Shown: positions 1 through 64,000 of the stretch, in pieces
Numbering within the stretch: the first letter of the stretch is position 1
How the letters are laid out: each line of letters opens with the position of its first letter
NCBI GenBank assembly: GCA_002694745.1
Contig: NZMY01000013.1
Coordinates: 62,001-126,000 of the forward strand
Length of the DNA: 64,000 nucleotides
Source of the DNA: Croceicoccus sp.
Lineage (GTDB): Bacteria; Pseudomonadota; Alphaproteobacteria; Sphingomonadales; Sphingomonadaceae
Direction: 5' to 3'
Position numbers and translations under genes: made by a program
Notes under the pieces: model-generated
What the model saw: only the letters and a program-made list of their open reading frames with translations
The model's database searches: none
What the model was told of the DNA's origin: nothing

Positions 1-1098
1 CTCAACGAACAGCCGGGGCCGCGCGTCGGATATTACAGCCACAACATCCGGCGCGGCAAACGCGAGAGTGCGGCGCGCACCTTCCTCGATCCGGCGCGCA
101 GGCGTCCGAACGTGCGCGTGGTGACCGGCGCGCGGGCCGAGCGCATCACTTTCGACGGCAAGCGGGCCACCGGCATCGACGTGCTGGTGGATGGAGAAAT
201 GACGCATTTCGCCTGCTCGGGCGAGATCGTCGTGTCGGCGGGCGCGATCGAAAGCCCGCTGCTGCTCCAGCGGTCGGGCATCGGCGATGCGGCATGGCTG
301 CGCGGCAAGGGCGTCGATCCGCTGATCGACAATGCCCATGTCGGCGCACATCTGAACGAGCATCTGTCGCTGTCGATGCCCTATCGGCTGAAGTCGGGCA
401 AAGGCACCAATCGCCAGTTCTATGGCGCGGGCGCGGCGCTGGCAATGGCGCGCTACATGCTGACCGGCGGCGGGATCATGGCGACCGGCCCGTTCGAAGT
501 GGGCGCGTTCCTCAATGTCGCGCATCCCGACGGGCGGGTCGATGCGCAGTTCTATCTGGGCGCCTATACCTTCGAGGTGGGGGACGAGAACAATCCGGTC
601 CCTCTGGACAAGATCGACCGGCAGCCGGGCATCACCATCTATGCCTCGCTGCTGCGGCTGAGCAGCGAAGGCAGTATCAGGATCGGCGGAGCGGGCGTGT
701 CGGATGCGCCCGACATCCAGCCCAATTTCCTCTCGACCGAGCATGACCGGGCGAGCGCGGTGGCGCTGGTGCGGCGGATGCGTGCCTTCATGGACGCGCC
801 GCCGCTGGGCGCGCGGGTGGGCGAGGAATTGCTGCCGGGACGCGATGTCGAGGGGGACGAGGCGATACTGGCGTTCTTCCGGCGCTATTCGACCTGCGGG
901 CTGCATGGCATCGGCACCTGCCGGATGGGCAGTGGCGACGACAGCGTGGTGGACGCACAGCTCCGGGTACGCGGCGTGACGGGGGTGCGCGTGGCGGATT
1001 GCTCGATCATGCCCGGACAGGTCACCGGCAACACCAATGCGCCCGCCATGGCCATCGGGCTGCGCTGCGCCGACATGATGCGACAGGCGCCCGCCTAG
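1..1098 (+). CDS. GMC-family FAD oxidoreductase (choline/alcohol dehydrogenase-like), 5' end missing
   Basis: The open frame enters from the left edge without a start, so this is the C-terminal 365 residues of a protein that is normally about 530-560 aa; the Rossmann FAD-binding N-terminus lies outside the window. The second GMC signature is visible (GAIESPLLLQRSGIG), and the C-terminal domain carries the active-site His region HGIGTCRMG and the Asn in NTNAPAMAIG. Family members oxidise primary alcohols, choline or sugars with FAD. It ends 12 bases from the convergent P450 gene. The neighbourhood (TIM-barrel protein, P450) does not fix the substrate. The family call is firm; the substrate is unknown. 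Confidence 0.9.
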   Translation, partial: LNEQPGPRVGYYSHNIRRGKRESAARTFLDPARRRPNVRVVTGARAERITFDGKRATGIDVLVDGEMTHFACSGEIVVSAGAIESPLLLQRSGIGDAAWLRGKGVDPLIDNAHVGAHLNEHLSLSMPYRLKSGKGTNRQFYGAGAALAMARYMLTGGGIMATGPFEVGAFLNVAHPDGRVDAQFYLGAYTFEVGDENNPVPLDKIDRQPGITIYASLLRLSSEGSIRIGGAGVSDAPDIQPNFLSTEHDRASAVALVRRMRAFMDAPPLGARVGEELLPGRDVEGDEAILAFFRRYSTCGLHGIGTCRMGSGDDSVVDAQLRVRGVTGVRVADCSIMPGQVTGNTNAPAMAIGLRCADMMRQAPA

Positions 1099-1110
1099 CG
1101 CCTGCGCCCT

Positions 1111-2313
1111 TCAGCCATCCCAGCGCAGCACCAGCCGGTCGATATGCGCGTTGATCCCGCCTGCCTGCCGCAGTTCGGAGGCATTGGCGACGGTGAAATC
1201 GGGAATGCGCCGCAGCCATTCCTGCAGCGTAATCGCCACTTCGCTGCGCGCCAGTTCCTGCCCCGGACAGCGATGCGGCCCCTGCCCGAACGCCGAATGA
1301 CGCGGCCGCGCGCGGTCGATGTCGACGCTCATGGGATCCTCGTTCTCGCGCTCGTCGACGCCGTGCACCACCGTCGGGCAGGCGACCAGATCGCCCGCGC
1401 GCAGATGGATGCCGTGATACTCCATGTCCTGCCGCACGATCCGCGCGATGGTGACCGAGCCATAGCGGCGGAACAGTTCGGCCACCGCGCGCGGGGCCAA
1501 ATCCGGATCGGCGATCAGGCGGCGGCGCATCTCTTCATCGCCCGCCAGATGCAGCATGGCAAAGCCGAGGAAATTGACGACCGTGTCCATCCCCGCGACC
1601 AGCACCTGCAGCGTCAGTACCAGCGCTTCCTCTGCCGTCATGCTGCGCCCTTCGAACGGGCGGCCGACCATGCGGCTGATCATGTCCTCGCCGGGGTTTT
1701 CCATACGCCGCGTGACGACCGGCAGCAGATAGGCCGCCATCTCGTCGCGCGCCTCGGCCATGGTCATTTCCGAACCGGGATTGGTCATCATGTCGGTGAG
1801 GTATTTGAGCCGCGGCGCATCGCCGGCCGGTAGGTCGACAAGGTCCATGAAGATGCGGATCGGCAGGATCGCGCTGTAATGCTCGATAAACTCGACCTCG
1901 CCGTCGTCCACGAAACCGTCGATCAGCTCGCCCGCCAGCTTGCGGATGCCGGGTTCGAGGTCGCGCACGAATTTCAGCGACAGGTTCTCGTTCAGCTGCT
2001 TGCGATACCAGCGGTGTTCGGGCGGATCGATGGTGGTGGGGATCAGCCCCGAATGCTCTTCCCCCGCAGAGCGCGGCAGGATGATCACGCGCGAGGAGAA
2101 GCGTTCGTGGTCCGCCAATATCTCGGCCACCAGCTCGCCGCGCAGGGCGATCCAGTGCCCCTCGTTCCGGTCGGTCCAGACGATGTCGGGGCTCGCATCC
2201 TGCAGCCGCTTCCACGCGTCGTGAAAGCCCTGCTCCATGCCGGGCAGGGCATAGATGTCGGCATCGACCAGCCGGTCCGCGGCAAGCCCGTCGGGGCGCT
2301 CCAGCACCGTCAT
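1111..2313 (-). CDS. Cytochrome P450
   Basis: This is a 400-aa soluble bacterial P450. Landmarks are the I-helix oxygen-activation motif AGMDT at residues 240-244, the K-helix ExxR at E279-R282, and the haem loop FGQGPHRCPG at 342-351 with Cys349 as the proximal ligand. It is the last gene of a three-gene operon: its ATG overlaps the stop of the TIM-barrel gene by 4 bases, so translation is probably coupled. Class I bacterial P450s need a ferredoxin and a reductase, and neither is encoded next to it. A role in hydroxylating a terpenoid, steroid or fatty-acid-like substrate is likely from context, but the substrate is not readable. Confidence 0.95.
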   Translation of the reverse strand: MTVLERPDGLAADRLVDADIYALPGMEQGFHDAWKRLQDASPDIVWTDRNEGHWIALRGELVAEILADHERFSSRVIILPRSAGEEHSGLIPTTIDPPEHRWYRKQLNENLSLKFVRDLEPGIRKLAGELIDGFVDDGEVEFIEHYSAILPIRIFMDLVDLPAGDAPRLKYLTDMMTNPGSEMTMAEARDEMAAYLLPVVTRRMENPGEDMISRMVGRPFEGRSMTAEEALVLTLQVLVAGMDTVVNFLGFAMLHLAGDEEMRRRLIADPDLAPRAVAELFRRYGSVTIARIVRQDMEYHGIHLRAGDLVACPTVVHGVDERENEDPMSVDIDRARPRHSAFGQGPHRCPGQELARSEVAITLQEWLRRIPDFTVANASELRQAGGINAHIDRLVLRWDG

Positions 2314-3119
2314 CGCGCTGCCTCCGTCACGGCCTGCGTTTGCAGCCAGCGGCGCGTCGCCTGCGCCACGGCCTTTGCGCGCTCGCCCAGATCGGGAAAC
2401 GCCTCACGCAGCGCGCGCGAGCGCAATTCGATGCTGAGCGGGATATCGCCGGGCAGCGCCGCATAAAGCTCGCGCAGCGGCAGCGCCCCCTCCCCGCATT
2501 GCTCGCGCAGGTCGAGCGCATCGGTCAGGATCGCGTCCATGTCGTCCAGCGCAGGCCGCGCGGCGGGCGCATCGCAGAATTGCGCATAGGGCAGCAGATG
2601 CGGATCGGCCGAGCGGATCAGGTCGAGCGGCGTGCCCGACCGGTCGACATGGATCGGATCGACCAGCAGAGCCGCCAGCGGATGATCGACCGCGCCGATC
2701 ACGTCCATCGCCGCCGCGCCGTCCCGCACTTCGGTGAAGATCCCGAATTCCAGCGCTACCCGCATGCCCGACCCTTCGGCATATTCGCACAAGGCGCGCA
2801 ATTGCGCCGCCGTCTCGCCCGCATCGGGCAGCGAGGACACGCACAAGGCATTGGCCGCGCCCAGCTCGGCCCCCACGTCCAGCACGATGCGCTGATCGTC
2901 GAGCGTGCGGTCGGGCCGCAGCCAGATCACCTCGACATCCAGCACCGGCAGCTTGGTCGCGGCCAGGATCGCGCGGGCTTCGCGCGTGTCGGCGGCGGAC
3001 CATTCGCCCGGTTCGACCCACAGCCCCACCATGTCGAAGCCGCCCTCCTCGGCGGCCCAGATCACTTCGGACGCGGGAATATCGGGCATCACTCCCGATG
3101 CCAGCGAGATCCGGTTCAT
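2310..3119 (-). CDS. Sugar phosphate isomerase/epimerase-like TIM barrel protein (AP endonuclease 2 / xylose isomerase fold)
   Basis: A 269-aa protein with the pattern of the xylose-isomerase-like TIM barrel family: an N-terminal strand leading to a WAAEEGGFDMVGLW segment, the mid-protein strand with MRVALEFG, and LLVDPIHVDRSGTPLDL, where Glu, Asp and His metal ligands are expected. The family includes isomerases, epimerases, dehydratases and C-glycoside deglycosidase subunits. It sits between an NTF2-fold gene (1-base gap) and the P450 (4-base overlap). Its presence in a P450 operon suggests it acts on an oxidised intermediate rather than a free sugar, but this is inference. Specific reaction unknown. 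Confidence 0.8.
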   Translation of the reverse strand: MNRISLASGVMPDIPASEVIWAAEEGGFDMVGLWVEPGEWSAADTREARAILAATKLPVLDVEVIWLRPDRTLDDQRIVLDVGAELGAANALCVSSLPDAGETAAQLRALCEYAEGSGMRVALEFGIFTEVRDGAAAMDVIGAVDHPLAALLVDPIHVDRSGTPLDLIRSADPHLLPYAQFCDAPAARPALDDMDAILTDALDLREQCGEGALPLRELYAALPGDIPLSIELRSRALREAFPDLGERAKAVAQATRRWLQTQAVTEAAR

Positions 3120-3120
3120 C

Positions 3121-3549
3121 TCACGCGCCCCGCGGCTGCTTCTGCTTGTGAATATTGCGGAAACTGCGCTTCGAGAACAGCCAGCGCCCGTCCACCTTCA
3201 CGCATTCATCCTCATACGCGCCGCGGTCGCGCACCGTGTCGCCGTCCTGGTCATAGACCTCGGCGGTCCAGCAGCGGACCTTGGCGCGGTCGCCCTCCAC
3301 CTCGATCGCGCCGGGCCAGGCCTGGAACATGATTCCGGGATATTGCGCCATTGCGGACACCCACAGATTGACGATATTCTCGCGTCCGGTCTGGGGCGGA
3401 AACTCAGGATAATCGGGCATTTCCCAACGCGCATCCTCGGCCCAGCAGGCGACCCAATCTTCGGCGTCGCGGCGCGTGACCGCATCGGCATAGGCCTCGA
3501 TCAGTTCGCGTATGGCAAGGCGGTCCTCGGCAGGTCCGGTATAGCCCAT
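3121..3549 (-). CDS. NTF2-fold (SnoaL-like) small protein
   Basis: A 142-aa protein beginning with the typical helix of SnoaL-like/NTF2 proteins (DRLAIRELIEAYADAVTRRD), followed by W/E-rich strands (EDWVACWAEDARWEMPD) and a C-terminal strand pair ending in a basic tail. This fold covers ketosteroid isomerase, scytalone dehydratase, polyketide cyclases and oxygenase beta subunits. First gene of the operon with the TIM barrel protein and the P450. A purine-rich ribosome site (GGGAGAGAGAGA) precedes the ATG. It resembles the protein at 19967-20416 in its opening (both GPxEDRxAIRE), suggesting a shared subfamily. Catalytic role not determined. Confidence 0.8.
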   Translation of the reverse strand: MGYTGPAEDRLAIRELIEAYADAVTRRDAEDWVACWAEDARWEMPDYPEFPPQTGRENIVNLWVSAMAQYPGIMFQAWPGAIEVEGDRAKVRCWTAEVYDQDGDTVRDRGAYEDECVKVDGRWLFSKRSFRNIHKQKQPRGA

Positions 3550-3660
3550 TCTCTCTCTCCCTTATGGTTTGAAGAGGCAGACTAGATCAACGCCGCAACG
3601 CTGAAACCTGTGGCATTATGCAGGGTCGGGTAACGCAAATGCGGATCAGCATCCCGGCCG

Positions 3661-3685
3661 GGAACCTTCCGGCCTGTCAGTAGTT
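3661..3685 (+). promoter_or_regulatory. Candidate EcfG-type (general stress) promoter
   Basis: GGAAC at 3661-3665 is followed after 16 bases by aGTT (3682-3685), close to the alphaproteobacterial EcfG consensus GGAAC-N16/17-CGTT with one mismatch. It lies about 145 bases upstream of the hybrid kinase start. The adjacency to an HWE-kinase operon makes the match plausible, but a single hit with a mismatch is weak. Confidence 0.3.
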
Positions 3686-3829
3686 CCGCGTGATTAATCT
3701 GGCTGGAGGGACGGTTTTCAGACAATGGCTATTCATGCGGTGACAACCCAAAACCGTGCATCTGCGGCACCGGCATCTTGCCATCGGGAGCGGCGTTCGT
3801 AACAAGACGTCAACCGTAGGAAACCAAAC

Positions 3830-6800
3830 TTGAACACCAAAACCGCGCGCGGCACCGCCCGCAATCGTCTGCTTTTGCTTTACGTTCTGCTGGCAGTGCT
3901 CGTCGCCCTGCCGTTTCTGGCCGACCTCGTGTTCGCGCTGGGGACTGCGTCATGGGTGATCTACCTGCTGCCCGTGGCGCTGGCCTATCTGACGCCGCAT
4001 CCGAAACTGCCGCCCGTCATCGCGGCGGTGGCGACGCTGCTGACGATCGCCGGTTTCACGCTGGCCCCCGCCGGTATCGATCCGGCGCTGGCGATGATGA
4101 ACCGCGCGCTGGGAACAGCCGTCGTGTGGACGGTGGCGATCATCGGCTATTTCTTCATCCAGAACCGGCAGGTCGTGCGGCGCGAACAATGGCTGCAGAC
4201 GGGACAGGTCGGGCTTGCGCAGGCCATGGGCGGCGAACAGCCGCTCGACCGGCTGGGGGCCAGCGCGCTCGATTTCCTCGTCGACTATCTCGACGCGCAG
4301 GCGGGCGCGATCTTCATCCGCAATGGCGAGGGATTCCGCCGTCATGCGAGCTATGGCGTCCCCGCGGACGGGCGCGTTCCGGAAAGCTTCGGCGACGGCG
4401 ATGGGCTGCTGGCGCAGGCGGCGAAGGAAGGCCGCAGCTTCGTCATCGACGATGTGCCCGACGGCTATCTCTATTACGGGTCGGGCCTCGGCAGCGCGAA
4501 ACCCGCGCAGATTGTCATTGCGCCCACCTGTGTTGACGGCGACGTCAATGCGGTGATCGAACTCGGCTTCCGCGAAGCATCGCCCGACGCGCTCGCCATG
4601 CTGGACCGCGCCGGTGAGCAGATGGGTGTCACGATCCGGTCGGCCAAGTATCGCGCGCGGCTGCGCGAACTGCTGGAGGAAACGCAGCAGCAGGCCGAGG
4701 AACTGCAGGCGCAGAGCGAGGAGTTGCGCGCCAGCAATGACGAGCTGGAACAGCAGAGCCGCGAATTGCAGGCCTCCGCCGAACAGCTCGAGGAACAGCA
4801 GGTCGAGCTGGAACAGACCAACGCCCAGCTTGAGGAACAGACCCGCCAGCTTGAAATGCAGCGCGACGAGCTGGCGCGCGCGACCAATTCTCTGAAGAGC
4901 CAGGCGGGCGAGCTGGAACAGGCAAGCCGCTACAAGTCAGAATTCCTCGCCAATATGAGCCACGAATTGCGCACGCCGCTCAATTCGCTGCTGATCATGG
5001 CGCGGCTGCTGGCCGAGAACCGCGACGGCAATCTTTCCGCCACGCAGGTCAAGCATGCCGAGACGATCGAGACGTCGGGCAACGATCTGCTGGCGCTGAT
5101 CAACGACATCCTCGACATTTCGAAGATCGAAGCGGGCAAACTGGAATTGCAGCCGCGCCGCTTCCGCGTCGGGCCGACGCTCGAAAAGTTGCGCTCGCAG
5201 TTCAACGCTTCCGCCGCCGACAAGGGGCTGACGCTCGAGGTGTCCACCGGGTCCGATACGCCCGAGGAGATCGAGACCGATCCCCAGCGGCTGGAGCAGG
5301 TGCTCAAGAACTTCCTGTCGAACGCGATCAAGTTCACCGACAACGGCAAGGTCACCATCGAGCTTTCGGGACGCGATAACGGGCGTCTGTCCTTTACCGT
5401 GCGCGACACGGGCGTGGGGATTCCCGCCGACAAGCAGAAGGCGATTTTCGAACCCTTCCGGCAGGCCGACGGCACCGTCAGCCGCAAATATGGCGGCACC
5501 GGCCTCGGCCTCTCGATTTCGCGCGAACTGGCGCATCTGCTGGGCGGCGAGGTGTCGGTCAGCAGCCAGCCCGGCGAGGGCAGCGCCTTCACGCTGGTCC
5601 TGCCGGCCGAATACCAGCCCGCGTCCGTCGCGCCCCGCCCTGCCCCTGCAGCGACCGGCTCGCAGCCGTCGAACCCTCTGCCCGCCCGCCGCCGCAGCGC
5701 GGTGCCGGTCGCCGACGACCGCGAGCAATTGTCGGGCGATGCGCGCGTGATCCTGATCGTGGAGGACGATCCGGTCTTTGCCAGCATCCTGTCCGACATC
5801 GCGCACGAACAGGGTTTCCAGTGCCTCGTCGCGGGCACGGCGGACGAAGGCGCGCTGATGGCTCGTCAGTATCTGCCGCACGCGGTCATCCTCGACATGA
5901 ACCTGCCCGACCATACCGGCCTGTCGGTGCTCGACCGGATCAAGCGCGACGTGCGCACGCGCCATATCCCCGTTCATGTCGTGTCGGTCGACGACGACAG
6001 CCAGGCGGCGCTGTCCAGCGGGGCTATCGGCTATTTGTTCAAGCCGGTGAAGCGCGAGCAACTGGTCGACATGCTCGAAGGGTTGGAAGCGCGCATGGCG
6101 CAGCGCATGCGCCGCGTGCTGGTGGTGGAGGACGACCAGCGGCAGGCCGAAAGCGTCAAACTGCTGCTGGCCAGCCGCGACGTCGAGACGGTGGAGGCCC
6201 ATTCCGCCGCCGACTGCATCGAACGCCTTGGCAGCGAGACCTTCGACTGCATGGTGCTCGACCTCAACCTGCCGGACGCCTCGGGCCTCGACCTCCTGGA
6301 AAAACTGAGCGCGGACGAGAATCTCGGCTTCCCGCCCGTGATCGTCTACACCGGCCGCGACCTCAGCGCGGACGAGGAATTGCGCCTGCGCAAATATTCC
6401 AAGTCGATCATCGTCAAGGGCGCCAAGTCCCCCGAACGCCTGCTGGACGAGGTGACCTTGTTCCTCCACCAGATCGTGTCCGACCTGCCCGAACCGCAGC
6501 AGGCGCTGATCGCCAAGTCGCTGACCCGCGATGCCGCGCTGGAAGGCCGCCGCGTGCTGCTGGTCGAGGATGATATCCGCAACGTCTATGCCGTCACCAG
6601 CATCTTCGAACCGCACGGCGTCGAAGTGGAAATCGCGCGCAACGGGCGCGAGGCGCTGACCGCGCTGCAGAATGCCGCCGACGGAGGCGAGCCGGTTGAT
6701 CTGGTGCTCATGGACGTGATGATGCCCGAGATGGACGGCCTCACCGCCACGCGTGAGATGCGAAAGGCCGACTGGGGCCGCAACCTCCCCGTCATCATGC

Positions 6801-6925
6801 TGACCGCCAAGGCCATGGCGCAGGACCAGCAGGAATGTATCGAGGCGGGAGCGAACGATTATCTGGCCAAGCCGCTCGACGTCGACAAGCTGCTGTCGCT
6901 GGTGCGTGTCTGGATGCCGCGATGA
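3830..6925 (+). CDS. Membrane hybrid histidine kinase with GAF domain, Q/E-rich coiled coil and three receiver domains
   Basis: A 1031-aa sensor kinase. Order: hydrophobic N-terminus with about three to four membrane segments (residues 13-110), GAF-like sensor (about 140-270), a long Gln/Glu-rich heptad coiled coil (about 278-370), HisKA with phospho-accepting His378 in NMSHELRTPLN, HATPase with DTGVGIP and GGTGLGLSIS, then three receivers with phospho-acceptors Asp689, Asp811 and Asp962. The start is TTG: an in-frame stop lies 28-30 bases upstream, no ATG follows before residue 89, and GTAGGA sits at the right distance. It overlaps the CheR gene by 4 bases. The coiled coil beside a methyltransferase gene suggests methylation-tuned signalling (inference). 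Confidence 0.92.
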   Translation: MNTKTARGTARNRLLLLYVLLAVLVALPFLADLVFALGTASWVIYLLPVALAYLTPHPKLPPVIAAVATLLTIAGFTLAPAGIDPALAMMNRALGTAVVWTVAIIGYFFIQNRQVVRREQWLQTGQVGLAQAMGGEQPLDRLGASALDFLVDYLDAQAGAIFIRNGEGFRRHASYGVPADGRVPESFGDGDGLLAQAAKEGRSFVIDDVPDGYLYYGSGLGSAKPAQIVIAPTCVDGDVNAVIELGFREASPDALAMLDRAGEQMGVTIRSAKYRARLRELLEETQQQAEELQAQSEELRASNDELEQQSRELQASAEQLEEQQVELEQTNAQLEEQTRQLEMQRDELARATNSLKSQAGELEQASRYKSEFLANMSHELRTPLNSLLIMARLLAENRDGNLSATQVKHAETIETSGNDLLALINDILDISKIEAGKLELQPRRFRVGPTLEKLRSQFNASAADKGLTLEVSTGSDTPEEIETDPQRLEQVLKNFLSNAIKFTDNGKVTIELSGRDNGRLSFTVRDTGVGIPADKQKAIFEPFRQADGTVSRKYGGTGLGLSISRELAHLLGGEVSVSSQPGEGSAFTLVLPAEYQPASVAPRPAPAATGSQPSNPLPARRRSAVPVADDREQLSGDARVILIVEDDPVFASILSDIAHEQGFQCLVAGTADEGALMARQYLPHAVILDMNLPDHTGLSVLDRIKRDVRTRHIPVHVVSVDDDSQAALSSGAIGYLFKPVKREQLVDMLEGLEARMAQRMRRVLVVEDDQRQAESVKLLLASRDVETVEAHSAADCIERLGSETFDCMVLDLNLPDASGLDLLEKLSADENLGFPPVIVYTGRDLSADEELRLRKYSKSIIVKGAKSPERLLDEVTLFLHQIVSDLPEPQQALIAKSLTRDAALEGRRVLLVEDDIRNVYAVTSIFEPHGVEVEIARNGREALTALQNAADGGEPVDLVLMDVMMPEMDGLTATREMRKADWGRNLPVIMLTAKAMAQDQQECIEAGANDYLAKPLDVDKLLSLVRVWMPR

Positions 6926-7782
6926 ACGATACGCTGGCACCGCATGAGGAGATCGAGGCCGAGCTGCTGCTGGAAGCGATATTCCGGCAGTATCACTATG
7001 ATTTCCGGGGATATTCGCGCGGTTCGCTGCATCGCCGACTGATCCGCGCGATGCAGCGTTTCGATTGCGAAAGCCTGTCGCAGTTACAGCACATGCTGCT
7101 GCGCGATCCGGCGGTGTTCGGCGAACTGATGGGCTTTCTGACCATCCAGGTCAGCGAGATGTTCCGCGACCCCGCCTATTTCCGTGCGCTGCGCGAAAAG
7201 GTGATCCCGCATCTGCGCACCTTCCCTTCGCTGAAGGTCTGGATCGCGGGCTGCGCCAATGGCGAGGAATTCTATTCGCTGGCCATCCTGTTCCGCGAGG
7301 AAGGGCTGGAGGACCGCACCATCTTCTATTGCACCGACATCAGCCCCGCCGCGCTGCAAAAGGCCGAAGCGGGTATTTTCGATCTCGACCGCATCCAGCT
7401 TTATACCGAGAACCATCGCCTTTCGGGCGGGCACTCGTCACTGTCGGATTACTATACCGCTGCCTATGGCGCGGCGGTCTTCGACAAGAGCCTGCGCCGC
7501 CGCGCGGTATTCGCGCAGCACAACCTCGCCAGTGATCACGTCTTTACCGAGGCGCAGCTGGTGTCGAGCCGCAACGTGCTGATCTATTTCGACCGCGAAT
7601 TGCAGGACCGCTCGCTGGGGCTGTTCGGCGAATCGCTGGTGCGCGGCGGATTCCTGGGGCTGGGATCACGCGAAACCCTGCGCTTCTCGCATCACGGCGA
7701 CGGCTTCGACGATTTTGACGCCGAGCAGAAGATCTATCGCCGCAATGCCCTTGCGCTGGAAAGGACGGCCAATGCTGCCTGA
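6922..7782 (+). CDS. CheR-family SAM-dependent protein-glutamate methyltransferase
   Basis: A 286-aa protein with both CheR halves: the N-terminal helical domain ending in GFLTIQVSEMFRDPAYF, and the Rossmann SAM domain with the variant motif I AGCANGEEFYSLAI (usual form GCSTGEEPYS) and the conserved RNVLIYFD. The chosen ATG overlaps the kinase stop as ATGA; a longer reading upstream is possible but would overlap the kinase by 91 bases. No methyl-accepting chemoreceptor and no cheB methylesterase are in the window, so the substrate may be the Gln/Glu-rich coil of the adjacent kinase. The gene overlaps the next one by 11 bases, forming a tightly coupled three-gene operon. Confidence 0.88.
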   Translation: MNDTLAPHEEIEAELLLEAIFRQYHYDFRGYSRGSLHRRLIRAMQRFDCESLSQLQHMLLRDPAVFGELMGFLTIQVSEMFRDPAYFRALREKVIPHLRTFPSLKVWIAGCANGEEFYSLAILFREEGLEDRTIFYCTDISPAALQKAEAGIFDLDRIQLYTENHRLSGGHSSLSDYYTAAYGAAVFDKSLRRRAVFAQHNLASDHVFTEAQLVSSRNVLIYFDRELQDRSLGLFGESLVRGGFLGLGSRETLRFSHHGDGFDDFDAEQKIYRRNALALERTANAA

Positions 7783-9586
7783 ACGCGTGCCGGTCCTTGC
7801 GGTCGACGACATCCCGGAAAACCTCGCCGCTCTGGAAGCGCTGCTGGACGGCGACAGCATCGAACTGGTGCAGGCACGGTCCGGCTCCGAAGCGTTGGAA
7901 CTGCTGCTCAAGCGCGACTTCGCCGTGGCCCTGCTCGACGTGCAGATGCCGGGAATGGACGGTTTCGAACTGGCCGAACTGATGCGCGGGACCGAGCGGA
8001 CGCGGCGCATTCCGATCATTTTCCTCACCGCCGTCGCCACCGACGAACGGCGCAAGTTCCAGGGCTATGAAGCGGGCGCGGTCGATTACCTGCTCAAGCC
8101 CGTCGATCCGCAGATCGTGCGGGGCAAGACTGACGTTTTCGTTCAATTGTTCCGCCAGCGGATCGAGCTTGCCCGCCAGCGAGACGAAATGGCAGGTATT
8201 CTGAACCGGCTGACCGCGCATCGCGACAATTCGCCGCTTGCCATCGTGGAACTGGACGGGGACCAGCGGATACTGGGCTGGTCATGCGGGGCGGAAAAGC
8301 TCTTCGGCTGGCGCGCGCATGAGGTCACCGGTTACACGCCGCAGGAATTCGACTGGATCGCGGCCGAGGATGCCGATAGCTTCACTGCCCTTGTTGACGA
8401 CATGGTGGCGGGCAACCGGCTGAGCGAGATGGTCCCGCTGCGCATGCGGACGACTACGGGCGCGATGCTGGACTGCGAATGCTATTGCTCGGCGCTGCCC
8501 TGCAAGGCGGGCGGCCCTGCCTCCATCGATATCCAGATCCTTGACGTCAGCGTACGCAAACGTGCCGAGGAAACGCAGCGCCTTTTGATCGGCGAGCTCA
8601 ACCACCGGGTGAAGAACACGCTCGCCTCGGTGCAGGCCATCGCCAGCCAGACCCTGCGCCGGTCGGGCGGACCGTCAGATTTCGTGCCGACCTTCACCGG
8701 CCGCATACAGGCACTGTCCAATGCGCATTCGATCCTCAGCAGCTGCACATGGCAAGGCGCGCAGTTGCGCGAAGTGATCGAGGGGCAATTGCGCATCGGC
8801 GCCGTCGGCGCGGACCGGCTCGGCATGGAGGGACCCGATCTCGACCTGCCGCCCGAAACTGCGCTGCACCTGGCGCTGGTGCTGCACGAACTTGTCACCA
8901 ATGCGAACAAATATGGCGCCCTTTCGGTGCCCGAGGGCCGTGCGGACATACGCTGGTCCCTGTCTGGCGGGTTCCTGAACATGGAATGGATCGAAAGCGG
9001 CGGTCCGGCCGTCGCCGTACCCGACAAGCGCGGCTTCGGTTCGGTATTGATCGAGAACAGCATGTCGGCCGAAGGCGGCATCGCGCATTCGATCTATGCC
9101 CCGGACGGCCTGCGCTGGACACTGAACATGCCTTTTAACGGCAAGCCGCGCGTGAACGAGGCGCTGCGCAAGGCCGAGACCATGGTGCAGGGCCCGTCCC
9201 CTGCCCCGGCATCGCCGCTTACCGGGAAGCGCTTCCTCGTGATCGAGGATGAACCCCTGGTGATGTTCGAGCTGATCGACCTGCTGGAGGGTGCCGGCGC
9301 GTCCATCGCGGGACAAGCATCCTCGCATTCCACCGCGCTGGAACTGGCCGAAGCGGCAGAGATTGACGCGGCATTGCTCGACGGAAACCTGCAGGGCGAA
9401 ACGGTTGATGATATCGCCGCCGCTCTTGCCGCGCGGGGCATCCCGTTCCTGTTCGTCAGCGGCTATGGGCGCGACCATCTGCCAGAGGGCTTTGCGCAGG
9501 CGCCCGTCGTGGCCAAACCTTTCACGGCAAGCGCGTTGCTGGACGGTGCGGCCATGCTGTTTGGCGTGACCGCGGCCCGCGCCTAG
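7772..9586 (+). CDS. REC-PAS-HWE histidine kinase-REC hybrid signalling protein
   Basis: A 604-aa protein. An N-terminal receiver has phospho-Asp56 in LLDVQMPGMDG. A PAS-like domain follows (about 145-265), then an HWE/HisKA_2 dimerisation box with His278 in ELNHRVKNTLASVQAIA, a divergent HATPase (LHELVTNANKYG, GFGSVLIENS) and a C-terminal receiver with Asp537 in LLDGNLQGE. The start at 7772 was preferred over an earlier in-frame ATG because GGAAAGG lies just upstream. HWE kinases of this kind often feed the PhyR/EcfG general stress pathway in alphaproteobacteria. The N-terminal receiver would let the upstream hybrid kinase control it. No output transcription factor is nearby. Confidence 0.92.
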   Translation: MLPERVPVLAVDDIPENLAALEALLDGDSIELVQARSGSEALELLLKRDFAVALLDVQMPGMDGFELAELMRGTERTRRIPIIFLTAVATDERRKFQGYEAGAVDYLLKPVDPQIVRGKTDVFVQLFRQRIELARQRDEMAGILNRLTAHRDNSPLAIVELDGDQRILGWSCGAEKLFGWRAHEVTGYTPQEFDWIAAEDADSFTALVDDMVAGNRLSEMVPLRMRTTTGAMLDCECYCSALPCKAGGPASIDIQILDVSVRKRAEETQRLLIGELNHRVKNTLASVQAIASQTLRRSGGPSDFVPTFTGRIQALSNAHSILSSCTWQGAQLREVIEGQLRIGAVGADRLGMEGPDLDLPPETALHLALVLHELVTNANKYGALSVPEGRADIRWSLSGGFLNMEWIESGGPAVAVPDKRGFGSVLIENSMSAEGGIAHSIYAPDGLRWTLNMPFNGKPRVNEALRKAETMVQGPSPAPASPLTGKRFLVIEDEPLVMFELIDLLEGAGASIAGQASSHSTALELAEAAEIDAALLDGNLQGETVDDIAAALAARGIPFLFVSGYGRDHLPEGFAQAPVVAKPFTASALLDGAAMLFGVTAARA

Positions 9587-9673
9587 GCCGGTTTCCGGCC
9601 GATCCAGCAGACGTTGACGGCCGGTTCATCGCGCCATGAAGCGCAGATGGGGCGACCGGTGCAAGCCGGATTG

Positions 9674-9705
9674 GGCGGATTGGCGGATTGGCGGATTGGC
9701 GGAAT
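9674..9705. repeat. Short tandem repeat, 8-bp unit GGCGGATT
   Basis: Three exact copies (9674-9681, 9682-9689, 9690-9697) and a degenerate fourth (GGCGGAAT, 9698-9705) lie in the roughly 200-base gap between the HWE kinase and the lipoprotein gene. Nothing else is clearly visible in this gap. Copy-number slippage here could vary the spacing upstream of the lipoprotein gene. Confidence 0.9.
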
Positions 9706-9786
9706 GTACCGTGTTTCCACCAGGGAACCGGCAGGATATAGCTGACTTGAGGGATCATCCGGACAGGATCGAACAGGAAGAGGCCC

Positions 9787-10491
9787 ATGAACCGAGCAAT
9801 CCATTTTCTTCCAGCCTTGCTTGCCTGTGCTTCGCTGGCGGCGTGCATGACCGATGGAAATGAAACGAATCTCATGACGCAAGCAAGCGAGATCATGACG
9901 CTCAGCGGCCAGCTTTCCTATCGCGAACGGATCGCCCTGCTTCCCGGCAGCACCGCGACCGTCAGCCTTGAGGATGTTTCGCGCGCCGATGCGCCATCGA
10001 CCATGATCGCCAGCGAAACGATCGAACTGGGCAATCGGCAGGTGCCGGTCCCGTTTCAACTGGTGGTGGATGATGGGCAGCTGTATGAACGCAGTCGCTA
10101 TTCGCTGCGCGCGACAATCAGCGGCCCCGACGGCGCACTGGCGTGGACGACCGACACCGCCATGCCGGTGGAGAAAGGATCGGGCGACCGCGATTTCGGT
10201 ATGATCACGCTGGTCTCCGCACGCGGGTCGGCTGGCAGCAAGGCGACGGGCGAAACCGCCTATGTCTGCGGCGATGCGCGCATTCGCGTCGCAGCCTCTG
10301 CCGAAAGCACGGCGGTCACTTTCGACGGGCGCCAGATGACGCTGCCCCGCGTACCCAGCGCGTCGGGCGAGAAATACGAAAGCGGCACCGCCGGATCGCC
10401 CGAATACGCGATGTTGTGGCTGCGCGGCGACAGGGCGCAATTCCAATGGGGAAGCCGCCGCTTCCCGGAGTGTGAACGTCAGGCGTTATAG
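9787..10491 (+). CDS. Lipoprotein with YbaY-like and MliC-like domains
   Basis: A 234-aa protein with a lipoprotein signal peptide: basic start, hydrophobic stretch, lipobox SLAAC with Cys20. Residues about 35-145 resemble the YbaY/YscW-type beta domain (LSGQLSYRERIALLPGSTATVSLEDVS, abbreviated here; VPVPFQLVVDD). The C-terminal 70 residues resemble MliC lysozyme-inhibitor domains (YVCGDARIRV, LPRVPSASGEKYESG, MLWLRGDRAQFQW). It is predicted to be lipid-anchored, probably in the outer membrane, facing the periplasm. It stands alone in its transcription unit, with a hairpin at its 3' end. The domain reading is by pattern; the MliC half is the clearer one. Confidence 0.75.
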   Translation: MNRAIHFLPALLACASLAACMTDGNETNLMTQASEIMTLSGQLSYRERIALLPGSTATVSLEDVSRADAPSTMIASETIELGNRQVPVPFQLVVDDGQLYERSRYSLRATISGPDGALAWTTDTAMPVEKGSGDRDFGMITLVSARGSAGSKATGETAYVCGDARIRVAASAESTAVTFDGRQMTLPRVPSASGEKYESGTAGSPEYAMLWLRGDRAQFQWGSRRFPECERQAL

Positions 10492-10496
10492 GAAGC

Positions 10497-10531
10497 GGTC
10501 CGGCCCACCCCCTCAGCGTTCGGGCCGGACC
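10497..10531. terminator. Hairpin between convergent genes (bidirectional terminator candidate)
   Basis: A perfect 10-bp inverted repeat, GGTCCGGCCC (10497-10506) and GGGCCGGACC (10522-10531), encloses a 15-base loop that contains the stop codon of the ThuA-like gene. It starts six bases after the lipoprotein stop. There is no T-run, so intrinsic termination is plausible but unproven. Confidence 0.55.
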
Positions 10532-11307
10532 CAACCGATACCCCGGCGCAGCAGATCGTAATAGACCGGCAGTTCCCACGCGCAGCGATCCACCGTCGGC
10601 CACCATTCGGCCATCGGTTGCAAATCGTAATGCCCGCGGCAATGGCCCAGCGTGTTGTACAGCACCGCGCCCTTGCCGCGCTGGCGGATATACATCACCG
10701 GGTGCACGCCGGGCGCATCGGCGGCTTCGGCAAAGCCGGTGCCTTCCTCGGTGCATTCGGTTTCCAGCAGCACGTGCAGATCGCCGTGGGTTTCCAGGTG
10801 ATAGAGCTCATCCGTCGTCTCGAACGGCTCCACCCCGGCGGTCAGCTCGTGATCGGGATCGGCCACGGTTACCGTATAGGGCGCGATCGGCGGGTGCGTG
10901 ATGAACTGGCTGCCCAGCACGTCCATGAACAGCGGCGCCTCACGCGGGGCGTGGAACAGCCCGTCGTCCATCAGCTTCAGGATCGAGTTCGTGCCGTGGA
11001 GCGCATCCCAGCGCCCGCCCGCCTCGACCCAGTCGCGCAGCGCTTCCTGCGCCTTTTCGCTGGGCACCACATTGCAGGTATAGCTGATCAGCATGTCGGC
11101 GGCGGCGATCGCCTCGACATTCTCGTAATCCTCGAACACGCGGGTGCGGATGCGGGGATCCTCGGCCAGCAGCTTCAGCAGTTCCAGTCGCGCGAAGTCG
11201 ATGTCGTGCCACACCCCGCCCGCGATCAGGACGCAGTCGATACGCTGGGGATGGTTTTCGGCAGTCGCGCTGGCCAGTGGATCGGGCCCGTGGTCGATAC
11301 GCTCCAT
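10513..11307 (-). CDS. ThuA-like (trehalose-utilisation type) domain protein
   Basis: A 264-aa protein with class I glutamine-amidotransferase-like ThuA architecture: DCVLIAGGVWHDIDFARLEL at the N-terminus, AAADMLISYTCNVVPSE, the LHGTNSILKLMD turn where active-site residues sit in the fold, THPPIAPYTVTVADPDHELTAG and GKGAVLYNTLGHCRGHYD. The start is the ATG that overlaps the Rieske gene stop by one base (TGATG); a longer in-frame extension only shadows that gene. ThuA homologues act in sugar or 3-keto-sugar metabolism in rhizobia, but many are uncharacterised. Coupling to a Rieske oxygenase suggests a different role here. Another ThuA-like gene lies at 29973-30779. Confidence 0.82.
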   Translation of the reverse strand: MERIDHGPDPLASATAENHPQRIDCVLIAGGVWHDIDFARLELLKLLAEDPRIRTRVFEDYENVEAIAAADMLISYTCNVVPSEKAQEALRDWVEAGGRWDALHGTNSILKLMDDGLFHAPREAPLFMDVLGSQFITHPPIAPYTVTVADPDHELTAGVEPFETTDELYHLETHGDLHVLLETECTEEGTGFAEAADAPGVHPVMYIRQRGKGAVLYNTLGHCRGHYDLQPMAEWWPTVDRCAWELPVYYDLLRRGIGWVRPER

Positions 11308-12740
11308 CAGGCCTGCGCCCCATCCTTCCCAAAGCCGCCCAGTTCGCCGTTCATATATTTCATCAAGGTGTCCTGGAACTGGCGAATGCGGATTTCCTGG
11401 TAATTGCCCAGCTGGATCTCGCCCGTCTTCGACGCGTGCAACCCTTCCTGCACATAGGGCAGATTGTCCATGTCCTGCTCGAACACTTCGCCAAGACCGC
11501 CCAGCTCGGGCGCTTCGGTCCATTTCTGGTCGAGCGTCAGGAACTTGCGCGGCGCTGCGGCGGGCTTGGGCTCGCCCTTCTTGACGCGCGAGAGGATGCG
11601 AACCTCCATCACGCTGGTGTCCACCGTCTTCCCGGGCGACCAGCTATAGACGATGTTCGGCATGAACCCGCCCCACGGCCCGAAATTGGGGAACACGTTA
11701 TAGACCAGCGCATCCAGCACTTCGGCATCGGTCGCGTGCGAATGGTCATAGCCGGTCTGCTCGGCATAGACCTCGCGCATCCGGTCGCCCAGCGCCTCGC
11801 GCGCGGTCTTGCCCTCGGGCACCTCGATCGCCATCGGATCGCCGTCTGGATCGTAATTGTCCGAACTGCGGCCGTTATACTTGATGAACTGGTCGACGAT
11901 CCACTGTTCGCCCTGCCCCTCCTGGATATGCGGGCTCATCACGCCGAACGGGACGAGGTTGGCGTTCACATTGTCGCCCCATGTGCGATAGGCGCCATTG
12001 GAATCGCCCGTGAAGGGCAGCAGCTGCGGATGGGTGACGATGGTGTGCCAGGCCTCCATGAAGGCCTCCATCACGACCTTCCAGTTGGCGGGCACCTCCT
12101 TGGCGACATGCATCACGGTGATGCATTCGTCGTGGCGCCAGCGCTTGAAATGCTCGGGCAGCGGGGCGAGATATTCCTCAAGGCTCGGCCCGCCGGCGAT
12201 CTCGCGAATGAAGACGTAACCCTGCCACACGCCGACCTCGGCCTCGGGCAGGTCCATGTTCTTCTTCTTCAGATGCGGGAAATCCCACTGGCAGGGCGCA
12301 TGGTCGAAACTGCCGTCCTTATTCCATGTAAAGGCATGGAACGGGCAGGTGAACTTCTCGGCATTGCCGTCCTCGGTCCTCAGCTTGCGCCCGCGGTGAA
12401 GGCACACATTGTGCATTGCGCGGATCGAACCGTCGTCCTGCCGCACAAGCAGAAAGCTGCGGCCCGCATTCTCGAACACCACGAAATCGCCCGGATCGTT
12501 CAGCTCTTCCTCGCGCGCGGCGAATTGCCAGACATAGGGCCACATCCGCTCGCGCTCCTTGGCGGCGAAATCCTCGTCGATATAGCGTTCGACCGGGATC
12601 GGGTCCGATCCGCGATATTCATAGGAATCGTCGACCAGAATCTCGGGTGCGGGGCGCGAATCGCGCTCCATCAATTCGTTCCAGCTGATGCCTTCGCTGC
12701 GGTCTTCGCCAAAGCGTTCGGTGGGTTCGATGTCGGCCAT
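11307..12740 (-). CDS. Rieske non-haem iron ring-hydroxylating oxygenase, alpha subunit
   Basis: A 477-aa protein. The Rieske [2Fe-2S] ligands are Cys113-x-His115 and Cys132-x2-His135 (CLH and CPFH). The mononuclear Fe(II) site is in MEAWHTIVTHPQ, with His229 and His234. The length is typical of alpha subunits. It hydroxylates an aromatic or alicyclic substrate using electrons from a ferredoxin; no reductase gene is in the window. It is followed by the ThuA-like gene, overlapping by one base, and has its promoter in the 161-base gap to the divergent SDR operon, where a GTGCAGT motif lies. Family call firm, substrate unknown. Confidence 0.95.
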   Translation of the reverse strand: MADIEPTERFGEDRSEGISWNELMERDSRPAPEILVDDSYEYRGSDPIPVERYIDEDFAAKERERMWPYVWQFAAREEELNDPGDFVVFENAGRSFLLVRQDDGSIRAMHNVCLHRGRKLRTEDGNAEKFTCPFHAFTWNKDGSFDHAPCQWDFPHLKKKNMDLPEAEVGVWQGYVFIREIAGGPSLEEYLAPLPEHFKRWRHDECITVMHVAKEVPANWKVVMEAFMEAWHTIVTHPQLLPFTGDSNGAYRTWGDNVNANLVPFGVMSPHIQEGQGEQWIVDQFIKYNGRSSDNYDPDGDPMAIEVPEGKTAREALGDRMREVYAEQTGYDHSHATDAEVLDALVYNVFPNFGPWGGFMPNIVYSWSPGKTVDTSVMEVRILSRVKKGEPKPAAAPRKFLTLDQKWTEAPELGGLGEVFEQDMDNLPYVQEGLHASKTGEIQLGNYQEIRIRQFQDTLMKYMNGELGGFGKDGAQA

Positions 12741-12796
12741 CGCCTGTCATCCTCTTTGTCAGTTCTTGCGGCGCTTTACGCCGGGATTTGAACACA

Positions 12797-12807
12797 GACT
12801 GCACTTT
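12797..12807 (-). promoter_or_regulatory. Recurrent GTGCAGT operator candidate (site 1)
   Basis: On the minus strand this reads AAAGTGCAGTC, identical over 11 bases to the site at 24758-24768 and 10/11 identical to the one at 26743-26753. It sits in the divergent region between the Rieske gene at 11307 and the SDR operon at 12902. Confidence 0.5.
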
Positions 12808-12901
12808 TTACATGCCCCGGTCACCTTGCCGAAGTCATAGGTTGCCAGTCGCCCCGCTTGGCGCGATTTTCCCCGGCCTATAAGCATGAAAGAGGATGCA
12901 C

Positions 12902-13684
12902 ATGGCTAACAGGCTTGAGGGCAAGGTCTCGCTGGTGACCGGCGGCACCGGGGGCATAGGCGAAGGCGCGGTCCGGCGGCTGTCTGCAGACGGCGCGAAG
13001 GTCATCTTCACCGGTTCGCGGCAGGAAGCGGCGGACCCGATCTGCGCCGACACGGGGGCGACCTTCGTCAGCCACCGCGTGCAGGATGCGGCGGCCTGGA
13101 CAAGCCTGTCGGACCGTATCCGGCGCGATTTCGGGCGGCTGGACATCGCCTTTGCCAATGCAGGCATCGAAAAGAACGACGGCAGTATCGAAACGATCAC
13201 GCTGGAAGGCTGGCAAAGCATCCTCGACGTGAACCTGACCGGCGTGATGCTGACCGTGCAGAACGCGGTAAAGATCATGAAGGACAATCCCGGCGGCCCC
13301 ACCGGATCGGTCATCATCAACAGCTCGATGAACGCGCTTAGGGCGATGGGGAATTACATGGCCTATTCGGTGACGAAAACGGCGGTGGTCGCGCTGGGCA
13401 AGTCGGCGGCGAACTATTGCGGTCAGGCCGGATACCAGATTCGCGTCAATTCGATCCTGCCCGGCGTGGTGGAAACCGAGATGATCAAGACGATCATGAA
13501 CTCGCAGCCCGATCCTGCCGCCGCGCGCGCGATGTATGAAGGCATGTCGCCGCTGAACCGCATGGCCAAGGTCGAGGAGGTAGCCGCCCTGGTCGCCTTC
13601 CTCGGCAGCGACGAGGCGGCGTTCATGTCGGGCGGGGAATACACCATCGACGGCGCGTCGACGGCCGGAATGTCGGGCGTATGA
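12902..13684 (+). CDS. SDR-family oxidoreductase
   Basis: A 260-aa classical short-chain dehydrogenase/reductase: nucleotide-binding TGGTGGIG at residues 13-20, an NAG-type strand (FANAGIEKND), and catalytic Tyr155-x3-Lys159 in YSVTK. The ATG at 12902 was preferred to one six bases earlier because AGAGG lies at proper spacing for the later one. First of three consecutive SDR genes; its stop overlaps the next ATG by 4 bases. Expected to oxidise or reduce a secondary alcohol/ketone with NAD(P). The cofactor and substrate are not decided by what is visible. Confidence 0.93.
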   Translation: MANRLEGKVSLVTGGTGGIGEGAVRRLSADGAKVIFTGSRQEAADPICADTGATFVSHRVQDAAAWTSLSDRIRRDFGRLDIAFANAGIEKNDGSIETITLEGWQSILDVNLTGVMLTVQNAVKIMKDNPGGPTGSVIINSSMNALRAMGNYMAYSVTKTAVVALGKSAANYCGQAGYQIRVNSILPGVVETEMIKTIMNSQPDPAAARAMYEGMSPLNRMAKVEEVAALVAFLGSDEAAFMSGGEYTIDGASTAGMSGV

Positions 13685-14484
13685 GCGGCGATCTGACCGG
13701 CCGCGTGGCGCTGGTCACCGGCGCGGTGCGCGGCATCGGCCTCGCCGCGGCGCACAGCATGGCGGCAAAGGGCGCGAAGGTCTGGATCGCCGACCTGAAG
13801 GCCGAAGGCGACGATGCGGTCTCGCAGGCACTGGAATCGGTGCCGGGCGGCGCGTATCTCTCGCTCGCCGTGGCGGACGAGGCGCAGTGGCAGGCCGCCA
13901 TCGCCCGGATAGAGGATGAGGACGGCAGGCTCGACATCCTCGTCAACAATGCCGGGATCGACGGTACCGGCCGCGTGCAGGACATGACGCTCGATCTGTG
14001 GCGCAAGGTCATGTCGGTCAACAGCGACGGCGCGTTCCTGGGCACCAAGCACGCTTATGCGCTGCTGGAAAAAAGCGGCAAGGACCGCAAGGGCGGATCG
14101 TCCATCGTCAATGTCAGCTCGGTCATGGGCTTCGTCGCCTTTCCCGAGAGCAGCGCCTATTGCGCGTCCAAGGGCGCGATCCGCCAGTTCAGCAAGGCCT
14201 GCGCGGTCGAATTCGCCACCTATGGCGCGCCGATCCGGGTCAATTCGGTGCATCCCGGTTTCGTGCAGACCCCGCTGCTGGACGAAGGGTTTGACCGCAT
14301 GGTCCAACGCGGAGTCGCGGAGAAGGCCGACGACCTGAAGAAGCAGGTCAGCGAATCCACTCCCCTTGGCAGGGTGGGAACGATGCAGGAAATCGGCGAC
14401 GCCATCGCCTTCCTCGCCAGCGAGGAAGCCAGCTACATGACAGGGTCCGAAATGGTGGTCGACGGCGGCTATATTGCGCGCTGA
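13681..14484 (+). CDS. SDR-family oxidoreductase
   Basis: A 267-aa classical SDR with TGAVRGIG, NNAGIDGTG, the Ser-bearing strand VNVSSVMGF and catalytic Tyr160-x3-Lys164 (YCASK). The acidic residue after strand 2 (IADLKAEG) favours NAD over NADP. Second gene of the three-SDR operon; it starts within the stop of the previous gene (ATGA) and is followed after 16 bases by the third SDR. Confidence 0.93.
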   Translation: MSGDLTGRVALVTGAVRGIGLAAAHSMAAKGAKVWIADLKAEGDDAVSQALESVPGGAYLSLAVADEAQWQAAIARIEDEDGRLDILVNNAGIDGTGRVQDMTLDLWRKVMSVNSDGAFLGTKHAYALLEKSGKDRKGGSSIVNVSSVMGFVAFPESSAYCASKGAIRQFSKACAVEFATYGAPIRVNSVHPGFVQTPLLDEGFDRMVQRGVAEKADDLKKQVSESTPLGRVGTMQEIGDAIAFLASEEASYMTGSEMVVDGGYIAR

Positions 14485-14500
14485 TCAGGGGGAAATGACG

Positions 14501-15277
14501 ATGTTTGGATTGAACGATTGCATCGCGCTGGTCACCGGCGCGAAGGGCGGCATCGGGCGCGAGATCGTGTCCGCCATGAAGCAGGCGGGCGCGACCGTCA
14601 TCGCCACCGACCTTGGCGAGGATGACGGGAACACCGGCGCGGACCATTATTTCGCGCATGACGTGACCAGCGCCGACGACTGGCAAAGGATCGCCGATTT
14701 CATCTCGTCGGAATACGGACGGCTCGACGCGCTGGTGAACAATGCGGCGATCTCCATCGTCACGAAGTTCGAGGATACGCCGCTGGCCGAATTCCACCGG
14801 CTGAACGCGGTGAACGTCGACAGCATCATCATCGGCACGCAGGCGATGCTGCCGCTGCTGAAGGAAGGCGGCAAGGCGCGCGACAGCGGCGCATCGGTCG
14901 TCAATTTCTCTAGCGTCGGGGGCCTGCGCGGTGCAGCGTTCAACGCGGCCTATTGCACCAGCAAGGCGGCGGTGAAGATGATGTCGAAGTGCCTGGGCGC
15001 CGAATTCGCGGCGCTGGGCTACAACATCCGCGTCAATTCGGTGCATCCCGGCGGCATCGAAACCCCGATGCTGGGCTCGATCATGCAGCGCTATGTCGAT
15101 ATGGGCGCGGCCCCCTCGGTCGAGGCGGCCGAGCAGGGCACAATCGCGGCGCATCCGATCGGACGTTTGGGCCGGCCCGGCGAGATGGCGGGCGGCGTCG
15201 TGTTCCTGTGCTCACCCGCCTCCAGCTTCATGACCTGCGACGAGCTGGTGATGGACGGCGGCTTCTCGCAAATCTGA
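14501..15277 (+). CDS. SDR-family oxidoreductase
   Basis: A 258-aa classical SDR: TGAKGGIG, ATDLGEDDG (acidic, suggests NAD), VNNAAIS, and Tyr151-x3-Lys155 (YCTSK). Two neighbouring ATGs exist at 14495 and 14501; the latter is better placed behind the GGGGGAA ribosome site. Third and last gene of the SDR operon; the minus-strand NTF2-fold gene is convergent 18 bases downstream. Three tandem SDRs suggest sequential or stereochemically different alcohol oxidations on the same scaffold (inference). Confidence 0.93.
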   Translation: MFGLNDCIALVTGAKGGIGREIVSAMKQAGATVIATDLGEDDGNTGADHYFAHDVTSADDWQRIADFISSEYGRLDALVNNAAISIVTKFEDTPLAEFHRLNAVNVDSIIIGTQAMLPLLKEGGKARDSGASVVNFSSVGGLRGAAFNAAYCTSKAAVKMMSKCLGAEFAALGYNIRVNSVHPGGIETPMLGSIMQRYVDMGAAPSVEAAEQGTIAAHPIGRLGRPGEMAGGVVFLCSPASSFMTCDELVMDGGFSQI

Positions 15278-15295
15278 CCGAAGCCGCGCCGATGC

Positions 15296-15748
15296 TCAGC
15301 GCTGGCCGTGCACTTCGGCCAGCGAACCGGGCATCGGCATCATCGGCGTGATCGCGTAATGGCGGCACTTCCACGCGCCGCCCTGCTGCACGCATTCCAT
15401 CCGGTACTTGACCTGCACGGTGATGCTGCTGCCATCCTTCGCCGCGCCCATGCCGATGACATAGGCCGTCATCGCGCCTGCGCCTTCATCGGCATCCCAC
15501 CCGTCGGGCCGGAAATTGCTGATGAAATGGAAATGATGAGTCATGTCGGCGAACACCGCCTTGTAGAACGCGCCGATCTCCTCTCGCCCCGTCATCGCGG
15601 GCAGGCCTATGGCCGAGAAATCCGCCACCGCATCGTCGGTGAACAGGTCCATCAGCGGCCCCACATCCTCCAGCCCGTCGACGGCATAGCAATATTCGAT
15701 CAGATGCCGCTCCAGCGCGGTGCGGACATTCTCGGGCATTTCAGACAT
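15296..15748 (-). CDS. NTF2-fold (SnoaL-like) small protein
   Basis: A 150-aa protein with the family's opening helix (ALERHLIEYCYAVDGLED), DLFTDDAVADFSAIG and a C-terminal strand carrying YRMECVQQGGAWKCRHYAI. This closing pattern is almost the same as in the next gene upstream (YRMECVQHQGAWRCRRF), so the two are clearly paralogous. It lies 47 bases downstream of that gene and behind a GAGAGGAT ribosome site, in the Rieske operon of 15296-18157. It could be an isomerase/dehydratase-like enzyme or an oxygenase-associated subunit. Confidence 0.8.
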   Translation of the reverse strand: MSEMPENVRTALERHLIEYCYAVDGLEDVGPLMDLFTDDAVADFSAIGLPAMTGREEIGAFYKAVFADMTHHFHFISNFRPDGWDADEGAGAMTAYVIGMGAAKDGSSITVQVKYRMECVQQGGAWKCRHYAITPMMPMPGSLAEVHGQR

Positions 15749-15795
15749 AATTTATCCTCTCACGGGGTCGTTCTGTTGGCCGGTCTGGCAGGCAT

Positions 15796-16233
15796 TCAGG
15801 CGGTTAGCGGCATCATCGCGTCCAGCGTGAACCGGCGGCAGCGCCACGCGCCCTGATGCTGCACGCATTCCATCCGGTACTTCACCTGGACCGAAATGGC
15901 GTCACCACTGTTCGGCATCCCCATTCCCATGACATAGGATGTGATCGTCCCCACCGTGCCGTCCCAGTACTCGGCGCGGGGATTGGCGGCGATGTGGAAT
16001 TCATGCGCCATGTTTTCGACCAGCCCGGCATAGAAGGCGCGGATTTCGTCCTCGCCCCGCATCACCGGGAACCCGACGGACGAGAAATCGATGGCCGCAT
16101 CGGGCGTGAAGCAGGCGACGACACGCTCAGGATCGCCGCGCGTGTCGACCGCGTCCGCATATTCGACCATCAACCGCTTCAGCGCGCGGAACACCTCTTC
16201 CGGCATCTCGCCGGGACCTGTGCCCGCGTTCAT
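15796..16233 (-). CDS. NTF2-fold (SnoaL-like) small protein
   Basis: A 145-aa protein; the start chosen overlaps the Rieske gene stop by 4 bases (ATGA), which a longer reading would contradict. It shows the SnoaL-like pattern RALKRLMVEYADAVDTRGD, CFTPDAAIDFSSVGFPV and YRMECVQHQGAWRC. It is a paralogue of the following gene (15296-15748). Translational coupling to a Rieske alpha subunit fits a partner subunit or an enzyme acting on the hydroxylated product; ring-hydroxylating dioxygenase beta subunits share this fold, but are usually longer. Confidence 0.8.
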   Translation of the reverse strand: MNAGTGPGEMPEEVFRALKRLMVEYADAVDTRGDPERVVACFTPDAAIDFSSVGFPVMRGEDEIRAFYAGLVENMAHEFHIAANPRAEYWDGTVGTITSYVMGMGMPNSGDAISVQVKYRMECVQHQGAWRCRRFTLDAMMPLTA

Positions 16234-17579
16234 TCGCCTGCTTCGGCCTTTTGCTCGGTCGGGTGGCCCAGCACCACGTCGTTCAGCAATTCGTGGAACC
16301 GCTGGATGCGCTTTTCCTGATAGGTCAGCAGACATCCCTGAAAGCCGCGCGAATTGAGGCCCTGCTGCTGCGTCGTGCCGATCGACAGGTCCTGATCCGC
16401 CACGAAGCCCAGCGAGACCCCGTCGCCATAGACCGAATGGCGGTGAATCGCGTCATGCTTCAGCGGCGCGGTGCCGACCGGCGTCTCGACTTCCTTCATC
16501 CCCTCGACCGGGGGATACAGGCACCAGTGCTGGAACACGCATTTGGCGGGGTCGGTCGGATGCGGCTCGGTGCGCAGGATCTGGCACTGCTCCGGGCTCA
16601 TCGTGATGGTGAGATTGGGGAACAAAGTGCAATGGAAATAATCCACCAGCTGCTGGTCGGTCATGTGGTGGTAATTGGTGTAGCCGCGCTCGGGGCCCAG
16701 TTCACGCTTCGCCTTGATCACCGCCTCGCGGATGTCGGCGGTCCGGCCGCGATATTCTTTCGGATCGATGCCCCACGCCTCGGCGGCTTCGTACAGGCCG
16801 GGGGGCACGTCGCCGCTGACGTAATCCTTGCGGCTGGTCGCCTGATGGCCGATCATCCACATTGCATTGTGGCCGCCTTCGTACATCTCGAACAGGGTGG
16901 TCGGCAGGCCGTCGTTGATGAAGGTCGCCAGCTCGGGATGGATCGTGGGCAGGTGATAGCTCTCGTTGAAATTGTCGCGGATGATCTTCCAGTTGAATTC
17001 GCAGTCCGCCGATACGTTCAGCACGCGCACCCAGTTGTCGAGCTTGTAGCCCTCCAGCCTCTCGGGGAACGGCGCAAGCCATTCCTCCAGCGGCGCGATG
17101 TCCTTGTCCATCGCCCAGAACACGAACGGGCCCCATGTCTCGCAGCGCAGTTCGGACAAATGCACCTTGCCGCAGGGGCTGCCGCCGGGGAAATCGTCCT
17201 CGTCCTGCACATGCACCAGCGTGCCGTCCGGATCGAACTGCCATCCGTGATAGCCGCAGGTGATGCGCGGGGTCGAACCCACATCGCCCAGCACCAGCCG
17301 GTTTCCGCGGTGCGGACAGGTGTTATAGAACGCGCGCACGCCGCCATCGGCCTGCTTGACCATGATGACCGACTCGCGCCCGAAATTATGGCGGATGAAA
17401 TCGCCCTCTTCCTCAAGGTCGGCGGTCACGCCGCCCAGATGCCACACGCTGGGCCAGAGGTTTTCGTATTCCGCCTCCATCCACTCGCGCGAGGTATAGC
17501 GGTCGGCGGTGATGGTATCGCCGCGAACGGGCTGGTCATATTCCGCCGAATAGCGGGCTGCGCCGGATTGTACGTTCAT
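16230..17579 (-). CDS. Rieske non-haem iron ring-hydroxylating oxygenase, alpha subunit
   Basis: A 449-aa alpha subunit with Rieske ligands Cys88-x-His90 and Cys108-x2-His111 (TCPHRG, CGYHGW) and the catalytic-iron motif NFNESYHLPTIHPE (His209, His214). It overlaps the preceding NTF2-fold gene (17576-18157) and the following one (15796-16233) by 4 bases each, so oxygenase and two small NTF2-fold proteins are made together. It resembles the oxygenase at 46869 in its N-terminal layout (RGDTITADRYTSREW versus RGDAITGDRYYSREF). Substrate unknown. Confidence 0.95.
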   Translation of the reverse strand: MNVQSGAARYSAEYDQPVRGDTITADRYTSREWMEAEYENLWPSVWHLGGVTADLEEEGDFIRHNFGRESVIMVKQADGGVRAFYNTCPHRGNRLVLGDVGSTPRITCGYHGWQFDPDGTLVHVQDEDDFPGGSPCGKVHLSELRCETWGPFVFWAMDKDIAPLEEWLAPFPERLEGYKLDNWVRVLNVSADCEFNWKIIRDNFNESYHLPTIHPELATFINDGLPTTLFEMYEGGHNAMWMIGHQATSRKDYVSGDVPPGLYEAAEAWGIDPKEYRGRTADIREAVIKAKRELGPERGYTNYHHMTDQQLVDYFHCTLFPNLTITMSPEQCQILRTEPHPTDPAKCVFQHWCLYPPVEGMKEVETPVGTAPLKHDAIHRHSVYGDGVSLGFVADQDLSIGTTQQQGLNSRGFQGCLLTYQEKRIQRFHELLNDVVLGHPTEQKAEAGE

Positions 17580-18157
17580 CTTACAGGCTCCTGTTGTTCG
17601 GTTCGCGGCTCTGCGGTTTCGGGCCAGTCGCGTGTCTGGCTGAAATCCTCGCCGCGGCGCGCTCCTCGCGGAGCGCCCGGATTATCGGTAAAGAAGGCGC
17701 GGCTGCCGGGATTGTCGCTGGCCCAGTCGGTGACCAGCCGGCGGCGCGCGATGCGCCATTCCCCGTTTTCGCGGGTGAATTCGTCGATGTAGCGTCCGGC
17801 GATGAACAGGTCGCGGACCTCGCCCTGTTCGTTCCGCACATCGTGGAACGCCCGGAAATAGCTTTCGCCGCTAGCCCGGCCAGATGCCGCATCGCCGCCG
17901 GAAAATTCGATCCGCACCTGCCCCAGCTGATGATGCGAGGCGTCCATGTCCGCCAGGAAACCCAGCGCGAAATCGGCAAACTCTAGCGGCGTGCCCGTCA
18001 TCAGCCCGCAATCGACGTAGGCGTCCGCATGGAACGCGCTCAGCAGGCTGTCGCGGTCGAGCCGGTCGACGCCGCGCATATAGCGCTGAACCGCGTCGGT
18101 GATGTCGCGCCGTGCGGCAAGATCGCGGATCTCGGCAGCCAGATCGGTCTCGCTCAT
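17576..18157 (-). CDS. NTF2-fold (SnoaL-like) protein, possible oxygenase partner
   Basis: A 193-aa protein whose start at 18157 was preferred over a longer in-frame reading because MSETDLAAEIRDLAARRDI begins the recognisable SnoaL-like domain. The pattern RYMRGVDRLDRDSLLSAFHAD, DMDASHHQLGQVRIEF and AGRYIDEFTRENGEWRIARR is typical of NTF2-family proteins of catabolic clusters. It is the first gene of the operon with the Rieske oxygenase (4-base overlap). At this length it is the best candidate in the window for a beta-like subunit, but isomerase or dehydratase roles remain equally possible. Confidence 0.8.
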   Translation of the reverse strand: MSETDLAAEIRDLAARRDITDAVQRYMRGVDRLDRDSLLSAFHADAYVDCGLMTGTPLEFADFALGFLADMDASHHQLGQVRIEFSGGDAASGRASGESYFRAFHDVRNEQGEVRDLFIAGRYIDEFTRENGEWRIARRRLVTDWASDNPGSRAFFTDNPGAPRGARRGEDFSQTRDWPETAEPRTEQQEPVR

Positions 18158-18322
18158 TGCGGCAACTCCGCCGCGCCCGCGCCGGTCCTGAAAGTGCCGC
18201 GTCTGAGACAGCCGGTTGTGGGCCTTCGCATGGTCATCCTCGCATTTCCCGGCTGCGATTCGTGCCGCAGCCGGCGTGTTTCGCAGGATTGTCGCACCCC
18301 GCGCGCCCTTCTGGCAAGAGAT

Positions 18323-18342
18323 AACCGGCAACCCTGCCTGTT
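18323..18342 (+). promoter_or_regulatory. 20-bp repeated box upstream of tetR (copy 1)
   Basis: AACCGGCAACCCTGCCTGTT begins 101 bases before the tetR start at 18424. An 18/20 identical copy begins 99 bases before the SDR start at 19240. The same orientation and spacing argue for a regulator site or common promoter element. The 266-base region around it is also the promoter region of the divergent oxygenase operon. Confidence 0.6.
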
Positions 18343-18423
18343 TTATTGACGGATCGGCTGCATCGGCTCTACTGAAGGAAAGGATAGGGTAGCCGCAGAC
18401 AGCCGAAATCTGGCGAGGACAGC

Positions 18424-19113
18424 ATGGCAACGATAAGGCCGATCACGACGCGAAGGTCGCAGGCGCTCCACCGGATCAGGCCGGGCGGCGGGCCGGACGA
18501 CCGCACCCGCTGGCAGCAGCGCAAGAGTTCGATGACGCGCGAGGCCATTCTGGAGGCCGCGGTCGATAGTCTGGTGGACACCGGCTATGCGGGGCTTTCG
18601 ACCAATGATGTCGCGCGCCGGGCGGGCGTCTCGCGCGGTGCGATGCATCACCATTTCGCTTCGCGCGCCGATCTGGTCGAGGGGTTGATCGAGCATGTGT
18701 TCTATCACCGCATGCGCCAGTTCCTCGACGATTTCCTCGCCCGGCTAAAGCAGGCCCCGACCGGAGAAGACCCCTATCGCATGGCGATGGAGCTGCACTG
18801 GCGTTCGGTGCAAAGCCGCGAATATGGCGCATTCCTGCGCCTTGCCGTCGCGGCCCGCAGCGACGAGGCGCTGGCCGCGATCTTCACCCCCGCCGCGCGC
18901 CTCTATGACGAGATCTGGCTGGGCGAGATGCACCACGCCTTCCCCCAGTGGCGCGAGGCGCCGGAGCTGATGCGGATTGCCAATGACGTGACGCAGGCGG
19001 TCCATGCCGGACTGCAGATCAACGGCGCAACCTGGGGCGACGCACGCATGGCGGCGGTGCTGGAACGCGCGGCCATTCTGGTCGAGGATCTGGCGCGCGA
19101 GGCCCGGGGCTGA
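18424..19113 (+). CDS. TetR-family transcriptional regulator
   Basis: A 229-aa regulator. The N-terminal helix-turn-helix is clear (LSTNDVARRAGVSRGAMHHHFASRADLVEG, split here as GLSTNDVARRAGV and GAMHHHFASR), preceded by a basic tail of about 35 residues. The C-terminal ligand-binding domain is unassigned. It lies between the divergent Rieske/NTF2 operon and the SDR at 19240. The repeated 20-bp box upstream of both itself and that SDR is its likely operator, implying autoregulation (inference). Confidence 0.92.
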   Translation: MATIRPITTRRSQALHRIRPGGGPDDRTRWQQRKSSMTREAILEAAVDSLVDTGYAGLSTNDVARRAGVSRGAMHHHFASRADLVEGLIEHVFYHRMRQFLDDFLARLKQAPTGEDPYRMAMELHWRSVQSREYGAFLRLAVAARSDEALAAIFTPAARLYDEIWLGEMHHAFPQWREAPELMRIANDVTQAVHAGLQINGATWGDARMAAVLERAAILVEDLAREARG

Positions 19114-19140
19114 ACGTCGTATCTGGTAAGTCGGCACGAA

Positions 19141-19168
19141 AACCGGCCACCCTGCCTCTTATTATAAG
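19141..19168 (+). promoter_or_regulatory. 20-bp repeated box upstream of SDR (copy 2) with adjoining palindrome
   Basis: AACCGGCCACCCTGCCTCTT (19141-19160) matches the tetR-upstream copy at 18 of 20 positions. It runs into an 11-base palindrome, CTTATTATAAG (19158-19168), and an AAAGGATAG that also recurs before tetR (18380-18387). TetR-type operators are usually palindromic, so this is the stronger of the two sites. Confidence 0.6.
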
Positions 19169-19239
19169 AAAGGATAGTTGCGCGCGGGTCAGCGGGGCGA
19201 GCACTCTGGGCGAGAAGAAACACATCGTGGGAGAGAACC

Positions 19240-19929
19240 ATGGCCAATGTCTATATCACCGGTGCCGGGCGAGGCATCGGCCTTTCACTGGCGCAAAAGC
19301 ACGCCGAGGCAGGCGACCGCGTCTTCGCGCTGGTGCGCGATCCCGCGAAATCGGATGAACTTTCGCAGCTTGCGAACGGATCGGGCGGCAAAGTGACCAT
19401 CCACAAGATGGACGCAGGCGATCTGGCGTCTATCCCCGATGCGGCAGCGGCCACCGGCAACGACAGCGTCGACGTGCTCTACAACGTCGCAGGCAATACC
19501 GGCCCGATGAACAACGAGCTTGAGACAGAGATCGACTGGGACGGCTGGGGCAGCGCCTTCGACGTGATGGTCAAGGGCCCGCTCGCCGTGCTCAAGGCAT
19601 TCCTGCCGCGCATGCACGAGGGCAGCAAGGTGGTGAACTTCTCAAGCCAGCTGGCTGCCAGCACCTGGCCGATGGGCGGCTACTACGCCTATGGCGCCGC
19701 CAAGGCCGCGCTTAACCGGCTGATGCGTTCGGTGGCCATCGACCTGAAGGACAAGGGCATCATCGTCGTCACCCTGCATCCCGGCTGGGTGCAGACCGAC
19801 ATGGGCGGCCCCGATGCCGAGATCACCCCAGAGGAAAGCGCCAGCGGCATTCACGCGCTGACGCAGAAGCTGACGATCGGCGACAGCGGCGACTTCTTCA
19901 AGTGGAACGGCGAACACCATCCCTGGTGA
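19240..19929 (+). CDS. SDR-family oxidoreductase
   Basis: A 229-aa short SDR: TGAGRGIG at the N-terminus, then VLYNVAGNTGPM in place of the usual NNAG, and catalytic Tyr151-x3-Lys155 (YGAAK). The Arg after strand 2 (LVRDPAKS) suggests NADP. The short length and C-terminal HPGWVQTDMGG recall the CsgA/sniffer-like SDR subgroup. A GGGAGAGAACC ribosome site precedes it. Followed after 37 bases by an NTF2-fold gene on the same strand; probably under the TetR regulator just upstream. Confidence 0.92.
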   Translation: MANVYITGAGRGIGLSLAQKHAEAGDRVFALVRDPAKSDELSQLANGSGGKVTIHKMDAGDLASIPDAAAATGNDSVDVLYNVAGNTGPMNNELETEIDWDGWGSAFDVMVKGPLAVLKAFLPRMHEGSKVVNFSSQLAASTWPMGGYYAYGAAKAALNRLMRSVAIDLKDKGIIVVTLHPGWVQTDMGGPDAEITPEESASGIHALTQKLTIGDSGDFFKWNGEHHPW

Positions 19930-19966
19930 TCCGCCCCCCGGGAACATCCACGTAGAGGAGAGAGGC

Positions 19967-20416
19967 ATGCCATTCACCGGCCCGCTAGAAGACCGCATCG
20001 CCATCCGCGAAGTGATGGAAACCTATGCCTATGCCGTCATGACCATCGACGCCGAACTATGGGCATCGACATGGGCGGAGGATGCCTATTGGGCGCTACC
20101 CGAATATCCGGATCTGGGAGGGTTCGAGGGCAAGAAGGCCATCGTCGATGCCTGGGTGGGATCGATGAAGGTCTATGGCCTCGACGACATGAAGCGGCCG
20201 ATGGTCTATCTCGCCCATCCCGGCCGGATCGAGGTGGACGGCGACGCCGCCCGCGCCACCACCATGACGATCGAGATCTATCAGCACCCCGAAACCGGCG
20301 AAACCGTGCACGGCAATGGCCATTACGAGGACGAACTGGCGCGGATCGACGGCAAATGGGTGTTCACCCGCCGCGAATATCGCATCTTCCACGAACGCCG
20401 GGCCGGTGGTGAATAG
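19967..20416 (+). CDS. NTF2-fold (SnoaL-like) small protein
   Basis: A 149-aa protein with the SnoaL-like opening GPLEDRIAIREVMETYAYAV, WASTWAEDAYWALPEYPD and ELARIDGKWVFTRREYRIFH at the end. It is close in pattern to the protein at 3121-3549, which also has the WAEDA and PDYPEFP/PEYPDL signature. It follows the SDR at 19240 in one operon behind GAGGAGAGAGG. Convergent with the EthD-like gene 19 bases downstream. Function not resolved beyond the fold. Confidence 0.8.
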   Translation: MPFTGPLEDRIAIREVMETYAYAVMTIDAELWASTWAEDAYWALPEYPDLGGFEGKKAIVDAWVGSMKVYGLDDMKRPMVYLAHPGRIEVDGDAARATTMTIEIYQHPETGETVHGNGHYEDELARIDGKWVFTRREYRIFHERRAGGE

Positions 20417-20435
20417 GCGCAGCTAATAAGCCTGC

Positions 20436-20813
20436 CTAAGACGGATGCGCGGGCGGGAGGACGGGCGGCAGCTCGCTCTCCCGCTCGTCGATCCGGTAGG
20501 TGCGCATGCTGGCGCTGTCGAACAGGCGAGGCTCGTCCTCGGCGATCATGGCGGCGATTTCGGGATCCTGCACCGATGCGAAGAACGCCTCCATCGTGCC
20601 CTCGTCGGGGAAGTCCATCTCCATCACCACGTCGGCCTCTGCGCCGTCGTCGTCGCGTCCGAAGGGCGTCAGGAAACGCCGGACATAGCGCGTGGCATAG
20701 CCCGACATGACCTTTTCCCCGATGCGGGCATGAACAGTCTCGTAATGCTGGACGAATTCCTCGTGGCTCATCCCCTCGCGGCGGCGAAAGATCGACAGCA
20801 GGGTGATGGTCAC
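20436..20813 (-). CDS. EthD-domain / Dabb-like small protein
   Basis: A 125-aa protein with the EthD-type ferredoxin-like fold pattern: ITLLSIFRRREGMSHEEFVQ, HYETVHARIG, then ADVVMEMDFPDEGTMEAFFA and FDSASMRTYRID. Family members accompany oxygenases, isomerases and P450 systems in catabolic operons, generally with unknown function. The start codon is GTG. It lies 13 bases downstream of a Rieske oxygenase gene on the same strand, so it is an operon partner. Confidence 0.8.
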   Translation of the reverse strand: MTITLLSIFRRREGMSHEEFVQHYETVHARIGEKVMSGYATRYVRRFLTPFGRDDDGAEADVVMEMDFPDEGTMEAFFASVQDPEIAAMIAEDEPRLFDSASMRTYRIDERESELPPVLPPAHPS

Positions 20814-20826
20814 TGGCCCCGCCCCG

Positions 20827-22014
20827 TCACATCACCGGTTCGGGCGCGGAGGGATCCTCGGCCATGTACCAGTTCAGCCATTCGTGGAAATACTGGTTCC
20901 CGCGCTCGTTCTTGCCGAAGATCAGCTCTTCATGCGCGCCCGATTCCAGGCCCTTCTGGATCTCCATGCCGATGACGTAATCTTCCTCATACGTGACGTC
21001 GCGGAAGAAATTGACCATCTGCTCCAGCTTTTCCGCCTCTTCATCGTCCTTGGGCGCTTCGCGGCACAGATAGTTCAGAACGGTGCGGTTCTTGTCGGGC
21101 GTCGGCCCGGGGAACAGCTGCGCGACCTGCGTGATCTCGGGCGCGACGAAGATCGAGACATTGGGGAACAGGATCCGCACGAAGTCATATCCGTAATTCT
21201 CGCGCGTGCCCCATTTTTCGCGCGGCACGTCCTTCAGCAGGTTGCTGATTTCATGCTGCGGAAAGCTGATCCGCATCGACGGGCCATAGCCCTCGTAATG
21301 CATCGTGTTCGACGGCGTGCGCGGAAAGATCGTCTCGGGATGCAGCGACTGGAAGTGATAGCCTTCGAGATAGCCGTCGAACGCGATCTTCCAGTTCGCG
21401 CCATGGATTTCGCGGCTGCCGATGAAGTGCCAGTCGGCAAAGCCCAGATCCGCAAAATCATTGAGATAGCCGCGGAAATAGCCATCGAGATCGATCGATC
21501 CGTTCTGGTCGAGCGACACGAAGATCAGCCCATGCCGCTCTTCGCACGGCAGTTCCTTCAGCCCGCGTGCGGACTTGTCGACATCGCCAAAGCTCTTCTG
21601 GTCGTTGATGCCGATCAGCCGGCCGTCGCGGCCATAGGTCCAGGCGTGATACTTGCAGATGAAGCGCGAGCAATTGCCGTGCCCTTCCTCCGCCACCGGC
21701 GCGCCGCGATGCGAGCATACGTTCAGGAACGCCCGCACCGTACCGTCCTTGTCGCGGGTAATCAGGACCGGCATGCCGACCGCGTCCATCGCCTTGTAAT
21801 CGCCGGGGTTGGGCATTTCGGCGGTGAAGGCCAGCATCAAGGGCAGCTTCTTGAAGATCCGGTCGATCTCCTGCCGGTACACCTTTTCGTCGCAATAGGA
21901 TGCGGCGGGCACGGTCATGGTGTCCTTGCCCTGGAATGTGGTCTTGTTCTCGACATAGCCGATCATGGTTTCGGCCAGTTCGCCCAGATGTCCGATGCGT
22001 GCTGCGCGGTCCAT
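20827..22014 (-). CDS. Rieske non-haem iron oxygenase, alpha subunit
   Basis: A 395-aa protein, shorter than the other three oxygenases of the window. Rieske ligands are Cys100-x-His102 and Cys120-x2-His123 (CSHRG, CKYHAW); the catalytic-iron motif is FDGYLEGYHFQSLHPE. The start at 22014 was chosen over a TTG/ATG further out because GGGAGAG directly precedes it. Followed by the EthD-like gene. Divergent from the acyl-CoA ligase at 22253. Expected to hydroxylate or O-demethylate an unknown ring substrate. Confidence 0.94.
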   Translation of the reverse strand: MDRAARIGHLGELAETMIGYVENKTTFQGKDTMTVPAASYCDEKVYRQEIDRIFKKLPLMLAFTAEMPNPGDYKAMDAVGMPVLITRDKDGTVRAFLNVCSHRGAPVAEEGHGNCSRFICKYHAWTYGRDGRLIGINDQKSFGDVDKSARGLKELPCEERHGLIFVSLDQNGSIDLDGYFRGYLNDFADLGFADWHFIGSREIHGANWKIAFDGYLEGYHFQSLHPETIFPRTPSNTMHYEGYGPSMRISFPQHEISNLLKDVPREKWGTRENYGYDFVRILFPNVSIFVAPEITQVAQLFPGPTPDKNRTVLNYLCREAPKDDEEAEKLEQMVNFFRDVTYEEDYVIGMEIQKGLESGAHEELIFGKNERGNQYFHEWLNWYMAEDPSAPEPVM

Positions 22015-22181
22015 CGCTCTCTCCCGATGTGTTCTGCATGGAATCCGCACCTTGGGGATTCCCGGTTGGGACGAAAACTGCCCCTTATCGACGGCAGAAA
22101 CAACCTGACGGGAATGAGAGGTTGTGCCTCAGGTAAAAGCGCACGCTGGCGCCTTGCGGCCGAGATCCTGTTATTGCCGGG

Positions 22182-22193
22182 ACCCTATTATTT
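22182..22193 (+). promoter_or_regulatory. Shared box ACCCTATTATTT (copy 1)
   Basis: This 12-mer begins 71 bases before the acyl-CoA ligase start. The identical 12-mer begins 70 bases before the acyl-CoA dehydrogenase start at 45677. TATTAT within it could be a -10 element. A GGGA precedes it in both places. Confidence 0.5.
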
Positions 22194-22252
22194 CCGCCAA
22201 TGGCCGCCGCCGCCCATCCGCGCGAGAACGAGGCAGGGAAAGGAGCAAATTC

Positions 22253-23884
22253 ATGGACCGAGTGGAAGCGCCGTGGCGCTGGCTGGAGCGATTGCCGCGC
22301 CATCTTGCGGATTTCGCAGACCAGTGGCGGGGGAAGACCATCGCCGATCTCGCTCGGGAACGGGTGGACGAAGATCCCGGTTTCGTCGCACTGGTCGACG
22401 ACCGCCGCGACCTGACGCGCCGCGAATGGCTGGAGGAGGCGCAGGCACTGGCCAATGCATTGCACGCGCGCGGCTTTGCGGCGGGCGACGTGATCGCATT
22501 CCAGACACCCAATTGGCACGAGGCGGCGATCATCGACCTTGCCTGCGCCATCGCCGGACTGGTGCTCTCCCCCATCGTGCCGATCTACCGCGATGCCGAG
22601 GTGACGATGATGCTGGGCGACTGCCGTGCGCGCGGCCTGTTCACCTGCACGCAGTTCCGCCGCTATGACTTTGCCGAAATGGCGGACAGGATCCGCGGCG
22701 ACCTGCCCGACCTGACCCATGTCTTCACCGTGCGCGGCGACGGGCCGGACGATTTTGCCGCGCTGGTTCAGGAAGGCCGCACCCTTCCCGCATACCGGCC
22801 CGAAGTCGATGCGACCGAAGTCAAGCTGGTGCTCTATACCTCTGGCACCACCGGGCGGCCCAAGGGCGTTCTGCACAGCCACAACACGCTCGAGAATATC
22901 GTGCGCAAAAGCTATGAACACTGGCGGATCGGCGAGGGCGACACGCTGATCATGCCCTCGCCCGTCACCCATGTGTCGGGCTATGCCAACGGGCTGGAAT
23001 CGCCGCTGATCATGGGCACGCGCGTCGTGCTGATGGAAAGCTGGAACGCCGAAGAGGCCGTCCGCCTGATCGAGAAATACGAGGTGGCGGGCACCGTCGC
23101 GGCGACCCCGTTCCTTGTCGAGCTGGCCAATGCCGCGCGGCAGGCGGGCACGCGGCTGCCGTCGATGCGCATGTTCGCCTGCGGGGGCGCGGCGGTGCCG
23201 CCCGACCTCATCCCCTCGGCCAATTCGGCGTTCGACAATCTGCAGGCGTTCCGCGTCTTTGGCGCGAGCGAGGTTCCGTTGGTCAGTTTCGGCTGGCCCG
23301 ACGATCCGGAACTGGCAGCGCGCACCGACGGCGAGGTGGTCGATTACGAAGTGAAGTTGATCGACGACGCCGGCGAGCCGGTCGCGCCTGGCACGGAGGG
23401 AGAGATCCTCTCACGCGGGCCGTCGATGATGCTGGGCTATGCGGACAAGGCGCAAAGCAGCGCCGCCTTCGATGCAGAGGGCTATTTCAGGACCGGCGAC
23501 CTGGGCGTGCTGTCGCCCGAGGGCGCGATTACCATCACCGGCCGCAAGAAGGACCTGATCATCCGCGGCGGCGAGAACATCAGCGCGGTCGAGATCGAGG
23601 ACGTGCTGCGCACCCATCCGCAAGTCCGCGACGCCAGCGTGGTCGCCATGCCGCACGAACGGCTGGGTGAAGGCGTGTGCGCCTATGTCATCAGCGAGGA
23701 GGACGCGCCCGACACCGCCGCGCTGTGCCGGCATGTGCAGGAAAGCGGGCTGGCAAAGCAGAAAACGCCCGAACGCTTCGTCTTCGTTCAGGATTTCCCC
23801 CGCACCGCATCGGGCAAGATCCGCAAGGACCGCCTCCGCGCCGAAGTCGCCGCCATGATCGAGCAGGAGAAAGCGAGCGCCTGA
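22253..23884 (+). CDS. AMP-dependent acyl-CoA synthetase/ligase
   Basis: A 543-aa adenylate-forming enzyme. The P-loop-like motif LYTSGTTGRPKG spans residues 194-205; the hinge region is GRKKDLIIRGGENISAVEIE, and catalytic Lys522 is in TASGKIRKDRL. It activates a carboxylic acid to its CoA thioester through an acyl-AMP. The start at 22253 follows AGGAGC; an upstream extension lacks support. In this island it would feed the acyl-CoA dehydrogenases and thiolase-like protein. Divergent from a Rieske oxygenase gene. The acyl group is unknown (long-chain, cyclic or side-chain acid). Confidence 0.93.
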   Translation: MDRVEAPWRWLERLPRHLADFADQWRGKTIADLARERVDEDPGFVALVDDRRDLTRREWLEEAQALANALHARGFAAGDVIAFQTPNWHEAAIIDLACAIAGLVLSPIVPIYRDAEVTMMLGDCRARGLFTCTQFRRYDFAEMADRIRGDLPDLTHVFTVRGDGPDDFAALVQEGRTLPAYRPEVDATEVKLVLYTSGTTGRPKGVLHSHNTLENIVRKSYEHWRIGEGDTLIMPSPVTHVSGYANGLESPLIMGTRVVLMESWNAEEAVRLIEKYEVAGTVAATPFLVELANAARQAGTRLPSMRMFACGGAAVPPDLIPSANSAFDNLQAFRVFGASEVPLVSFGWPDDPELAARTDGEVVDYEVKLIDDAGEPVAPGTEGEILSRGPSMMLGYADKAQSSAAFDAEGYFRTGDLGVLSPEGAITITGRKKDLIIRGGENISAVEIEDVLRTHPQVRDASVVAMPHERLGEGVCAYVISEEDAPDTAALCRHVQESGLAKQKTPERFVFVQDFPRTASGKIRKDRLRAEVAAMIEQEKASA

Positions 23885-23890
23885 GCGCCC

Positions 23891-24694
23891 TTACCCCTTG
23901 GCGGCGGCGGCGATCGAGGCCTCCATCTGCTCGGGCGTGGGATTGCCGCGCAGGCACAGCCCGCCGTTCACCTGCAGGTTCTCGCCCGTCATGAAACATT
24001 CGTCGCTGGCCAGGAACACGGCGGCGGCGGCGATATCCTCGCTGGTGCCGTATCGGCCCAGCGGATAGCCGGGTAGGAAGCTTTCCAGCAGGCCGGGCAC
24101 TTCTCCCGCCTCCGCGGTCATCGGCGTTTCGGTCAGGCCGGGCGAAATCGAATTGGCGCGAATGCCGTCGTGCCCGAACTCGTTCGCAACGCAGCGGATG
24201 ATGTGATCGGTCGCCGCCTTGGTGCCCATATAGGCGGCGTGGTTCCACAGCATGATCTTTGCCGTCGCGCTGGAAATCTGGATGATCGATCCCCCCTGGC
24301 CCCCATGCGAACGCGCCATCTTGCGCAGCAGTGCCTGATAGAGCTGAAACGGTCCGACCAGCTGCAGAGCCGTCATCTGCTCCAGCTGCTCACGCGTGTT
24401 GTCGAGGAACGGGGTCAACAGGCCCCAACCGGTGGCGTTGACCGCGATGTCGATGCCGCCCATCGCCGCATGCGCATCCTCCACCAAGGCGTTCACGCTG
24501 TCTTCCTGCGTCAGATCGCAGGCGATCGCCGTCGCGCCGTTTTCCTTGGCGAAATCGTCCAGCACCGCCTGCTTGCGCCCCGCGACCGTGACCGCCGCGC
24601 CTTCGGATAGGAAGCGCCGCGCCATCATCTGCCCCATATTGCCCTCGCTGCTGGCGCCCACGATCAGGGCGCGCTTGCCTTTGAGTCTTGTCAT
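23891..24694 (-). CDS. SDR-family oxidoreductase
   Basis: A 267-aa SDR with a variant nucleotide loop GASSEGNMGQMMA resembling enoyl-reductase-like/atypical SDRs, VNATGWGLL in place of NNAG, and catalytic Tyr155-x3-Lys159 (YMGTK). The C-terminus has the classical FMTGENLQVNGG. The start at 24694 was chosen because GGGAGAC precedes it; a GTG/ATG 15 bases further out is possible. Convergent with the ligase gene (6-base gap) and divergent from the SDR at 24862. Confidence 0.9.
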   Translation of the reverse strand: MTRLKGKRALIVGASSEGNMGQMMARRFLSEGAAVTVAGRKQAVLDDFAKENGATAIACDLTQEDSVNALVEDAHAAMGGIDIAVNATGWGLLTPFLDNTREQLEQMTALQLVGPFQLYQALLRKMARSHGGQGGSIIQISSATAKIMLWNHAAYMGTKAATDHIIRCVANEFGHDGIRANSISPGLTETPMTAEAGEVPGLLESFLPGYPLGRYGTSEDIAAAAVFLASDECFMTGENLQVNGGLCLRGNPTPEQMEASIAAAAKG

Positions 24695-24749
24695 CCGTGC
24701 GTCTCCCATGTGTTTGCGTCATGAGTATCACCGGGGGGCGACGCGCAGC

Positions 24750-24768
24750 ACTGCGCAAAAGTGCAGTC
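24750..24768 (+). promoter_or_regulatory. Recurrent GTGCAGT operator candidate with dyad symmetry (site 2)
   Basis: ACTGCGC-AAAA-GTGCAGT (24750-24767) is an inverted repeat with one mismatch per arm, in the divergent region between two SDR genes. Its right half, AAAGTGCAGTC (24758-24768), is shared with sites at 12797 and 26743. This is the most symmetrical of the four copies. Confidence 0.55.
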
Positions 24769-24861
24769 GATACGTCGCCGCAGCGCCTCTAGTGTAAGAC
24801 TGCATCGAAATCCGCGCGCAGCATGCGCGGAACGGATCACACCACGGGAAAGGATTGTCAC

Positions 24862-25623
24862 ATGGATCTGGGCCTCAAGGGCAGGAAAGCCATCCTCATT
24901 GGCGCGAACGGCGGCATCGGCCGCAAGGTCTCCAAGACACTCGCGGCCGAGGGTTGCCATGTCGCGATCTGCGGACGCACGCAGGACAAGGTCGACACCG
25001 TGGTGGGCGAGCTTGAGCCCAGCGGCGTGACCGTTCACGCCAAGACGCTGGACGTTACCGATGCGGGCGCGGTCCCCGCCTTCGTGAAGGAAGCCGCGGA
25101 CAAGCTTGGCGGCTGCGACATCTTCATCAGCTTCACCTCCGCCAATCCGGGCGAGGATACTGACGATGGCTGGGAGACGATCCTGAAAACCGATATCCTG
25201 CCGATGCGCCGCGGGATCGAGGCGGCCATGCCCTTCCTCGAGAAATCGGACGCCGCGTCGATCATCTGCATGAGCTCGACCGGCGCGGTCGAGGAATTCA
25301 TGGGCGTGCAGCCGTACAACTCGATGAAGGCCGCGGTGATGAACTATGCCGCCGCGCTGTCGCAGAACCTTGCAGGCAAGGGCATCCGCGCCAATTGCAT
25401 CACCCCCGGCCCCGTCATGTGCGAGGATGGGCCATGGGCCTATATCCGCGACAACATGAAGGAATTCTACGAGGATACCGTGTCGAAGATCCCGATGGGC
25501 CGCCTGACCGACGGGGACGAGCTGGCCCGCACCATCGCCTTCGTCGCATCGCCAACGTGCAAGGCAATGACGGGCGCGAATATCGTGGTCGACGGCGGCT
25601 ATACCAAGCGCGTGCAGTTCTGA
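24862..25623 (+). CDS. SDR-family oxidoreductase
   Basis: A 253-aa SDR: GANGGIG, CGRTQDKVD (Arg, NADP-type), SFTSANPGED in place of NNAG, the strand IICMSSTGAVEEF and Tyr152-x3-Lys156 (YNSMK). The start at 24862 has GGGAAAGGA upstream. A single-gene unit that ends at a strong hairpin (25632-25656) shared with the convergent medium-chain reductase. Confidence 0.92.
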   Translation: MDLGLKGRKAILIGANGGIGRKVSKTLAAEGCHVAICGRTQDKVDTVVGELEPSGVTVHAKTLDVTDAGAVPAFVKEAADKLGGCDIFISFTSANPGEDTDDGWETILKTDILPMRRGIEAAMPFLEKSDAASIICMSSTGAVEEFMGVQPYNSMKAAVMNYAAALSQNLAGKGIRANCITPGPVMCEDGPWAYIRDNMKEFYEDTVSKIPMGRLTDGDELARTIAFVASPTCKAMTGANIVVDGGYTKRVQF

Positions 25624-25631
25624 ACCGCGAA

Positions 25632-25656
25632 CGGGCGGGGCCCACGGCCCCGCCCG
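25632..25656. terminator. Bidirectional hairpin terminator candidate
   Basis: A perfect 11-bp stem, CGGGCGGGGCC (25632-25642) and GGCCCCGCCCG (25646-25656), with a 3-base loop lies between the convergent SDR and reductase genes. It has no T-run on either side, but its GC stability and position fit transcript ends. Confidence 0.65.
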
Positions 25657-25666
25657 CACCGCTGAA

Positions 25667-26680
25667 TCAGCCGATCTTCAGGATCAGCTTGCCGGTATTC
25701 TGGCCAGAGAACAGCCGCATGAATGCGTCATAGCTGTTCTCAATGCCGTGCTGCACATCCTCGTCAATGCGCATGCGGCCCTGCTGCATCCATTCGGCGA
25801 TCTGCGCGCCCCCTTCGGCGAAGCGCGGGGCATAGTCCATCACCAGAAACCCGTGCAGCGTCGCTTCCTTGACGATGACCTGCCAAAGGTTCTTCAGCCC
25901 GTGCGGCTCCACCGCGTTATATTCGCTGATCAGTCCGCACAGCACGACGCGCGCCTTCTTGGCCAGTTCGAAGACCTCGGCCTCGAATATGTCGCCGCCG
26001 ACATTCTCGAACACGATGTCGATGCCATCGGGGGTTGCCTGCGCCAGTTCGGCGCGCAGCGCGTCGATGTCTTTGCCGCGGTAGTCGATGGCGACGTCAT
26101 AGCCGTAATCCTCCACCAGCCGGCGGCATTTTTCCGGGCCGCCCGCGATGCCGATGGTGCGGCATCCCATGATGCGGCCGATCTGCCCCACCACCGAACC
26201 GACCGCGCCCGCAGCAGCGCTGACGCACAAGGTCTCGCCCGCCCTAGGCTTGGCGACCTCCATCAGGCCGAAATAGGCGGTCAGCCCGACCGCACCCATG
26301 GCCGACAGGAAACGCGAGGGGCTGTCGACAAGCGACACATCGATCGGCGCGGTGAAATGGCCGGGCGTGACCGCGGTGTAATCCTCGATCGCGTTCAGCT
26401 CCATCGCCCAGCTTCCCACCGGATAGTCGGGATTGTCGCTGGCATGCACCTTGCCCACGCAGGTCGCGCGCACCGCATCGCCCAGCGGAATCGGCGGCAT
26501 GTAGCTTTCCTCGTCCGACATCCCCCCGCGCTGCGCCGGGTCGAGCGAGCAATAGACATTGCGCATCACGAAGCCTCCGGGCGGCGGAGCGGGAATATCC
26601 TCTTCCACCAGTTCGAAATCTTCGGGCACCGGGTCCCCTTCGGGACGGCGGCGCAGGATGAAGCGGCGGTTCTCGGGCAT
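25667..26680 (-). CDS. NADP-dependent medium-chain reductase (zinc-independent MDR, prostaglandin/alkenal reductase-like)
   Basis: A 337-aa medium-chain dehydrogenase/reductase without zinc ligands. The Rossmann segment ETLCVSAAAGAVGSVVGQIG and the GIAGGPEKC loop are typical of the NADP-dependent 2-alkenal/prostaglandin reductase (CurA-like) group, which reduces activated C=C bonds. A paralogue at 30790-31812 shares SAAAGAxGS, GIAGGPEKC and the C-terminal GKNTGK/GQNTGK motif. It is divergent from a TonB receptor, exactly like its paralogue. Confidence 0.9.
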   Translation of the reverse strand: MPENRRFILRRRPEGDPVPEDFELVEEDIPAPPPGGFVMRNVYCSLDPAQRGGMSDEESYMPPIPLGDAVRATCVGKVHASDNPDYPVGSWAMELNAIEDYTAVTPGHFTAPIDVSLVDSPSRFLSAMGAVGLTAYFGLMEVAKPRAGETLCVSAAAGAVGSVVGQIGRIMGCRTIGIAGGPEKCRRLVEDYGYDVAIDYRGKDIDALRAELAQATPDGIDIVFENVGGDIFEAEVFELAKKARVVLCGLISEYNAVEPHGLKNLWQVIVKEATLHGFLVMDYAPRFAEGGAQIAEWMQQGRMRIDEDVQHGIENSYDAFMRLFSGQNTGKLILKIG

Positions 26681-26742
26681 GATCTCTCCTATCTGCTTTT
26701 GCCTGCATGGTCGGCAGATGACCCCGGTTTGGCACCTGATAC

Positions 26743-26753
26743 AAAGTGCAGTG
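26743..26753 (+). promoter_or_regulatory. Recurrent GTGCAGT operator candidate (site 3)
   Basis: AAAGTGCAGTG matches the 24758 site at 10 of 11 positions. It lies between the divergent reductase and TonB receptor genes, about 80 bases before the receptor start. Confidence 0.5.
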
Positions 26754-26832
26754 ACGCAAAGCCCGCAGAAAAGGGAAAAGACGCGTGTAAGCGTGGCAGC
26801 GCAAAAGCGCCGGCGACATCAAGGGGAGAAGG

Positions 26833-29136
26833 ATGATGGCAACAGGTTTCACACGTGCGTTCGCGGCAGCCGCGCTCGCAGGTTCGGCAATGATTTCCGT
26901 GCAAGCCGCCCACGCGCAGGTCACGAACGAGGATACCGACCTCGTCACCGATCCCGAAGGGCCCACCCCGGCCGCCGGCCCGGTCGAGGGCAGCACCGAC
27001 CCCAATGCCATCATCGTGACCGCCCGCCGCCGCGAGGAATCGCTGCAGGACACGCCCGTCGCCATCACCGCGATCAATGCCGCGATGCTGGAGAACAAGA
27101 ACTCGCTCAATATCGGCGACCTTCAGGGCGAAGCGCCCAACCTGTTGATCACCCAGCAGAATTCGGGCGCGGCGGCGGCGAACCTGTCGATCCGCGGCCT
27201 GACCTATGCCGATATCGAAAAATCGCAGGAGCCCACCGTGGGCGTCGTTATCGACGGCGTGTTCATCGGCACCAATACCGGCCAGCTGCTGGACTTCTTC
27301 GACATCGAACAGATCGAGGTGCTGCGCGGGCCGCAGGGCACGCTGTTCGGGCGCAACACCATCGGCGGCGTCATCAACATCCGCCGCACCCGCCCCACCT
27401 TCGAACCCGGCATCAAGGCCGAGGCGTCCTATGCCAAGTTCGGCACCTATAGCGCGCGCGCCGTGGTCAATTTCGGCATTGGCGACATGATCGGGGTCAA
27501 GCCGTTCTATTTCTACAACGAAACCGACGGCTTCCACCGCGACGGCCAGACCGGCGAGCGTCGCGGCGGATCGAAGAACCAGAATTTCGGCGTCGCCATC
27601 GCGGTCGAGCCCAACGACGATTTCGACGTCCTGCTGACGGTGGAGAAGCAGAGGCAGGAATTCGAGGTCGTCAACTCGGTCATCACCAACGATACCGAGC
27701 TGTTCTGCGGCTTTGCCCCGCCAGAACTTTGCAACCGCAACACCACCGACGACCTGTATACCGTCTTTGGACAGCCGGCGGGCGGCGTCTATGAAGCGCC
27801 CGCGATCACCGCGGAAGCGAATTGGGACACGGGTCCGATCCTGCTGACCTCGGTCACGGGCCTGCGCAAGTCGAGCGAGGACCAGACGCAGGACTTCGAT
27901 TCGACCTATACCGACCTTTATTACACCCGCCGTATCCAGAGCTATAAGCAGTTCAGCCAGGAAATTCGCGCGGCGGGCGATCTGTTCGACGGCTTCGACT
28001 ATGTCGTCGGCGGCTTCTACTTCGATTCTGAATTCGACCTGACCCAGTACACGCGCGTCTTCGGCTTCTCGCCCGGTGTGGATCCCATCGATTTCGACCC
28101 CAATCCGCAAAACGTCATCGGCAAAACCAAGAGCTATGCGGTGTTCGGCGACTTCAACTGGAATTTCGCCGAGAACCTGCGCCTGTCGTTCGGCGGCCGG
28201 TGGACGCGCGACGAAAAAAGCCTGCGCAACAGCTTTGCCCAGCTTGGCCTGATCGGCCAGGGCGATGACGATTTCAGCAAGTTCACCCCCAAGGTCGGGA
28301 TCGACTGGCGGCCCAACCCCGACATGATGTTCTATGCCAGCTGGTCGCGCGGCTATCGTTCGGGCGGCTTCAGCCCGCGTGCCGCCACGGCCGAAACCGC
28401 ATCGACCCCGTTCGGTCCCGAAACCGTCGACAGCTATGAAGTCGGCTCGAAGCTCGACCTGATGAACGGCATGCTGCAGTTCAACGTCGCAGGCTTCATC
28501 TCAAAATACGACGATCTGCAGCAGAACACGACGATCCCCGGCGGCCCCACGGGCAACCAGACGATCACCAGCAATGTCGGTTCCGCCACGATCAAGGGTA
28601 TCGAGGCAGACGCCAGCTTCCGCCCTGTCACCGGGCTGCGCTTCAACGCGACGCTGGGCCTGCTGGACGGCGAGTTCGACGATTTCATCGCGGGCAATAT
28701 CCTGAACGGCGTCATCCTGCCGTTCGACTATTCGGCCAACGACCCGATCTACAGCCCCGACATCACCGCATCCATCGGCGCGGAATACAGCCAGCCGGTC
28801 AGCTTCGGCGAGCTGGTGGGCACGGTCGGCTATCGCTTCATCGACAAGTACGACCAGCAGATCTCGCTTGGCCCGCTAACCGGCGATTTGGTCAACGGTC
28901 CGGTGATCGTGAACGGCAACGATCCGCGCGTGCGCACCGATCAGCAGAACCTGCTCGACGCATCGCTGACCGCCAATTTCGATATCGGCGATGCCGAGGC
29001 CTATGTCACCGCGTTCGGCCGCAACCTGCTGGACGACCGGGGCACGACGGCGGCCTTCACCGTGGCGGGGCTGTTCTCCTTCGCATCGGCGCGCGAGCCG
29101 CGCACCTACGGCCTGACGCTGGGCGTGCGCTATTAA
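26833..29136 (+). CDS. TonB-dependent outer-membrane receptor
   Basis: A 767-aa protein with a signal peptide (cleavage expected after AHA, about residue 28), a short linker, a TonB-box-like IIVTARRREESLQD, the plug domain (VGVVIDGVFIGTNTG, VLRGPQGTLFGRNTIGG) and a beta-barrel ending in the aromatic C-terminus TLGVRY. The motifs are of the sphingomonad catabolic-cluster receptor type rather than clearly siderophore-type. It probably imports the island's hydrophobic substrate across the outer membrane (inference). The ribosome site GGGGAGAAGG precedes tandem ATGs. Followed 44 bases later by an SDR. Confidence 0.95.
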   Translation: MMATGFTRAFAAAALAGSAMISVQAAHAQVTNEDTDLVTDPEGPTPAAGPVEGSTDPNAIIVTARRREESLQDTPVAITAINAAMLENKNSLNIGDLQGEAPNLLITQQNSGAAAANLSIRGLTYADIEKSQEPTVGVVIDGVFIGTNTGQLLDFFDIEQIEVLRGPQGTLFGRNTIGGVINIRRTRPTFEPGIKAEASYAKFGTYSARAVVNFGIGDMIGVKPFYFYNETDGFHRDGQTGERRGGSKNQNFGVAIAVEPNDDFDVLLTVEKQRQEFEVVNSVITNDTELFCGFAPPELCNRNTTDDLYTVFGQPAGGVYEAPAITAEANWDTGPILLTSVTGLRKSSEDQTQDFDSTYTDLYYTRRIQSYKQFSQEIRAAGDLFDGFDYVVGGFYFDSEFDLTQYTRVFGFSPGVDPIDFDPNPQNVIGKTKSYAVFGDFNWNFAENLRLSFGGRWTRDEKSLRNSFAQLGLIGQGDDDFSKFTPKVGIDWRPNPDMMFYASWSRGYRSGGFSPRAATAETASTPFGPETVDSYEVGSKLDLMNGMLQFNVAGFISKYDDLQQNTTIPGGPTGNQTITSNVGSATIKGIEADASFRPVTGLRFNATLGLLDGEFDDFIAGNILNGVILPFDYSANDPIYSPDITASIGAEYSQPVSFGELVGTVGYRFIDKYDQQISLGPLTGDLVNGPVIVNGNDPRVRTDQQNLLDASLTANFDIGDAEAYVTAFGRNLLDDRGTTAAFTVAGLFSFASAREPRTYGLTLGVRY

Positions 29137-29180
29137 GCGCCGCCCTCGCCAACGACACATCACGCAAGGACTATCGCAAT

Positions 29181-29945
29181 ATGGATAGGCTCAAGGGAAA
29201 GATCGCCCTGGTGACGGGCGGGGCCTCGATGCCCGGATTGGGCAGCGCGACCGCCATTCGCTTTGCCGAGGAAGGCGCGCATGTCGTCATCACGGACCTG
29301 TCGCAGGACGGCGCGCAGAAGGTGGTCGACATCATCACCGAAAAGGGCGGATCGGCCGAGGCGATGAAGCATGACGTCGCCAATACCGACGAATGGGACG
29401 ATGTGTTCGGCCATATCGAGGAGCAGCACGGCGGGCTGGACGTGATCGTCAACAATGCCGGCATCGCGATCCTGCGGCCCATCGCCGACTATACGGTCGA
29501 GGAATGGAACAAGCAGTGCGACATCAACCTCAACAGCGTGTTCCACGGCACCCAGCGCGCGGTAAAGCTGATGCGCCGGATCGGGCGCGGCGGGTCGATC
29601 ATCAATATCTCGTCCATCGTCGGGCAGGTCGGGGTGGCGAACACCGCCGCCTATGCCGCGGCCAAGGGCGGGGTGCGGATCTTCTCCAAGACGGTCGCGC
29701 TGGAATGCGCGGCGGACAATATCCGGGTGAACACCGTGCACCCCGGCATGATCATGACCAACATGCAAAAGATCGCGCTGGAGGATAATCCCGAGATCTA
29801 CGAACAGCTCGTCGCCAGCATCCCGATGGGCCGTTTTGGCGAGCCGGAAGACATCGCCAATATGAACCTGTTTCTCGCCAGCGACGAAAGCAACTATTGC
29901 ACCGGCGTCGAATTCACCGTCGATGGCGGAATGATCACGCAATAA
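29181..29945 (+). CDS. SDR-family oxidoreductase
   Basis: A 254-aa classical SDR: GGASMPGLGSATA (nucleotide loop lengthened by a few residues), ITDLSQDG (acidic, NAD-type), VNNAGIAIL, NISSIVGQVG and Tyr158-x3-Lys162 (YAAAK). It closely follows the TonB receptor and is probably co-transcribed with it. Convergent with the second ThuA-like gene. Confidence 0.93.
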   Translation: MDRLKGKIALVTGGASMPGLGSATAIRFAEEGAHVVITDLSQDGAQKVVDIITEKGGSAEAMKHDVANTDEWDDVFGHIEEQHGGLDVIVNNAGIAILRPIADYTVEEWNKQCDINLNSVFHGTQRAVKLMRRIGRGGSIINISSIVGQVGVANTAAYAAAKGGVRIFSKTVALECAADNIRVNTVHPGMIMTNMQKIALEDNPEIYEQLVASIPMGRFGEPEDIANMNLFLASDESNYCTGVEFTVDGGMITQ

Positions 29946-29972
29946 ACGGCCGGAGCGCGCCGCGCGCCCGAT

Positions 29973-30779
29973 CTAGTCGGGCAGGCGGCGCGCGGTCCAG
30001 CGGATCGCGTTTTCGACCAGGCGGCGGTAATGCGGGTCCTCATAGGCGCCCGCCCCGTCGCCCGGTTGCAGATAGACAAGGCGGCTGCGCCCCGCTTCCC
30101 TGGCCCAGCCGACAAGGTTCGTACCGGGCGCATGGTCCCATCCCTCGCGCGAATACATCTCGCCGCGCACCGCGTGCTGCGCCGAGAAGAAATGATCGCG
30201 CGTGAAGACCGCATCGGAATGCAGCAGCGGCGTCACATCGTCCGCAAAGATCTCGGCCAGATAGGGCTCGTCGGTCAGGGTAAAGCTTTCGGGCAGGCCC
30301 TGCGTTACCGGATGACCCTGCACCGGAGTCAGCCGCTGCGTCACCTCATGCGCATAACCGCTGTCCAGCGCCTCTCGCCCCCGCACCTTGCCGGGATGAT
30401 AGAGGAACCGCCCGCCCAGCAGCTCGGCATAGAAATCCCATGTCGGCCACCCAGCAAGCGCGTGATGCAGCGCGACGATGCCCTTCCCCTCCTCCAGCAG
30501 CGCGGGCAGGCCTTCGACCAGCGCCTTGGGCGGATCGACATAGGCGGGTGGATGATCGGGCGCATCGAAATCGAGCCCCGGCATGTCGTACAGCACCAAT
30601 GCATCGAAATCGCGCATCCCCTCGGGGTTCATCAGCAGGGCGGCGGCGGGCTGATCGACCATGGTGACGGCGATGCCCTCCATCCCCTCGAACATGGCGG
30701 CAAAGCCGTTGCGATCGAAGGGATGGCCGCGCACCGCGACAAGGCATTGCAGCTCGCTGCGATAGTCGATCGTGGGCAT
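29973..30779 (-). CDS. ThuA-like domain protein
   Basis: A 268-aa protein of the ThuA/glutamine-amidotransferase-like fold: FDALVLYDMPGLDF, EEGKGIVALHHALAGWPTWD (a conserved family segment), VQGHPVTQGLPESFTLTDEPY and GAGAYEDPHYRRLVENAIRW. It is the second gene after the medium-chain reductase at 30790 (10-base gap). Only weakly similar by eye to the other ThuA-like protein at 10513-11307. Two ThuA-like proteins in one oxidative catabolic island is unusual. Confidence 0.88.
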   Translation of the reverse strand: MPTIDYRSELQCLVAVRGHPFDRNGFAAMFEGMEGIAVTMVDQPAAALLMNPEGMRDFDALVLYDMPGLDFDAPDHPPAYVDPPKALVEGLPALLEEGKGIVALHHALAGWPTWDFYAELLGGRFLYHPGKVRGREALDSGYAHEVTQRLTPVQGHPVTQGLPESFTLTDEPYLAEIFADDVTPLLHSDAVFTRDHFFSAQHAVRGEMYSREGWDHAPGTNLVGWAREAGRSRLVYLQPGDGAGAYEDPHYRRLVENAIRWTARRLPD

Positions 30780-30789
30780 GCAGCCTGCC

Positions 30790-31812
30790 CTAGCTGCCCG
30801 CTCCCGACCGCAGGTCGACCAGCACCTTGCCGGTGTTCTTGCCCGTCAGCATCCGGCCATAGGCCACCAGCGTGTTCTCCAGACCCTCGGTAACGTCGAA
30901 GGGCAGCGTGATCTTCCCTTCCTTGTACCAGCGCTTCATGGTCTCATAATATTCGGGGCCGCGTTCGGGGACGTCGGGCAGCAGGAACCCCTCGATCCGC
31001 AGGCGGCGCATCAGCACCTGATCGTAATTGCTGGGCCCCGGCGTGCCTTCGGGGGCGGCGTAATTGGCGACCATGCCGCACACCGCGATCCGCCCGTGCA
31101 GCGCCATGTTCTGCAGCACCGCGTCCAGGATCGCGCCGCCGACATTCTCGAAATAGGCGTCGATCCCGCCTTCCAGCTTCGCCAGCTCGGCCGCGACATC
31201 GCTGTTCTTGTAATCGATGCATTGCTGCGCGCCGAGGTTCTCCACCACATGCGCGCATTTCTCAGGCCCGCCCGCGATGCCCACGACCTTCGCGCCCAGA
31301 TTGCGCCCGATCTGGCAGGCAAGGCTGCCCGTCGCGCCCGCCGCGGCGGAGACGACCAGCGTCTCGCCTTCCTTGATGCCGAGGATGTCCTTCACGCCAT
31401 AAAGCGCGGTCCAGCCATTGAGGCCCAGCGCGCCGAAATGCTGCCGCTCATCGTCGATGTCGTCGTCCAGCAGCACGGCCCACGCATCGTCCGGCCTCAC
31501 GGTCGAATAATCCGCCCACTGGCCGAAGATCCTGATCAATGATCCTTCGGGAAACCGCGCGTCCCGGCTTTCGCTGATGCGTCCCAGCGCCTGCCCCGAC
31601 ATCTTGGAACCCAGCGGAATCGGCGGCTGATACCCGTCCTCGCGCGCGTTCATCCACATGCGCGTGCCCGCATCCATCGATAGAAAGCGCGACCGGACGC
31701 GGATCTCGCCATCCTCCAGCGGCGCGAGTTCCTCTTCATGCATGCTGAGCGCGGAGGAGAAATCCTCGCCCTCGGGCCGCGCGTCGAGCTGCCAGTACCG
31801 GTTCTTTGTCAT
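30790..31812 (-). CDS. NADP-dependent medium-chain reductase (zinc-independent MDR)
   Basis: A 340-aa paralogue of the reductase at 25667. Seen: EGETLVVSAAAGATGSLACQ, GIAGGPEKCAH, YFENVGGAILDAVL and the C-terminal TGKNTGKVLVDL. Predicted to reduce an alpha,beta-unsaturated carbonyl or related C=C with NADPH. It leads a two-gene operon with the ThuA-like gene and is divergent from the second TonB receptor, repeating the arrangement at 25667-29136. Confidence 0.9.
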   Translation of the reverse strand: MTKNRYWQLDARPEGEDFSSALSMHEEELAPLEDGEIRVRSRFLSMDAGTRMWMNAREDGYQPPIPLGSKMSGQALGRISESRDARFPEGSLIRIFGQWADYSTVRPDDAWAVLLDDDIDDERQHFGALGLNGWTALYGVKDILGIKEGETLVVSAAAGATGSLACQIGRNLGAKVVGIAGGPEKCAHVVENLGAQQCIDYKNSDVAAELAKLEGGIDAYFENVGGAILDAVLQNMALHGRIAVCGMVANYAAPEGTPGPSNYDQVLMRRLRIEGFLLPDVPERGPEYYETMKRWYKEGKITLPFDVTEGLENTLVAYGRMLTGKNTGKVLVDLRSGAGS

Positions 31813-31838
31813 CTGATGATCCTTTCCCTTGGCCGCGA

Positions 31839-31846
31839 GACTGCAC
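31839..31846 (-). promoter_or_regulatory. Recurrent GTGCAGTC operator candidate (site 4)
   Basis: GTGCAGTC on the minus strand, in the divergent reductase/TonB receptor region, shares the 8-base core of sites 1 and 2 but not the AAA flank. The same region holds a dyad, CCTGTC-N6-GTCAGG (31885-31902), about 75-95 bases before the receptor start. Confidence 0.4.
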
Positions 31847-31977
31847 AGCGCGCACGGCGCTGAACACCTATCCTTACCGTTAGGCCTGTCCTTCTTGTCA
31901 GGGGCGGTCCTTCAGCGTCGGTGATACTTATCGCGACAGACCCGAATAAGGGCCAAACCCGCATAAGGGAGGGAGAG

Positions 31978-34488
31978 ATGATGTCGATAAGCAAATGCGG
32001 CCTGCTGGCCGCCACCAGCCTTGCCGGTGTGACGATACTGACCACGCCGGCCTTCGCACAGACCCAGACGCTCGACGCCAACGATCCGGAAGTGGAACAG
32101 CCTCTTCCCTCGGCCAACCCCCCCGAACGCGGCGGCCTCAACGAAATCGTCGTCACGGCCCGCAAGCGCGAGGAAAGCGTGCAGGACGTGCCCGTCGCCG
32201 TGACCGCCATTTCCGAGCAGGTCATCCAGAACCGCGACATCACCAGCGTCGAGAAGATCGCCGCCATCGCCCCGCAATTCAACGTGGGCCGCGCCTCCAA
32301 CGGTTCAGGCGCGCAGCTGACCCTGCGCGGCATCGGTTCGTCCTCCACCTCGATCGGTATCGAGCAATCGGTCGCGGTCGTCGTCGACGGCGCCTATTAC
32401 GGACAGGGCCGCATCATCAACGAAGGCTTCTTCGACCTTGGCCGGGTCGAGGTGCTGAAGGGTCCGCAGGCGCTGTTCTTCGGCAAGAACGCTACCGCGG
32501 GCGTGATTTCCATCACCACCAAGGATCCGGGCAGCGAGCCCGAGTTCATCGTGCGCGGCGGTTATGAATTCCAGGCTGAGCAGTATAAGGTCGAGGCGAT
32601 CGCCTCCTATCCGCTGACCGACCGTCTCGGCATCCGGCTGGCGGGCCGCTATACCAACATGCAGGGCGGCTATTACACCAACCGGGCCGAACCCTTCGGT
32701 TATACGACCGTCGATTTCGCCGATCTGGCCGTTGGTGGCGACGGCAATGCGCAGACCTTCACCGCCCAGCCCGCCCCGCGCGAGCAGCCGGGCGAGGAAG
32801 AATTCCTGGGCCGCGCCACGCTGAAGTTCGAGCCGACCGACCGCCTAACCATGACGCTCAAGGGCAGCTATGACATCAACACCGCGAACAACAACTCGTG
32901 GAACTATGTCGCCTATCGCTGCGGTCTCGACAGCGGGCTGTCGCAGCTGACCGGCCAGCCTTGCGACCGCGATTTCGTCAATTACCAGAACAATATCCCC
33001 GCAGAGATCGCCGAGGACTTCCCCGTCGCAAAAGACGACGGCAGCCTGTTCAACCGCTACGAATCCGCGGCGGGCACGCTCAACATCGTCTATGAGGCGG
33101 ACCAGCTGCAGATCACTTCGGTATCCAACTACCAGTGGACCAACAACAAATGGGCCTGCGCCTGCGACTTCCAGTCGGGACCGGGTTCGAACTGGGCGAC
33201 CGAAAATTCCAGCTGGGATGCATGGTCACAGGAACTGCGCCTTCTGACGCAGCTGGACGGCCCGCTCAACGTGATGATCGGCGGGCTCTACCAGAACACC
33301 CGCCGCGATTTCGAACAGTACATCATCCTCGGCAACATCCGTAATAGCGCGGCCCCTCCGGGTTTCGAATATGTCGGCACGTCCAAGACCAGTTTTACCG
33401 ACGGCGAGACCTTCGCCCTGTTCGGTCAGGTCACGCTGGCGCTGACCGATACGCTCGAACTGGCGGGCGGCGCGCGCTATACCGATGAGACGAAGGACAG
33501 CTTCTTCGTCCAGCCCTATAACAACCCGGCGCTGACCGGCATCTTCCGCCCTGCAGACGCCGCCGACGGGCTGGGCGTCATCAACGCCTCGCAGCATTTC
33601 CAGGACCTCTCGCCCGAGGCGTCGATCACCTGGAAGCCGACACCCGACCTGATGCTGTTCGGCGCGTACAAGACCGCTTATAAGTCGGGCGGGTTCTCGA
33701 ACGGCGGCATCAACTCGCAGTTCTCCCCCGATCCGGTCGGCGACCTGACCTTCGATCCCGAAACGGCCGAAGGGTTCGAGGCCGGGATCAAGTCGACGAT
33801 CCTCGACAACCAGCTGCGGCTGAACCTCATCGCCTTCACCTATGACTACAACGATCTTCAGGTCGACTTCTTCAACTCGCCGATCTTCGCGTTCCAGACC
33901 CTGACCGCCGACGCCCGCACCCGCGGCGTAGAGGTCGAGTTCGAGTTCGCGCCCTATGCGGTCGAGGGGCTGAACATCTATGGCTCGATCAACTACACTG
34001 ATGCCGAGTACACCGACTTCCCCGCTGGACCCTGCTATGCGGGTCAGACCCCGACGGCGGGCTGTACGCCGATCAGCGCGATTGCCGCGCGGCAGGACCT
34101 GACCGGCACCGAATTGTCGGTCGCACCCGATTGGACGGGCAATCTGGGCGTCGCCTACGACCGCGACATCGGCACCGATTACAAGATCGGCTTCAACGTC
34201 GATTCCAAATATTCGGACAGCTACAACCCCTCGGGCTTCGGCAATCCGCTGGCCCGGCAGGGCAGCTATGTCACGCTCGATGCCGGTGTGCGTTTCGGCG
34301 CGGCGGACGACAACTGGCAGATCGCCGTCATCGGCAAGAACCTGACCAACGAGTTCTATGTCACCGGCGTGGTCGATGGACCGTCGACCGGCGGCGGCAC
34401 CGGCACGGCGGGTGGCTTCCCGGCCGATCAGCTTGGCTTCGGCAATCTGCCGCGCACGGTTCAGGTGGAAGTGACCAAGCGGTTCTAA
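31978..34488 (+). CDS. TonB-dependent outer-membrane receptor
   Basis: An 836-aa receptor with signal peptide (cleavage near TPAFA, residue 27), a TonB-box-like NEIVVTARKREESVQD, plug (VAVVVDGAYYGQGR, VLKGPQALFFGKNATAG) and barrel ending in the terminal Phe of VEVTKRF. The start at 31978 follows AGGGAGGGA; an upstream extension would lack a signal peptide start. It ends just before a strong intrinsic terminator, so it forms a single-gene unit. Family matches catabolic-cluster receptors; ligand unknown. Confidence 0.95.
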   Translation: MMSISKCGLLAATSLAGVTILTTPAFAQTQTLDANDPEVEQPLPSANPPERGGLNEIVVTARKREESVQDVPVAVTAISEQVIQNRDITSVEKIAAIAPQFNVGRASNGSGAQLTLRGIGSSSTSIGIEQSVAVVVDGAYYGQGRIINEGFFDLGRVEVLKGPQALFFGKNATAGVISITTKDPGSEPEFIVRGGYEFQAEQYKVEAIASYPLTDRLGIRLAGRYTNMQGGYYTNRAEPFGYTTVDFADLAVGGDGNAQTFTAQPAPREQPGEEEFLGRATLKFEPTDRLTMTLKGSYDINTANNNSWNYVAYRCGLDSGLSQLTGQPCDRDFVNYQNNIPAEIAEDFPVAKDDGSLFNRYESAAGTLNIVYEADQLQITSVSNYQWTNNKWACACDFQSGPGSNWATENSSWDAWSQELRLLTQLDGPLNVMIGGLYQNTRRDFEQYIILGNIRNSAAPPGFEYVGTSKTSFTDGETFALFGQVTLALTDTLELAGGARYTDETKDSFFVQPYNNPALTGIFRPADAADGLGVINASQHFQDLSPEASITWKPTPDLMLFGAYKTAYKSGGFSNGGINSQFSPDPVGDLTFDPETAEGFEAGIKSTILDNQLRLNLIAFTYDYNDLQVDFFNSPIFAFQTLTADARTRGVEVEFEFAPYAVEGLNIYGSINYTDAEYTDFPAGPCYAGQTPTAGCTPISAIAARQDLTGTELSVAPDWTGNLGVAYDRDIGTDYKIGFNVDSKYSDSYNPSGFGNPLARQGSYVTLDAGVRFGAADDNWQIAVIGKNLTNEFYVTGVVDGPSTGGGTGTAGGFPADQLGFGNLPRTVQVEVTKRF

Positions 34489-34519
34489 CTCTCCCGCCCG
34501 CACGGCACACCTGACGAAT

Positions 34520-34556
34520 GGGGGGAGAAGGCACGGCGCCTTCTCCCCCCTTTTTT
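34520..34556 (+). terminator. Rho-independent terminator of the TonB receptor gene
   Basis: A perfect 13-bp stem (34520-34532 with 34538-34550; GGGGGGAGAAGGC pairing its complement), a 5-base loop and a run of six T (34551-34556) lie 31 bases after the receptor stop. This is the clearest intrinsic terminator in the window. Confidence 0.95.
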
Positions 34557-34602
34557 CGTCGCTCGTCTTGGCCGAAGCCGGGAAAATTCAGCCCCGTACG
34601 AT

Positions 34603-34953
34603 TCAACCCTGAACCGGGGTCTCGTCGATGCGGGGGGCTTCGTCGGGGATGCAGATCTCGATCTCGCCGCCCTCGACGCGCAGCTCGAAGGTGCGAAGGT
34701 CGCGGTAGGTTCCGCCGATGCAGCGGCCCGTTTCCAGTTCGAACCTCGCGCCATGCAGCGGGCACATGATCGCCCCGCGCCGGATCCGCCCGCCCGACAG
34801 CAGCGCGGCCTGGTGCGTGCAGCGGTCGTTCACCGCATGCAGCCCGTCGTCGGTCTTTGCGACCAGAACGTGCCAGCCCGCGATCTTCGTCGCCAGCTTG
34901 CCCTCTTCGGGAAATTCGTTCTCGGCGATCAGTTTGTGCCAGCTTTCGCTCAC
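34603..34953 (-). CDS. Rieske [2Fe-2S] ferredoxin
   Basis: A 116-aa Rieske-type ferredoxin with cluster ligands Cys45-x-His47 and Cys64-x2-His67 (CTHQA, CPLHGA). It is the only stand-alone electron carrier in the window and a candidate donor for one or more of the four Rieske oxygenases. The start is GTG, preceded at some distance by AGAGAGG. Divergent from the NTF2-fold/acyl-CoA dehydrogenase operon at 35100; a palindrome lies between them. No ferredoxin reductase is nearby. Confidence 0.92.
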   Translation of the reverse strand: MSESWHKLIAENEFPEEGKLATKIAGWHVLVAKTDDGLHAVNDRCTHQAALLSGGRIRRGAIMCPLHGARFELETGRCIGGTYRDLRTFELRVEGGEIEICIPDEAPRIDETPVQG

Positions 34954-35028
34954 GATCGGGTCAATCCTCTCTCTGCTTTCTTTCGTGGTCCCTAGCGGCC
35001 CGCCAGCGCGCTTTCACGCTATTAAAAC

Positions 35029-35040
35029 CGATAGCTATCG
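35029..35040. promoter_or_regulatory. Perfect 12-bp palindrome CGATAGCTATCG
   Basis: The palindrome is centred in the 146-base divergent region between the ferredoxin and the 35100 operon, 60 bases before the NTF2-fold start. It could be a dimeric regulator site controlling both directions. A 12-bp palindrome can occur by chance in 64 kb, but its placement is suggestive. Confidence 0.4.
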
Positions 35041-35099
35041 CAAACGCGCCGAATTGGCGAGAAGCTGAAGGCAATAGAAACACGACCGGGAGAACAGGC

Positions 35100-35498
35100 A
35101 TGACCCCTGAAGAGGCGAACACTTTCATCGACGAGCTCTATGCCGCGACCGCCGCGGGCGACTGGGACAAGGTCGCCACCATGGTAACCGACGACCTCGT
35201 CATCAACGAAGCGCCCGGCCTTCCGATGCAGGGCCAGTACACCGGCAAGAACGCGCTGCGCGACCTGTATATCGATGTGTTCAAGATGCTGCAGGTGGAA
35301 TCGCTGGAGATGGTCGAGCGCACCTTCGGCGGCGACTGGGCCTGCTGCCTGCTCAAGATGCACTACGGCAAGGGCCTCGAACCGGCCGAGCTGGTCGAAT
35401 GCTTCCGTTTCCGAGGCGACAAGCTGGCCGAGATCAAGCCCTATTACTACGATCCCGCACCCGTGAACGCGGCCGCCGCGGCGTTCAGCGGATCGTGA
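35100..35498 (+). CDS. NTF2-fold (SnoaL/limonene-epoxide-hydrolase-like) small protein
   Basis: A 132-aa protein: EEANTFIDELYAATAAGDWD, VTDDLVINEAPGLPMQGQYTG and VECFRFRGDKLAEIKPYYYD, the last resembling the closing strand of SnoaL-like/limonene epoxide hydrolase proteins. The ATG at 35100 follows CGGGAGA; the longer in-frame reading upstream is unsupported. First gene of an operon with an acyl-CoA dehydrogenase and its kinase-like partner; it ends 2 bases before the next start. Confidence 0.8.
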   Translation: MTPEEANTFIDELYAATAAGDWDKVATMVTDDLVINEAPGLPMQGQYTGKNALRDLYIDVFKMLQVESLEMVERTFGGDWACCLLKMHYGKGLEPAELVECFRFRGDKLAEIKPYYYDPAPVNAAAAAFSGS

Positions 35499-35500
35499 CC

Positions 35501-36706
35501 ATGGCAAACGATGCGCACCACGACGTCTTTGGCGTAAGCGAGCGCGCGCGCGAAATCGGTGACAAGGTCGAACGCTTCGTGCGCGAAAAGATCGCGCCTT
35601 ACGAGCATGACCCGCGCCGCGACCACCATGGCGGCCCGACCGAGGAACTGCTGCACGAAATGCGCGGCCTTGCGCGCGAGGCGGGCGTGATGACGCCGCA
35701 TATCATGGACGATGGCTCGCACCTGTCACAGGTGGACACCGCCTATGTGCTGATCCGCAGCGGGCTGTCGCCGCTGGGTCCGCTGGCGTGCAACACCATG
35801 GCCCCGGACGAAGGCAATATGTACCTGCTGGGCCATGTCGGGTCCGATTTCCTGAAGGAACGCTTCCTCGGCCAGCTGGTGTCGGGCGATGCGCGCAGCG
35901 CGTTCTTCATGACCGAACCGGCCGACTGGGGCGGCGCGGGGTCCGATCCGTCGATGATGAAGACGATCTGCCGCCGCGACGGCAACCACTGGGTCGTGAA
36001 CGGGCGCAAGACCTTCATCACCGGCGCGCAAGGGGCCAAGGTCGGCATCGTCATGGCGCGGTCGGAAGAGGAAGGCGCGGAAGGCGCCTGCATGTTCCTG
36101 GTCGACCTGCCCGATCCGGCGATCCGCATCGACGAGGTGCCCAACACCATCGACAATTCGATGCCCGGCGGCCACGCGACCATCACCATCGACAACCTCC
36201 GCGTCCCCGCCGACCAGATGCTGGGCGAGGCCGGCGAAGGCTTCAAATATGCACAGGTCCGCCTGTCGCCCGCCCGCCTGTCACATTGCATGCGCTGGCT
36301 GGGATGCTGCATCCGTTCGCAGGAAATCGCGGTCGACTATGCCTGCAAGCGCGAGGCGTTCCGCAAGCAGCTGATCGACCACGAGGGCGTTGGCTTCATG
36401 CTGGCGCAGAACTGGATCGACCTGAAACAGGCCGAGCTGATGGTCTATTGGTGCGCCTCGGTGCTCGACACCGGGGATCTGGGCACGACCGAAAGCTCGA
36501 TGACCAAGGTGGCGGTCGCGGACCTCTTGATGCGGATCGCCGACAATTGCGTGCAGGTGATGGGCGGCACCGGCGTCACCGACCGCACCATCGTCGAACA
36601 GGTGTTCCGCGAGATCCGCGCCTTCCGCATCTATGACGGCCCGACCGAAGTGCACAAATGGTCGCTCGCCAAGAAGCTGAAGAAGGCATGGAAAGCCGAG
36701 CAATGA
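35501..36706 (+). CDS. Acyl-CoA dehydrogenase, ACAD10/11-type
   Basis: A 401-aa FAD-dependent acyl-CoA dehydrogenase. Visible are the FFMTEPADWGGAGSDPSM segment in the flavin domain, KTFITGAQGAKVGIVMARS, the middle-domain strand GGHATITIDNLRVP and the C-terminal MGGTGVTDRTIVEQVFREIR and YDGPTEVHKWSLAK. This C-terminus and the adjacent phosphotransferase gene match the bacterial split version of ACAD10/ACAD11, where a kinase phosphorylates a hydroxyacyl-CoA and the dehydrogenase homologue eliminates phosphate. Overlaps the next gene by 4 bases. Confidence 0.9.
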   Translation: MANDAHHDVFGVSERAREIGDKVERFVREKIAPYEHDPRRDHHGGPTEELLHEMRGLAREAGVMTPHIMDDGSHLSQVDTAYVLIRSGLSPLGPLACNTMAPDEGNMYLLGHVGSDFLKERFLGQLVSGDARSAFFMTEPADWGGAGSDPSMMKTICRRDGNHWVVNGRKTFITGAQGAKVGIVMARSEEEGAEGACMFLVDLPDPAIRIDEVPNTIDNSMPGGHATITIDNLRVPADQMLGEAGEGFKYAQVRLSPARLSHCMRWLGCCIRSQEIAVDYACKREAFRKQLIDHEGVGFMLAQNWIDLKQAELMVYWCASVLDTGDLGTTESSMTKVAVADLLMRIADNCVQVMGGTGVTDRTIVEQVFREIRAFRIYDGPTEVHKWSLAKKLKKAWKAEQ

Positions 36707-37767
36707 GCGACATCGCCGAGGCCAACACCGGCACCACCCCGGTCCGCGAGGGCTATGAGATCGACCTCGCGGCGCTGACCCGCTGGATGGAGGCCCATGT
36801 CGAGGATTTCGCAGGCCCTGTCGAAATTGCACAGTTCAAGTGCGGCCAGTCGAACCCGACCTATCGCCTGACCACCCCCAACCGCAGCTATGTGCTGCGC
36901 CGCAAACCGCCGGGCAAGCTGCTGAAGGGCGCGCATGCGGTGGAGCGCGAGGCAAAGGTGATGACGGGCCTGGGCAAGGCAGGCTTTCCGGTGCCGCGCG
37001 TCTTCGGCGTCTGCACCGACGAGGACGTCATCGGGACGTGGTTCTTCGTGATGGACATGGTCGAGGGGCGCATCGTCTGGGACGCGACCTTCCCCGATGT
37101 GTCCGATGCCGACCGCCCTGCCTATTTCGACGCGATGAATGCGACCATGGCCGCGCTGCACAGCGTCGATTACGAGGCGGTGGGCCTGGGCGATTACGGC
37201 AAGCCCGGCAATTATTTCGCGCGCCAGATCGGCCGCTGGTCGAAACAATATCTTGCCGACGAGGAAGCGGGCCGTGATCCCAACATGGACCGGCTGGTCG
37301 AATGGCTGCCCGAGAACATTCCCGACGGCGACGAAACATCGGTCGTCCACGGCGACTTCCGCTGCGACAACATGATCTTTCACCCCAGCGAGCCGCGCGT
37401 GCTGGCCGTGCTGGACTGGGAACTGTCGACGCTGGGCCATCCGCTGGCCGATTTCGCCTATCACGCGATGATGTACCGCATGCCGCCCGACATCGTCGCG
37501 GGTCTGCAGGGCGCGGACCTTGCGGCGCTGAACATCCCGAGCGAGGACGACTATGTCGCCGCCTATTGCCGCCGCATGGGCCGGGAAAGCATCCCGAACT
37601 GGGATTTCTACATCGCGTTCAATTTCTTCCGGCTGGCCGCGATCTTCCACGGGATCAAGGGCCGGGTGATCCGCGGCACCGCCGCCAATGCGCAAGCGCG
37701 CGAGAGGGCCAAGGACTTCCCGCGGCTTGCGAAACTGGCGGCAGAGGCGATGGAGCGGTGTAGCTAG
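36703..37767 (+). CDS. APH-family phosphotransferase (hydroxyacyl-CoA kinase-like partner of ACAD)
   Basis: A 354-aa aminoglycoside-phosphotransferase-fold kinase: nucleotide-loop region FKCGQSNPTYRL, VLRRKPPGKLL with the expected ATP-binding Lys, Brenner motif HGDFRCDNM (His216, Asp218) and metal-site LDWELSTLGHPLADF. It is translationally coupled to the acyl-CoA dehydrogenase (ATGA). This pairing, fused in animal ACAD10/11 and separate in bacterial levulinate (Lva) genes, points to phosphorylation of a 4- or 3-hydroxyacyl-CoA. Antibiotic resistance is not suggested by context. The stop overlaps the convergent VOC gene stop. Confidence 0.9.
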   Translation: MSDIAEANTGTTPVREGYEIDLAALTRWMEAHVEDFAGPVEIAQFKCGQSNPTYRLTTPNRSYVLRRKPPGKLLKGAHAVEREAKVMTGLGKAGFPVPRVFGVCTDEDVIGTWFFVMDMVEGRIVWDATFPDVSDADRPAYFDAMNATMAALHSVDYEAVGLGDYGKPGNYFARQIGRWSKQYLADEEAGRDPNMDRLVEWLPENIPDGDETSVVHGDFRCDNMIFHPSEPRVLAVLDWELSTLGHPLADFAYHAMMYRMPPDIVAGLQGADLAALNIPSEDDYVAAYCRRMGRESIPNWDFYIAFNFFRLAAIFHGIKGRVIRGTAANAQARERAKDFPRLAKLAAEAMERCS

Positions 37768-38300
37768 CCCAGCTTGCGGACCGGGTCGCTGCCGTCCCAG
37801 TTCTTGGCCGCGTCCTTCATCATCGCGAACAGTTCCGGCCCGCCCGCGCCCAGCTGGACGAATTCGCAGATGCCGCCGGGGCCATAGCCGGGATCGGCAT
37901 AGATCACGCGCCCGTCCTCGCCCACGTTCCCCTCGACCACGATGGTCGCGCCCGCGTCCAGCAGGATCTTGCGCACTTCCTCGATGTCATCGACGAACTG
38001 GCAGGTGTGGTGCATGCCTTCGTGGATCTTGTACTTGCCGGTGTAATGCGCCGGCGCGTCATTGTCGGGGCGAACAAGCTCGATCTGGATGTCGTTCCAG
38101 TAGGCGATGGCGACGCTGAACTCGGCATCGCTGGGCTCGCCCATATATTTCATCTCGCCCAGCCGGATATTCTCCAGCAGGAAGAACGGGCCGACGCCCA
38201 TGGTTTCGGTCCAGTATGTCAGTGCCGCGTCGAAATCCTGGGGCAGATAGGCCTGCTGGATGACCGGGCCCAATGCCGCGATCGTGCCTGCTTTCGGCAT
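37764..38300 (-). CDS. VOC-superfamily protein (glyoxalase/dioxygenase-like)
   Basis: A 178-aa vicinal-oxygen-chelate fold protein: PVIQQAYLPQDFDAALTYW opens the first beta-alpha-beta module, IQIELVRPD gives a metal-ligand Glu, HHTCQFVDDIEEVRKIL opens the second, and GGICEFVQLG carries the terminal Glu. This pattern fits methylmalonyl-CoA-epimerase-like/glyoxalase members. RBS AAGGAGAGGA. It lies upstream of the E2/E1 genes on the same strand reading away, 24 bases after the E2 stop, so it is likely the last gene of that operon. Reaction unknown. Confidence 0.85.
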   Translation of the reverse strand: MPKAGTIAALGPVIQQAYLPQDFDAALTYWTETMGVGPFFLLENIRLGEMKYMGEPSDAEFSVAIAYWNDIQIELVRPDNDAPAHYTGKYKIHEGMHHTCQFVDDIEEVRKILLDAGATIVVEGNVGEDGRVIYADPGYGPGGICEFVQLGAGGPELFAMMKDAAKNWDGSDPVRKLG

Positions 38301-38323
38301 GAAGTCCTCTCCTTGTTATGCGC

Positions 38324-39757
38324 TCAGCCGAAAAGCTGCTCGGGATCTTCCATCAGGGTTTTCAATGTCTGCAGGAACTGCGCGCCCGCGGCCCCGTCGA
38401 TGGCGCGGTGGTCGACCGACAGGGTCATCGGGATCATCGTGGCGAACACCGCCTCGCCCCCCTCGCCCTCGACCAGCTGACGCTGCGCCGCGCCTACTGC
38501 CAGGATCGCACCCTGCGGCGGATTGATGATCGCGTCGAAATTCTCGATCCCGAACATGCCGAGGTTGGAAACGGTAAAGGTGCCGCCGTCCATGTCCTCG
38601 TATCCCAGACGGCCTTCCTTGGCCTTTTCGATCAGGCCCTTGGTCGCGCTGGCGATCTGGTCGATCCGCATTCGGTCGGCCTGCCGCACGATCGGCGTGA
38701 CAAGGCCCTTGGGGCTCGCCACCGCGACCGACACGTCGGCATGGGGGAAACTGTGGATCTCCTCGCCGTGCAGCTGCACGTTGACGTCGCGGTGCCGCGC
38801 CAGCGCCTTGGCGCTCGCCATGACGATGAAGTCGTTTACCGACGCCTTGGTCCCCAGCACCATGTTCGCCGTCTTGCGCAGCGCCAGCAGAGCATCGGCA
38901 TTGACGCTGATCCGCAGGTAGAAATGCGGGATCGTCTGCTTGGCGGCGGTCAGCCGCTTGGCCACCACCTTGCGGATCTTGTCGAAGGGCTGGATGTCCG
39001 GATCGTTCGCCACCGGCACGAACGGCGCACCTGGTGCTGGCGCCGCGCCGGTATCCTCCGGCACCTCGGCCAAAACGTCCTTCTTCGAGATGCGCCCGCG
39101 CGCACCCGTGCCCTTGACCGCGCCAAGGTCGATCCCGTGGATCGCCGCGATCCGCCGCGCCAGCGGAGAGGCGAACACATCGCTCTCTTCGGGCAGCACC
39201 GTCGTGCCCTTGTAGCTGCGGCTCGCCGGACCGCGTAGCGCCTGCTGCACGTCCTGAAAGGTGATGCGGCCGTCCCGGCCCGAACCCTCGATGCCGGTGA
39301 TGTCGACACCTTCTGTCTCGGCCAGCTTCTTCGCTTCGGGGCTGATCGCGCGATTGGTGTCGATGGTGATAGCCTTGGGCTTGTCACCCTCACCCTCGAT
39401 GGCCGCTTCCGCGGGTTTTGCTTCCTTCTTCTTCTCGCGCCCCTCGGCCACGCCGCCCTGCGCGGGCTTGAAGTTGGCGACGAATTCCTCGATCTCCTCA
39501 TCGCTGGCCGAACCGTCGTCAAACACCGCCAGCAGCGCGCCGACAGGCTCGGCTTCGCCGCCGTCCTCGACCACGATGCGGCGCACCGTGGCGTCATATT
39601 CGGCTTCGACCTCGTTGGTGATCTTGTCGGTCTCGATCAGGCAGATCAGGTCGCCGCGGGTAAAGCTGTCACCCTCGGCGAACTTCCATTCCGCCAATGT
39701 TCCCTCGGTCATTTCGATGCCCCATTTCGGCATCGTGAAGGCACGAATCTTTCCCAT
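38324..39757 (-). CDS. 2-oxoacid dehydrogenase E2 (dihydrolipoamide acyltransferase) with two subunit-binding domains
   Basis: A 477-aa E2. The N-terminal lipoyl domain has the lipoylated Lys45 in ETDKI. Two separate peripheral-subunit-binding domains follow: residues about 139-174 (AISPEAKKLAETEGVDITGI) and 196-231 (FASPLARRIAAIHGIDLGAV). The acyltransferase domain (about 255-477) ends with DHRAIDG (449-455; catalytic His450 and Asp454). One such binding domain is usual, so the duplication is notable. It is last of an E1alpha-E1beta-E2 run. Acetoin-, pyruvate- or branched-chain-type substrate cannot be told apart by eye. Confidence 0.92.
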   Translation of the reverse strand: MGKIRAFTMPKWGIEMTEGTLAEWKFAEGDSFTRGDLICLIETDKITNEVEAEYDATVRRIVVEDGGEAEPVGALLAVFDDGSASDEEIEEFVANFKPAQGGVAEGREKKKEAKPAEAAIEGEGDKPKAITIDTNRAISPEAKKLAETEGVDITGIEGSGRDGRITFQDVQQALRGPASRSYKGTTVLPEESDVFASPLARRIAAIHGIDLGAVKGTGARGRISKKDVLAEVPEDTGAAPAPGAPFVPVANDPDIQPFDKIRKVVAKRLTAAKQTIPHFYLRISVNADALLALRKTANMVLGTKASVNDFIVMASAKALARHRDVNVQLHGEEIHSFPHADVSVAVASPKGLVTPIVRQADRMRIDQIASATKGLIEKAKEGRLGYEDMDGGTFTVSNLGMFGIENFDAIINPPQGAILAVGAAQRQLVEGEGGEAVFATMIPMTLSVDHRAIDGAAGAQFLQTLKTLMEDPEQLFG

Positions 39758-39771
39758 GGTCTCGCGCCTCC

Positions 39772-40785
39772 TCAGTTGTAGGCCAAGGCCTTGCGCACGG
39801 CAGCCTCGACCTTGTCGGGATTGGGAAGATAGGCGCTTTCCAGCTCACGCGCGAAGGGGATCGGCGTGTGCGGGGCGGTCACCATCTGGACGGGCGCCTT
39901 CAGGCTGGCAAAGGCCTTTTCGGCAGCCAGCGCGGCAATATCGGTGGCAAGGCTGCAACGCGGCGGCGCTTCGTCCACCACGACCAGCCTGCCGGTGACT
40001 TCGACGGAATCGAGGATCGCTTCCTCGTCCATCGGACTTGTGGTGCGCAGGTCGATCACATCCGCCCCGATGCCGTCTTCCGCCAACTTGTCTGCGGCCT
40101 TTTCCGCCATGCCGACCATCATGCCGGTGGCGACGATGGTCACGTCCTCACCCGCGCGGGTCAGCCGGGCGTGTCCGAAAGGTATGGTGAAATCGGGATC
40201 GTCGGGTACTTCACCCTTCATGGCGTACAGCGCCTTGTGCTCCATGAAGATCACCGGATCGTCGGTGCGGATCGCCTGCCGCAGCAGGCCGGCGACATCG
40301 GCGGGGGTGGTCGGCATCACGACCTTCAGCCCCGGCATGCCTGTCAGGATGCCATGCGGGCTCTGGCTGTGCTGCGCCGCCGCGTTATAGCCCGCGCCAT
40401 AGACCATGCGGATGATCGCGGGACAGCGCGACTTGCCGCCGAACATATAGCGGAACTTGGCGATCTGGTTCCAGATCTGGTCGAGCGACACGCCGATGAA
40501 GTCGGCGAACATCAGCTCGGCGATCGGGCGCTTTCCCGACAGCGCAAGTCCGCCCGCCGCGCCGACGATGGCGCTTTCGGAGATCGGGGTGTCGATCACC
40601 CGATCCGCGCCGAATTCGTCGAACAGGCCGGTGCTGGTCGACCAGATCCCGCCGATAGCCTCGGGCCCGCCATCGGTGCCCATGCCGCCGACGACATCCT
40701 CGCCCAGTACGACGACACTGTCATCGCGTTTCATTTCCTGGAAGATCGTGTTGCGAACGGCTTCGCGATACATCATTTTTGCCAC
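39772..40785 (-). CDS. 2-oxoacid dehydrogenase E1 beta subunit
   Basis: A 337-aa transketolase-like beta subunit: YREAVRNTIFQEMKRDDSVV, LGEDVVGGMGTDGGP, VIDTPISESAIVGAAGGLAL (conserved E1 beta motif) and the C-terminal TAPHTPIPFARELESAYLP. The start codon is GTG. It lies 14 bases before E2 and 18 bases after E1 alpha, all on the minus strand. Together they decarboxylate a 2-oxoacid or acetoin and pass the acyl group to E2; an E3 (lipoamide dehydrogenase) must come from elsewhere. Confidence 0.93.
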   Translation of the reverse strand: MAKMMYREAVRNTIFQEMKRDDSVVVLGEDVVGGMGTDGGPEAIGGIWSTSTGLFDEFGADRVIDTPISESAIVGAAGGLALSGKRPIAELMFADFIGVSLDQIWNQIAKFRYMFGGKSRCPAIIRMVYGAGYNAAAQHSQSPHGILTGMPGLKVVMPTTPADVAGLLRQAIRTDDPVIFMEHKALYAMKGEVPDDPDFTIPFGHARLTRAGEDVTIVATGMMVGMAEKAADKLAEDGIGADVIDLRTTSPMDEEAILDSVEVTGRLVVVDEAPPRCSLATDIAALAAEKAFASLKAPVQMVTAPHTPIPFARELESAYLPNPDKVEAAVRKALAYN

Positions 40786-40803
40786 TGGATCGTCTCCGCC
40801 GGA

Positions 40804-41790
40804 TCAATAATCGATATAGACGTCGGTCAGGACGTCCTCTGCCGTGGGCCGGTCGGCCGCGCGCGCGGCGGCGACGGCGTCGGCGATGGTCTTCGCCACC
40901 TCCTCGTCCACCTTGTCGAGGTCGCTGCCTTCCAGCAGCTTTGCCTCGGTCACGGTCTTGCGAAAGTTCTTGATGCAGTCCCGCTCGGCCCGGATGCGGT
41001 CCATCTCGCCCTCGCCGCGATAGCGCTGTGGGTCGCCCTCGAAGTGGCCGTAGAAGCGTTCGGTATCGAACTCGACCGCGGCCGGGCCGTTACCGGCGCG
41101 GACATGTTCCAGCACCTCGCGCATGGTCTCATAGACCGCGGTGAAGTCGGTGCCGTCCGCACGCCATACCTTCATGCCGAAAGCCTCGGCCCGGCTGGCG
41201 ATGTCCTGCTTGGTCCCGACCGCGTATTTGTACCCGGTGTGCTCGGAATAATGGTTGTTCTCGAACACGATGATGGCGGGAGCATTCGTAACCACCGCCA
41301 TGTTCATCGCCTCGAACGTGGTGCCCTGGTTGCAGGCCCCGTCGCCCGAAAAGGCGATAGCGACGCGCAGCTTGCCGTCGGCATCCTTGCCGTCCAGCTT
41401 GGCCGCCATGGCCGCGCCGACCGCGATCGGCGCGCCCGCACCGACGATGCCGTTGGCGCCCAGCATGCCCTTGTCGGTGTCGGCGATATGCATGGAACCG
41501 CCCTTGCCCTTGCACAGGCCTTCGCGGCTGCCCCAGATTTCCTTCATCATGCCGGTCACGTCACAGCCCTTGGCCAGGCAATGCCCGTGACCGCGGTGGG
41601 TCGAGACGATCTTGTCGTCGTCGGTCAGATGCTCGCACACCCCGACCGCGACCGCTTCCTGCCCGCAATAAAGATGGGTGAAACCGGCAATCTCACCGGT
41701 CTGGATCTCGTCGTGCAGCAGCTCTTCGAAATCGCGGATGGTCTTCATCCTGCGATAGGCCTGAAGCAGGTCCTCACGGCTCAATTGCAT
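40804..41790 (-). CDS. 2-oxoacid dehydrogenase E1 alpha subunit (acetoin/pyruvate dehydrogenase type)
   Basis: A 328-aa thiamine-diphosphate enzyme subunit: the TPP motif runs from GDGACNQG (149-156) to ENN (177-179); the phosphorylation-loop-like segment YRGEGEMDR and the entrance HRGHGHCLAKG are present. The ATG at 41790 follows GGGAG; a longer reading is not supported. Length and sequence pattern fit AcoA/PdhA-type alpha subunits. First of the E1alpha-E1beta-E2 genes and 16 bases downstream of an acyl-CoA dehydrogenase gene, so probably part of one long minus-strand operon from 44569. Confidence 0.93.
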   Translation of the reverse strand: MQLSREDLLQAYRRMKTIRDFEELLHDEIQTGEIAGFTHLYCGQEAVAVGVCEHLTDDDKIVSTHRGHGHCLAKGCDVTGMMKEIWGSREGLCKGKGGSMHIADTDKGMLGANGIVGAGAPIAVGAAMAAKLDGKDADGKLRVAIAFSGDGACNQGTTFEAMNMAVVTNAPAIIVFENNHYSEHTGYKYAVGTKQDIASRAEAFGMKVWRADGTDFTAVYETMREVLEHVRAGNGPAAVEFDTERFYGHFEGDPQRYRGEGEMDRIRAERDCIKNFRKTVTEAKLLEGSDLDKVDEEVAKTIADAVAAARAADRPTAEDVLTDVYIDY

Positions 41791-41806
41791 GCGTAACTCC
41801 CAAAAT

Positions 41807-43015
41807 TCAAAGACCCAGCACGGTCTTGGCGATGATTGTCTTTTGTACTTCGTCGGTACCGCCGAAGATCGTCCATGCCCGGCTGTTGAGATAGCGCGCC
41901 GCGGCGACCTGTGCCTTGGGGCAGATGAAGGCGGGCGGCGTATTCTCGCCATAGAGCGGGCGCGCGGTGGGCAATTGCATGCCGGCGGGGCCGAACAGGT
42001 CGACGGCCAGCAGGTCAATATCCTGCCGCAGATTGGAAGCGATCAGCTTGGTCAGCGAGGTGAGCGGACCCGGCTTTTCCCCGCGCGCGATCTTCGACAG
42101 GATCTTCAGCTCGATCATTTCCAGCGACTGCGTCTCAAGCTTGAGCCGTGCGACGCGGCGGCGCCAGTCGCGGTCGTCGGACAGCTTGCCGCCGTTCCCA
42201 TCCGACATGTCCTGCGATAGCTGGTACAGCTGGTCGAGGTCATAGGACAGCTTGGGCGCATGGCACGATCCGCCGCGCTCGTTCTCAAGCAGGAACTTGG
42301 CGATGGCCCAGCCCTGCCCTTCCTCGCCGACAAGGTCTTCAGCCGGAACCTCGACATTCTCCATGAAGACCTGGTTGACCTCGTGGTCGCCCGCCAGCGT
42401 CAGGATGGGCCGGACCGAGATGCCCGGCTGTTCCATGTCGACCAGCAGAAAGCTGATGCCCGCCTGCTTCTTCACGTCGGGATCGGTGCGCGCCAGCACG
42501 AACATCTTGTTCGACCAATGCGCGTGGGTGGTCCAGATCTTGGACCCGTTGAGGATATATTTGTCGCCTTCCTTCACCGCGCGCGTCTGCAGCGAGGCAA
42601 GGTCCGACCCGGCATTGGGCTCGGAAAAGCCCTGGCACCAGTAATCCTCGCCCGACAGGATGCGCGGCAGATATTTCTTCTTCTGCGCTTCGGTCCCGAA
42701 ATTGAAGATCACCGGCGCGACCAGCTTCAGCCCCAGCACGGTCAGGTTGGGCGCGCCTGCCAGCGCGCATTCCTTTTCGAAGATATAGCGCTGGGTCGGG
42801 GTCCAGCCGGTACCACCGACATCTGCAGGCCATTGATAGGACAGCCAGCCCTGCTTGTTCAGCGCCTCGTTCCAGTCCTGCCCGATCTCCGGCTCGACGA
42901 AGACGGTTGGCGAAGCCTCCGCACCCTCGCGGATGCGGTCGGTGAGGTTTTCGGCCAGGAAGGTGCGGACCTCGTCGCGAAAGGCCTTTTCCTCGGCGCT
43001 CAGCTCGATATCCAT
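41807..43015 (-). CDS. Acyl-CoA dehydrogenase
   Basis: A 402-aa acyl-CoA dehydrogenase: CQGFSEPNAGSDLASLQTRA (flavin/substrate loop), NGSKIWTTHAHWSNKMFVLA, and the C-terminal IFGGTDEVQKTIIAKTVLGL. These features fit the larger FadE-type subunits of side-chain degradation clusters. It lies one base after the thiolase-like gene stop in the same operon. The other single dehydrogenase at 45677 (365 aa) would be of the right size for a heteromeric partner, but the two are not adjacent. Substrate unknown. Confidence 0.93.
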   Translation of the reverse strand: MDIELSAEEKAFRDEVRTFLAENLTDRIREGAEASPTVFVEPEIGQDWNEALNKQGWLSYQWPADVGGTGWTPTQRYIFEKECALAGAPNLTVLGLKLVAPVIFNFGTEAQKKKYLPRILSGEDYWCQGFSEPNAGSDLASLQTRAVKEGDKYILNGSKIWTTHAHWSNKMFVLARTDPDVKKQAGISFLLVDMEQPGISVRPILTLAGDHEVNQVFMENVEVPAEDLVGEEGQGWAIAKFLLENERGGSCHAPKLSYDLDQLYQLSQDMSDGNGGKLSDDRDWRRRVARLKLETQSLEMIELKILSKIARGEKPGPLTSLTKLIASNLRQDIDLLAVDLFGPAGMQLPTARPLYGENTPPAFICPKAQVAAARYLNSRAWTIFGGTDEVQKTIIAKTVLGL

Positions 43016-43016
43016 C

Positions 43017-44162
43017 TCATCGCTCCAATATGGTGACCGCGGACACGCCGGGGGCACCGTAAACGTGGCTATAGGCGGTTTTCGGATCGCCCTGCACTTG
43101 CCGCGCACCGCCCTGCCCGCGCAATTGCACGACATTCTCGTACACCTGACGCAGACCGGATGCGCCGATCGGTTCGCCGCAGGCAAGGCAGCCGCCATCG
43201 GTGTTGACCGGCAGGCTGCCGTCCAGCTCGGTCAGGCCCTGCGCCAGCCAGCTTTCCTGTTCGCCGGCCTTGCAGAAACCGTTCTCGGCCATGTGCATCA
43301 GTTCGGCCCCGGCCTCGGTGTCCTGCAATTGCGCGACGTCGATGTCGGACGGGCCGATCCCCGCGATCTCGAACGCGTCGCGGCTGGCGATGCTGGTCGC
43401 GGTGCCGCCGCCGTCGACATCGGTGCTGGGGGCGAATACCTCGAAACTGCCGGGCGGGCGGGTGCGCATGGTCGCCGCCTTCAGCCGGATCGGCGTGATG
43501 CCCAGTTCGCGCGCCTTCTTCTCGCTGGCCAGCAGCAGCGCAACGCCGCCCTCTGCCGGAGAGCAGAACATGTATTTCGAATAGGGATCGGACACCATCG
43601 GCCCGTCCAGGATCACGTCCAGCGGCACCGGCTCTCGCCGCCAGGCATGCGGCGCGCGCGATCCGTTGCGGAACGCCTTTTCGGCGACCAGCCCCAGCGT
43701 CTTTCGCGATATTCCGTTCAGCGCCATATAGCGCATGATCTTGCAGGCGAAGAACTGGGTGGTGACCATATACCCCGCCTCGCCGTACCATTCGGGGAGG
43801 TTGTATTCGGCAGGCTTGGCATCGAACGCGCCGCGCGGATGCTTGTCGAAACCGACAGCAAGGCCAATCTCCGCCTCGCCCGACTTGATCGCCATCTGCG
43901 CGGAAAACAGCGCCGATCCGCCCGCCGCGCAGCCATTGCGGACATTGATGAACTGCACCCCGGTCAGGCCAAGCTGGTCGACCATGGTGTCGGGATTGCC
44001 CGCCGCGTCCGATGCGCCATAGGCGAACTGGACGTCCTTCCATTCCAGACCCGCATCCTGCATCGCCTGACGCACGGCAAACACGCCCTGGTCGACCCCG
44101 CTCATCCCCTCGGTCCGGCCAAACGGGTGGATACCGATGCCGATGATGCAAACGTCGCCCAT
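43017..44162 (-). CDS. Thiolase-fold protein (SCP-x/Ltp2-like), non-canonical active site
   Basis: A 381-aa thiolase-superfamily protein. The nucleophilic Cys region is present (VRNGCAAGGSAL, Cys78), but the usual His of the HPxGxSG motif is replaced by Glu330 (GEPIGASG), and the second catalytic Cys region near the C-terminus reads SHVYGAPG with Tyr368. Such changes are seen in Ltp2-type retro-aldolases of steroid side-chain degradation, which work with a DUF35 partner, as encoded immediately upstream (1-base overlap, TGATG). Thiolysis is therefore less likely than aldol cleavage (inference). Start at 44162, coupled to the DUF35 stop. Confidence 0.85.
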   Translation of the reverse strand: MGDVCIIGIGIHPFGRTEGMSGVDQGVFAVRQAMQDAGLEWKDVQFAYGASDAAGNPDTMVDQLGLTGVQFINVRNGCAAGGSALFSAQMAIKSGEAEIGLAVGFDKHPRGAFDAKPAEYNLPEWYGEAGYMVTTQFFACKIMRYMALNGISRKTLGLVAEKAFRNGSRAPHAWRREPVPLDVILDGPMVSDPYSKYMFCSPAEGGVALLLASEKKARELGITPIRLKAATMRTRPPGSFEVFAPSTDVDGGGTATSIASRDAFEIAGIGPSDIDVAQLQDTEAGAELMHMAENGFCKAGEQESWLAQGLTELDGSLPVNTDGGCLACGEPIGASGLRQVYENVVQLRGQGGARQVQGDPKTAYSHVYGAPGVSAVTILER

Positions 44163-44569
44163 CACGCCGCCTCCGCCTGTGCGCCCGCGGCGGGGCGGAA
44201 CGCGGGGATCAGCACGCTTTCGCCATCGGCCTTGTCGAAGGGGGCAGGCTCGAACTCCAGCTTCATGCCGATGCAGATCGCATCGAAATCGACGCCGGTC
44301 AGCCGCGCCTCGACGATGGTTTCGCCGGGCAGTTCAACATAGCCGATGGGGTAAGGCTCGAATGCCTCGGGCCCGGCATAGGGCGGGCTCTTGGGACGAA
44401 AGCGCTGGATCGTATAGCTCCACAAGGTGCCGGTGCGCGACAGGGGAACAGGCTCGAAACGGTCATTGGCGGGACAGGGAAAGACGATGCGGCCGGTTTC
44501 CCGGTCACGCCCGCCGATCAGGCGCGGCGGGTTTTCGGGCGTGAAAAGCCCTTCTGCTATCGCATCCAT
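44162..44569 (-). CDS. DUF35 OB-fold protein, partner of the thiolase-fold protein; zinc ribbon lost
   Basis: A 135-aa protein with the DUF35 OB-fold pattern: TGTLWSYTIQRF, YPIGYVELPGETIVEARLTG and ICIGMKLEFEPAPFDKADGE. The N-terminal rubredoxin-like zinc ribbon of the family normally has four Cys; here that region (RDRETGRIVFPCPANDRFEP) keeps only one (Cys32). The start at 44569 follows GGAGGGGAC. First gene of the operon running through the thiolase-fold protein, an acyl-CoA dehydrogenase and the E1/E2 genes. Confidence 0.85.
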   Translation of the reverse strand: MDAIAEGLFTPENPPRLIGGRDRETGRIVFPCPANDRFEPVPLSRTGTLWSYTIQRFRPKSPPYAGPEAFEPYPIGYVELPGETIVEARLTGVDFDAICIGMKLEFEPAPFDKADGESVLIPAFRPAAGAQAEAA

Positions 44570-44740
44570 TCCAGTCCCCTCCGCCCGGTTGGCGGGCATG
44601 ATTCGTCTTGTCGTTGACGCATCTAAGCGCAAAGCCGGACAGGATGCATGCTGCCCAAATTGCTAGGCGGCCTGTCGCGCGGGCGCGAAAACGCGCCGTT
44701 CGGCACCCGACCGGACGGCCAGCGCGCCCGTAAATCGTGG

Positions 44741-45511
44741 TCAGTTGACCGAGAGATAGCCCAGCTGCGCCGCCTTGAAGACGGTCTGGCTGCGGTTGAC
44801 CGCGTTCAGCTTGGTCGAGGCATTGTGAATGTGGAACCGCACCGTCGCCCTGCTACGCGAGATGATCATGCTGATTTCCATGTCGGTCTTGCCGATGGCG
44901 GCCCAGCGCAGGCATTCCACCTCGCGCTTCGACAGGCGCGAACCGGGCGGCAGCGCCTCCATGTCGGCCATCGCGCGGGTATAGCTGCGGATGAAGGCGC
45001 GCGCATAGATGCCCAACATCGCGCCATATTTGCCGAACTCTTCCGACAGGTCCACGCGCGAGGTGTCGATGGGATTGAAGCTGACCGCGCCGATCTTGCC
45101 GAACACCATGTGCACCGGGACCACGATCGCCGCCCGCGTGCGCGCCCGGCTTTCGAAATTATTGAGGTCGATCGCATCCAGATAGGGATTGGGGATCGGC
45201 AGGTGGAACCCGTCCTGGTTGATCCAGAAGGGATCGTTCTCGAACCGGCAGGCCGAGGTGATCGGCGATTCCAGCGCGATGCGCGGGCTGCGCCACCACG
45301 CATTCTCGCTGTCGGACCAGCCGAAGATCTCGCTGGCAAGGATATTGCCGTCGGTATCGACGGGCGTTCGCTTGTCTGCGATGTCATGCGCGGGGGCCGC
45401 GCGCATGTCGTGCTCCGCCGCGATCTCCGCCAGCGCGGTTGCCGCCGGCCGAATGTCGTCGGGCGTGACGATGGTGACATCGTCCAGCCGGTCGATGGTA
45501 AACTTGGTCAT
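44741..45511 (-). CDS. LuxR-family transcriptional regulator
   Basis: A 256-aa regulator with a C-terminal LuxR-type helix-turn-helix (about 190-250): LSKREVECLRWAAIGKTDME and ATVRFHIHNASTKLNAVNRS. The N-terminal region resembles the autoinducer-binding domain layout, with hydrophobic strands ARTRAAIVVPVHMVFGKIGAV, but no luxI-type synthase is in the window, so it may sense a pathway metabolite or be a solo LuxR. It lies upstream of the DUF35/thiolase operon (171-base gap) and divergent from the acyl-CoA dehydrogenase at 45677; either could be its target. Confidence 0.88.
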   Translation of the reverse strand: MTKFTIDRLDDVTIVTPDDIRPAATALAEIAAEHDMRAAPAHDIADKRTPVDTDGNILASEIFGWSDSENAWWRSPRIALESPITSACRFENDPFWINQDGFHLPIPNPYLDAIDLNNFESRARTRAAIVVPVHMVFGKIGAVSFNPIDTSRVDLSEEFGKYGAMLGIYARAFIRSYTRAMADMEALPPGSRLSKREVECLRWAAIGKTDMEISMIISRSRATVRFHIHNASTKLNAVNRSQTVFKAAQLGYLSVN

Positions 45512-45606
45512 GTGATACCTCTCCGCCCGCGACGATAGTCAGCGCCCCCGCAAAGGACAATGCGCTATTTGGTAACCGAACGCCGCACGAAGCGTGTTTT
45601 GGGAAT

Positions 45607-45618
45607 ACCCTATTATTT
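45607..45618 (+). promoter_or_regulatory. Shared box ACCCTATTATTT (copy 2)
   Basis: Identical to the 12-mer at 22182-22193 and at nearly the same distance (70 bases) from the start codon of the acyl-CoA dehydrogenase. GGGAATACCC around its left edge is a small dyad. It may be a promoter core or a regulator site. Confidence 0.5.
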
Positions 45619-45676
45619 TGCAGAGCCTTCGCGCCGCCGCTTTGCTGCTACCCCTTCCGGCGGAGAGGAGCAGACG

Positions 45677-46774
45677 ATGAACTTCGAACTTACCGAAGAC
45701 GAGGAAATGCTGAAGGCCGTGGTCGAACGATTCGTCGCCGACCGCTATGATGTCGAAAAGCGCCGCAAATATCTGAAGGAACCCGGCGGCTACAGCGCCG
45801 AGAACTGGTCGGTGCTTGCCGAGCTGGGCCTGCTGGCGATCCCGTTTTCCGAAGACGATGGCGGCCTCGGGCTCGACGCGACGGCGCTGTCTGTGGTTTT
45901 CCAGGCGCTGGGCCGCGGCATCGTGGTCGAACCTCTTCTGGAAAGCGCCATACTGCCAGGCCTCTATCTGGCCGCCAGCCTGTCGGGCGAGACGCGCAGC
46001 GAATGGGTGGAAGCGATCCTTGCCGGCGAACGCCGCGTCGCTTTGGCGCGCGCAGAAGCGGGGATGCAGGATGCACAGTGGTCGGTCGCGCTGAGGGACG
46101 GTGCGAACGGATCGGCCGTGTTGTCGGGACGCAAGCCCTATGCCATCGCGGGCGGTGAGGCCGACGCCTTTATCGTGGCCGCCCCGCAGGAGGACGGCGC
46201 GCAGGCACTGTTCCTCGTCCCTGCCGATGCCGAAGGGCTTGAGCTGCGCGAATGGCGGTTCGCAGACGGCAGTTTCACCGCATCTCTCATTCTGGACGAC
46301 GTAGAGGTTCCCGCCGACCATCGGCTGACCCTGTCCGAAGGCATGAGTGAGCGGATCGAGACGCTGGCGACGCTTGCCCGGACCTCCGAGGCATTGGGCG
46401 TGATGGACGCCATGTTCAAGGAAACGCTGGATTATCTGCGCACGCGCGAACAGTTCGGCACCAAGATCGGCAAATTCCAGGCGATCCAGCACCGCATGGC
46501 GGCGCTCTACGCCACGCTGGAGCAAAGCCGTTCGCTGATCGACACCGCCATCGTCAGCGAGGGGACCGAGCGCTTTGCTGCCAATACGCTAGGCGCGCGG
46601 GCATTCATCGCCGAGCATTCGCTGAAACTGGGGCACGAGATGATCCAGATGCACGGCGGCATGGGCATCACCGACGAGCTGACGATCGGGCAGGCGCACA
46701 AGCGGCTGCTGGTCCTCTCGCGCTGGCCCGAACAGCCGCACGCGACTTTGGATCGCTATGCGGAGGCGATGTAG
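45677..46774 (+). CDS. Acyl-CoA dehydrogenase
   Basis: A 365-aa acyl-CoA dehydrogenase of the shorter type: ELTEDEEMLKAVVERFVADR at the start, LGLLAIPFSEDDGGLGLDAT, the family signature REQFGTKIGKFQAIQHRMA, and HGGMGITDELTIGQAHKRLL at the end. The ATG at 45677 follows GAGAGGAG; an upstream extension is unsupported. It is a single-strand neighbour of the Rieske oxygenase at 46869 (94-base gap). The smaller size recalls FadE subunits that pair with a larger partner. Confidence 0.93.
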   Translation: MNFELTEDEEMLKAVVERFVADRYDVEKRRKYLKEPGGYSAENWSVLAELGLLAIPFSEDDGGLGLDATALSVVFQALGRGIVVEPLLESAILPGLYLAASLSGETRSEWVEAILAGERRVALARAEAGMQDAQWSVALRDGANGSAVLSGRKPYAIAGGEADAFIVAAPQEDGAQALFLVPADAEGLELREWRFADGSFTASLILDDVEVPADHRLTLSEGMSERIETLATLARTSEALGVMDAMFKETLDYLRTREQFGTKIGKFQAIQHRMAALYATLEQSRSLIDTAIVSEGTERFAANTLGARAFIAEHSLKLGHEMIQMHGGMGITDELTIGQAHKRLLVLSRWPEQPHATLDRYAEAM

Positions 46775-46868
46775 CGGTTCAGCGCATTCCTCCACAAAGG
46801 GACAGGCGCTGCGCTCCCGGCTGGTTTGCTAAGGTGCAGGCAAGGCAAAAAGACCGGGAGAGCGAGAC

Positions 46869-48215
46869 ATGAACCAGCAGACAGCCGTTCCGCAACCGAT
46901 GGACGGACGCGACCCTTCGAACCTGCGCGGCGATGCGATCACGGGCGACCGCTATTATTCAAGGGAATTCGCGCAGAAGGAATGGGACCATCTGTGGACC
47001 AAGATCTGGCACATTGCCGGACGCACCGCCGATATCCCGGAGGCGGGCGATTTCCTCGTCCATAATTTCATGAAGGAATCGGTGATCGCGGTGCGTCAGG
47101 ACGACGGATCGGTTCGCGCCTTCTACAATTCATGCGGCCATCGCGGCATGCGCATGGTCGACCAGTCCAGTTCGGTCGACGCGTTCCATTGTCCCTATCA
47201 TGGGTGGAAATGGGGCAAGGACGGCGTGCTGGTCCATGCTCAGGACGCCGATGTCGATTTCGCGCGTGGCAATCCGTGCGGAAAGCTGAAGCTCAATGAG
47301 CTGCGCTGCGACACATGGGGCGGTTTCGTGTGGTACACGATGGACGATGACGGTCCGTCGCTGGAGGAGTATCTGGAGCCGATGGTCGCGCTCTATCGCG
47401 GCTATCCCATGGATACGGCGGTGCGCGTCGCGTGGTACCGGATCGAGCTGAACGCCAACTGGAAATTCGTCACCGACAATTTCTCGGAAAGCTATCACAC
47501 CCGCACCGCGCACCCGCAGGTGCCGCCATGGATCGACCAGGATGTCGATTCCGCCCGGCACGAGATGTGGCCCAAGGGCCATGGCCGCACGGTCCAGCCG
47601 ATGCGCCCTTCGCTGTCGGACCGGCCCGAAGGCGGCGGCAATGCCATGTTCGAGGCGGAATTGCGCAAGTGGGACATCGATCCCGGCAAATACGACAGCT
47701 ACGAGGATTTCGCGTTCCAGGGCTGGAAGGATCTGAAGGCCGCCAAGCAGAGATTGTGGGCCGAGAAGGGCTATGTCCACTACAAGGATATGAACGACGA
47801 GGAGATCACCGACAGCCCGCACACGGTGATCTTCCCAAATGTCACCATCAGCTTCCTGCCCGACAATCTGGTCTTCTTCCGGTCCGAACCGCATGCCGAG
47901 GATCCGGAGAAATGCTATTTCGACCTGTGGTGCATGGCCTTCCCGGTTGAAGGCCAGACCGAGGTGGAATCGATCATGGCGGGGCCAAAACCGCTACGCG
48001 AAGTGCTGGAATGCGAACACCGCAGGTTCGACGGCGGCGAAGGCATTCCCGAGCTGCGCGACCAGATCGTGTTTCAGGACATGGAACTGGCCGAGAACAT
48101 GCAGGCGGGCATGCATTCGCGCGGATACAAGGACGCCTATCTGTCCGATCAGGAAACCCGCGTGCGCTTTTTCCACGAGGTGCTGAACGACTGGCTGGAG
48201 GGCCGCCGACCGTAA
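46869..48215 (+). CDS. Rieske non-haem iron ring-hydroxylating oxygenase, alpha subunit
   Basis: A 448-aa alpha subunit with Rieske ligands Cys89-x-His91 and Cys108-x2-His111 (SCGHRG, CPYHGW) and the catalytic-iron motif NFSESYHTRTAHPQ. GGGAGAGCGAGAC precedes the ATG. It stands in its own unit between the acyl-CoA dehydrogenase and the flavoprotein gene. Closest within the window to the oxygenase at 16230. Needs a ferredoxin such as that at 34603; substrate unknown. Confidence 0.95.
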   Translation: MNQQTAVPQPMDGRDPSNLRGDAITGDRYYSREFAQKEWDHLWTKIWHIAGRTADIPEAGDFLVHNFMKESVIAVRQDDGSVRAFYNSCGHRGMRMVDQSSSVDAFHCPYHGWKWGKDGVLVHAQDADVDFARGNPCGKLKLNELRCDTWGGFVWYTMDDDGPSLEEYLEPMVALYRGYPMDTAVRVAWYRIELNANWKFVTDNFSESYHTRTAHPQVPPWIDQDVDSARHEMWPKGHGRTVQPMRPSLSDRPEGGGNAMFEAELRKWDIDPGKYDSYEDFAFQGWKDLKAAKQRLWAEKGYVHYKDMNDEEITDSPHTVIFPNVTISFLPDNLVFFRSEPHAEDPEKCYFDLWCMAFPVEGQTEVESIMAGPKPLREVLECEHRRFDGGEGIPELRDQIVFQDMELAENMQAGMHSRGYKDAYLSDQETRVRFFHEVLNDWLEGRRP

Positions 48216-48273
48216 ACAGCGCCGCCCCGCCCCCTGTCCTTTAGCCCAGTATCCTGCGCCTCTCCCGCCGAAA

Positions 48274-48289
48274 TATAACAGGTGTTATA
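48274..48289. promoter_or_regulatory. Operator candidate TATAACA-GG-TGTTATA
   Basis: A 16-bp inverted repeat with perfect 7-bp arms lies 16-32 bases before the flavoprotein start, overlapping the expected promoter or leader. The TetR gene that follows the flavoprotein in opposite orientation is the natural candidate repressor. Confidence 0.7.
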
Positions 48290-48305
48290 AAAAGGGAGAA
48301 GCAGG

Positions 48306-49958
48306 ATGGCGAAGGATGTGAACTGGAGCTGCGAGGCCGATGTGGTCGTGCTCGGTTCGGGCGGTGCGGCCATGACGGCGGCCATCGCGGCGCATGATTT
48401 CGGCGCGAAGGACGTGGTGATCCTGGAAAAGACCGGCATGGTCGGCGGCACCACCGCCATGTCGGGCGGCATGCTTTGGATCCCCGGCAACCATCACCAG
48501 ATCGAAGCGGGGATCGAGGAGGATGACGAGGATGTCGTCGCCTATCTCGATGCGCTGGCGCCGGGCCAGCTCGACCCCGATACGCTGATGGCGTTCATGG
48601 AAACCGGCCCCGAAATGATCCGCTGGTTCGAAGATCACACCCCGGTGCGCTTTCACGCCTTTGCCGATTTTCCCGACTATCAGCCCTATATGCCCGGCGC
48701 GAAGCCCGACGGCGGGCGTTCGCTGGATAACGAGGCGTTTTCGTTCGAGCGGCTGGGCAAATGGGCGGCCCGCGTCAATCCCAGCAAGATGGCCTATCCC
48801 TTGCGCGGCAGCCTGATGGAAGCGACCACCGGCGCGCTGGACGAGGCGAAGCTGGCCGAACGGGAAGCGGGCGATTATCGCGGGCTGGGGCAGGCGCTCG
48901 CCGGATCGCTGTTCCTTGGCGTGGTGGAACGCGGCATTCCGGTTGAATTCGAGACGCGCGCCCGCCGGCTGGTCAAGGAAGAGGGCCGCGTGATCGGCGT
49001 CATTGCCGAGGATGCGGACGGCAAGGACATCGCCGTGCGCGCCCGCCGCGGGGTGGTGATCGCCACCGGCGGCTTCGAATGGAACGAGTCGCTGGTGAAG
49101 ACCTTTCTGCGCGGCCCCCTCACCGGCCCCGTCAGCGTGCCCGAGAACGAGGGCGACGGCCTGCTGATGGCGATGGAAGCAGGCGCTCAGCTCGGCAATA
49201 TGAGCCATGCCTACTGGATGCAGAGCGCGCTGGAATTCAAGCCGCAGCACCGCGACGCCAAACCCAATTACATGCTGGGATCGGACGAACGCGCCCGCCC
49301 CGGCGCGATCCTCGTCAATCGCAAGGGACAGCGCTTCGTCAACGAGGCGGCGAACTACAACGCCATCGGCAAATCGCTGCATGCGTTCGACGCGGGCACG
49401 CACAGCTATGCCAACCTGCCCTACTGGCTGATCATCGACCAGCGTTACCGCGACCGTTATCCCACATTCAACACGCCGGCGGGCGGGCCGGTGCCGTCCT
49501 ACATGATAGAGGGCGCGACGCTGGAGGAACTGGCCGAAAAGGCGGGCATCGATCCGGCAGGACTGGCCGCGACGGTCGCGCGCTTCAACGAGATGGTTCG
49601 CGGTGGCCACGACGACGATTTCCAGCGCGGCGACAACAGCTATGACAACTTCTACATGTGGGGGGACACCTCATACGACCCGCCCTTCCGCACGCTGGGC
49701 GCGATCGACCAGGGCCCGTTCTTCGCCGTGCAGATGGAGTCGGGCGCGCTGGGCACCGCTGGCGGGCCGAAGACCAACGCCAATGCGCAAGTGCTGGACT
49801 GGAACGGCGACGTAATTCCCGGCCTCTACGCAGCAGGCAATGCGATGGCCGCCGTTCTGGGCGAGGCCTATGGCGGCGCGGGCGGGACGCTGGGGCCGGG
49901 CATGACCTTCGGCTTTATCGCGGGCCGCCATCTGGGGACGCATATCCCCAATCGCTAG
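48306..49958 (+). CDS. FAD-dependent dehydrogenase of the 3-ketosteroid-delta1-dehydrogenase/fumarate reductase flavoprotein family
   Basis: A 550-aa flavoprotein. FAD binding: VVVLGSGGAAMTAAIAA at residues 13-29, VILEKTGMVGGTTAMSGG, and VVIATGGFEWN. The C-terminal GEAYGGAGGTLGPGMTFGFI matches the conserved active-site stretch of KstD enzymes (Tyr followed by Gly-rich loop). This supports 1,2-dehydrogenation of a 3-keto-cyclohexanone-type ring, though related flavoproteins act on other ketones. A strong palindrome and GGGAG ribosome site precede it. Its stop overlaps that of the convergent TetR gene in a CTAG. Confidence 0.88.
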   Translation: MAKDVNWSCEADVVVLGSGGAAMTAAIAAHDFGAKDVVILEKTGMVGGTTAMSGGMLWIPGNHHQIEAGIEEDDEDVVAYLDALAPGQLDPDTLMAFMETGPEMIRWFEDHTPVRFHAFADFPDYQPYMPGAKPDGGRSLDNEAFSFERLGKWAARVNPSKMAYPLRGSLMEATTGALDEAKLAEREAGDYRGLGQALAGSLFLGVVERGIPVEFETRARRLVKEEGRVIGVIAEDADGKDIAVRARRGVVIATGGFEWNESLVKTFLRGPLTGPVSVPENEGDGLLMAMEAGAQLGNMSHAYWMQSALEFKPQHRDAKPNYMLGSDERARPGAILVNRKGQRFVNEAANYNAIGKSLHAFDAGTHSYANLPYWLIIDQRYRDRYPTFNTPAGGPVPSYMIEGATLEELAEKAGIDPAGLAATVARFNEMVRGGHDDDFQRGDNSYDNFYMWGDTSYDPPFRTLGAIDQGPFFAVQMESGALGTAGGPKTNANAQVLDWNGDVIPGLYAAGNAMAAVLGEAYGGAGGTLGPGMTFGFIAGRHLGTHIPNR

Positions 49959-50542
49959 GTGGCGGACCCCTCGGGGATGAGGCTGGAGGCGACGAGGCGC
50001 AGGATTTCAATCTGCCGCGCCGGCGGCCAGCCCTCGGGATCGAACACCGCCTGCGTCGCGATTCCCGCCACATTGGACAACAGCGCCTGCGCCACCAGCC
50101 GGGCCTTTTCGCCATCCTCCATCGTGCCGGTCTGCAGGAGAGCGCGGTGGAACAAATCCACCGCCTCGCGGCTGCGCTGTTTCTGTTCGGTCAGGAATGC
50201 GTCGTCGCCCGTCGCCCTGCCCCAGAAGGCCAGCCAGATCCGCCAGCGATCCGCCCTTTGTTCGTCGAGCGGCAATATGGCGCCGATGCAATCCACCAGC
50301 GCTCCGCCTGCCTGCGCAGCGCGTTCGACCTCGGCGACGGTCTCTTCCATGCGCAGGCGATAGGCCGACAGCAGCAGATCCTGCTTGCCGCGAAAATAAT
50401 GCGACACGATCGAGGTACTGCAATCGGCCGCACGCGCGATCTCGCGGATGCTCGCGGCCTCAAGGCCGTGGCGCGCGATATGGGTCGCGGCAATATCCGC
50501 CACTGCATCGCGGCGGGCCTGATGGTCGACGATCTTGGGCAT
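49955..50542 (-). CDS. TetR-family transcriptional regulator
   Basis: A 195-aa regulator: AADIAATHIARHGLEAASIR, then the helix-turn-helix ADCSTSIVSHYFRGKQDLL. The C-terminal domain pattern (DEQRADRWRIWLAFWGRATGD) resembles BetI/TetR_C_6-like members. The ATG at 50542 was preferred to a TTG 15 bases upstream. Convergent with the KstD-like gene, sharing overlapping stops, and divergent from fdhD. Probable regulator of the flavoprotein through the palindrome at 48274 (inference). Confidence 0.9.
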   Translation of the reverse strand: MPKIVDHQARRDAVADIAATHIARHGLEAASIREIARAADCSTSIVSHYFRGKQDLLLSAYRLRMEETVAEVERAAQAGGALVDCIGAILPLDEQRADRWRIWLAFWGRATGDDAFLTEQKQRSREAVDLFHRALLQTGTMEDGEKARLVAQALLSNVAGIATQAVFDPEGWPPARQIEILRLVASSLIPEGSAT

Positions 50543-50670
50543 TGGCTGGGCGGGCAATCCATGGGCGGCATCGGAAACAGCGCCGTTCTTCCGTGAAATG
50601 GCGCATACCGCAAGCTGGCGATAAGACCAGACGCTTGCCCCGCCTGTCAGCGCTGCTAGCGTTCCGCCCG

Positions 50671-51471
50671 ATGAATGCCGCCGCGCCGCCCTATCCCCGC
50701 ACGATCCGCCTTGGCGAAGGACCGCCGCGCGATCCCCCGCGCGCGCTGGCGCAGGAACAGCCTGTCGCGTTCGAATTCAACGGGCTGGCCTATGCGGTGA
50801 TGCTGGCGACTCCCCGCGATCTTGAGGATTACGCGGTCGGCTTCACCCTTGCCGAGGGGTTGGCGGTCAGCGCCGAGGAGATCATCGCCATCTCCATCGC
50901 GCCGGTTGACAAGGGCACCATCGTGCGCGTCACCCTGCCCGACGCTCGCGCCCAACCATTGCGCGAACGCCTGCGGCTGCGACTTGTCGAGGGAAGCTGC
51001 GGCCTCTGCGGCCTCGAAAGCATCGAGGAAGTGCTGCGCCCCCTCCCCCGCCTGACCGCCCGGCCCCGCATCGATGCAGGCGCGATAGGCCGCGGTTTGG
51101 CCGGACTGCGCGATCACCAGCCGCTGGGGCGCGACACCGGCGCAATGCATGCCGCTGCCTTTTGCGACGCGGACGGCGCGATCCTGTTCGCGCGCGAGGA
51201 TGTCGGGCGGCACAACGCGCTCGACAAGCTGGTCGGCGCGATGATGCGCGCGGGCGCCGATCCCCGGTCGGGCTTCGTGCTGCTGTCGGCCCGCTGCTCG
51301 TGCGAGCTGGTGGAAAAGACCGTGCGGGCGGGCGTGCCGGCGCTGGTCACGATTTCCGCCGCCAGCGACCTCGCCCTGTCTCGGGCGCGGGAATCCGGCC
51401 TCACCCTCGTCTCGCTGGCGCGGGCCGACAGCGCGCTGGTGATGCACGATCCGCATGACCTTTTGGGCTGA
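50671..51471 (+). CDS. fdhD: Formate dehydrogenase accessory sulfurtransferase FdhD
   Basis: A 266-aa FdhD. The catalytic Cys pair is Cys110-x2-Cys113 in EGSCGLCG, with TGAMHAAAF, EDVGRHNALDKLVG and LSARCSCELVEKTVRAGVP as further family signatures. FdhD transfers sulfur from IscS to the bis-MGD molybdenum cofactor, a step needed for formate-dehydrogenase-like enzymes. No strong ribosome site is seen before the ATG at 50671. It is followed 78 bases later by a molybdopterin oxidoreductase gene on the same strand, its expected client. Confidence 0.95.
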   Translation: MNAAAPPYPRTIRLGEGPPRDPPRALAQEQPVAFEFNGLAYAVMLATPRDLEDYAVGFTLAEGLAVSAEEIIAISIAPVDKGTIVRVTLPDARAQPLRERLRLRLVEGSCGLCGLESIEEVLRPLPRLTARPRIDAGAIGRGLAGLRDHQPLGRDTGAMHAAAFCDADGAILFAREDVGRHNALDKLVGAMMRAGADPRSGFVLLSARCSCELVEKTVRAGVPALVTISAASDLALSRARESGLTLVSLARADSALVMHDPHDLLG

Positions 51472-51549
51472 ACCGCCCTTCTTCGTTTGAAAAGGGACCG
51501 ATGCGGCGGGACATTCGTTACCGTCGCAGCATCCGCGAAAGGACATCCC

Positions 51550-53853
51550 ATGGCCGACGATCTTCCCCGCCCGCACCAGTATGATTACGCCACCGGCGGC
51601 TGGGGATCCGTCAAGGGCATGACGCGGATCGAGCTGAAGGCCAAGGCCGCGCCCGGCGCATTGCTGACATTGAAGGACCAGAACAAGCCGGGCGGCTATA
51701 TGTGCTCCTCCTGCGCATGGACCAAGCCCGAGGATCCGCACGCGTTCGAATTCTGCGAGAACGGGGCGAAAGCCACGCTGTGGGACCTCACGATCGATCG
51801 CTGCACGCCCGAATTCATGGCGCGTCACACGGTGACCGAATTGCGCGGACTGGGCGATTACGCGCTCGAACGGCTGGGCCGCCTGACCGAACCGATGCGC
51901 TATAATCCCGCCACCGACCGGTACGAACGCGTCGCATGGCGCACCGCCTTTGACGAGATCGGCGCGCAATTGCGCCAGTTGGACCCAAAGTCGGTAACCT
52001 TCTACGCCAGCGGCAAGGCGGCGCTGGAACCGTCATACCTCTATGCCCTGTTCGCCCGCGCCTATGGCCATAACAATCTGCCCGACAGTTCGAACATGTG
52101 CCACGAGACGACCTCGGTGGGCCTCAAGAAGGTAATCGGATCGTCCGTCGGCACCTGCCAGATGGACGATTTCGACCATGTCGACGTCATCTTCTACATG
52201 GGCCAGAACCCCGGCACCAATTCCCCGCGCATCCTGCACACGCTGCAAAAGGCGGTGCAGCGCGGCTGCAAGATCATCGTCTTCAACCCGCTGAAGGAAA
52301 AGGGCCTGCGCGAATTCGTGAATCCGCAGAACCCGATCCAGATGACCATCGGCAAGCCGACCAGGATCGACCACATGTATTGCCAGGTGCGCCCCGGCGG
52401 CGACATCGCGGCGCTGATGGGCGTGTGCAAGCGCGTGCTGGAACTGGACCGCGAGGCGCGCGAGAAAGGCGCGGCAGACGTGCTGGACCGCGCGTTTCTT
52501 GACGCGCACACCACCGGCTTCGACGCCTTCCTCGCCAAGGTGGAATCGACCGGCTGGGACGAGATCGAGCGCGCCAGCGGCCTTTCCCGTGCCGAGATGG
52601 AAGAGGCGGGCGACATCTATGCCAAGGCGGGCAATGTCATGGGTATCTATGGCATGGGGCTGACCCAGCATGTCCACGGCTCGCAATCGATCGGCATGCT
52701 GGTCAACCTGCTGCTGCTGCGCGGCAATATCGGGCGCAAGGGTGCGGGATGCTCGCCCATTCGCGGCCATTCCAACGTGCAGGGCCAGCGCACTGTCGGC
52801 ATTACCGAGAAGGTCAAGCTGGCCCCGGTGGAGAAATACCGCGAATTGTTCGACCTCGAAACGCCGGAGGAGGACGGGCACAATACGGTCAGTTTCCTCG
52901 AAGGCGTGCTCGATGGATCGAACAAGGGTTATATCGGGCTGGGCGGCAATCTGGCGAAAGCCGTGCCCGATCATGAGCTTGTGCACGAGGCATGGGGCAA
53001 CATGGAACTGACCGTCCATGTCGCGACCAAGCTCAACACCACGCATTGCATGCCGGGAAAGAACAGCTGGATCCTGCCCTGCCTCGTCCGCGCGGAGGAG
53101 GACATGCAGGCCGGCGGCAGCCAGTGGGTCAGCATGGAGGACAGCTTCAGCCATATCTATGGCAGCCGATCGTCCCGCACCCCCGCCAGCCCCCATCTGA
53201 AAAGCGAAACCGCCATCGTCTGCGGCCTGGCCAAGGCAACGCTGCAAGGCAGCCACCCGAAACTGACCTGGGACGAATGGACAGACGATTATTCCCGCGT
53301 CCGCGACTGCATCGCCGCCACCTATCCCGACGAATTCCACGACATGAACGCCCGCATGAACAAGCCGGGCGGCTTCTATCGCGGCAATGCCGCGCGCGAG
53401 CGTGAGTGGAAGACCGATAGCGGCAAGGCGGAGTTCACCGATCCCACCACGCTGAACGCCTGCGGCATCGGCGACGCCGAGGGGCGCTTCCACCTCGTCA
53501 CGCTGCGGTCCAACGACCAGTTCAACACGACCGTCTATGGCCACGACGACCGGCTGCGCGGCCTGTCGGGCAGCCGCATGATCGTGATGATGAAGCCGGA
53601 AGACATGCGCGCCCATGCACTGGCCGAGGGCGACATGATCGCGCTGGTCACCGATGCGGGCGAGGCACCCGGCGGGCGCAATGAAACGCAGCGTCGGGTC
53701 GGCGGATTGAAAGTGGTGCCCTATGACCTGCCCACGGGAACGCTCGCGGGCTATTTCCCCGAGGTTAATCCGCTGATCCCGCTATGGTATCACGACAGGC
53801 TGTCGCAGACCCCCGCCAGCAAGGGCGTGCCCGTCCGCATCGAACGGGCCTGA
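51550..53853 (+). CDS. Molybdopterin (bis-MGD) oxidoreductase alpha subunit, FdhF/YdeP family
   Basis: A 767-aa molybdoenzyme. YMCSSCAW (Cys52, Cys55) near the N-terminus lies where the iron-sulfur region is expected. DSSNMCHETTSVGLKK places Cys184 where FdhF has its selenocysteine, and IYGMGLTQHVHGSQSI and RGNIGRKGAGCSPIRGHSNV bind the cofactor. The C-terminal domain has FNTTVYGHDDRLRGLSGSR. No twin-arginine signal is seen, so it is probably cytoplasmic. YdeP-type proteins are linked to acid tolerance and CO2/formate chemistry, but their reaction is poorly defined. Start at 51550 behind GAAAGGA. Confidence 0.92.
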   Translation: MADDLPRPHQYDYATGGWGSVKGMTRIELKAKAAPGALLTLKDQNKPGGYMCSSCAWTKPEDPHAFEFCENGAKATLWDLTIDRCTPEFMARHTVTELRGLGDYALERLGRLTEPMRYNPATDRYERVAWRTAFDEIGAQLRQLDPKSVTFYASGKAALEPSYLYALFARAYGHNNLPDSSNMCHETTSVGLKKVIGSSVGTCQMDDFDHVDVIFYMGQNPGTNSPRILHTLQKAVQRGCKIIVFNPLKEKGLREFVNPQNPIQMTIGKPTRIDHMYCQVRPGGDIAALMGVCKRVLELDREAREKGAADVLDRAFLDAHTTGFDAFLAKVESTGWDEIERASGLSRAEMEEAGDIYAKAGNVMGIYGMGLTQHVHGSQSIGMLVNLLLLRGNIGRKGAGCSPIRGHSNVQGQRTVGITEKVKLAPVEKYRELFDLETPEEDGHNTVSFLEGVLDGSNKGYIGLGGNLAKAVPDHELVHEAWGNMELTVHVATKLNTTHCMPGKNSWILPCLVRAEEDMQAGGSQWVSMEDSFSHIYGSRSSRTPASPHLKSETAIVCGLAKATLQGSHPKLTWDEWTDDYSRVRDCIAATYPDEFHDMNARMNKPGGFYRGNAAREREWKTDSGKAEFTDPTTLNACGIGDAEGRFHLVTLRSNDQFNTTVYGHDDRLRGLSGSRMIVMMKPEDMRAHALAEGDMIALVTDAGEAPGGRNETQRRVGGLKVVPYDLPTGTLAGYFPEVNPLIPLWYHDRLSQTPASKGVPVRIERA

Positions 53854-53871
53854 CGCCGCGCGGTCGTCTGC

Positions 53872-55212
53872 CTATTCCATCGCCTGATAGATCAGGGCGC
53901 GCAGCTTGCCGGGAATGTCATTGTCGCCCGAGGGGAGCAGCTGGACCATGTAGGACACGGTCAGGTGCTCCTTGGGGTCGACCCAGTACTGGCTGGCATA
54001 GGCCCCGCCCCAGCCGAATTCGCCTTCCGATCCCGGCTCGCCCGCCAGCCCCAGATCCTCGCGGATCGCGAAGCCGAGGCCAAAGCCCTTGCCCGCCGCA
54101 TAGCCGATCTCGGGCACGAGATGGTTCACCGTCATCAGCTCGACCGTCTTAGGGCTGAGGTAGCGCCGCCCGTCCAGCTCGCCGCCCCGCCGCATCATCT
54201 CGAGAAAACGGCTGTAATCCGCTGCCGTCGACAGCAGCCCCGCCCCGCCCGAAAACGCGACGCGCGGCCCGTCGAGATAATGGCCCTGCCCGAACGGCTT
54301 CTCGCTGCCCGCATTGGCGGCATCGGGCGCACGGCTGCTGCCGTCTTCCTCATCCGCATAGACCACCGCCAGCCGGTCCGCCTTGCCGCGCGGCAGATAG
54401 AAAGAGGTGTCCTTCATCCCCAGCGGCTCGATCAGCCGCTCGCGCAGGAACGCGTCCAGCGTCTGCCCGCTGATCGTCTCGACCACCACCCCAAGAATGT
54501 CCGTGTTATAGCCATAGACGAACGCCTCGCCCGGCTGCCGCGCCATGGGCAGCGCCGCCATGCGGGCGACGACGGCGGACACAGGCTCGTCCCGGTTCGC
54601 GAAATACCAGTGGGTGATCCCCGCCTTGCGCCATGCATCCTCTGCCGGACCGTCACCATAGGAAATGCCCGCCGTATGCGTCAGCAAGTCGCGGATCGTG
54701 ATCGGGCGCTTGGCGGGCACCACGTCATAGCCGCCCCCCTCGCGCGCCACGGCGACAGTCGTGTCCTGCCATTCGGGCAGATGCTTGCCGACCGGATCGT
54801 CGAGCAGCAGGCGGCCTTCCTCCACCAGCATCATCGCGGCCACGCTGGTCAGCGCCTTGGACTGAGAGGCGATGCGAAAGATCGTGTCCTCGCGCATGGG
54901 GGCCCGCGCCTCGCGGTCGCGCCAGCCCACGGCCCGCGAATAGACGTCGCGTCCGTCCTGCTGCACCATTACCACCGCGCCCGCGATGCGGTTCTCCTCG
55001 ACCTGCTGCTCCAGAAGGGCTGTGATGCGTTCCAGCCTTTCGGCCGAGAAACCATGCGCAGGTGCCTGCTCGGCAATGGCCGCGGTCTGCGCGGCGGCAG
55101 GCCCTGCCGGAACCGTCAGTGCCGAGAATGCCAGAATGGCGGGGAATATTTGCGCAATCACCGGTTTCAACCGCCGTCTCCCTTTCGTCATGTCCTGCCG
55201 CCGCGCGATCAT
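53872..55212 (-). CDS. Serine hydrolase of the beta-lactamase (class C / esterase) family
   Basis: A 446-aa secreted protein: signal peptide (cleavage near AAAQ, residue 41), then the SxxK catalytic motif SQSK at 116-119 and the YxN-type motif in YGYN. Family members are esterases, D-aminopeptidases or class C-like enzymes; sugar-ester esterases are common in glycan loci. Its ATG overlaps the GH31 stop by 4 bases, so it belongs to the glycan operon. Esterase activity on acetylated oligosaccharide is plausible but not shown. Confidence 0.88.
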   Translation of the reverse strand: MIARRQDMTKGRRRLKPVIAQIFPAILAFSALTVPAGPAAAQTAAIAEQAPAHGFSAERLERITALLEQQVEENRIAGAVVMVQQDGRDVYSRAVGWRDREARAPMREDTIFRIASQSKALTSVAAMMLVEEGRLLLDDPVGKHLPEWQDTTVAVAREGGGYDVVPAKRPITIRDLLTHTAGISYGDGPAEDAWRKAGITHWYFANRDEPVSAVVARMAALPMARQPGEAFVYGYNTDILGVVVETISGQTLDAFLRERLIEPLGMKDTSFYLPRGKADRLAVVYADEEDGSSRAPDAANAGSEKPFGQGHYLDGPRVAFSGGAGLLSTAADYSRFLEMMRRGGELDGRRYLSPKTVELMTVNHLVPEIGYAAGKGFGLGFAIREDLGLAGEPGSEGEFGWGGAYASQYWVDPKEHLTVSYMVQLLPSGDNDIPGKLRALIYQAME

Positions 55213-58085
55213 TTGCGCTGCACCTTCATCGCCGATCCGTCATAGACCAGCGCATATTCGCCATTGGGCGCAAAGTCGGGCGCCTGCGCCGCGCCGGGGT
55301 CATGGAAGCGCACCGATATGGCGCGGTTTCGCGCCATGCTGTCGAACTCGCCCTGCCGCGCGCCGATGGTCAGCGTGCCGCTCGCCTCGTCCCATTGCAG
55401 CGGGATTTCGGACCGCGCGCCCTGCTCGTATGCGCGGGTCGTGCCCTCATCCTCGTGCCAGATGAATTGGCCGTCCGCGCCGGTGAAGACATGCAGCACG
55501 ACCGGGCCATCGGGCTTCTCGCCGGTGTGCTGGATCGCGGGGCCGGTCGGGACGATGGATCCGGCGCGCACGAATACCGGTATGCTCTCCCGCGCGGCGG
55601 CGGCGGCGATCGCCTGTCCGCCGCGGTGGAATGCGCCGCTGCGCCAGTCGTACCAGTCGGCGCCTGCGGGCAGATAGACCTGCCGCTCGCGCGCTCCGAA
55701 CTCGGTAACAGGAGCTATCAGGAACGCCTTGCCGAACATGTACTGGTCGTCGATGTCCCACACGCGCCGGTCACCTGCGAAATCCATCGCCAGCCCGCGC
55801 ATGATCGAACCGTCGCGCCAGTAAGTGTCCGCCGCGACCGAGTAGATATAGGGCATCAGCCGGTAACGCTCTTCCAGCGATCCGACCATCGCATCGTACA
55901 TCGCCCGGTCGTCCTTCGCGAGTTCGTAGACCTCGCGGAACGGAAACTCGCCGTGGCTGCGGAACAGCGGGGTCCATTGCCCGAACTGGAACCAGCGCAG
56001 GTACAGCTCGCGCCATTCGTCCTGATGCGCGGGGTCCTGCTGCGTATAGCGATCCTCGACCGAAAATCCGCCGATGTCGTGCGTCCAGTTGGGAATGCCC
56101 GACATCGACAGGTTCACGCCCGCCGAGATCTGGTCGCGCAGATCGTCCCAGCGCGCCGCGACATCGCCCGACCACAGCGCCGAACTCGCGCGCTGGATGC
56201 CGCCGAAGCCCGACCGCGTCAGGATGAAGGGCCGCTTGTCCGGCTGCGCCTCGCGCAGGTTCTCGGCAAAGCCCAGCGCGTGGATCAGCGGATAGGAATT
56301 GAACACCGCAGCGCCGGGGCCGCGCGCGGTCGGGCCCATCTGGTATTTGCGCTCTTCGATCGAAAGGTTGGAGTGCCAGTCCGGCTCCACCGCATCCAGC
56401 CACCATGCATCGAAACCCTTCGACACCAACGCCTCGTCGATCTGCTTGAAATACAGGTCGCGCGCGTCCTTGGTATAGGGGTTGTAGAACGTATTGGCAT
56501 AGCCCGGCCCGACCCAGTCCTTCTGCCCCGCCTCAAGCGGACGGCGATAGAGGAAGCCCTGTTCGTCCAGCTGCTTGCCGTATTCCGTATCGGGATAGAA
56601 CTTGGGCCAGACCGAGATCATGATGTTGCCGTCCATCGCATGGACCTCGTCCACCATGCGATCGGGGTCGGCAAAGCGCGAGGCGTCGAATTCATGGCTG
56701 CCCCACCTGGGATCTTCCCAGTACCGCCAGTCGAGCACGATATTGTCGATGGGGATCCGCCGTTCGCGATAGGTGCGCAGCACGTCCAGCAGCTGGTCCT
56801 GCGTCTCGTAACGCTGGCGGCTCTGCCAGAACCCATAGGCCCATTTGGGTAGCATGACCGCCTTGCCGGTCAGCGCGCGATAGCCCGCGATGGCGCCGTC
56901 GATGCTGCCGTCGCCCGCGACGAAATAATAATCGATGCCCTTGCCCACTTCGGACGAGAGCCAGACCGAATGGCGATCCGCCTCGGGCAAGGGATCGCTG
57001 CCATACAGCGCGATATAGCCCTGGTTCGGCTCCCACTCGATCCGCAGCTCGACCGGCTCGCCCGCCTGCATCGGCAGTTCGAAATTATGGAACCAGGGGT
57101 TCCAGTTCTGCCGCCAGCGGTTCAGCACTTCTTCGCCATTGGCGAAGACCTTTACATAGCTCGACGAATAGAGCCGGAACTTGTGCGTGCCCGTCGCCTC
57201 GGGCCGGACGGTGCCGGTCCAGACCACCTTCTGCTTCTGCGCGGAGATGCCAGCGGTATTCTGCCCGCTTTCGGGCGTGGCGATGGTGCCCCCCTTCGCC
57301 GCCTCGGGCCATTTCGCCTGGTCGCGGATGAACTGGTAGTTGATCGCGGGCTCCACCTGCCGCACCGCCAGATCGTCGCCGAGGTAATATTCCGCCTGCC
57401 AGCCGGGCTTGCCATCGGTGGTGACGGTCAGGCCCCCCTCGTCCGCTCCGGCGCCGACAAGCTGCGGCGCGCGCGGATCGCCGAAGCGGGTGATGGATTC
57501 GTTGTCCCACAAGAGGCCATATCCCCGCGTCGAGACGAGGAAGGGCACCGCGATGTCCATATTGTGCTGGGCGAGTTCGACGTCCTCGCCATTATAGTTC
57601 ATCTGCCCGTTCTGGTGCTGGCCAAGGCCATAGATGCCCTCGTCCGTGCCGCGGTTGAACTGCTGGCTGATGGCGACGAAATCCTCGCCCTCGATCGTGA
57701 CGGGCCGGAACGCGCCGCGCCCCGCCTCGTCCAGCAGCACCGTGCCCGCAGAATCCAGAAAGCGCACATGCCCGTCCGCCAGCCGCACTTCGGCAGTGGC
57801 GGTGGGTGTCGCGATGGTGACCATCCCGCCGCTTTCGGTCAGGGTGAAATCATCGCTCGGCCGTTCGGTCACCATCAGGCTATCGGGCAGGTCGAAGCTT
57901 TCGTCCGGCAACGCGCTGACGCGAAAGCGCCCGTCGCCATAGACCAGCACGCGAAGCTGATCGGCAGGGCCGCTGTCGGGCGTGACGATCACGCCATGCT
58001 CCAGCCGCTCGACCTCTGCCGCGATGGCGGGAAAGGCGCTGGCCGACAATGCAAGCGCGGCAAGCGCGGAAAAACGGGTCTTCAT
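55209..58085 (-). CDS. GH31 alpha-xylosidase/alpha-glucosidase with inserted PA14 domain
   Basis: A 958-aa exported glycoside hydrolase: signal peptide ending SAFPAIAA, an N-terminal beta-sandwich, a PA14 insert (about 225-370, with GWQAEYYLGDD and VRPEATGTHKFRLYSSSYVK), and the GH31 barrel with nucleophile Asp564 in WWLDAVEPD and acid/base Asp641 in LWSGDVAARW. The PA14-containing arrangement is that of the xyloglucan alpha-xylosidase Xyl31A of Cellvibrio. The neighbouring GH35 supports xyloglucan-oligosaccharide breakdown. It lies between the GH35 (13-base gap) and the serine hydrolase (4-base overlap). Confidence 0.92.
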   Translation of the reverse strand: MKTRFSALAALALSASAFPAIAAEVERLEHGVIVTPDSGPADQLRVLVYGDGRFRVSALPDESFDLPDSLMVTERPSDDFTLTESGGMVTIATPTATAEVRLADGHVRFLDSAGTVLLDEAGRGAFRPVTIEGEDFVAISQQFNRGTDEGIYGLGQHQNGQMNYNGEDVELAQHNMDIAVPFLVSTRGYGLLWDNESITRFGDPRAPQLVGAGADEGGLTVTTDGKPGWQAEYYLGDDLAVRQVEPAINYQFIRDQAKWPEAAKGGTIATPESGQNTAGISAQKQKVVWTGTVRPEATGTHKFRLYSSSYVKVFANGEEVLNRWRQNWNPWFHNFELPMQAGEPVELRIEWEPNQGYIALYGSDPLPEADRHSVWLSSEVGKGIDYYFVAGDGSIDGAIAGYRALTGKAVMLPKWAYGFWQSRQRYETQDQLLDVLRTYRERRIPIDNIVLDWRYWEDPRWGSHEFDASRFADPDRMVDEVHAMDGNIMISVWPKFYPDTEYGKQLDEQGFLYRRPLEAGQKDWVGPGYANTFYNPYTKDARDLYFKQIDEALVSKGFDAWWLDAVEPDWHSNLSIEERKYQMGPTARGPGAAVFNSYPLIHALGFAENLREAQPDKRPFILTRSGFGGIQRASSALWSGDVAARWDDLRDQISAGVNLSMSGIPNWTHDIGGFSVEDRYTQQDPAHQDEWRELYLRWFQFGQWTPLFRSHGEFPFREVYELAKDDRAMYDAMVGSLEERYRLMPYIYSVAADTYWRDGSIMRGLAMDFAGDRRVWDIDDQYMFGKAFLIAPVTEFGARERQVYLPAGADWYDWRSGAFHRGGQAIAAAAARESIPVFVRAGSIVPTGPAIQHTGEKPDGPVVLHVFTGADGQFIWHEDEGTTRAYEQGARSEIPLQWDEASGTLTIGARQGEFDSMARNRAISVRFHDPGAAQAPDFAPNGEYALVYDGSAMKVQRK

Positions 58086-58098
58086 TGGCCGGTGCCTT

Positions 58099-59724
58099 TT
58101 ACTGATAGCTGCCCACGGTGACCTTCAGGAGCACCGGCTGGCTGTTGAAATTCAATCCGTGGTCGGTCTGGTCGCCGTTCCACACGCGCCGCATGACAAA
58201 GCTGCCGTCCTCGGCCAGCATGCCTTCCTCGACCCGCAGCATCGCGGCGCTTTCGCCCGGCTTCGCTTCGGCAAGGGCGATGCGGACGCGCGCATTCGAT
58301 CCGGCGATCAGGAATTCGTCCGCACCGGTCTGCACGATGACGGCCCCGCCCACGGACTTGCAGTCGGTGGGGTGCGGCGTGTCGGGCATCCAGGCGGCAT
58401 CGCGTTCGCCGAACTGCCATTCGCCATATTGGACGGTCGCCTTCCACCGCCCCATGACCGTAGACTGGCTGGAACCGTCGGCAGGCTTGGCCGCGCCCCA
58501 TGTCGGGTTCTGCGCCGCCACCCGCGCCCATGCGCCTGCCATCGGCGCGAACAGGCGGTATTTGGACGCAAACGCTTCGACCGTCTCGTCGTCCAGCTGC
58601 TGCGCGCCGAGGGGGAAGTTCGAATAATCCGTCTCATCCATCCCGAACGGGGCGAAGCCGATCGCCCCATGCCCCAGCGCGGTCCACCAAAGGCGCGCAT
58701 ATTCCGCCGCATTGCCGATTTCGGGGATCATCAGCGGATTGTCGGGCCTTGTATAAAGCCGCATGATCTCCGCCGCCTGACGCTCGTCGCGCATATAGAT
58801 GTCGGGCGCGACCAGATCGATATGCGGGGCGGCCGCCTTCCACACATCGATCACCGGCCAGTCGGGTCCGCCGCTCGCGCCCCCTCCCTCGCCCGGCGCG
58901 GCGAAGGGATCGCTCAGCGCGGCATTGGCGTACATCGGCAGGTCCAGCACCTGCTGCCCCGCCGCCGCGATCTCGTCGATATAGCGCGCGGTGTGCCATG
59001 CGTTGAACGCGCTATCCGCCAGCGGTCCGAAAGCCTCGCGCCAATTGCCGGACTTGCCGTTGTGGCGCGCCAGCTCGTCGGGGATGGGCGCGGCGAACAG
59101 CGCATCGGCCTCCGCCGAATGGTCGCGCTTCTGGCCATAGACGCCCGCCTCGTTCTGGGGCTGCACCATGATGACGGTGTGGTCGGGATCATTTTCCCGC
59201 AGCCAGCGCATCAGCGCGACAAAGGCACGCTTGTCCGCCTCCAGCGTGCTGCGCGAATGAGGCGACAGAGCGTAATGGAGGTTGCCCTCGGGCGTCCTCA
59301 TGCGGGGAAAGCGCTTGGTGTCGGTCTTCACCCACATCGGCGCATAGGACGGCCCGGTGTTCTTCCACGTCGCGAACCACAGCAGCACCAGCCGCATGTC
59401 CTGCTCGCGCGCACCCTTCAGCAGCGCCTCCAGATAGGAAAAATCGAAGCGCCCTTCCTCGGGTTCGATCTGCTCCCACGCGACCGGGATTTCCAGCGTG
59501 TTGGCGTGCAGCCGCTCCATCATCGGCCAGACCTGCGGCAGGACCGAGGGATAATTGCTGGAATTGTGGGCCTGCGCGCCCAGCATCAGGAACGGCTCGC
59601 CATCGACCATCAGCAGGTGCTTGCCGTTCTCGCTCTCGATCCGCGGCAGCGGCTGCTGCGCGAACGCGGGCGTGGCCAGCGCCACCAGTGCCGCCATTGC
59701 GCATCGCCACAATAGTGCGGTCAT
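58099..59724 (-). CDS. GH35-type beta-galactosidase (DUF5597-containing, Bgl35A-like)
   Basis: A 541-aa exported enzyme with signal peptide (cleavage near ATPAFA). The catalytic barrel starts at GKHLLMVDGEPFLMLGAQAH; acid/base Glu192 is in VQPQNEAGVYG and nucleophile Glu335 in LMIPEIGNA. The C-terminal region follows the DUF5597 pattern. Cellvibrio Bgl35A of this group removes beta-galactose from xyloglucan oligosaccharides. First gene of a three-gene operon with the GH31 and serine hydrolase, behind AAGGGGGG. No TonB receptor, fucosidase or endo-glucanase of a full xyloglucan locus is in the window. Confidence 0.9.
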   Translation of the reverse strand: MTALLWRCAMAALVALATPAFAQQPLPRIESENGKHLLMVDGEPFLMLGAQAHNSSNYPSVLPQVWPMMERLHANTLEIPVAWEQIEPEEGRFDFSYLEALLKGAREQDMRLVLLWFATWKNTGPSYAPMWVKTDTKRFPRMRTPEGNLHYALSPHSRSTLEADKRAFVALMRWLRENDPDHTVIMVQPQNEAGVYGQKRDHSAEADALFAAPIPDELARHNGKSGNWREAFGPLADSAFNAWHTARYIDEIAAAGQQVLDLPMYANAALSDPFAAPGEGGGASGGPDWPVIDVWKAAAPHIDLVAPDIYMRDERQAAEIMRLYTRPDNPLMIPEIGNAAEYARLWWTALGHGAIGFAPFGMDETDYSNFPLGAQQLDDETVEAFASKYRLFAPMAGAWARVAAQNPTWGAAKPADGSSQSTVMGRWKATVQYGEWQFGERDAAWMPDTPHPTDCKSVGGAVIVQTGADEFLIAGSNARVRIALAEAKPGESAAMLRVEEGMLAEDGSFVMRRVWNGDQTDHGLNFNSQPVLLKVTVGSYQ

Positions 59725-59963
59725 CGTCCCCCCTTACCCCGGCCTCGCTAGCATCGGGCCCCGTTTGGACCAGAGTGACGCCAAGCGCGCCATTTCGCAA
59801 GTAGTCAGACTAATTGCCGAACGCCGCAGCGGTGAACAGCGGCGCGGCCCGAACTAGGGGAATCTACGTGCCAGAGCGCGCGAGCTGGAAGAAATTATAA
59901 ACAAAATCACTCTATTGCGTTCCGGCCATTGGTGACTTCTCGCCATCGGGACACGGAGTTATC

Positions 59964-62003
59964 ATGCGCATACTGGCCTGCCTGGCATTCGAGCACGACT
60001 GGCGGCTGGTGCTTCTGGCCGCTTTCATCTGCACAATCGGCGCCTTCGTCTCGATCATGCTGTTCAAACGAGCGATCGAGGAAGACAGCGCCTCGCGCTT
60101 TCACTGGTGTTTCCTGGCTGCGGTGGCCGCCGGATCGGGGACCTGGGCCACCCATTTCATCGCGATGCTGGGCTATCACTCGCTTGTGCCTGTGACGTTC
60201 GACGGCCCGCTGACGGTCATATCCGCGGTGATCGCAGTGGCGGGGATCGGCGCCGGTCTCTTCATCGCAACAACGATGCGGCAGCGGACGGCGACCCTGC
60301 TGGGCGGCGGGATCATCGGGCTGGCCATCGCCGCCATGCATTATGTCGGCATGTTCGCCTATCGCGCCGAAGGTGTCGTTCACTGGCAATCGTCATATGT
60401 CGCCGGTTCCGTCGCGATCTCGGTCCTGCTGTCGGTTGCCATGATCGACCGGCTGTTCGCATCGCGCGGCCGGCGGCCAGACGCCGCATGGGCGCTGTTC
60501 GTGACCGCCATCGTCGGCCTGCATTTCACCGGCATGGCCGCGTTTTCGGTGACCCCGATACCGGGCCTGCCCGCCGCCTCGAACGCCGAGGCCTTCGCCG
60601 CCTTGGCATCGGCCATCGCCATGGTCGCGGCGATCATCGTCGGCGCCGGCGTTTCGACCTATCTGGTGGAACGGCGCACCCACGACGCATCGCGGGCGGA
60701 GCTTGCGCATATCGCGATGCACGACAAGCTGACCGAACTGGCCAATCGCCACAGCTTTGCCGATGCGCTGGAACAGGAATGCGAAAACCTGGCGGACGCC
60801 CGCCACGCCTTCGGCCTGCTGCTGATCGACCTCGACCGGTTCAAGCCGGTGAACGACATGCTGGGTCATCCCATGGGCGACATCATCCTGCAGAAGGTCG
60901 CGGCGCGGCTGTCGGCCGCCGCGCGGCAGACCGATCTGGTCGCGCGCATCGGCGGAGACGAATTCGCCATTATCGTGCGCGGACAGGCGGGGCGAGAGGA
61001 CGTCGCCGCAATCGCCGCGCGCGTGGTCGAGATCCTGTCGCGGCCTTTCGTCGTGAAGGGCAATGTCGTCGAACTGGGCGGCAGCGTCGGCTTCAGCCTT
61101 GCGCGGCATGACGGGCGCGACGCCGAAACGCTGACGCAGCATGCCGATGTCGCACTCTACACCGCCAAGCGCAACGGGCGCGAACGCTATTGCCCGTTCG
61201 ATCCGTCGCTGATGGAGGCGCTGAAACACCGCCGCTTTCTGGAGGCCGACCTGCGCCGCGCCTGCATGCGCGAGGAATTCAAGGTCGCCTATCAGCCGGT
61301 GATCGACCCGCGCAGCGGTCGCATGATCTCGGCCGAGGCGCTGCTGCGCTGGACCTGCCCGGACCGCGGCGATATTTCGCCCGCCGAATTCGTGCCCATT
61401 GCCGAAGAGCTGGGTCTGGTCTCGCGGATCGGCGCGGGCGTTCTGATGCAGGCCTGCCGCGACGCGGCCACATGGCCCGCCGAGATCGACGTCGCGGTCA
61501 ATATCTCACCGGTCCAGCTGCTCGATCCGCGCCTGCCGCAGACGGTGGTGCAGGCGCTGACCGAATCGGGGCTGGCCGCCAGCCGGCTGGAACTGGAAAT
61601 CACCGAAACCGCCCTGCTCGGCAATGACGAGGCGGCGCTGAGGACGCTGAACCGGCTGCGCGAGCTTGGCATCCGCATCTCGCTCGACGATTTCGGCACG
61701 GGCTATTCCTCGCTCAGCTACCTCCACCGCTTTCCGATCAGCCGGATCAAGATCGACCGGTCCTTCGTGCGGCAATTGCCCCACGATCCCAGCAGCGTGT
61801 CGATCGTGCGCGCCATCGCGCAGCTGGGCGAAAGCCTGAACATGCAGATCACCGCTGAGGGGATCGAAACCGCAGAGCAGCTGTCCTTCATCACCGAACA
61901 TGGCTGCGATCACGTGCAGGGCTTTCTGATCAGCCACGCGATTTCCTCGACCGACCTCAAGCAATGGCTCGCCGACCGCAGCGGCGCCGCCGCTGCCGCC
62001 TGA
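59964..62003 (+). CDS. MHYT-GGDEF-EAL cyclic-di-GMP enzyme
   Basis: A 679-aa membrane protein. Seven predicted membrane helices (about 1-240) carry three MHYT-type motifs (THFIAM, MHYVGM, LHFTGM), thought to bind metal and sense oxygen or NO. The GGDEF site (330-334) is intact, with an I-site RQTD five residues ahead. The EAL motif (458-460, AEALLRW) and DDFGTGYSS are intact. It could both make and degrade c-di-GMP. The 239-base region before it holds AT-rich TTATAAACAAAAT but no sure promoter. The next gene, a BLUF protein, starts 11 bases after its stop. Confidence 0.95.
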   Translation: MRILACLAFEHDWRLVLLAAFICTIGAFVSIMLFKRAIEEDSASRFHWCFLAAVAAGSGTWATHFIAMLGYHSLVPVTFDGPLTVISAVIAVAGIGAGLFIATTMRQRTATLLGGGIIGLAIAAMHYVGMFAYRAEGVVHWQSSYVAGSVAISVLLSVAMIDRLFASRGRRPDAAWALFVTAIVGLHFTGMAAFSVTPIPGLPAASNAEAFAALASAIAMVAAIIVGAGVSTYLVERRTHDASRAELAHIAMHDKLTELANRHSFADALEQECENLADARHAFGLLLIDLDRFKPVNDMLGHPMGDIILQKVAARLSAAARQTDLVARIGGDEFAIIVRGQAGREDVAAIAARVVEILSRPFVVKGNVVELGGSVGFSLARHDGRDAETLTQHADVALYTAKRNGRERYCPFDPSLMEALKHRRFLEADLRRACMREEFKVAYQPVIDPRSGRMISAEALLRWTCPDRGDISPAEFVPIAEELGLVSRIGAGVLMQACRDAATWPAEIDVAVNISPVQLLDPRLPQTVVQALTESGLAASRLELEITETALLGNDEAALRTLNRLRELGIRISLDDFGTGYSSLSYLHRFPISRIKIDRSFVRQLPHDPSSVSIVRAIAQLGESLNMQITAEGIETAEQLSFITEHGCDHVQGFLISHAISSTDLKQWLADRSGAAAAA

Positions 62004-62013
62004 AAGGCCCGAC

Positions 62014-62418
62014 ATGCCCCTTTGCAAGCTGCTCTACACCAGCCAGAGCGCCGCCACCGCGCCCAGCCGGCCGCAGGACATCCGCCGCATCGTCGAGGAA
62101 TCGGCCCGCCGAAACGAGGCGCTGGAGATTACCGGCAGCCTTGCTTATGTGGACGGCAGTTTCATCCAGGTGCTCGAAGGTCCGCACGCCGCGGTCGAGG
62201 ACGTGTTCGAGCGGATCTGCTGCGATTTTCGCCATAAGGACATCAAGCTGATCGACCTTGTCACCACGCAGACGCGGCAGTTCGAAGGCTGGCACATGGG
62301 CCTGCTCGCCTCGTCGCAGGACGATCCGCTGCATAAGGAACTGGAGCAGGTCAAATATCTGGTCACCGTCAACGCCCGCACCGCGGCCGAGCATATTCGC
62401 AGCCTGATGAACCACTAA
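62014..62418 (+). CDS. BLUF-domain blue-light photoreceptor
   Basis: A 134-aa single-domain BLUF protein that should bind FAD. The photoactive residues are present: Tyr8 (LLYTSQ), Asn34 (RRNEALEITG), Gln52 (FIQVLEG), and the variable Trp93 and Met95 (GWHMGL). It has no output domain, so it should act on a partner; the immediate upstream MHYT-GGDEF-EAL gene (10-base gap) is the obvious one. In other bacteria BLUF proteins regulate EAL enzymes in cis or trans. Confidence 0.92.
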   Translation: MPLCKLLYTSQSAATAPSRPQDIRRIVEESARRNEALEITGSLAYVDGSFIQVLEGPHAAVEDVFERICCDFRHKDIKLIDLVTTQTRQFEGWHMGLLASSQDDPLHKELEQVKYLVTVNARTAAEHIRSLMNH

Positions 62419-62436
62419 CAGCGTAGGCCGGGATTG

Positions 62437-62468
62437 CCGGATCGGGGTTGGGCCGGATCGGGGTTGGG
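62437..62468. repeat. Exact tandem duplication of a 16-bp unit
   Basis: CCGGATCGGGGTTGGG occurs at 62437-62452 and again at 62453-62468, flanked on both sides by GGATTGCCGG (62431-62440 and 62467-62476 in part). It lies between the BLUF and BCCT genes and may alter promoter spacing. Confidence 0.9.
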
Positions 62469-62539
62469 ATTGCCGGCCGATCGCGTTAGGGGATCGGCCC
62501 TGTCCAGCCCCGAACCCCAGCCCGAACCAAGGCCGATCG

Positions 62540-64000
62540 ATGTCCGACCCCATCCTGGAAGAAGCCGCGCCCGCCGCGAAGAGCGCCCGGATCGCCGTCA
62601 ATCCGCCCGTGTTCTTCATCTCGGCGGCGCTGATCCTGGCGTTTGCCCTGTTCGGCGCGCTGGCACCGCGCTTCGCCGAAAGCGTGTTCTCGCAGGTACA
62701 GGATTTCGTCGTCCGCGATTTCGGCTGGCTCTACATCACCGCCGTCGCGGGATTTCTGGTCTTCGTCATCTATCTGATGCTCAGCCGCCACGGCGACATA
62801 AAGCTGGGCCCTTACGAGAGCGAGCCCGACTACAGCTATATCAGCTGGTTCGCGATGCTGTTCAGTGCAGGCATGGGCATCGGCCTCGTCTTCTTCGGCG
62901 TGGCCGAACCGATCCAGCATTACGCCTCGCCCCCGATCGGCGAAGGGCAGACGGTGGACGCGGCGCGGCAGGCAATGACGCTGACCTTCTTTCACTGGGG
63001 CCTGCATGCGTGGGCGATCTATATCGTGGTCGGCCTGTCGCTAGCCTATTTCTCGTTCCGGCGCGGCCTGCCGCTGACCATCCGCTCGGCGCTGTTCCCC
63101 CTGATCGGACGGCGGATCAACGGGCCGATCGGCCATGCGGTCGACATATTCGCGGTGCTGGGCACCATGTTCGGCGTGGCGACCTCGCTTGGCTTTGGCG
63201 TGCTGCAGGTGAATGCCGGCTTTGCCTATCTGTTCGGCGTACCCGTCGGCACGGGCACCCAGCTGATCCTGATCGCCGTCGTCACCGCGCTGGCGACGCT
63301 GTCGGTGTTCCTCGGCCTCGACAAGGGGGTGAAGCGCCTTTCCGAACTCAACATTGTCCTGGCCATCGCGCTGCTGGGCTTCGTGCTGTTTTCCGGCTCC
63401 ACAATCTTCCTGCTTCAGGCCTTCGTGCAGAACGTGGGCACCTATCTGGGCGCGGTCGTGCCCCGTACCTTCCGCATGTATGCCTATGAACCCAATCCGT
63501 GGCTGGCGAACTGGACCCTGTTCTACTGGGGCTGGTGGATCGCGTGGTCGCCCTTCGTCGGCATGTTCATCGCGCGGATCTCGCGCGGGCGCACGATCCG
63601 CGAATTCGTCGGCGGCGTGCTGTTGGTACCGGTGCTGTTCACCTTCCTCTGGATGACGGTGTTCGGCAACACGGCCATCTCGCTCGACCTGAACGGGGTG
63701 GAGCCGATTGCCGAGACCGTGGCGAACAATCTGCCCGTCGCGCTGTTCGAAACGCTGAACGCCCTGCCGCTGGGCGCGGTGACATCGCTGATCGCGACTT
63801 TCCTCGTCATCACCTTCTTCATCACCTCGGCCGATTCCGGCGCGCTGGTGATCGACATGATCACCTCGGGCGCGGCAGAGAACCCGCCGGTATGGCAGCG
63901 CATCTTCTGGGCGATCTGCGCCGGGACCATCGCGGCGGTGCTGCTGGTGGCAGGCGGGCTAGAGGCGTTGCAGACAGCCGCCATCGCCAGCGCCCTGCCC
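62540..64000 (+). CDS. BCCT-family transporter (betaine/choline/carnitine type), 3' end missing
   Basis: An open frame from the ATG at 62540 to the window edge gives the first 487 residues of a BCCT transporter (usual length 500-680). Multiple membrane helices are evident. The Gly-rich signature FSAGMGIGLVFFGVAEPIQH and the conserved segment YWGWWIAWSPFVGMFIARIS are diagnostic of the family; ITSADSGALVIDMITSG marks a late helix. Such carriers take up betaine, choline or related compatible solutes with Na+ or H+. The translated stretch runs without interruption, so the gene is truncated only by the window. Confidence 0.93.
   Translation, partial: MSDPILEEAAPAAKSARIAVNPPVFFISAALILAFALFGALAPRFAESVFSQVQDFVVRDFGWLYITAVAGFLVFVIYLMLSRHGDIKLGPYESEPDYSYISWFAMLFSAGMGIGLVFFGVAEPIQHYASPPIGEGQTVDAARQAMTLTFFHWGLHAWAIYIVVGLSLAYFSFRRGLPLTIRSALFPLIGRRINGPIGHAVDIFAVLGTMFGVATSLGFGVLQVNAGFAYLFGVPVGTGTQLILIAVVTALATLSVFLGLDKGVKRLSELNIVLAIALLGFVLFSGSTIFLLQAFVQNVGTYLGAVVPRTFRMYAYEPNPWLANWTLFYWGWWIAWSPFVGMFIARISRGRTIREFVGGVLLVPVLFTFLWMTVFGNTAISLDLNGVEPIAETVANNLPVALFETLNALPLGAVTSLIATFLVITFFITSADSGALVIDMITSGAAENPPVWQRIFWAICAGTIAAVLLVAGGLEALQTAAIASALP

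Follow-up and report, generated by a model that had tools for sequence, protein, structure and literature searches.

We asked whether the divergent promoters of the catabolic island in this Croceicoccus DNA (the window, 64,000 nucleotides in all) share a binding site, and which protein might recognise it. The original prediction held that a GTGCAGT motif, recurring in four divergent promoter regions, marks one regulon under a common regulator. All four copies exist with exactly the sequences, coordinates and strands given, each lies between divergent genes, and the copy at 24749-24768 is indeed a near-palindrome. However, comparison of ortholog promoters points to a different functional unit, namely a conserved, degenerate 20-bp dyad, nCTn-N10-nAGn (best form ACCTG-N10-CAGGT), which has the form of a lux box and of which GTGCAGT is one half. 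The idea of a shared regulon is upheld, with corrections to the motif itself and to two of the four predicted sites.

A 20-bp dyad in place of GTGCAGT

The 7-mer was rejected as a functional unit because of its chance frequency as well as the ortholog promoters. The window has 6 copies of bare GTGCAGT, and shuffled sequences have 5.2 +/- 1.8 (39 of 100 shuffles had at least 6), and the surrounding 11-mer with up to two mismatches occurs 15 times against 14.8, that is, without enrichment. The placement of the 7-mer is unusual: four of the six copies in the window are intergenic, where intergenic DNA makes up 11.5% of the bases (binomial p = 0.002, post hoc). The exact 11-mer AAAGTGCAGTS is found four times in the 4.02-Mb genome, three of them within the window (reversed control, 1), and the fourth follows an apparent tRNA 3' end and lacks a dyad. 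With one mismatch it is not commoner than its control genome-wide (36 versus 57).

Two of the copies, at 24761 and 26746, form the right half of a conserved dyad. The 7-mer is exact only in genomes G000 and G005 for the former and only in G000 for the latter. The other two copies lie outside the conserved dyads and were rejected as conserved sites, being missing from the same promoters in relatives except C. marinus, an outcome that the original prediction had named as refuting:

12798-12804, minus strand: GTGCAGT copy, among 11 genomes common only to G004 (C. marinus)
31840-31846, minus strand: GTGCAGT copy, among 6 genomes common only to G004

In both of these promoters, a conserved dyad is located about 20 bp away (12823-12842 and 31866-31885). 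The dyad is present at eight island promoters, one of which belongs to a LuxR-family gene (44741-45511). The idea of a site shared across divergent promoters stands, but four promoters were too few. The sites are as follows, with two candidates from the matrix scan.

12823-12842: lux-box-like dyad ACCTTGCCGAAGTCATAGGT, between a Rieske oxygenase gene (11307-12740, minus) and an SDR gene (about 12896-13684, plus) (Rieske1/SDR1); conserved in all 11 Croceicoccus promoters; 13.4 bits
18370-18389: dyad TACTGAAGGAAAGGATAGGG, upstream of a TetR gene (18424-19113, plus); all 9 species have identical half-sites, and 5 of these 9 reach a held-out p <= 0.05
22103-22122: dyad ACCTGACGGGAATGAGAGGT, between a Rieske oxygenase gene (20827-22050, minus) and an AMP-ligase gene (22124-23884, plus) (Rieske3/ligase); 10 of 10 species, with ACCTGCCCAAGGTGACAGGT in G001
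24749-24768: dyad CACTGCGCAAAAGTGCAGTC, between SDR genes (23891-24709, minus; 24823-25623, plus) (SDR5/SDR6), enclosing the predicted copy at 24758-24768; conserved in all 7 species with the gene pair among the stretches fetched
26734-26753: dyad ACCTGATACAAAGTGCAGTG, between a reductase gene (25667-26680, minus) and a TonB receptor gene (26833-29136, plus) (ADH1/TonB1), enclosing the predicted copy at 26743-26753; 5 of 5 species with the gene pair among the stretches fetched, with ACCTGTGAAAAATGGCAGGT in G008
31866-31885: dyad ACCTATCCTTACCGTTAGGC, between a reductase gene (30790-31812, minus) and a TonB receptor gene (listed as 31921-34488, plus, start uncertain) (ADH2/TonB2); 6 of 6 species with the gene pair; 16.2 bits, the top score in the window
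31884-31903: second dyad GCCTGTCCTTCTTGTCAGGG in the same promoter, overlapping the 31866-31885 dyad; 13.3 bits; equivalent also in G004
35017-35036: dyad CGCTATTAAAACCGATAGCT, between a ferredoxin gene (34603-34953, minus) and an acyl-CoA dehydrogenase gene (35399-36706, plus); 4 of 4 species examined
44649-44668: candidate dyad TGCTGCCCAAATTGCTAGGC, upstream of a thiolase/ACAD/E1/E2 operon; matrix scan, 11.6 bits
45608-45627: dyad CCCTATTATTTTGCAGAGCC, reading GGCTCTGCAAAATAATAGGG on the minus strand, in the intergenic region shared by luxR and a divergent acyl-CoA dehydrogenase gene; putative autoregulatory site
48232-48251: candidate dyad CCCTGTCCTTTAGCCCAGTA, downstream of a Rieske-like gene; matrix scan only, 12.4 bits

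As a separate observation, the true start of the AMP-ligase gene is probably further in than the listed one (22124).

Conservation, spacing and clustering of the dyad

In all eight promoters, identity within the box exceeds the promoter average. Outside the genus, the Rieske1/SDR1 dyad was found at 52 of 52 loci with an excisable region, 44 of them with the N12 spacer and 8 with one extra base (N13). The spacing is distinctive as well. In the genus, [AC]CT-Nk-AG[GT] occurs 84 times in intergenic DNA at k = 12 and 21-43 times at 16 other spacings, and in coding DNA 267 times at k = 12 and 72-276 times at the others, the intergenic/coding split depending on crude gene calls (GC by codon position). 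The stricter ACCT-N12-AGGT is found 15 times in the genus, against 0-3 at other spacings. With the Rieske1/SDR1 region left aside, the loose pattern peaks at N12 outside the genus too (184 versus 55-129, with noisy gene calls), but no N12 peak appears there for ACCT/AGGT (4 versus 0-6) or CTG/CAG (63 versus 35-83). The upstream regions of Rieske2 at 21 loci outside the genus show no consistent box.

A leave-one-promoter-out matrix, built, as for the window scan, from sites extracted from the sequence, gave a Fisher p of 3e-8 over the eight promoters using the window sequences alone. The held-out p on the window sequence is 0.060 for Rieske1/SDR1 and 0.106 for SDR5/SDR6, the latter reaching p <= 0.05 in 5 of 7 species. 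Intergenic matches of at least 10 bits number 10 in the 4.8 kb of intergenic DNA of the island, whereas four control stretches totalling 12.3 kb contain a single one, as counted with a matrix trained on the island sites. Across the whole genome, a looser dyad shows no enrichment (266 matches versus 321 for the reversed control). The commonest distance from the centre of the box to the start of the -10-like hexamer TANNNT is 31 nt, a weak tendency obtained with a matrix whose training set included two TetR-promoter sites with incorrect outer bases; this weakly suggests that the box would lie near -43.

A LuxR-family protein as the candidate regulator

Two regulators encoded near the boxes had been named as equal candidates, and the evidence favours LuxR and disfavours TetR.

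44741-45511, minus strand: LuxR-family regulator, 256 aa, with a GerE HTH (residues 192-245) and an autoinducer-domain-like fold
18424-19113, plus strand: TetR-family regulator (PF00440)

The LuxR protein belongs to the LuxR (GerE) superfamily (PF00196, E 1e-13, residues 192-245), and most positions of its HTH are invariant across 41 homologs. Its N-terminus scores 14 bits against the autoinducer-binding profile PF03472 (E 0.036; cut-off 23), and it is the first of three matches in the genome, all below the cut-off (14.3 bits versus 13.7 and 13.2). The structure model, of modest quality (mean pLDDT 78), predicts the N-terminal alpha/beta fold of an autoinducer domain. In Foldseek, its top matches are TraR, QscR, SdiA and CviR (best 2q0o, 6cbq and 4lgw, E 5e-8 to 8e-7), with a TM-score of at most 0.5 over full-length chains, and for the LasR ligand domain alone the TM-score, normalised to the length of the target, reaches 0.63 at most (E about 0.005). 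LuxI (PF00765) has no match in the same genome at E <= 1. As judged from the genome sequence, this regulator is a LuxR solo, lacking a cognate LuxI. Its ortholog in N. aromaticivorans DSM 12444 is SARO_RS18620. The conserved aspartate of the pocket for acyl-homoserine lactone (AHL) is D70 of TraR. Two LuxR proteins of Rhizobium, distant references used in place of TraR itself, have a DP aspartate at the position where, in the alignment, 41 of 41 homologs have a serine (S82). Since this aligned position holds a serine, we do not file the regulator as an AHL receptor.

The dyad in the luxR promoter (45608-45627) is kept in 9 of 9 close Croceicoccus orthologs and in 0 of 2 diverged ones. Outside the genus, the pattern CTnnGCAAAn5AG, which the SDR5/SDR6 dyad also fits, is found in 54 of 74 luxR promoters, out of 57 occurrences in total in 1.37 Mb (one strand); 14 of the 74 lack it even in a looser form. 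The pattern is absent from G003 and G010; G106 has no box, and G019, G173 and G096 have only weak ones. The luxR gene accompanies the cluster: all 11 genus genomes that have the cluster also have luxR, and none of the 3 that lack the cluster does, the corresponding counts at the family level being 13 of 14 versus 36 of 185.

The main rival is that the TetR-family protein binds the dyads as a repressor and is released by a pathway compound. The cluster includes its gene in each of the 10 Croceicoccus genomes with coverage of this stretch. One dyad is directly upstream of the gene, and operators of TetR proteins are dyads too. The TetR HTH is well conserved, but so is that of LuxR, and this property does not separate the two. 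We consider this explanation unlikely, because the boxes persist in two genomes without a TetR match at E <= 1e-35. These genomes (G019 and G173) keep LuxR and the boxes of Rieske1/SDR1 (14.8 bits) and Rieske3/ligase (10.1 bits), as scored with the same matrix, wrong in some outer bases, as the 31-nt distance. The recurrence of the box in luxR promoters and its lux-box form also argue against TetR. Alternatively, a regulator encoded elsewhere, such as a different LuxR-type response regulator, might use the boxes, GerE-type HTHs being common to response regulators too. No output regulator was linked to the sensor kinases at 3830-9586, and G038 keeps a box (14.2 bits, from that same matrix) with no luxR match at E <= 1e-60 in an assembly of 380 contigs. 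This, too, is unlikely, given the box in luxR promoters and the tendency of luxR and the cluster to occur together. A third possibility, chance or the usual conservation of core promoters with no shared regulator, would accord with the chance frequency of the 7-mer, the two non-conserved copies and the lack of genome-wide enrichment of the loose dyad, but is very improbable in view of the spacing peak, the held-out matrix, the clustering and the conservation beyond the genus.

With the dyad, its conservation, spacing and clustering, its presence in luxR promoters and the co-occurrence of luxR with the cluster established by computation, we think it probable that the Rieske/SDR/TonB/acyl-CoA island is controlled through the dyads by a LuxR-type regulator that also regulates itself and whose diverged pocket is probably not one for AHLs. 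The protein at 44741-45511 is the most likely binder. It would bind as a dimer, usually at one box per divergent promoter, and would activate, rather than repress, at least eight island promoters, with Rieske oxygenases, SDRs, reductases, two TonB receptors, a CoA ligase and acyl-CoA dehydrogenases as its predicted targets; its own promoter would be a further site of action. Because the genome has no LuxI partner and the ligand pocket is diverged, the signal is probably a pathway substrate or intermediate rather than an AHL. A broader reading, tentative and in our view nearly an even call, is that a quorum-sensing-type receptor lineage of the Sphingomonadales has left cell-cell signalling and become a nutrient sensor. 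In this reading, the remodelled pocket of an autoregulated LuxR solo may take a hydrophobic substrate or its CoA intermediate (possibly polycyclic, steroid- or terpenoid-like), and the protein would drive a lux-box regulon of about 10 promoters that stays intact despite gene shuffling or a luxR located away from the cluster.

Comparison with known LuxR systems

As for the substrate, an NCBIfam search with 10 island proteins gave no family above the cut-off among the matches listed, and the Rieske protein has distant sequence matches in the PDB. For this degradation cluster, which many sphingomonad genomes contain, the analysis predicts an operator and a regulator and lists the target operons. 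Searching with the box can uncover additional genes of the pathway, and a ligand biosensor made from the regulator could reveal the pathway substrate. If the proposal is true, a quorum-sensing-type protein acts here as a catabolic switch. In the literature on LuxR solos and sphingomonad degradation, available partly in excerpt and mostly from non-subscription journals, we found no description of this lux-box regulon.

Sites of the LuxR-TraR-LasR family have a CT-N12-AG core. The lux box is 20 bp long, according to portions of PMC4444344, and the island dyad is likewise a 20-bp CT-N12-AG element, the exception being the N13 spacer at 8 of the 52 distant loci. The regulator resembles this family in its GerE HTH and in its sequence and fold matches to QscR, SdiA, TraR and CviR, but differs in lacking LuxI, in its PF03472 score below the cut-off, in S82 and in its catabolic operon targets.

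A proline iminopeptidase gene is the neighbour typical of the OryR-type group, and two LuxR matches (H13 and H18, about 30% identical) adjoin such genes. The plant-associated solos of the OryR type are described in parts of PMC4288048 as unpaired, with altered ligand-pocket residues; the island LuxR shares both features but has different neighbours and a catabolic promoter set spanning several operons. That survey, by the same partial account, screened with PF03472, and the family of the island LuxR, being below the cut-off, may therefore have been left out.

By description rather than by sequence, two steroid systems are similar. TeiR/TesR of Comamonas testosteroni, characterised in sections of PMC8700777 and PMC6895838 as LuxR-type steroid regulators needed to induce a degradation cluster, offer the same combination of a LuxR-type regulator and a degradation cluster. 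In the progesterone cluster of C. tardaugens, the LuxR EGO55_13855 adjoins a TetR and is up-regulated by the substrate, as stated in an extract of PMC12239570. This is again a sphingomonad LuxR and TetR in a catabolic cluster, but its reported neighbours (Baeyer-Villiger and LLM enzymes) differ from those of the island.

Dyads in the promoters of the catabolic island

The original prediction was that a GTGCAGT motif recurs in four divergent promoters of the island, the Rieske/SDR/TonB/acyl-CoA catabolic gene cluster. The four sequences named are all found in the window where they were reported. GTGCAGT itself occurs there at chance frequency (6 copies vs 5.2 expected), with 4/6 copies intergenic (p = 0.002, post hoc). 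The exact 11-mer has four copies in the 4.02-Mb genome, three of them within the window; the remaining copy comes after a tRNA-like 3' end and is without a dyad.

Of 13 other Croceicoccus genomes, ten supplied the orthologous cluster for a comparison of promoters (G001-G005, G007-G010 and G012, the last in pieces); in G013 the cluster was not seen in the one stretch examined. Each of the four divergent promoters holds a 20-bp lux-box-like dyad, nCTn-N10-nAGn, and other promoters hold it as well.

Dyads of the window and their occurrence in Croceicoccus species
12823-12842, Rieske1/SDR1 promoter: ACCTTGCCGAAGTCATAGGT; 11/11 species, own included
22103-22122, Rieske3/ligase promoter: 10/10 species; G001 version ACCTGCCCAAGGTGACAGGT
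24749-24768, SDR5/SDR6 promoter: CACTGCGCAAAAGTGCAGTC; 7/7 species with the gene pair (G003 and G010, with a non-adjacent SDR6, left out of the count)
26734-26753, ADH1/TonB1 promoter: ACCTGATACAAAGTGCAGTG; 5/5 species with the gene pair
31866-31885, ADH2/TonB2 promoter: ACCTATCCTTACCGTTAGGC; 6/6 species with the gene pair
35017-35036, ferredoxin/ACAD1 promoter: 4/4 species looked at
Upstream of the TetR gene (18424-19113, plus strand): 9/9 species
45608-45627, promoter of luxR (44741-45511, minus strand): 9/9 close orthologs

In the dyads at 24749-24768 and 26734-26753, GTGCAGT forms the right half. Of the other genomes, C. marinus (G004) alone shares the copies at 12798 and 31840. The regulatory signal is real and had been partly seen, but its right unit is the dyad and the promoter set is larger than four. 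A further dyad, ACCTGTGGCATTATGCAGGG (3606-3625, 10.3 bits), lies between a SnoaL-like gene and a hybrid kinase and may extend this set. No luxR promoter dyad was found in G003 and G010, whose LuxR proteins show 53-54% identity. In the luxR promoter of G001:C12 (L129), a pair of luxR-type boxes stands in tandem at a distance of 18 bp. In G010 the Rieske1 ortholog is in two separate pieces (G010:C1:2315990-2317403), through a frameshift or an error in sequencing, and retains an intact promoter box.

Spacing, specificity and position of the dyad

In intergenic DNA, [AC]CT-Nk-AG[GT] gave 84 matches at k = 12 vs 21-43 at 16 other spacings (k 4 to 20), and ACCT-Nk-AGGT gave 15 vs 0-3; these counts, from the cluster stretches of 11 genomes, are non-independent since the species are related. 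Leave-one-promoter-out matrices on window sequences alone gave p values of 0.060 (Rieske1), 0.012 (Rieske3), 0.106 (SDR5), 0.010 (ADH1), 0.002 (ADH2), 0.022 (TetR), 0.014 (ferredoxin) and 0.006 (luxR), and a Fisher p of 3e-8 across the eight held-out promoters, with some circularity because the training sites were chosen by pattern once the alignments were known. At a score of at least 10 bits, a matrix trained on island sites gave 10 hits in the 4.8 kb of intergenic DNA of the island and 4 in its 35.5 kb of coding DNA; four control stretches (the rest of the window, both flanks and C15) gave 1 hit in 12.3 kb of intergenic and 6 in 83 kb of coding DNA. A looser dyad was not enriched genome-wide (266 vs 321 for the reversed control); therefore, the box by itself is not enough to delimit a regulon across the genome.

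A TANNNT hexamer starting 31 nt from the box centre has a weight of 1.12, vs at most 0.52 at other distances, and would place the box near -43. LuxR activators are usually sited near -43, and this position suggests activation without proving it.

To look beyond the genus, we used the loci of the best 80 of 329 LuxR relatives in named genomes, trimmed to 10 kb per side, some on short contigs and nearly all labelled sphingomonads (L141 is Proteobacteria and L214 Elioraea by label). Rieske1 is present in 54/80 and thiolase in 63/80 (at least 50% identity). The Rieske1/SDR1 element is found in 52/52 loci outside Croceicoccus where the region could be cut out: 44 boxes are N12 and 8 have one extra central base (L149, L152, L162, L171, L173, L190, L198 and L211), which is odd for a rigid dyad, with intact half-sites. 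One aligned dyad is common to 8/9 loci with Rieske3 and the ligase, and in G096, a family-level genome, the box stays beside SDR1 despite a different Rieske gene as partner. The luxR promoter pattern CTnnGCAAAn5AG occurs in 54/74 loci outside the genus (a 75th was too short), in most cases 80-100 bp ahead of the start, with a looser form in 6 and neither form in 14; in total it occurs 57 times in 1.37 Mb of the luxR loci on that strand. Both the SDR5/SDR6 and luxR boxes of the window match it, tying the best site of the original prediction to the luxR promoter. Two results outside the genus speak against the box: with Rieske1/SDR1 excluded, spacing controls peaked for the loosest pattern only, and no consistent box was found upstream of Rieske2 in 21 loci.

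LuxR and TetR as candidate regulators

One of the local TetR or LuxR proteins, or a protein encoded elsewhere, had been proposed as the common regulator. The TetR HTH is likewise conserved; yet in two family-level genomes with LuxR and the cluster (G019 and G173), where TetR gave no match at E <= 1e-35, the boxes of the Rieske1/SDR1 and Rieske3/ligase promoters persist. The luxR promoters of both genomes have a weak box (7.4 bits). LuxR is the likely regulator of the dyad promoters. In G001, a terminator-like inverted repeat, AAAACAGG/CCTGTTTT, follows the TetR stop (window 19113-19240 and orthologs), and a GATAGTTG-like stretch precedes the gene next to TetR in several species.

The luxR gene is present in 11/11 genus genomes with the cluster and 0/3 without; one of these three, G013, carries a 76% homolog of Rieske1 in a different context. 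At the family level, uncorrected for phylogeny, it is present in 13/14 genomes with a Rieske1 match (E <= 1e-200) vs 36/185 others, G010 with its split gene being counted among the latter. G038 carries Rieske1 and a box, and luxR gave no match there at E <= 1e-60.

The LuxR protein, P0001, is 256 aa long, carries a GerE HTH and has one match in its own genome at E <= 1e-10. Its PF03472 match is weak (14 bits; cut-off 23) and is one of three in this genome, all below the cut-off (LuxR 14.3 bits, two short ones 13.7 and 13.2); PF00765 has no match there at E <= 1. A structure model from 41 homologs (mean pLDDT 78) has TraR, QscR, SdiA and CviR as best PDB hits, with whole-chain TM-scores of at most 0.5. 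S82-P83 is invariant in 41/41 homologs, and S82 aligns with the DP-motif aspartate of two Rhizobium LuxR proteins. In TraR, this aspartate binds the AHL amide. The LuxR ligand is probably a non-AHL compound. Two adjoining sensors lie at 3830-9586: one is a hybrid histidine kinase with GAF and three receiver domains, the other an HWE kinase with two receiver stretches, and neither was linked to an output regulator.

Comparison with known systems

The accessible text of the literature searched on LuxR regulators and sphingomonad catabolism holds no description of the island's regulon. A 55% LuxR homolog lies on a plasmid of Sphingobium sp. TomTYG65 (L227) with a similar acyl-CoA/thiolase/E1-E2 cluster; the accessible text on this strain describes its sequencing for work on the degradation of tomato saponins by such strains, which is at most a hint at the cluster's substrate. 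As far as the accessible reports go, LuxR-type regulators of steroid degradation are described in Comamonas, and the progesterone cluster of C. tardaugens likewise contains an uncharacterised LuxR.
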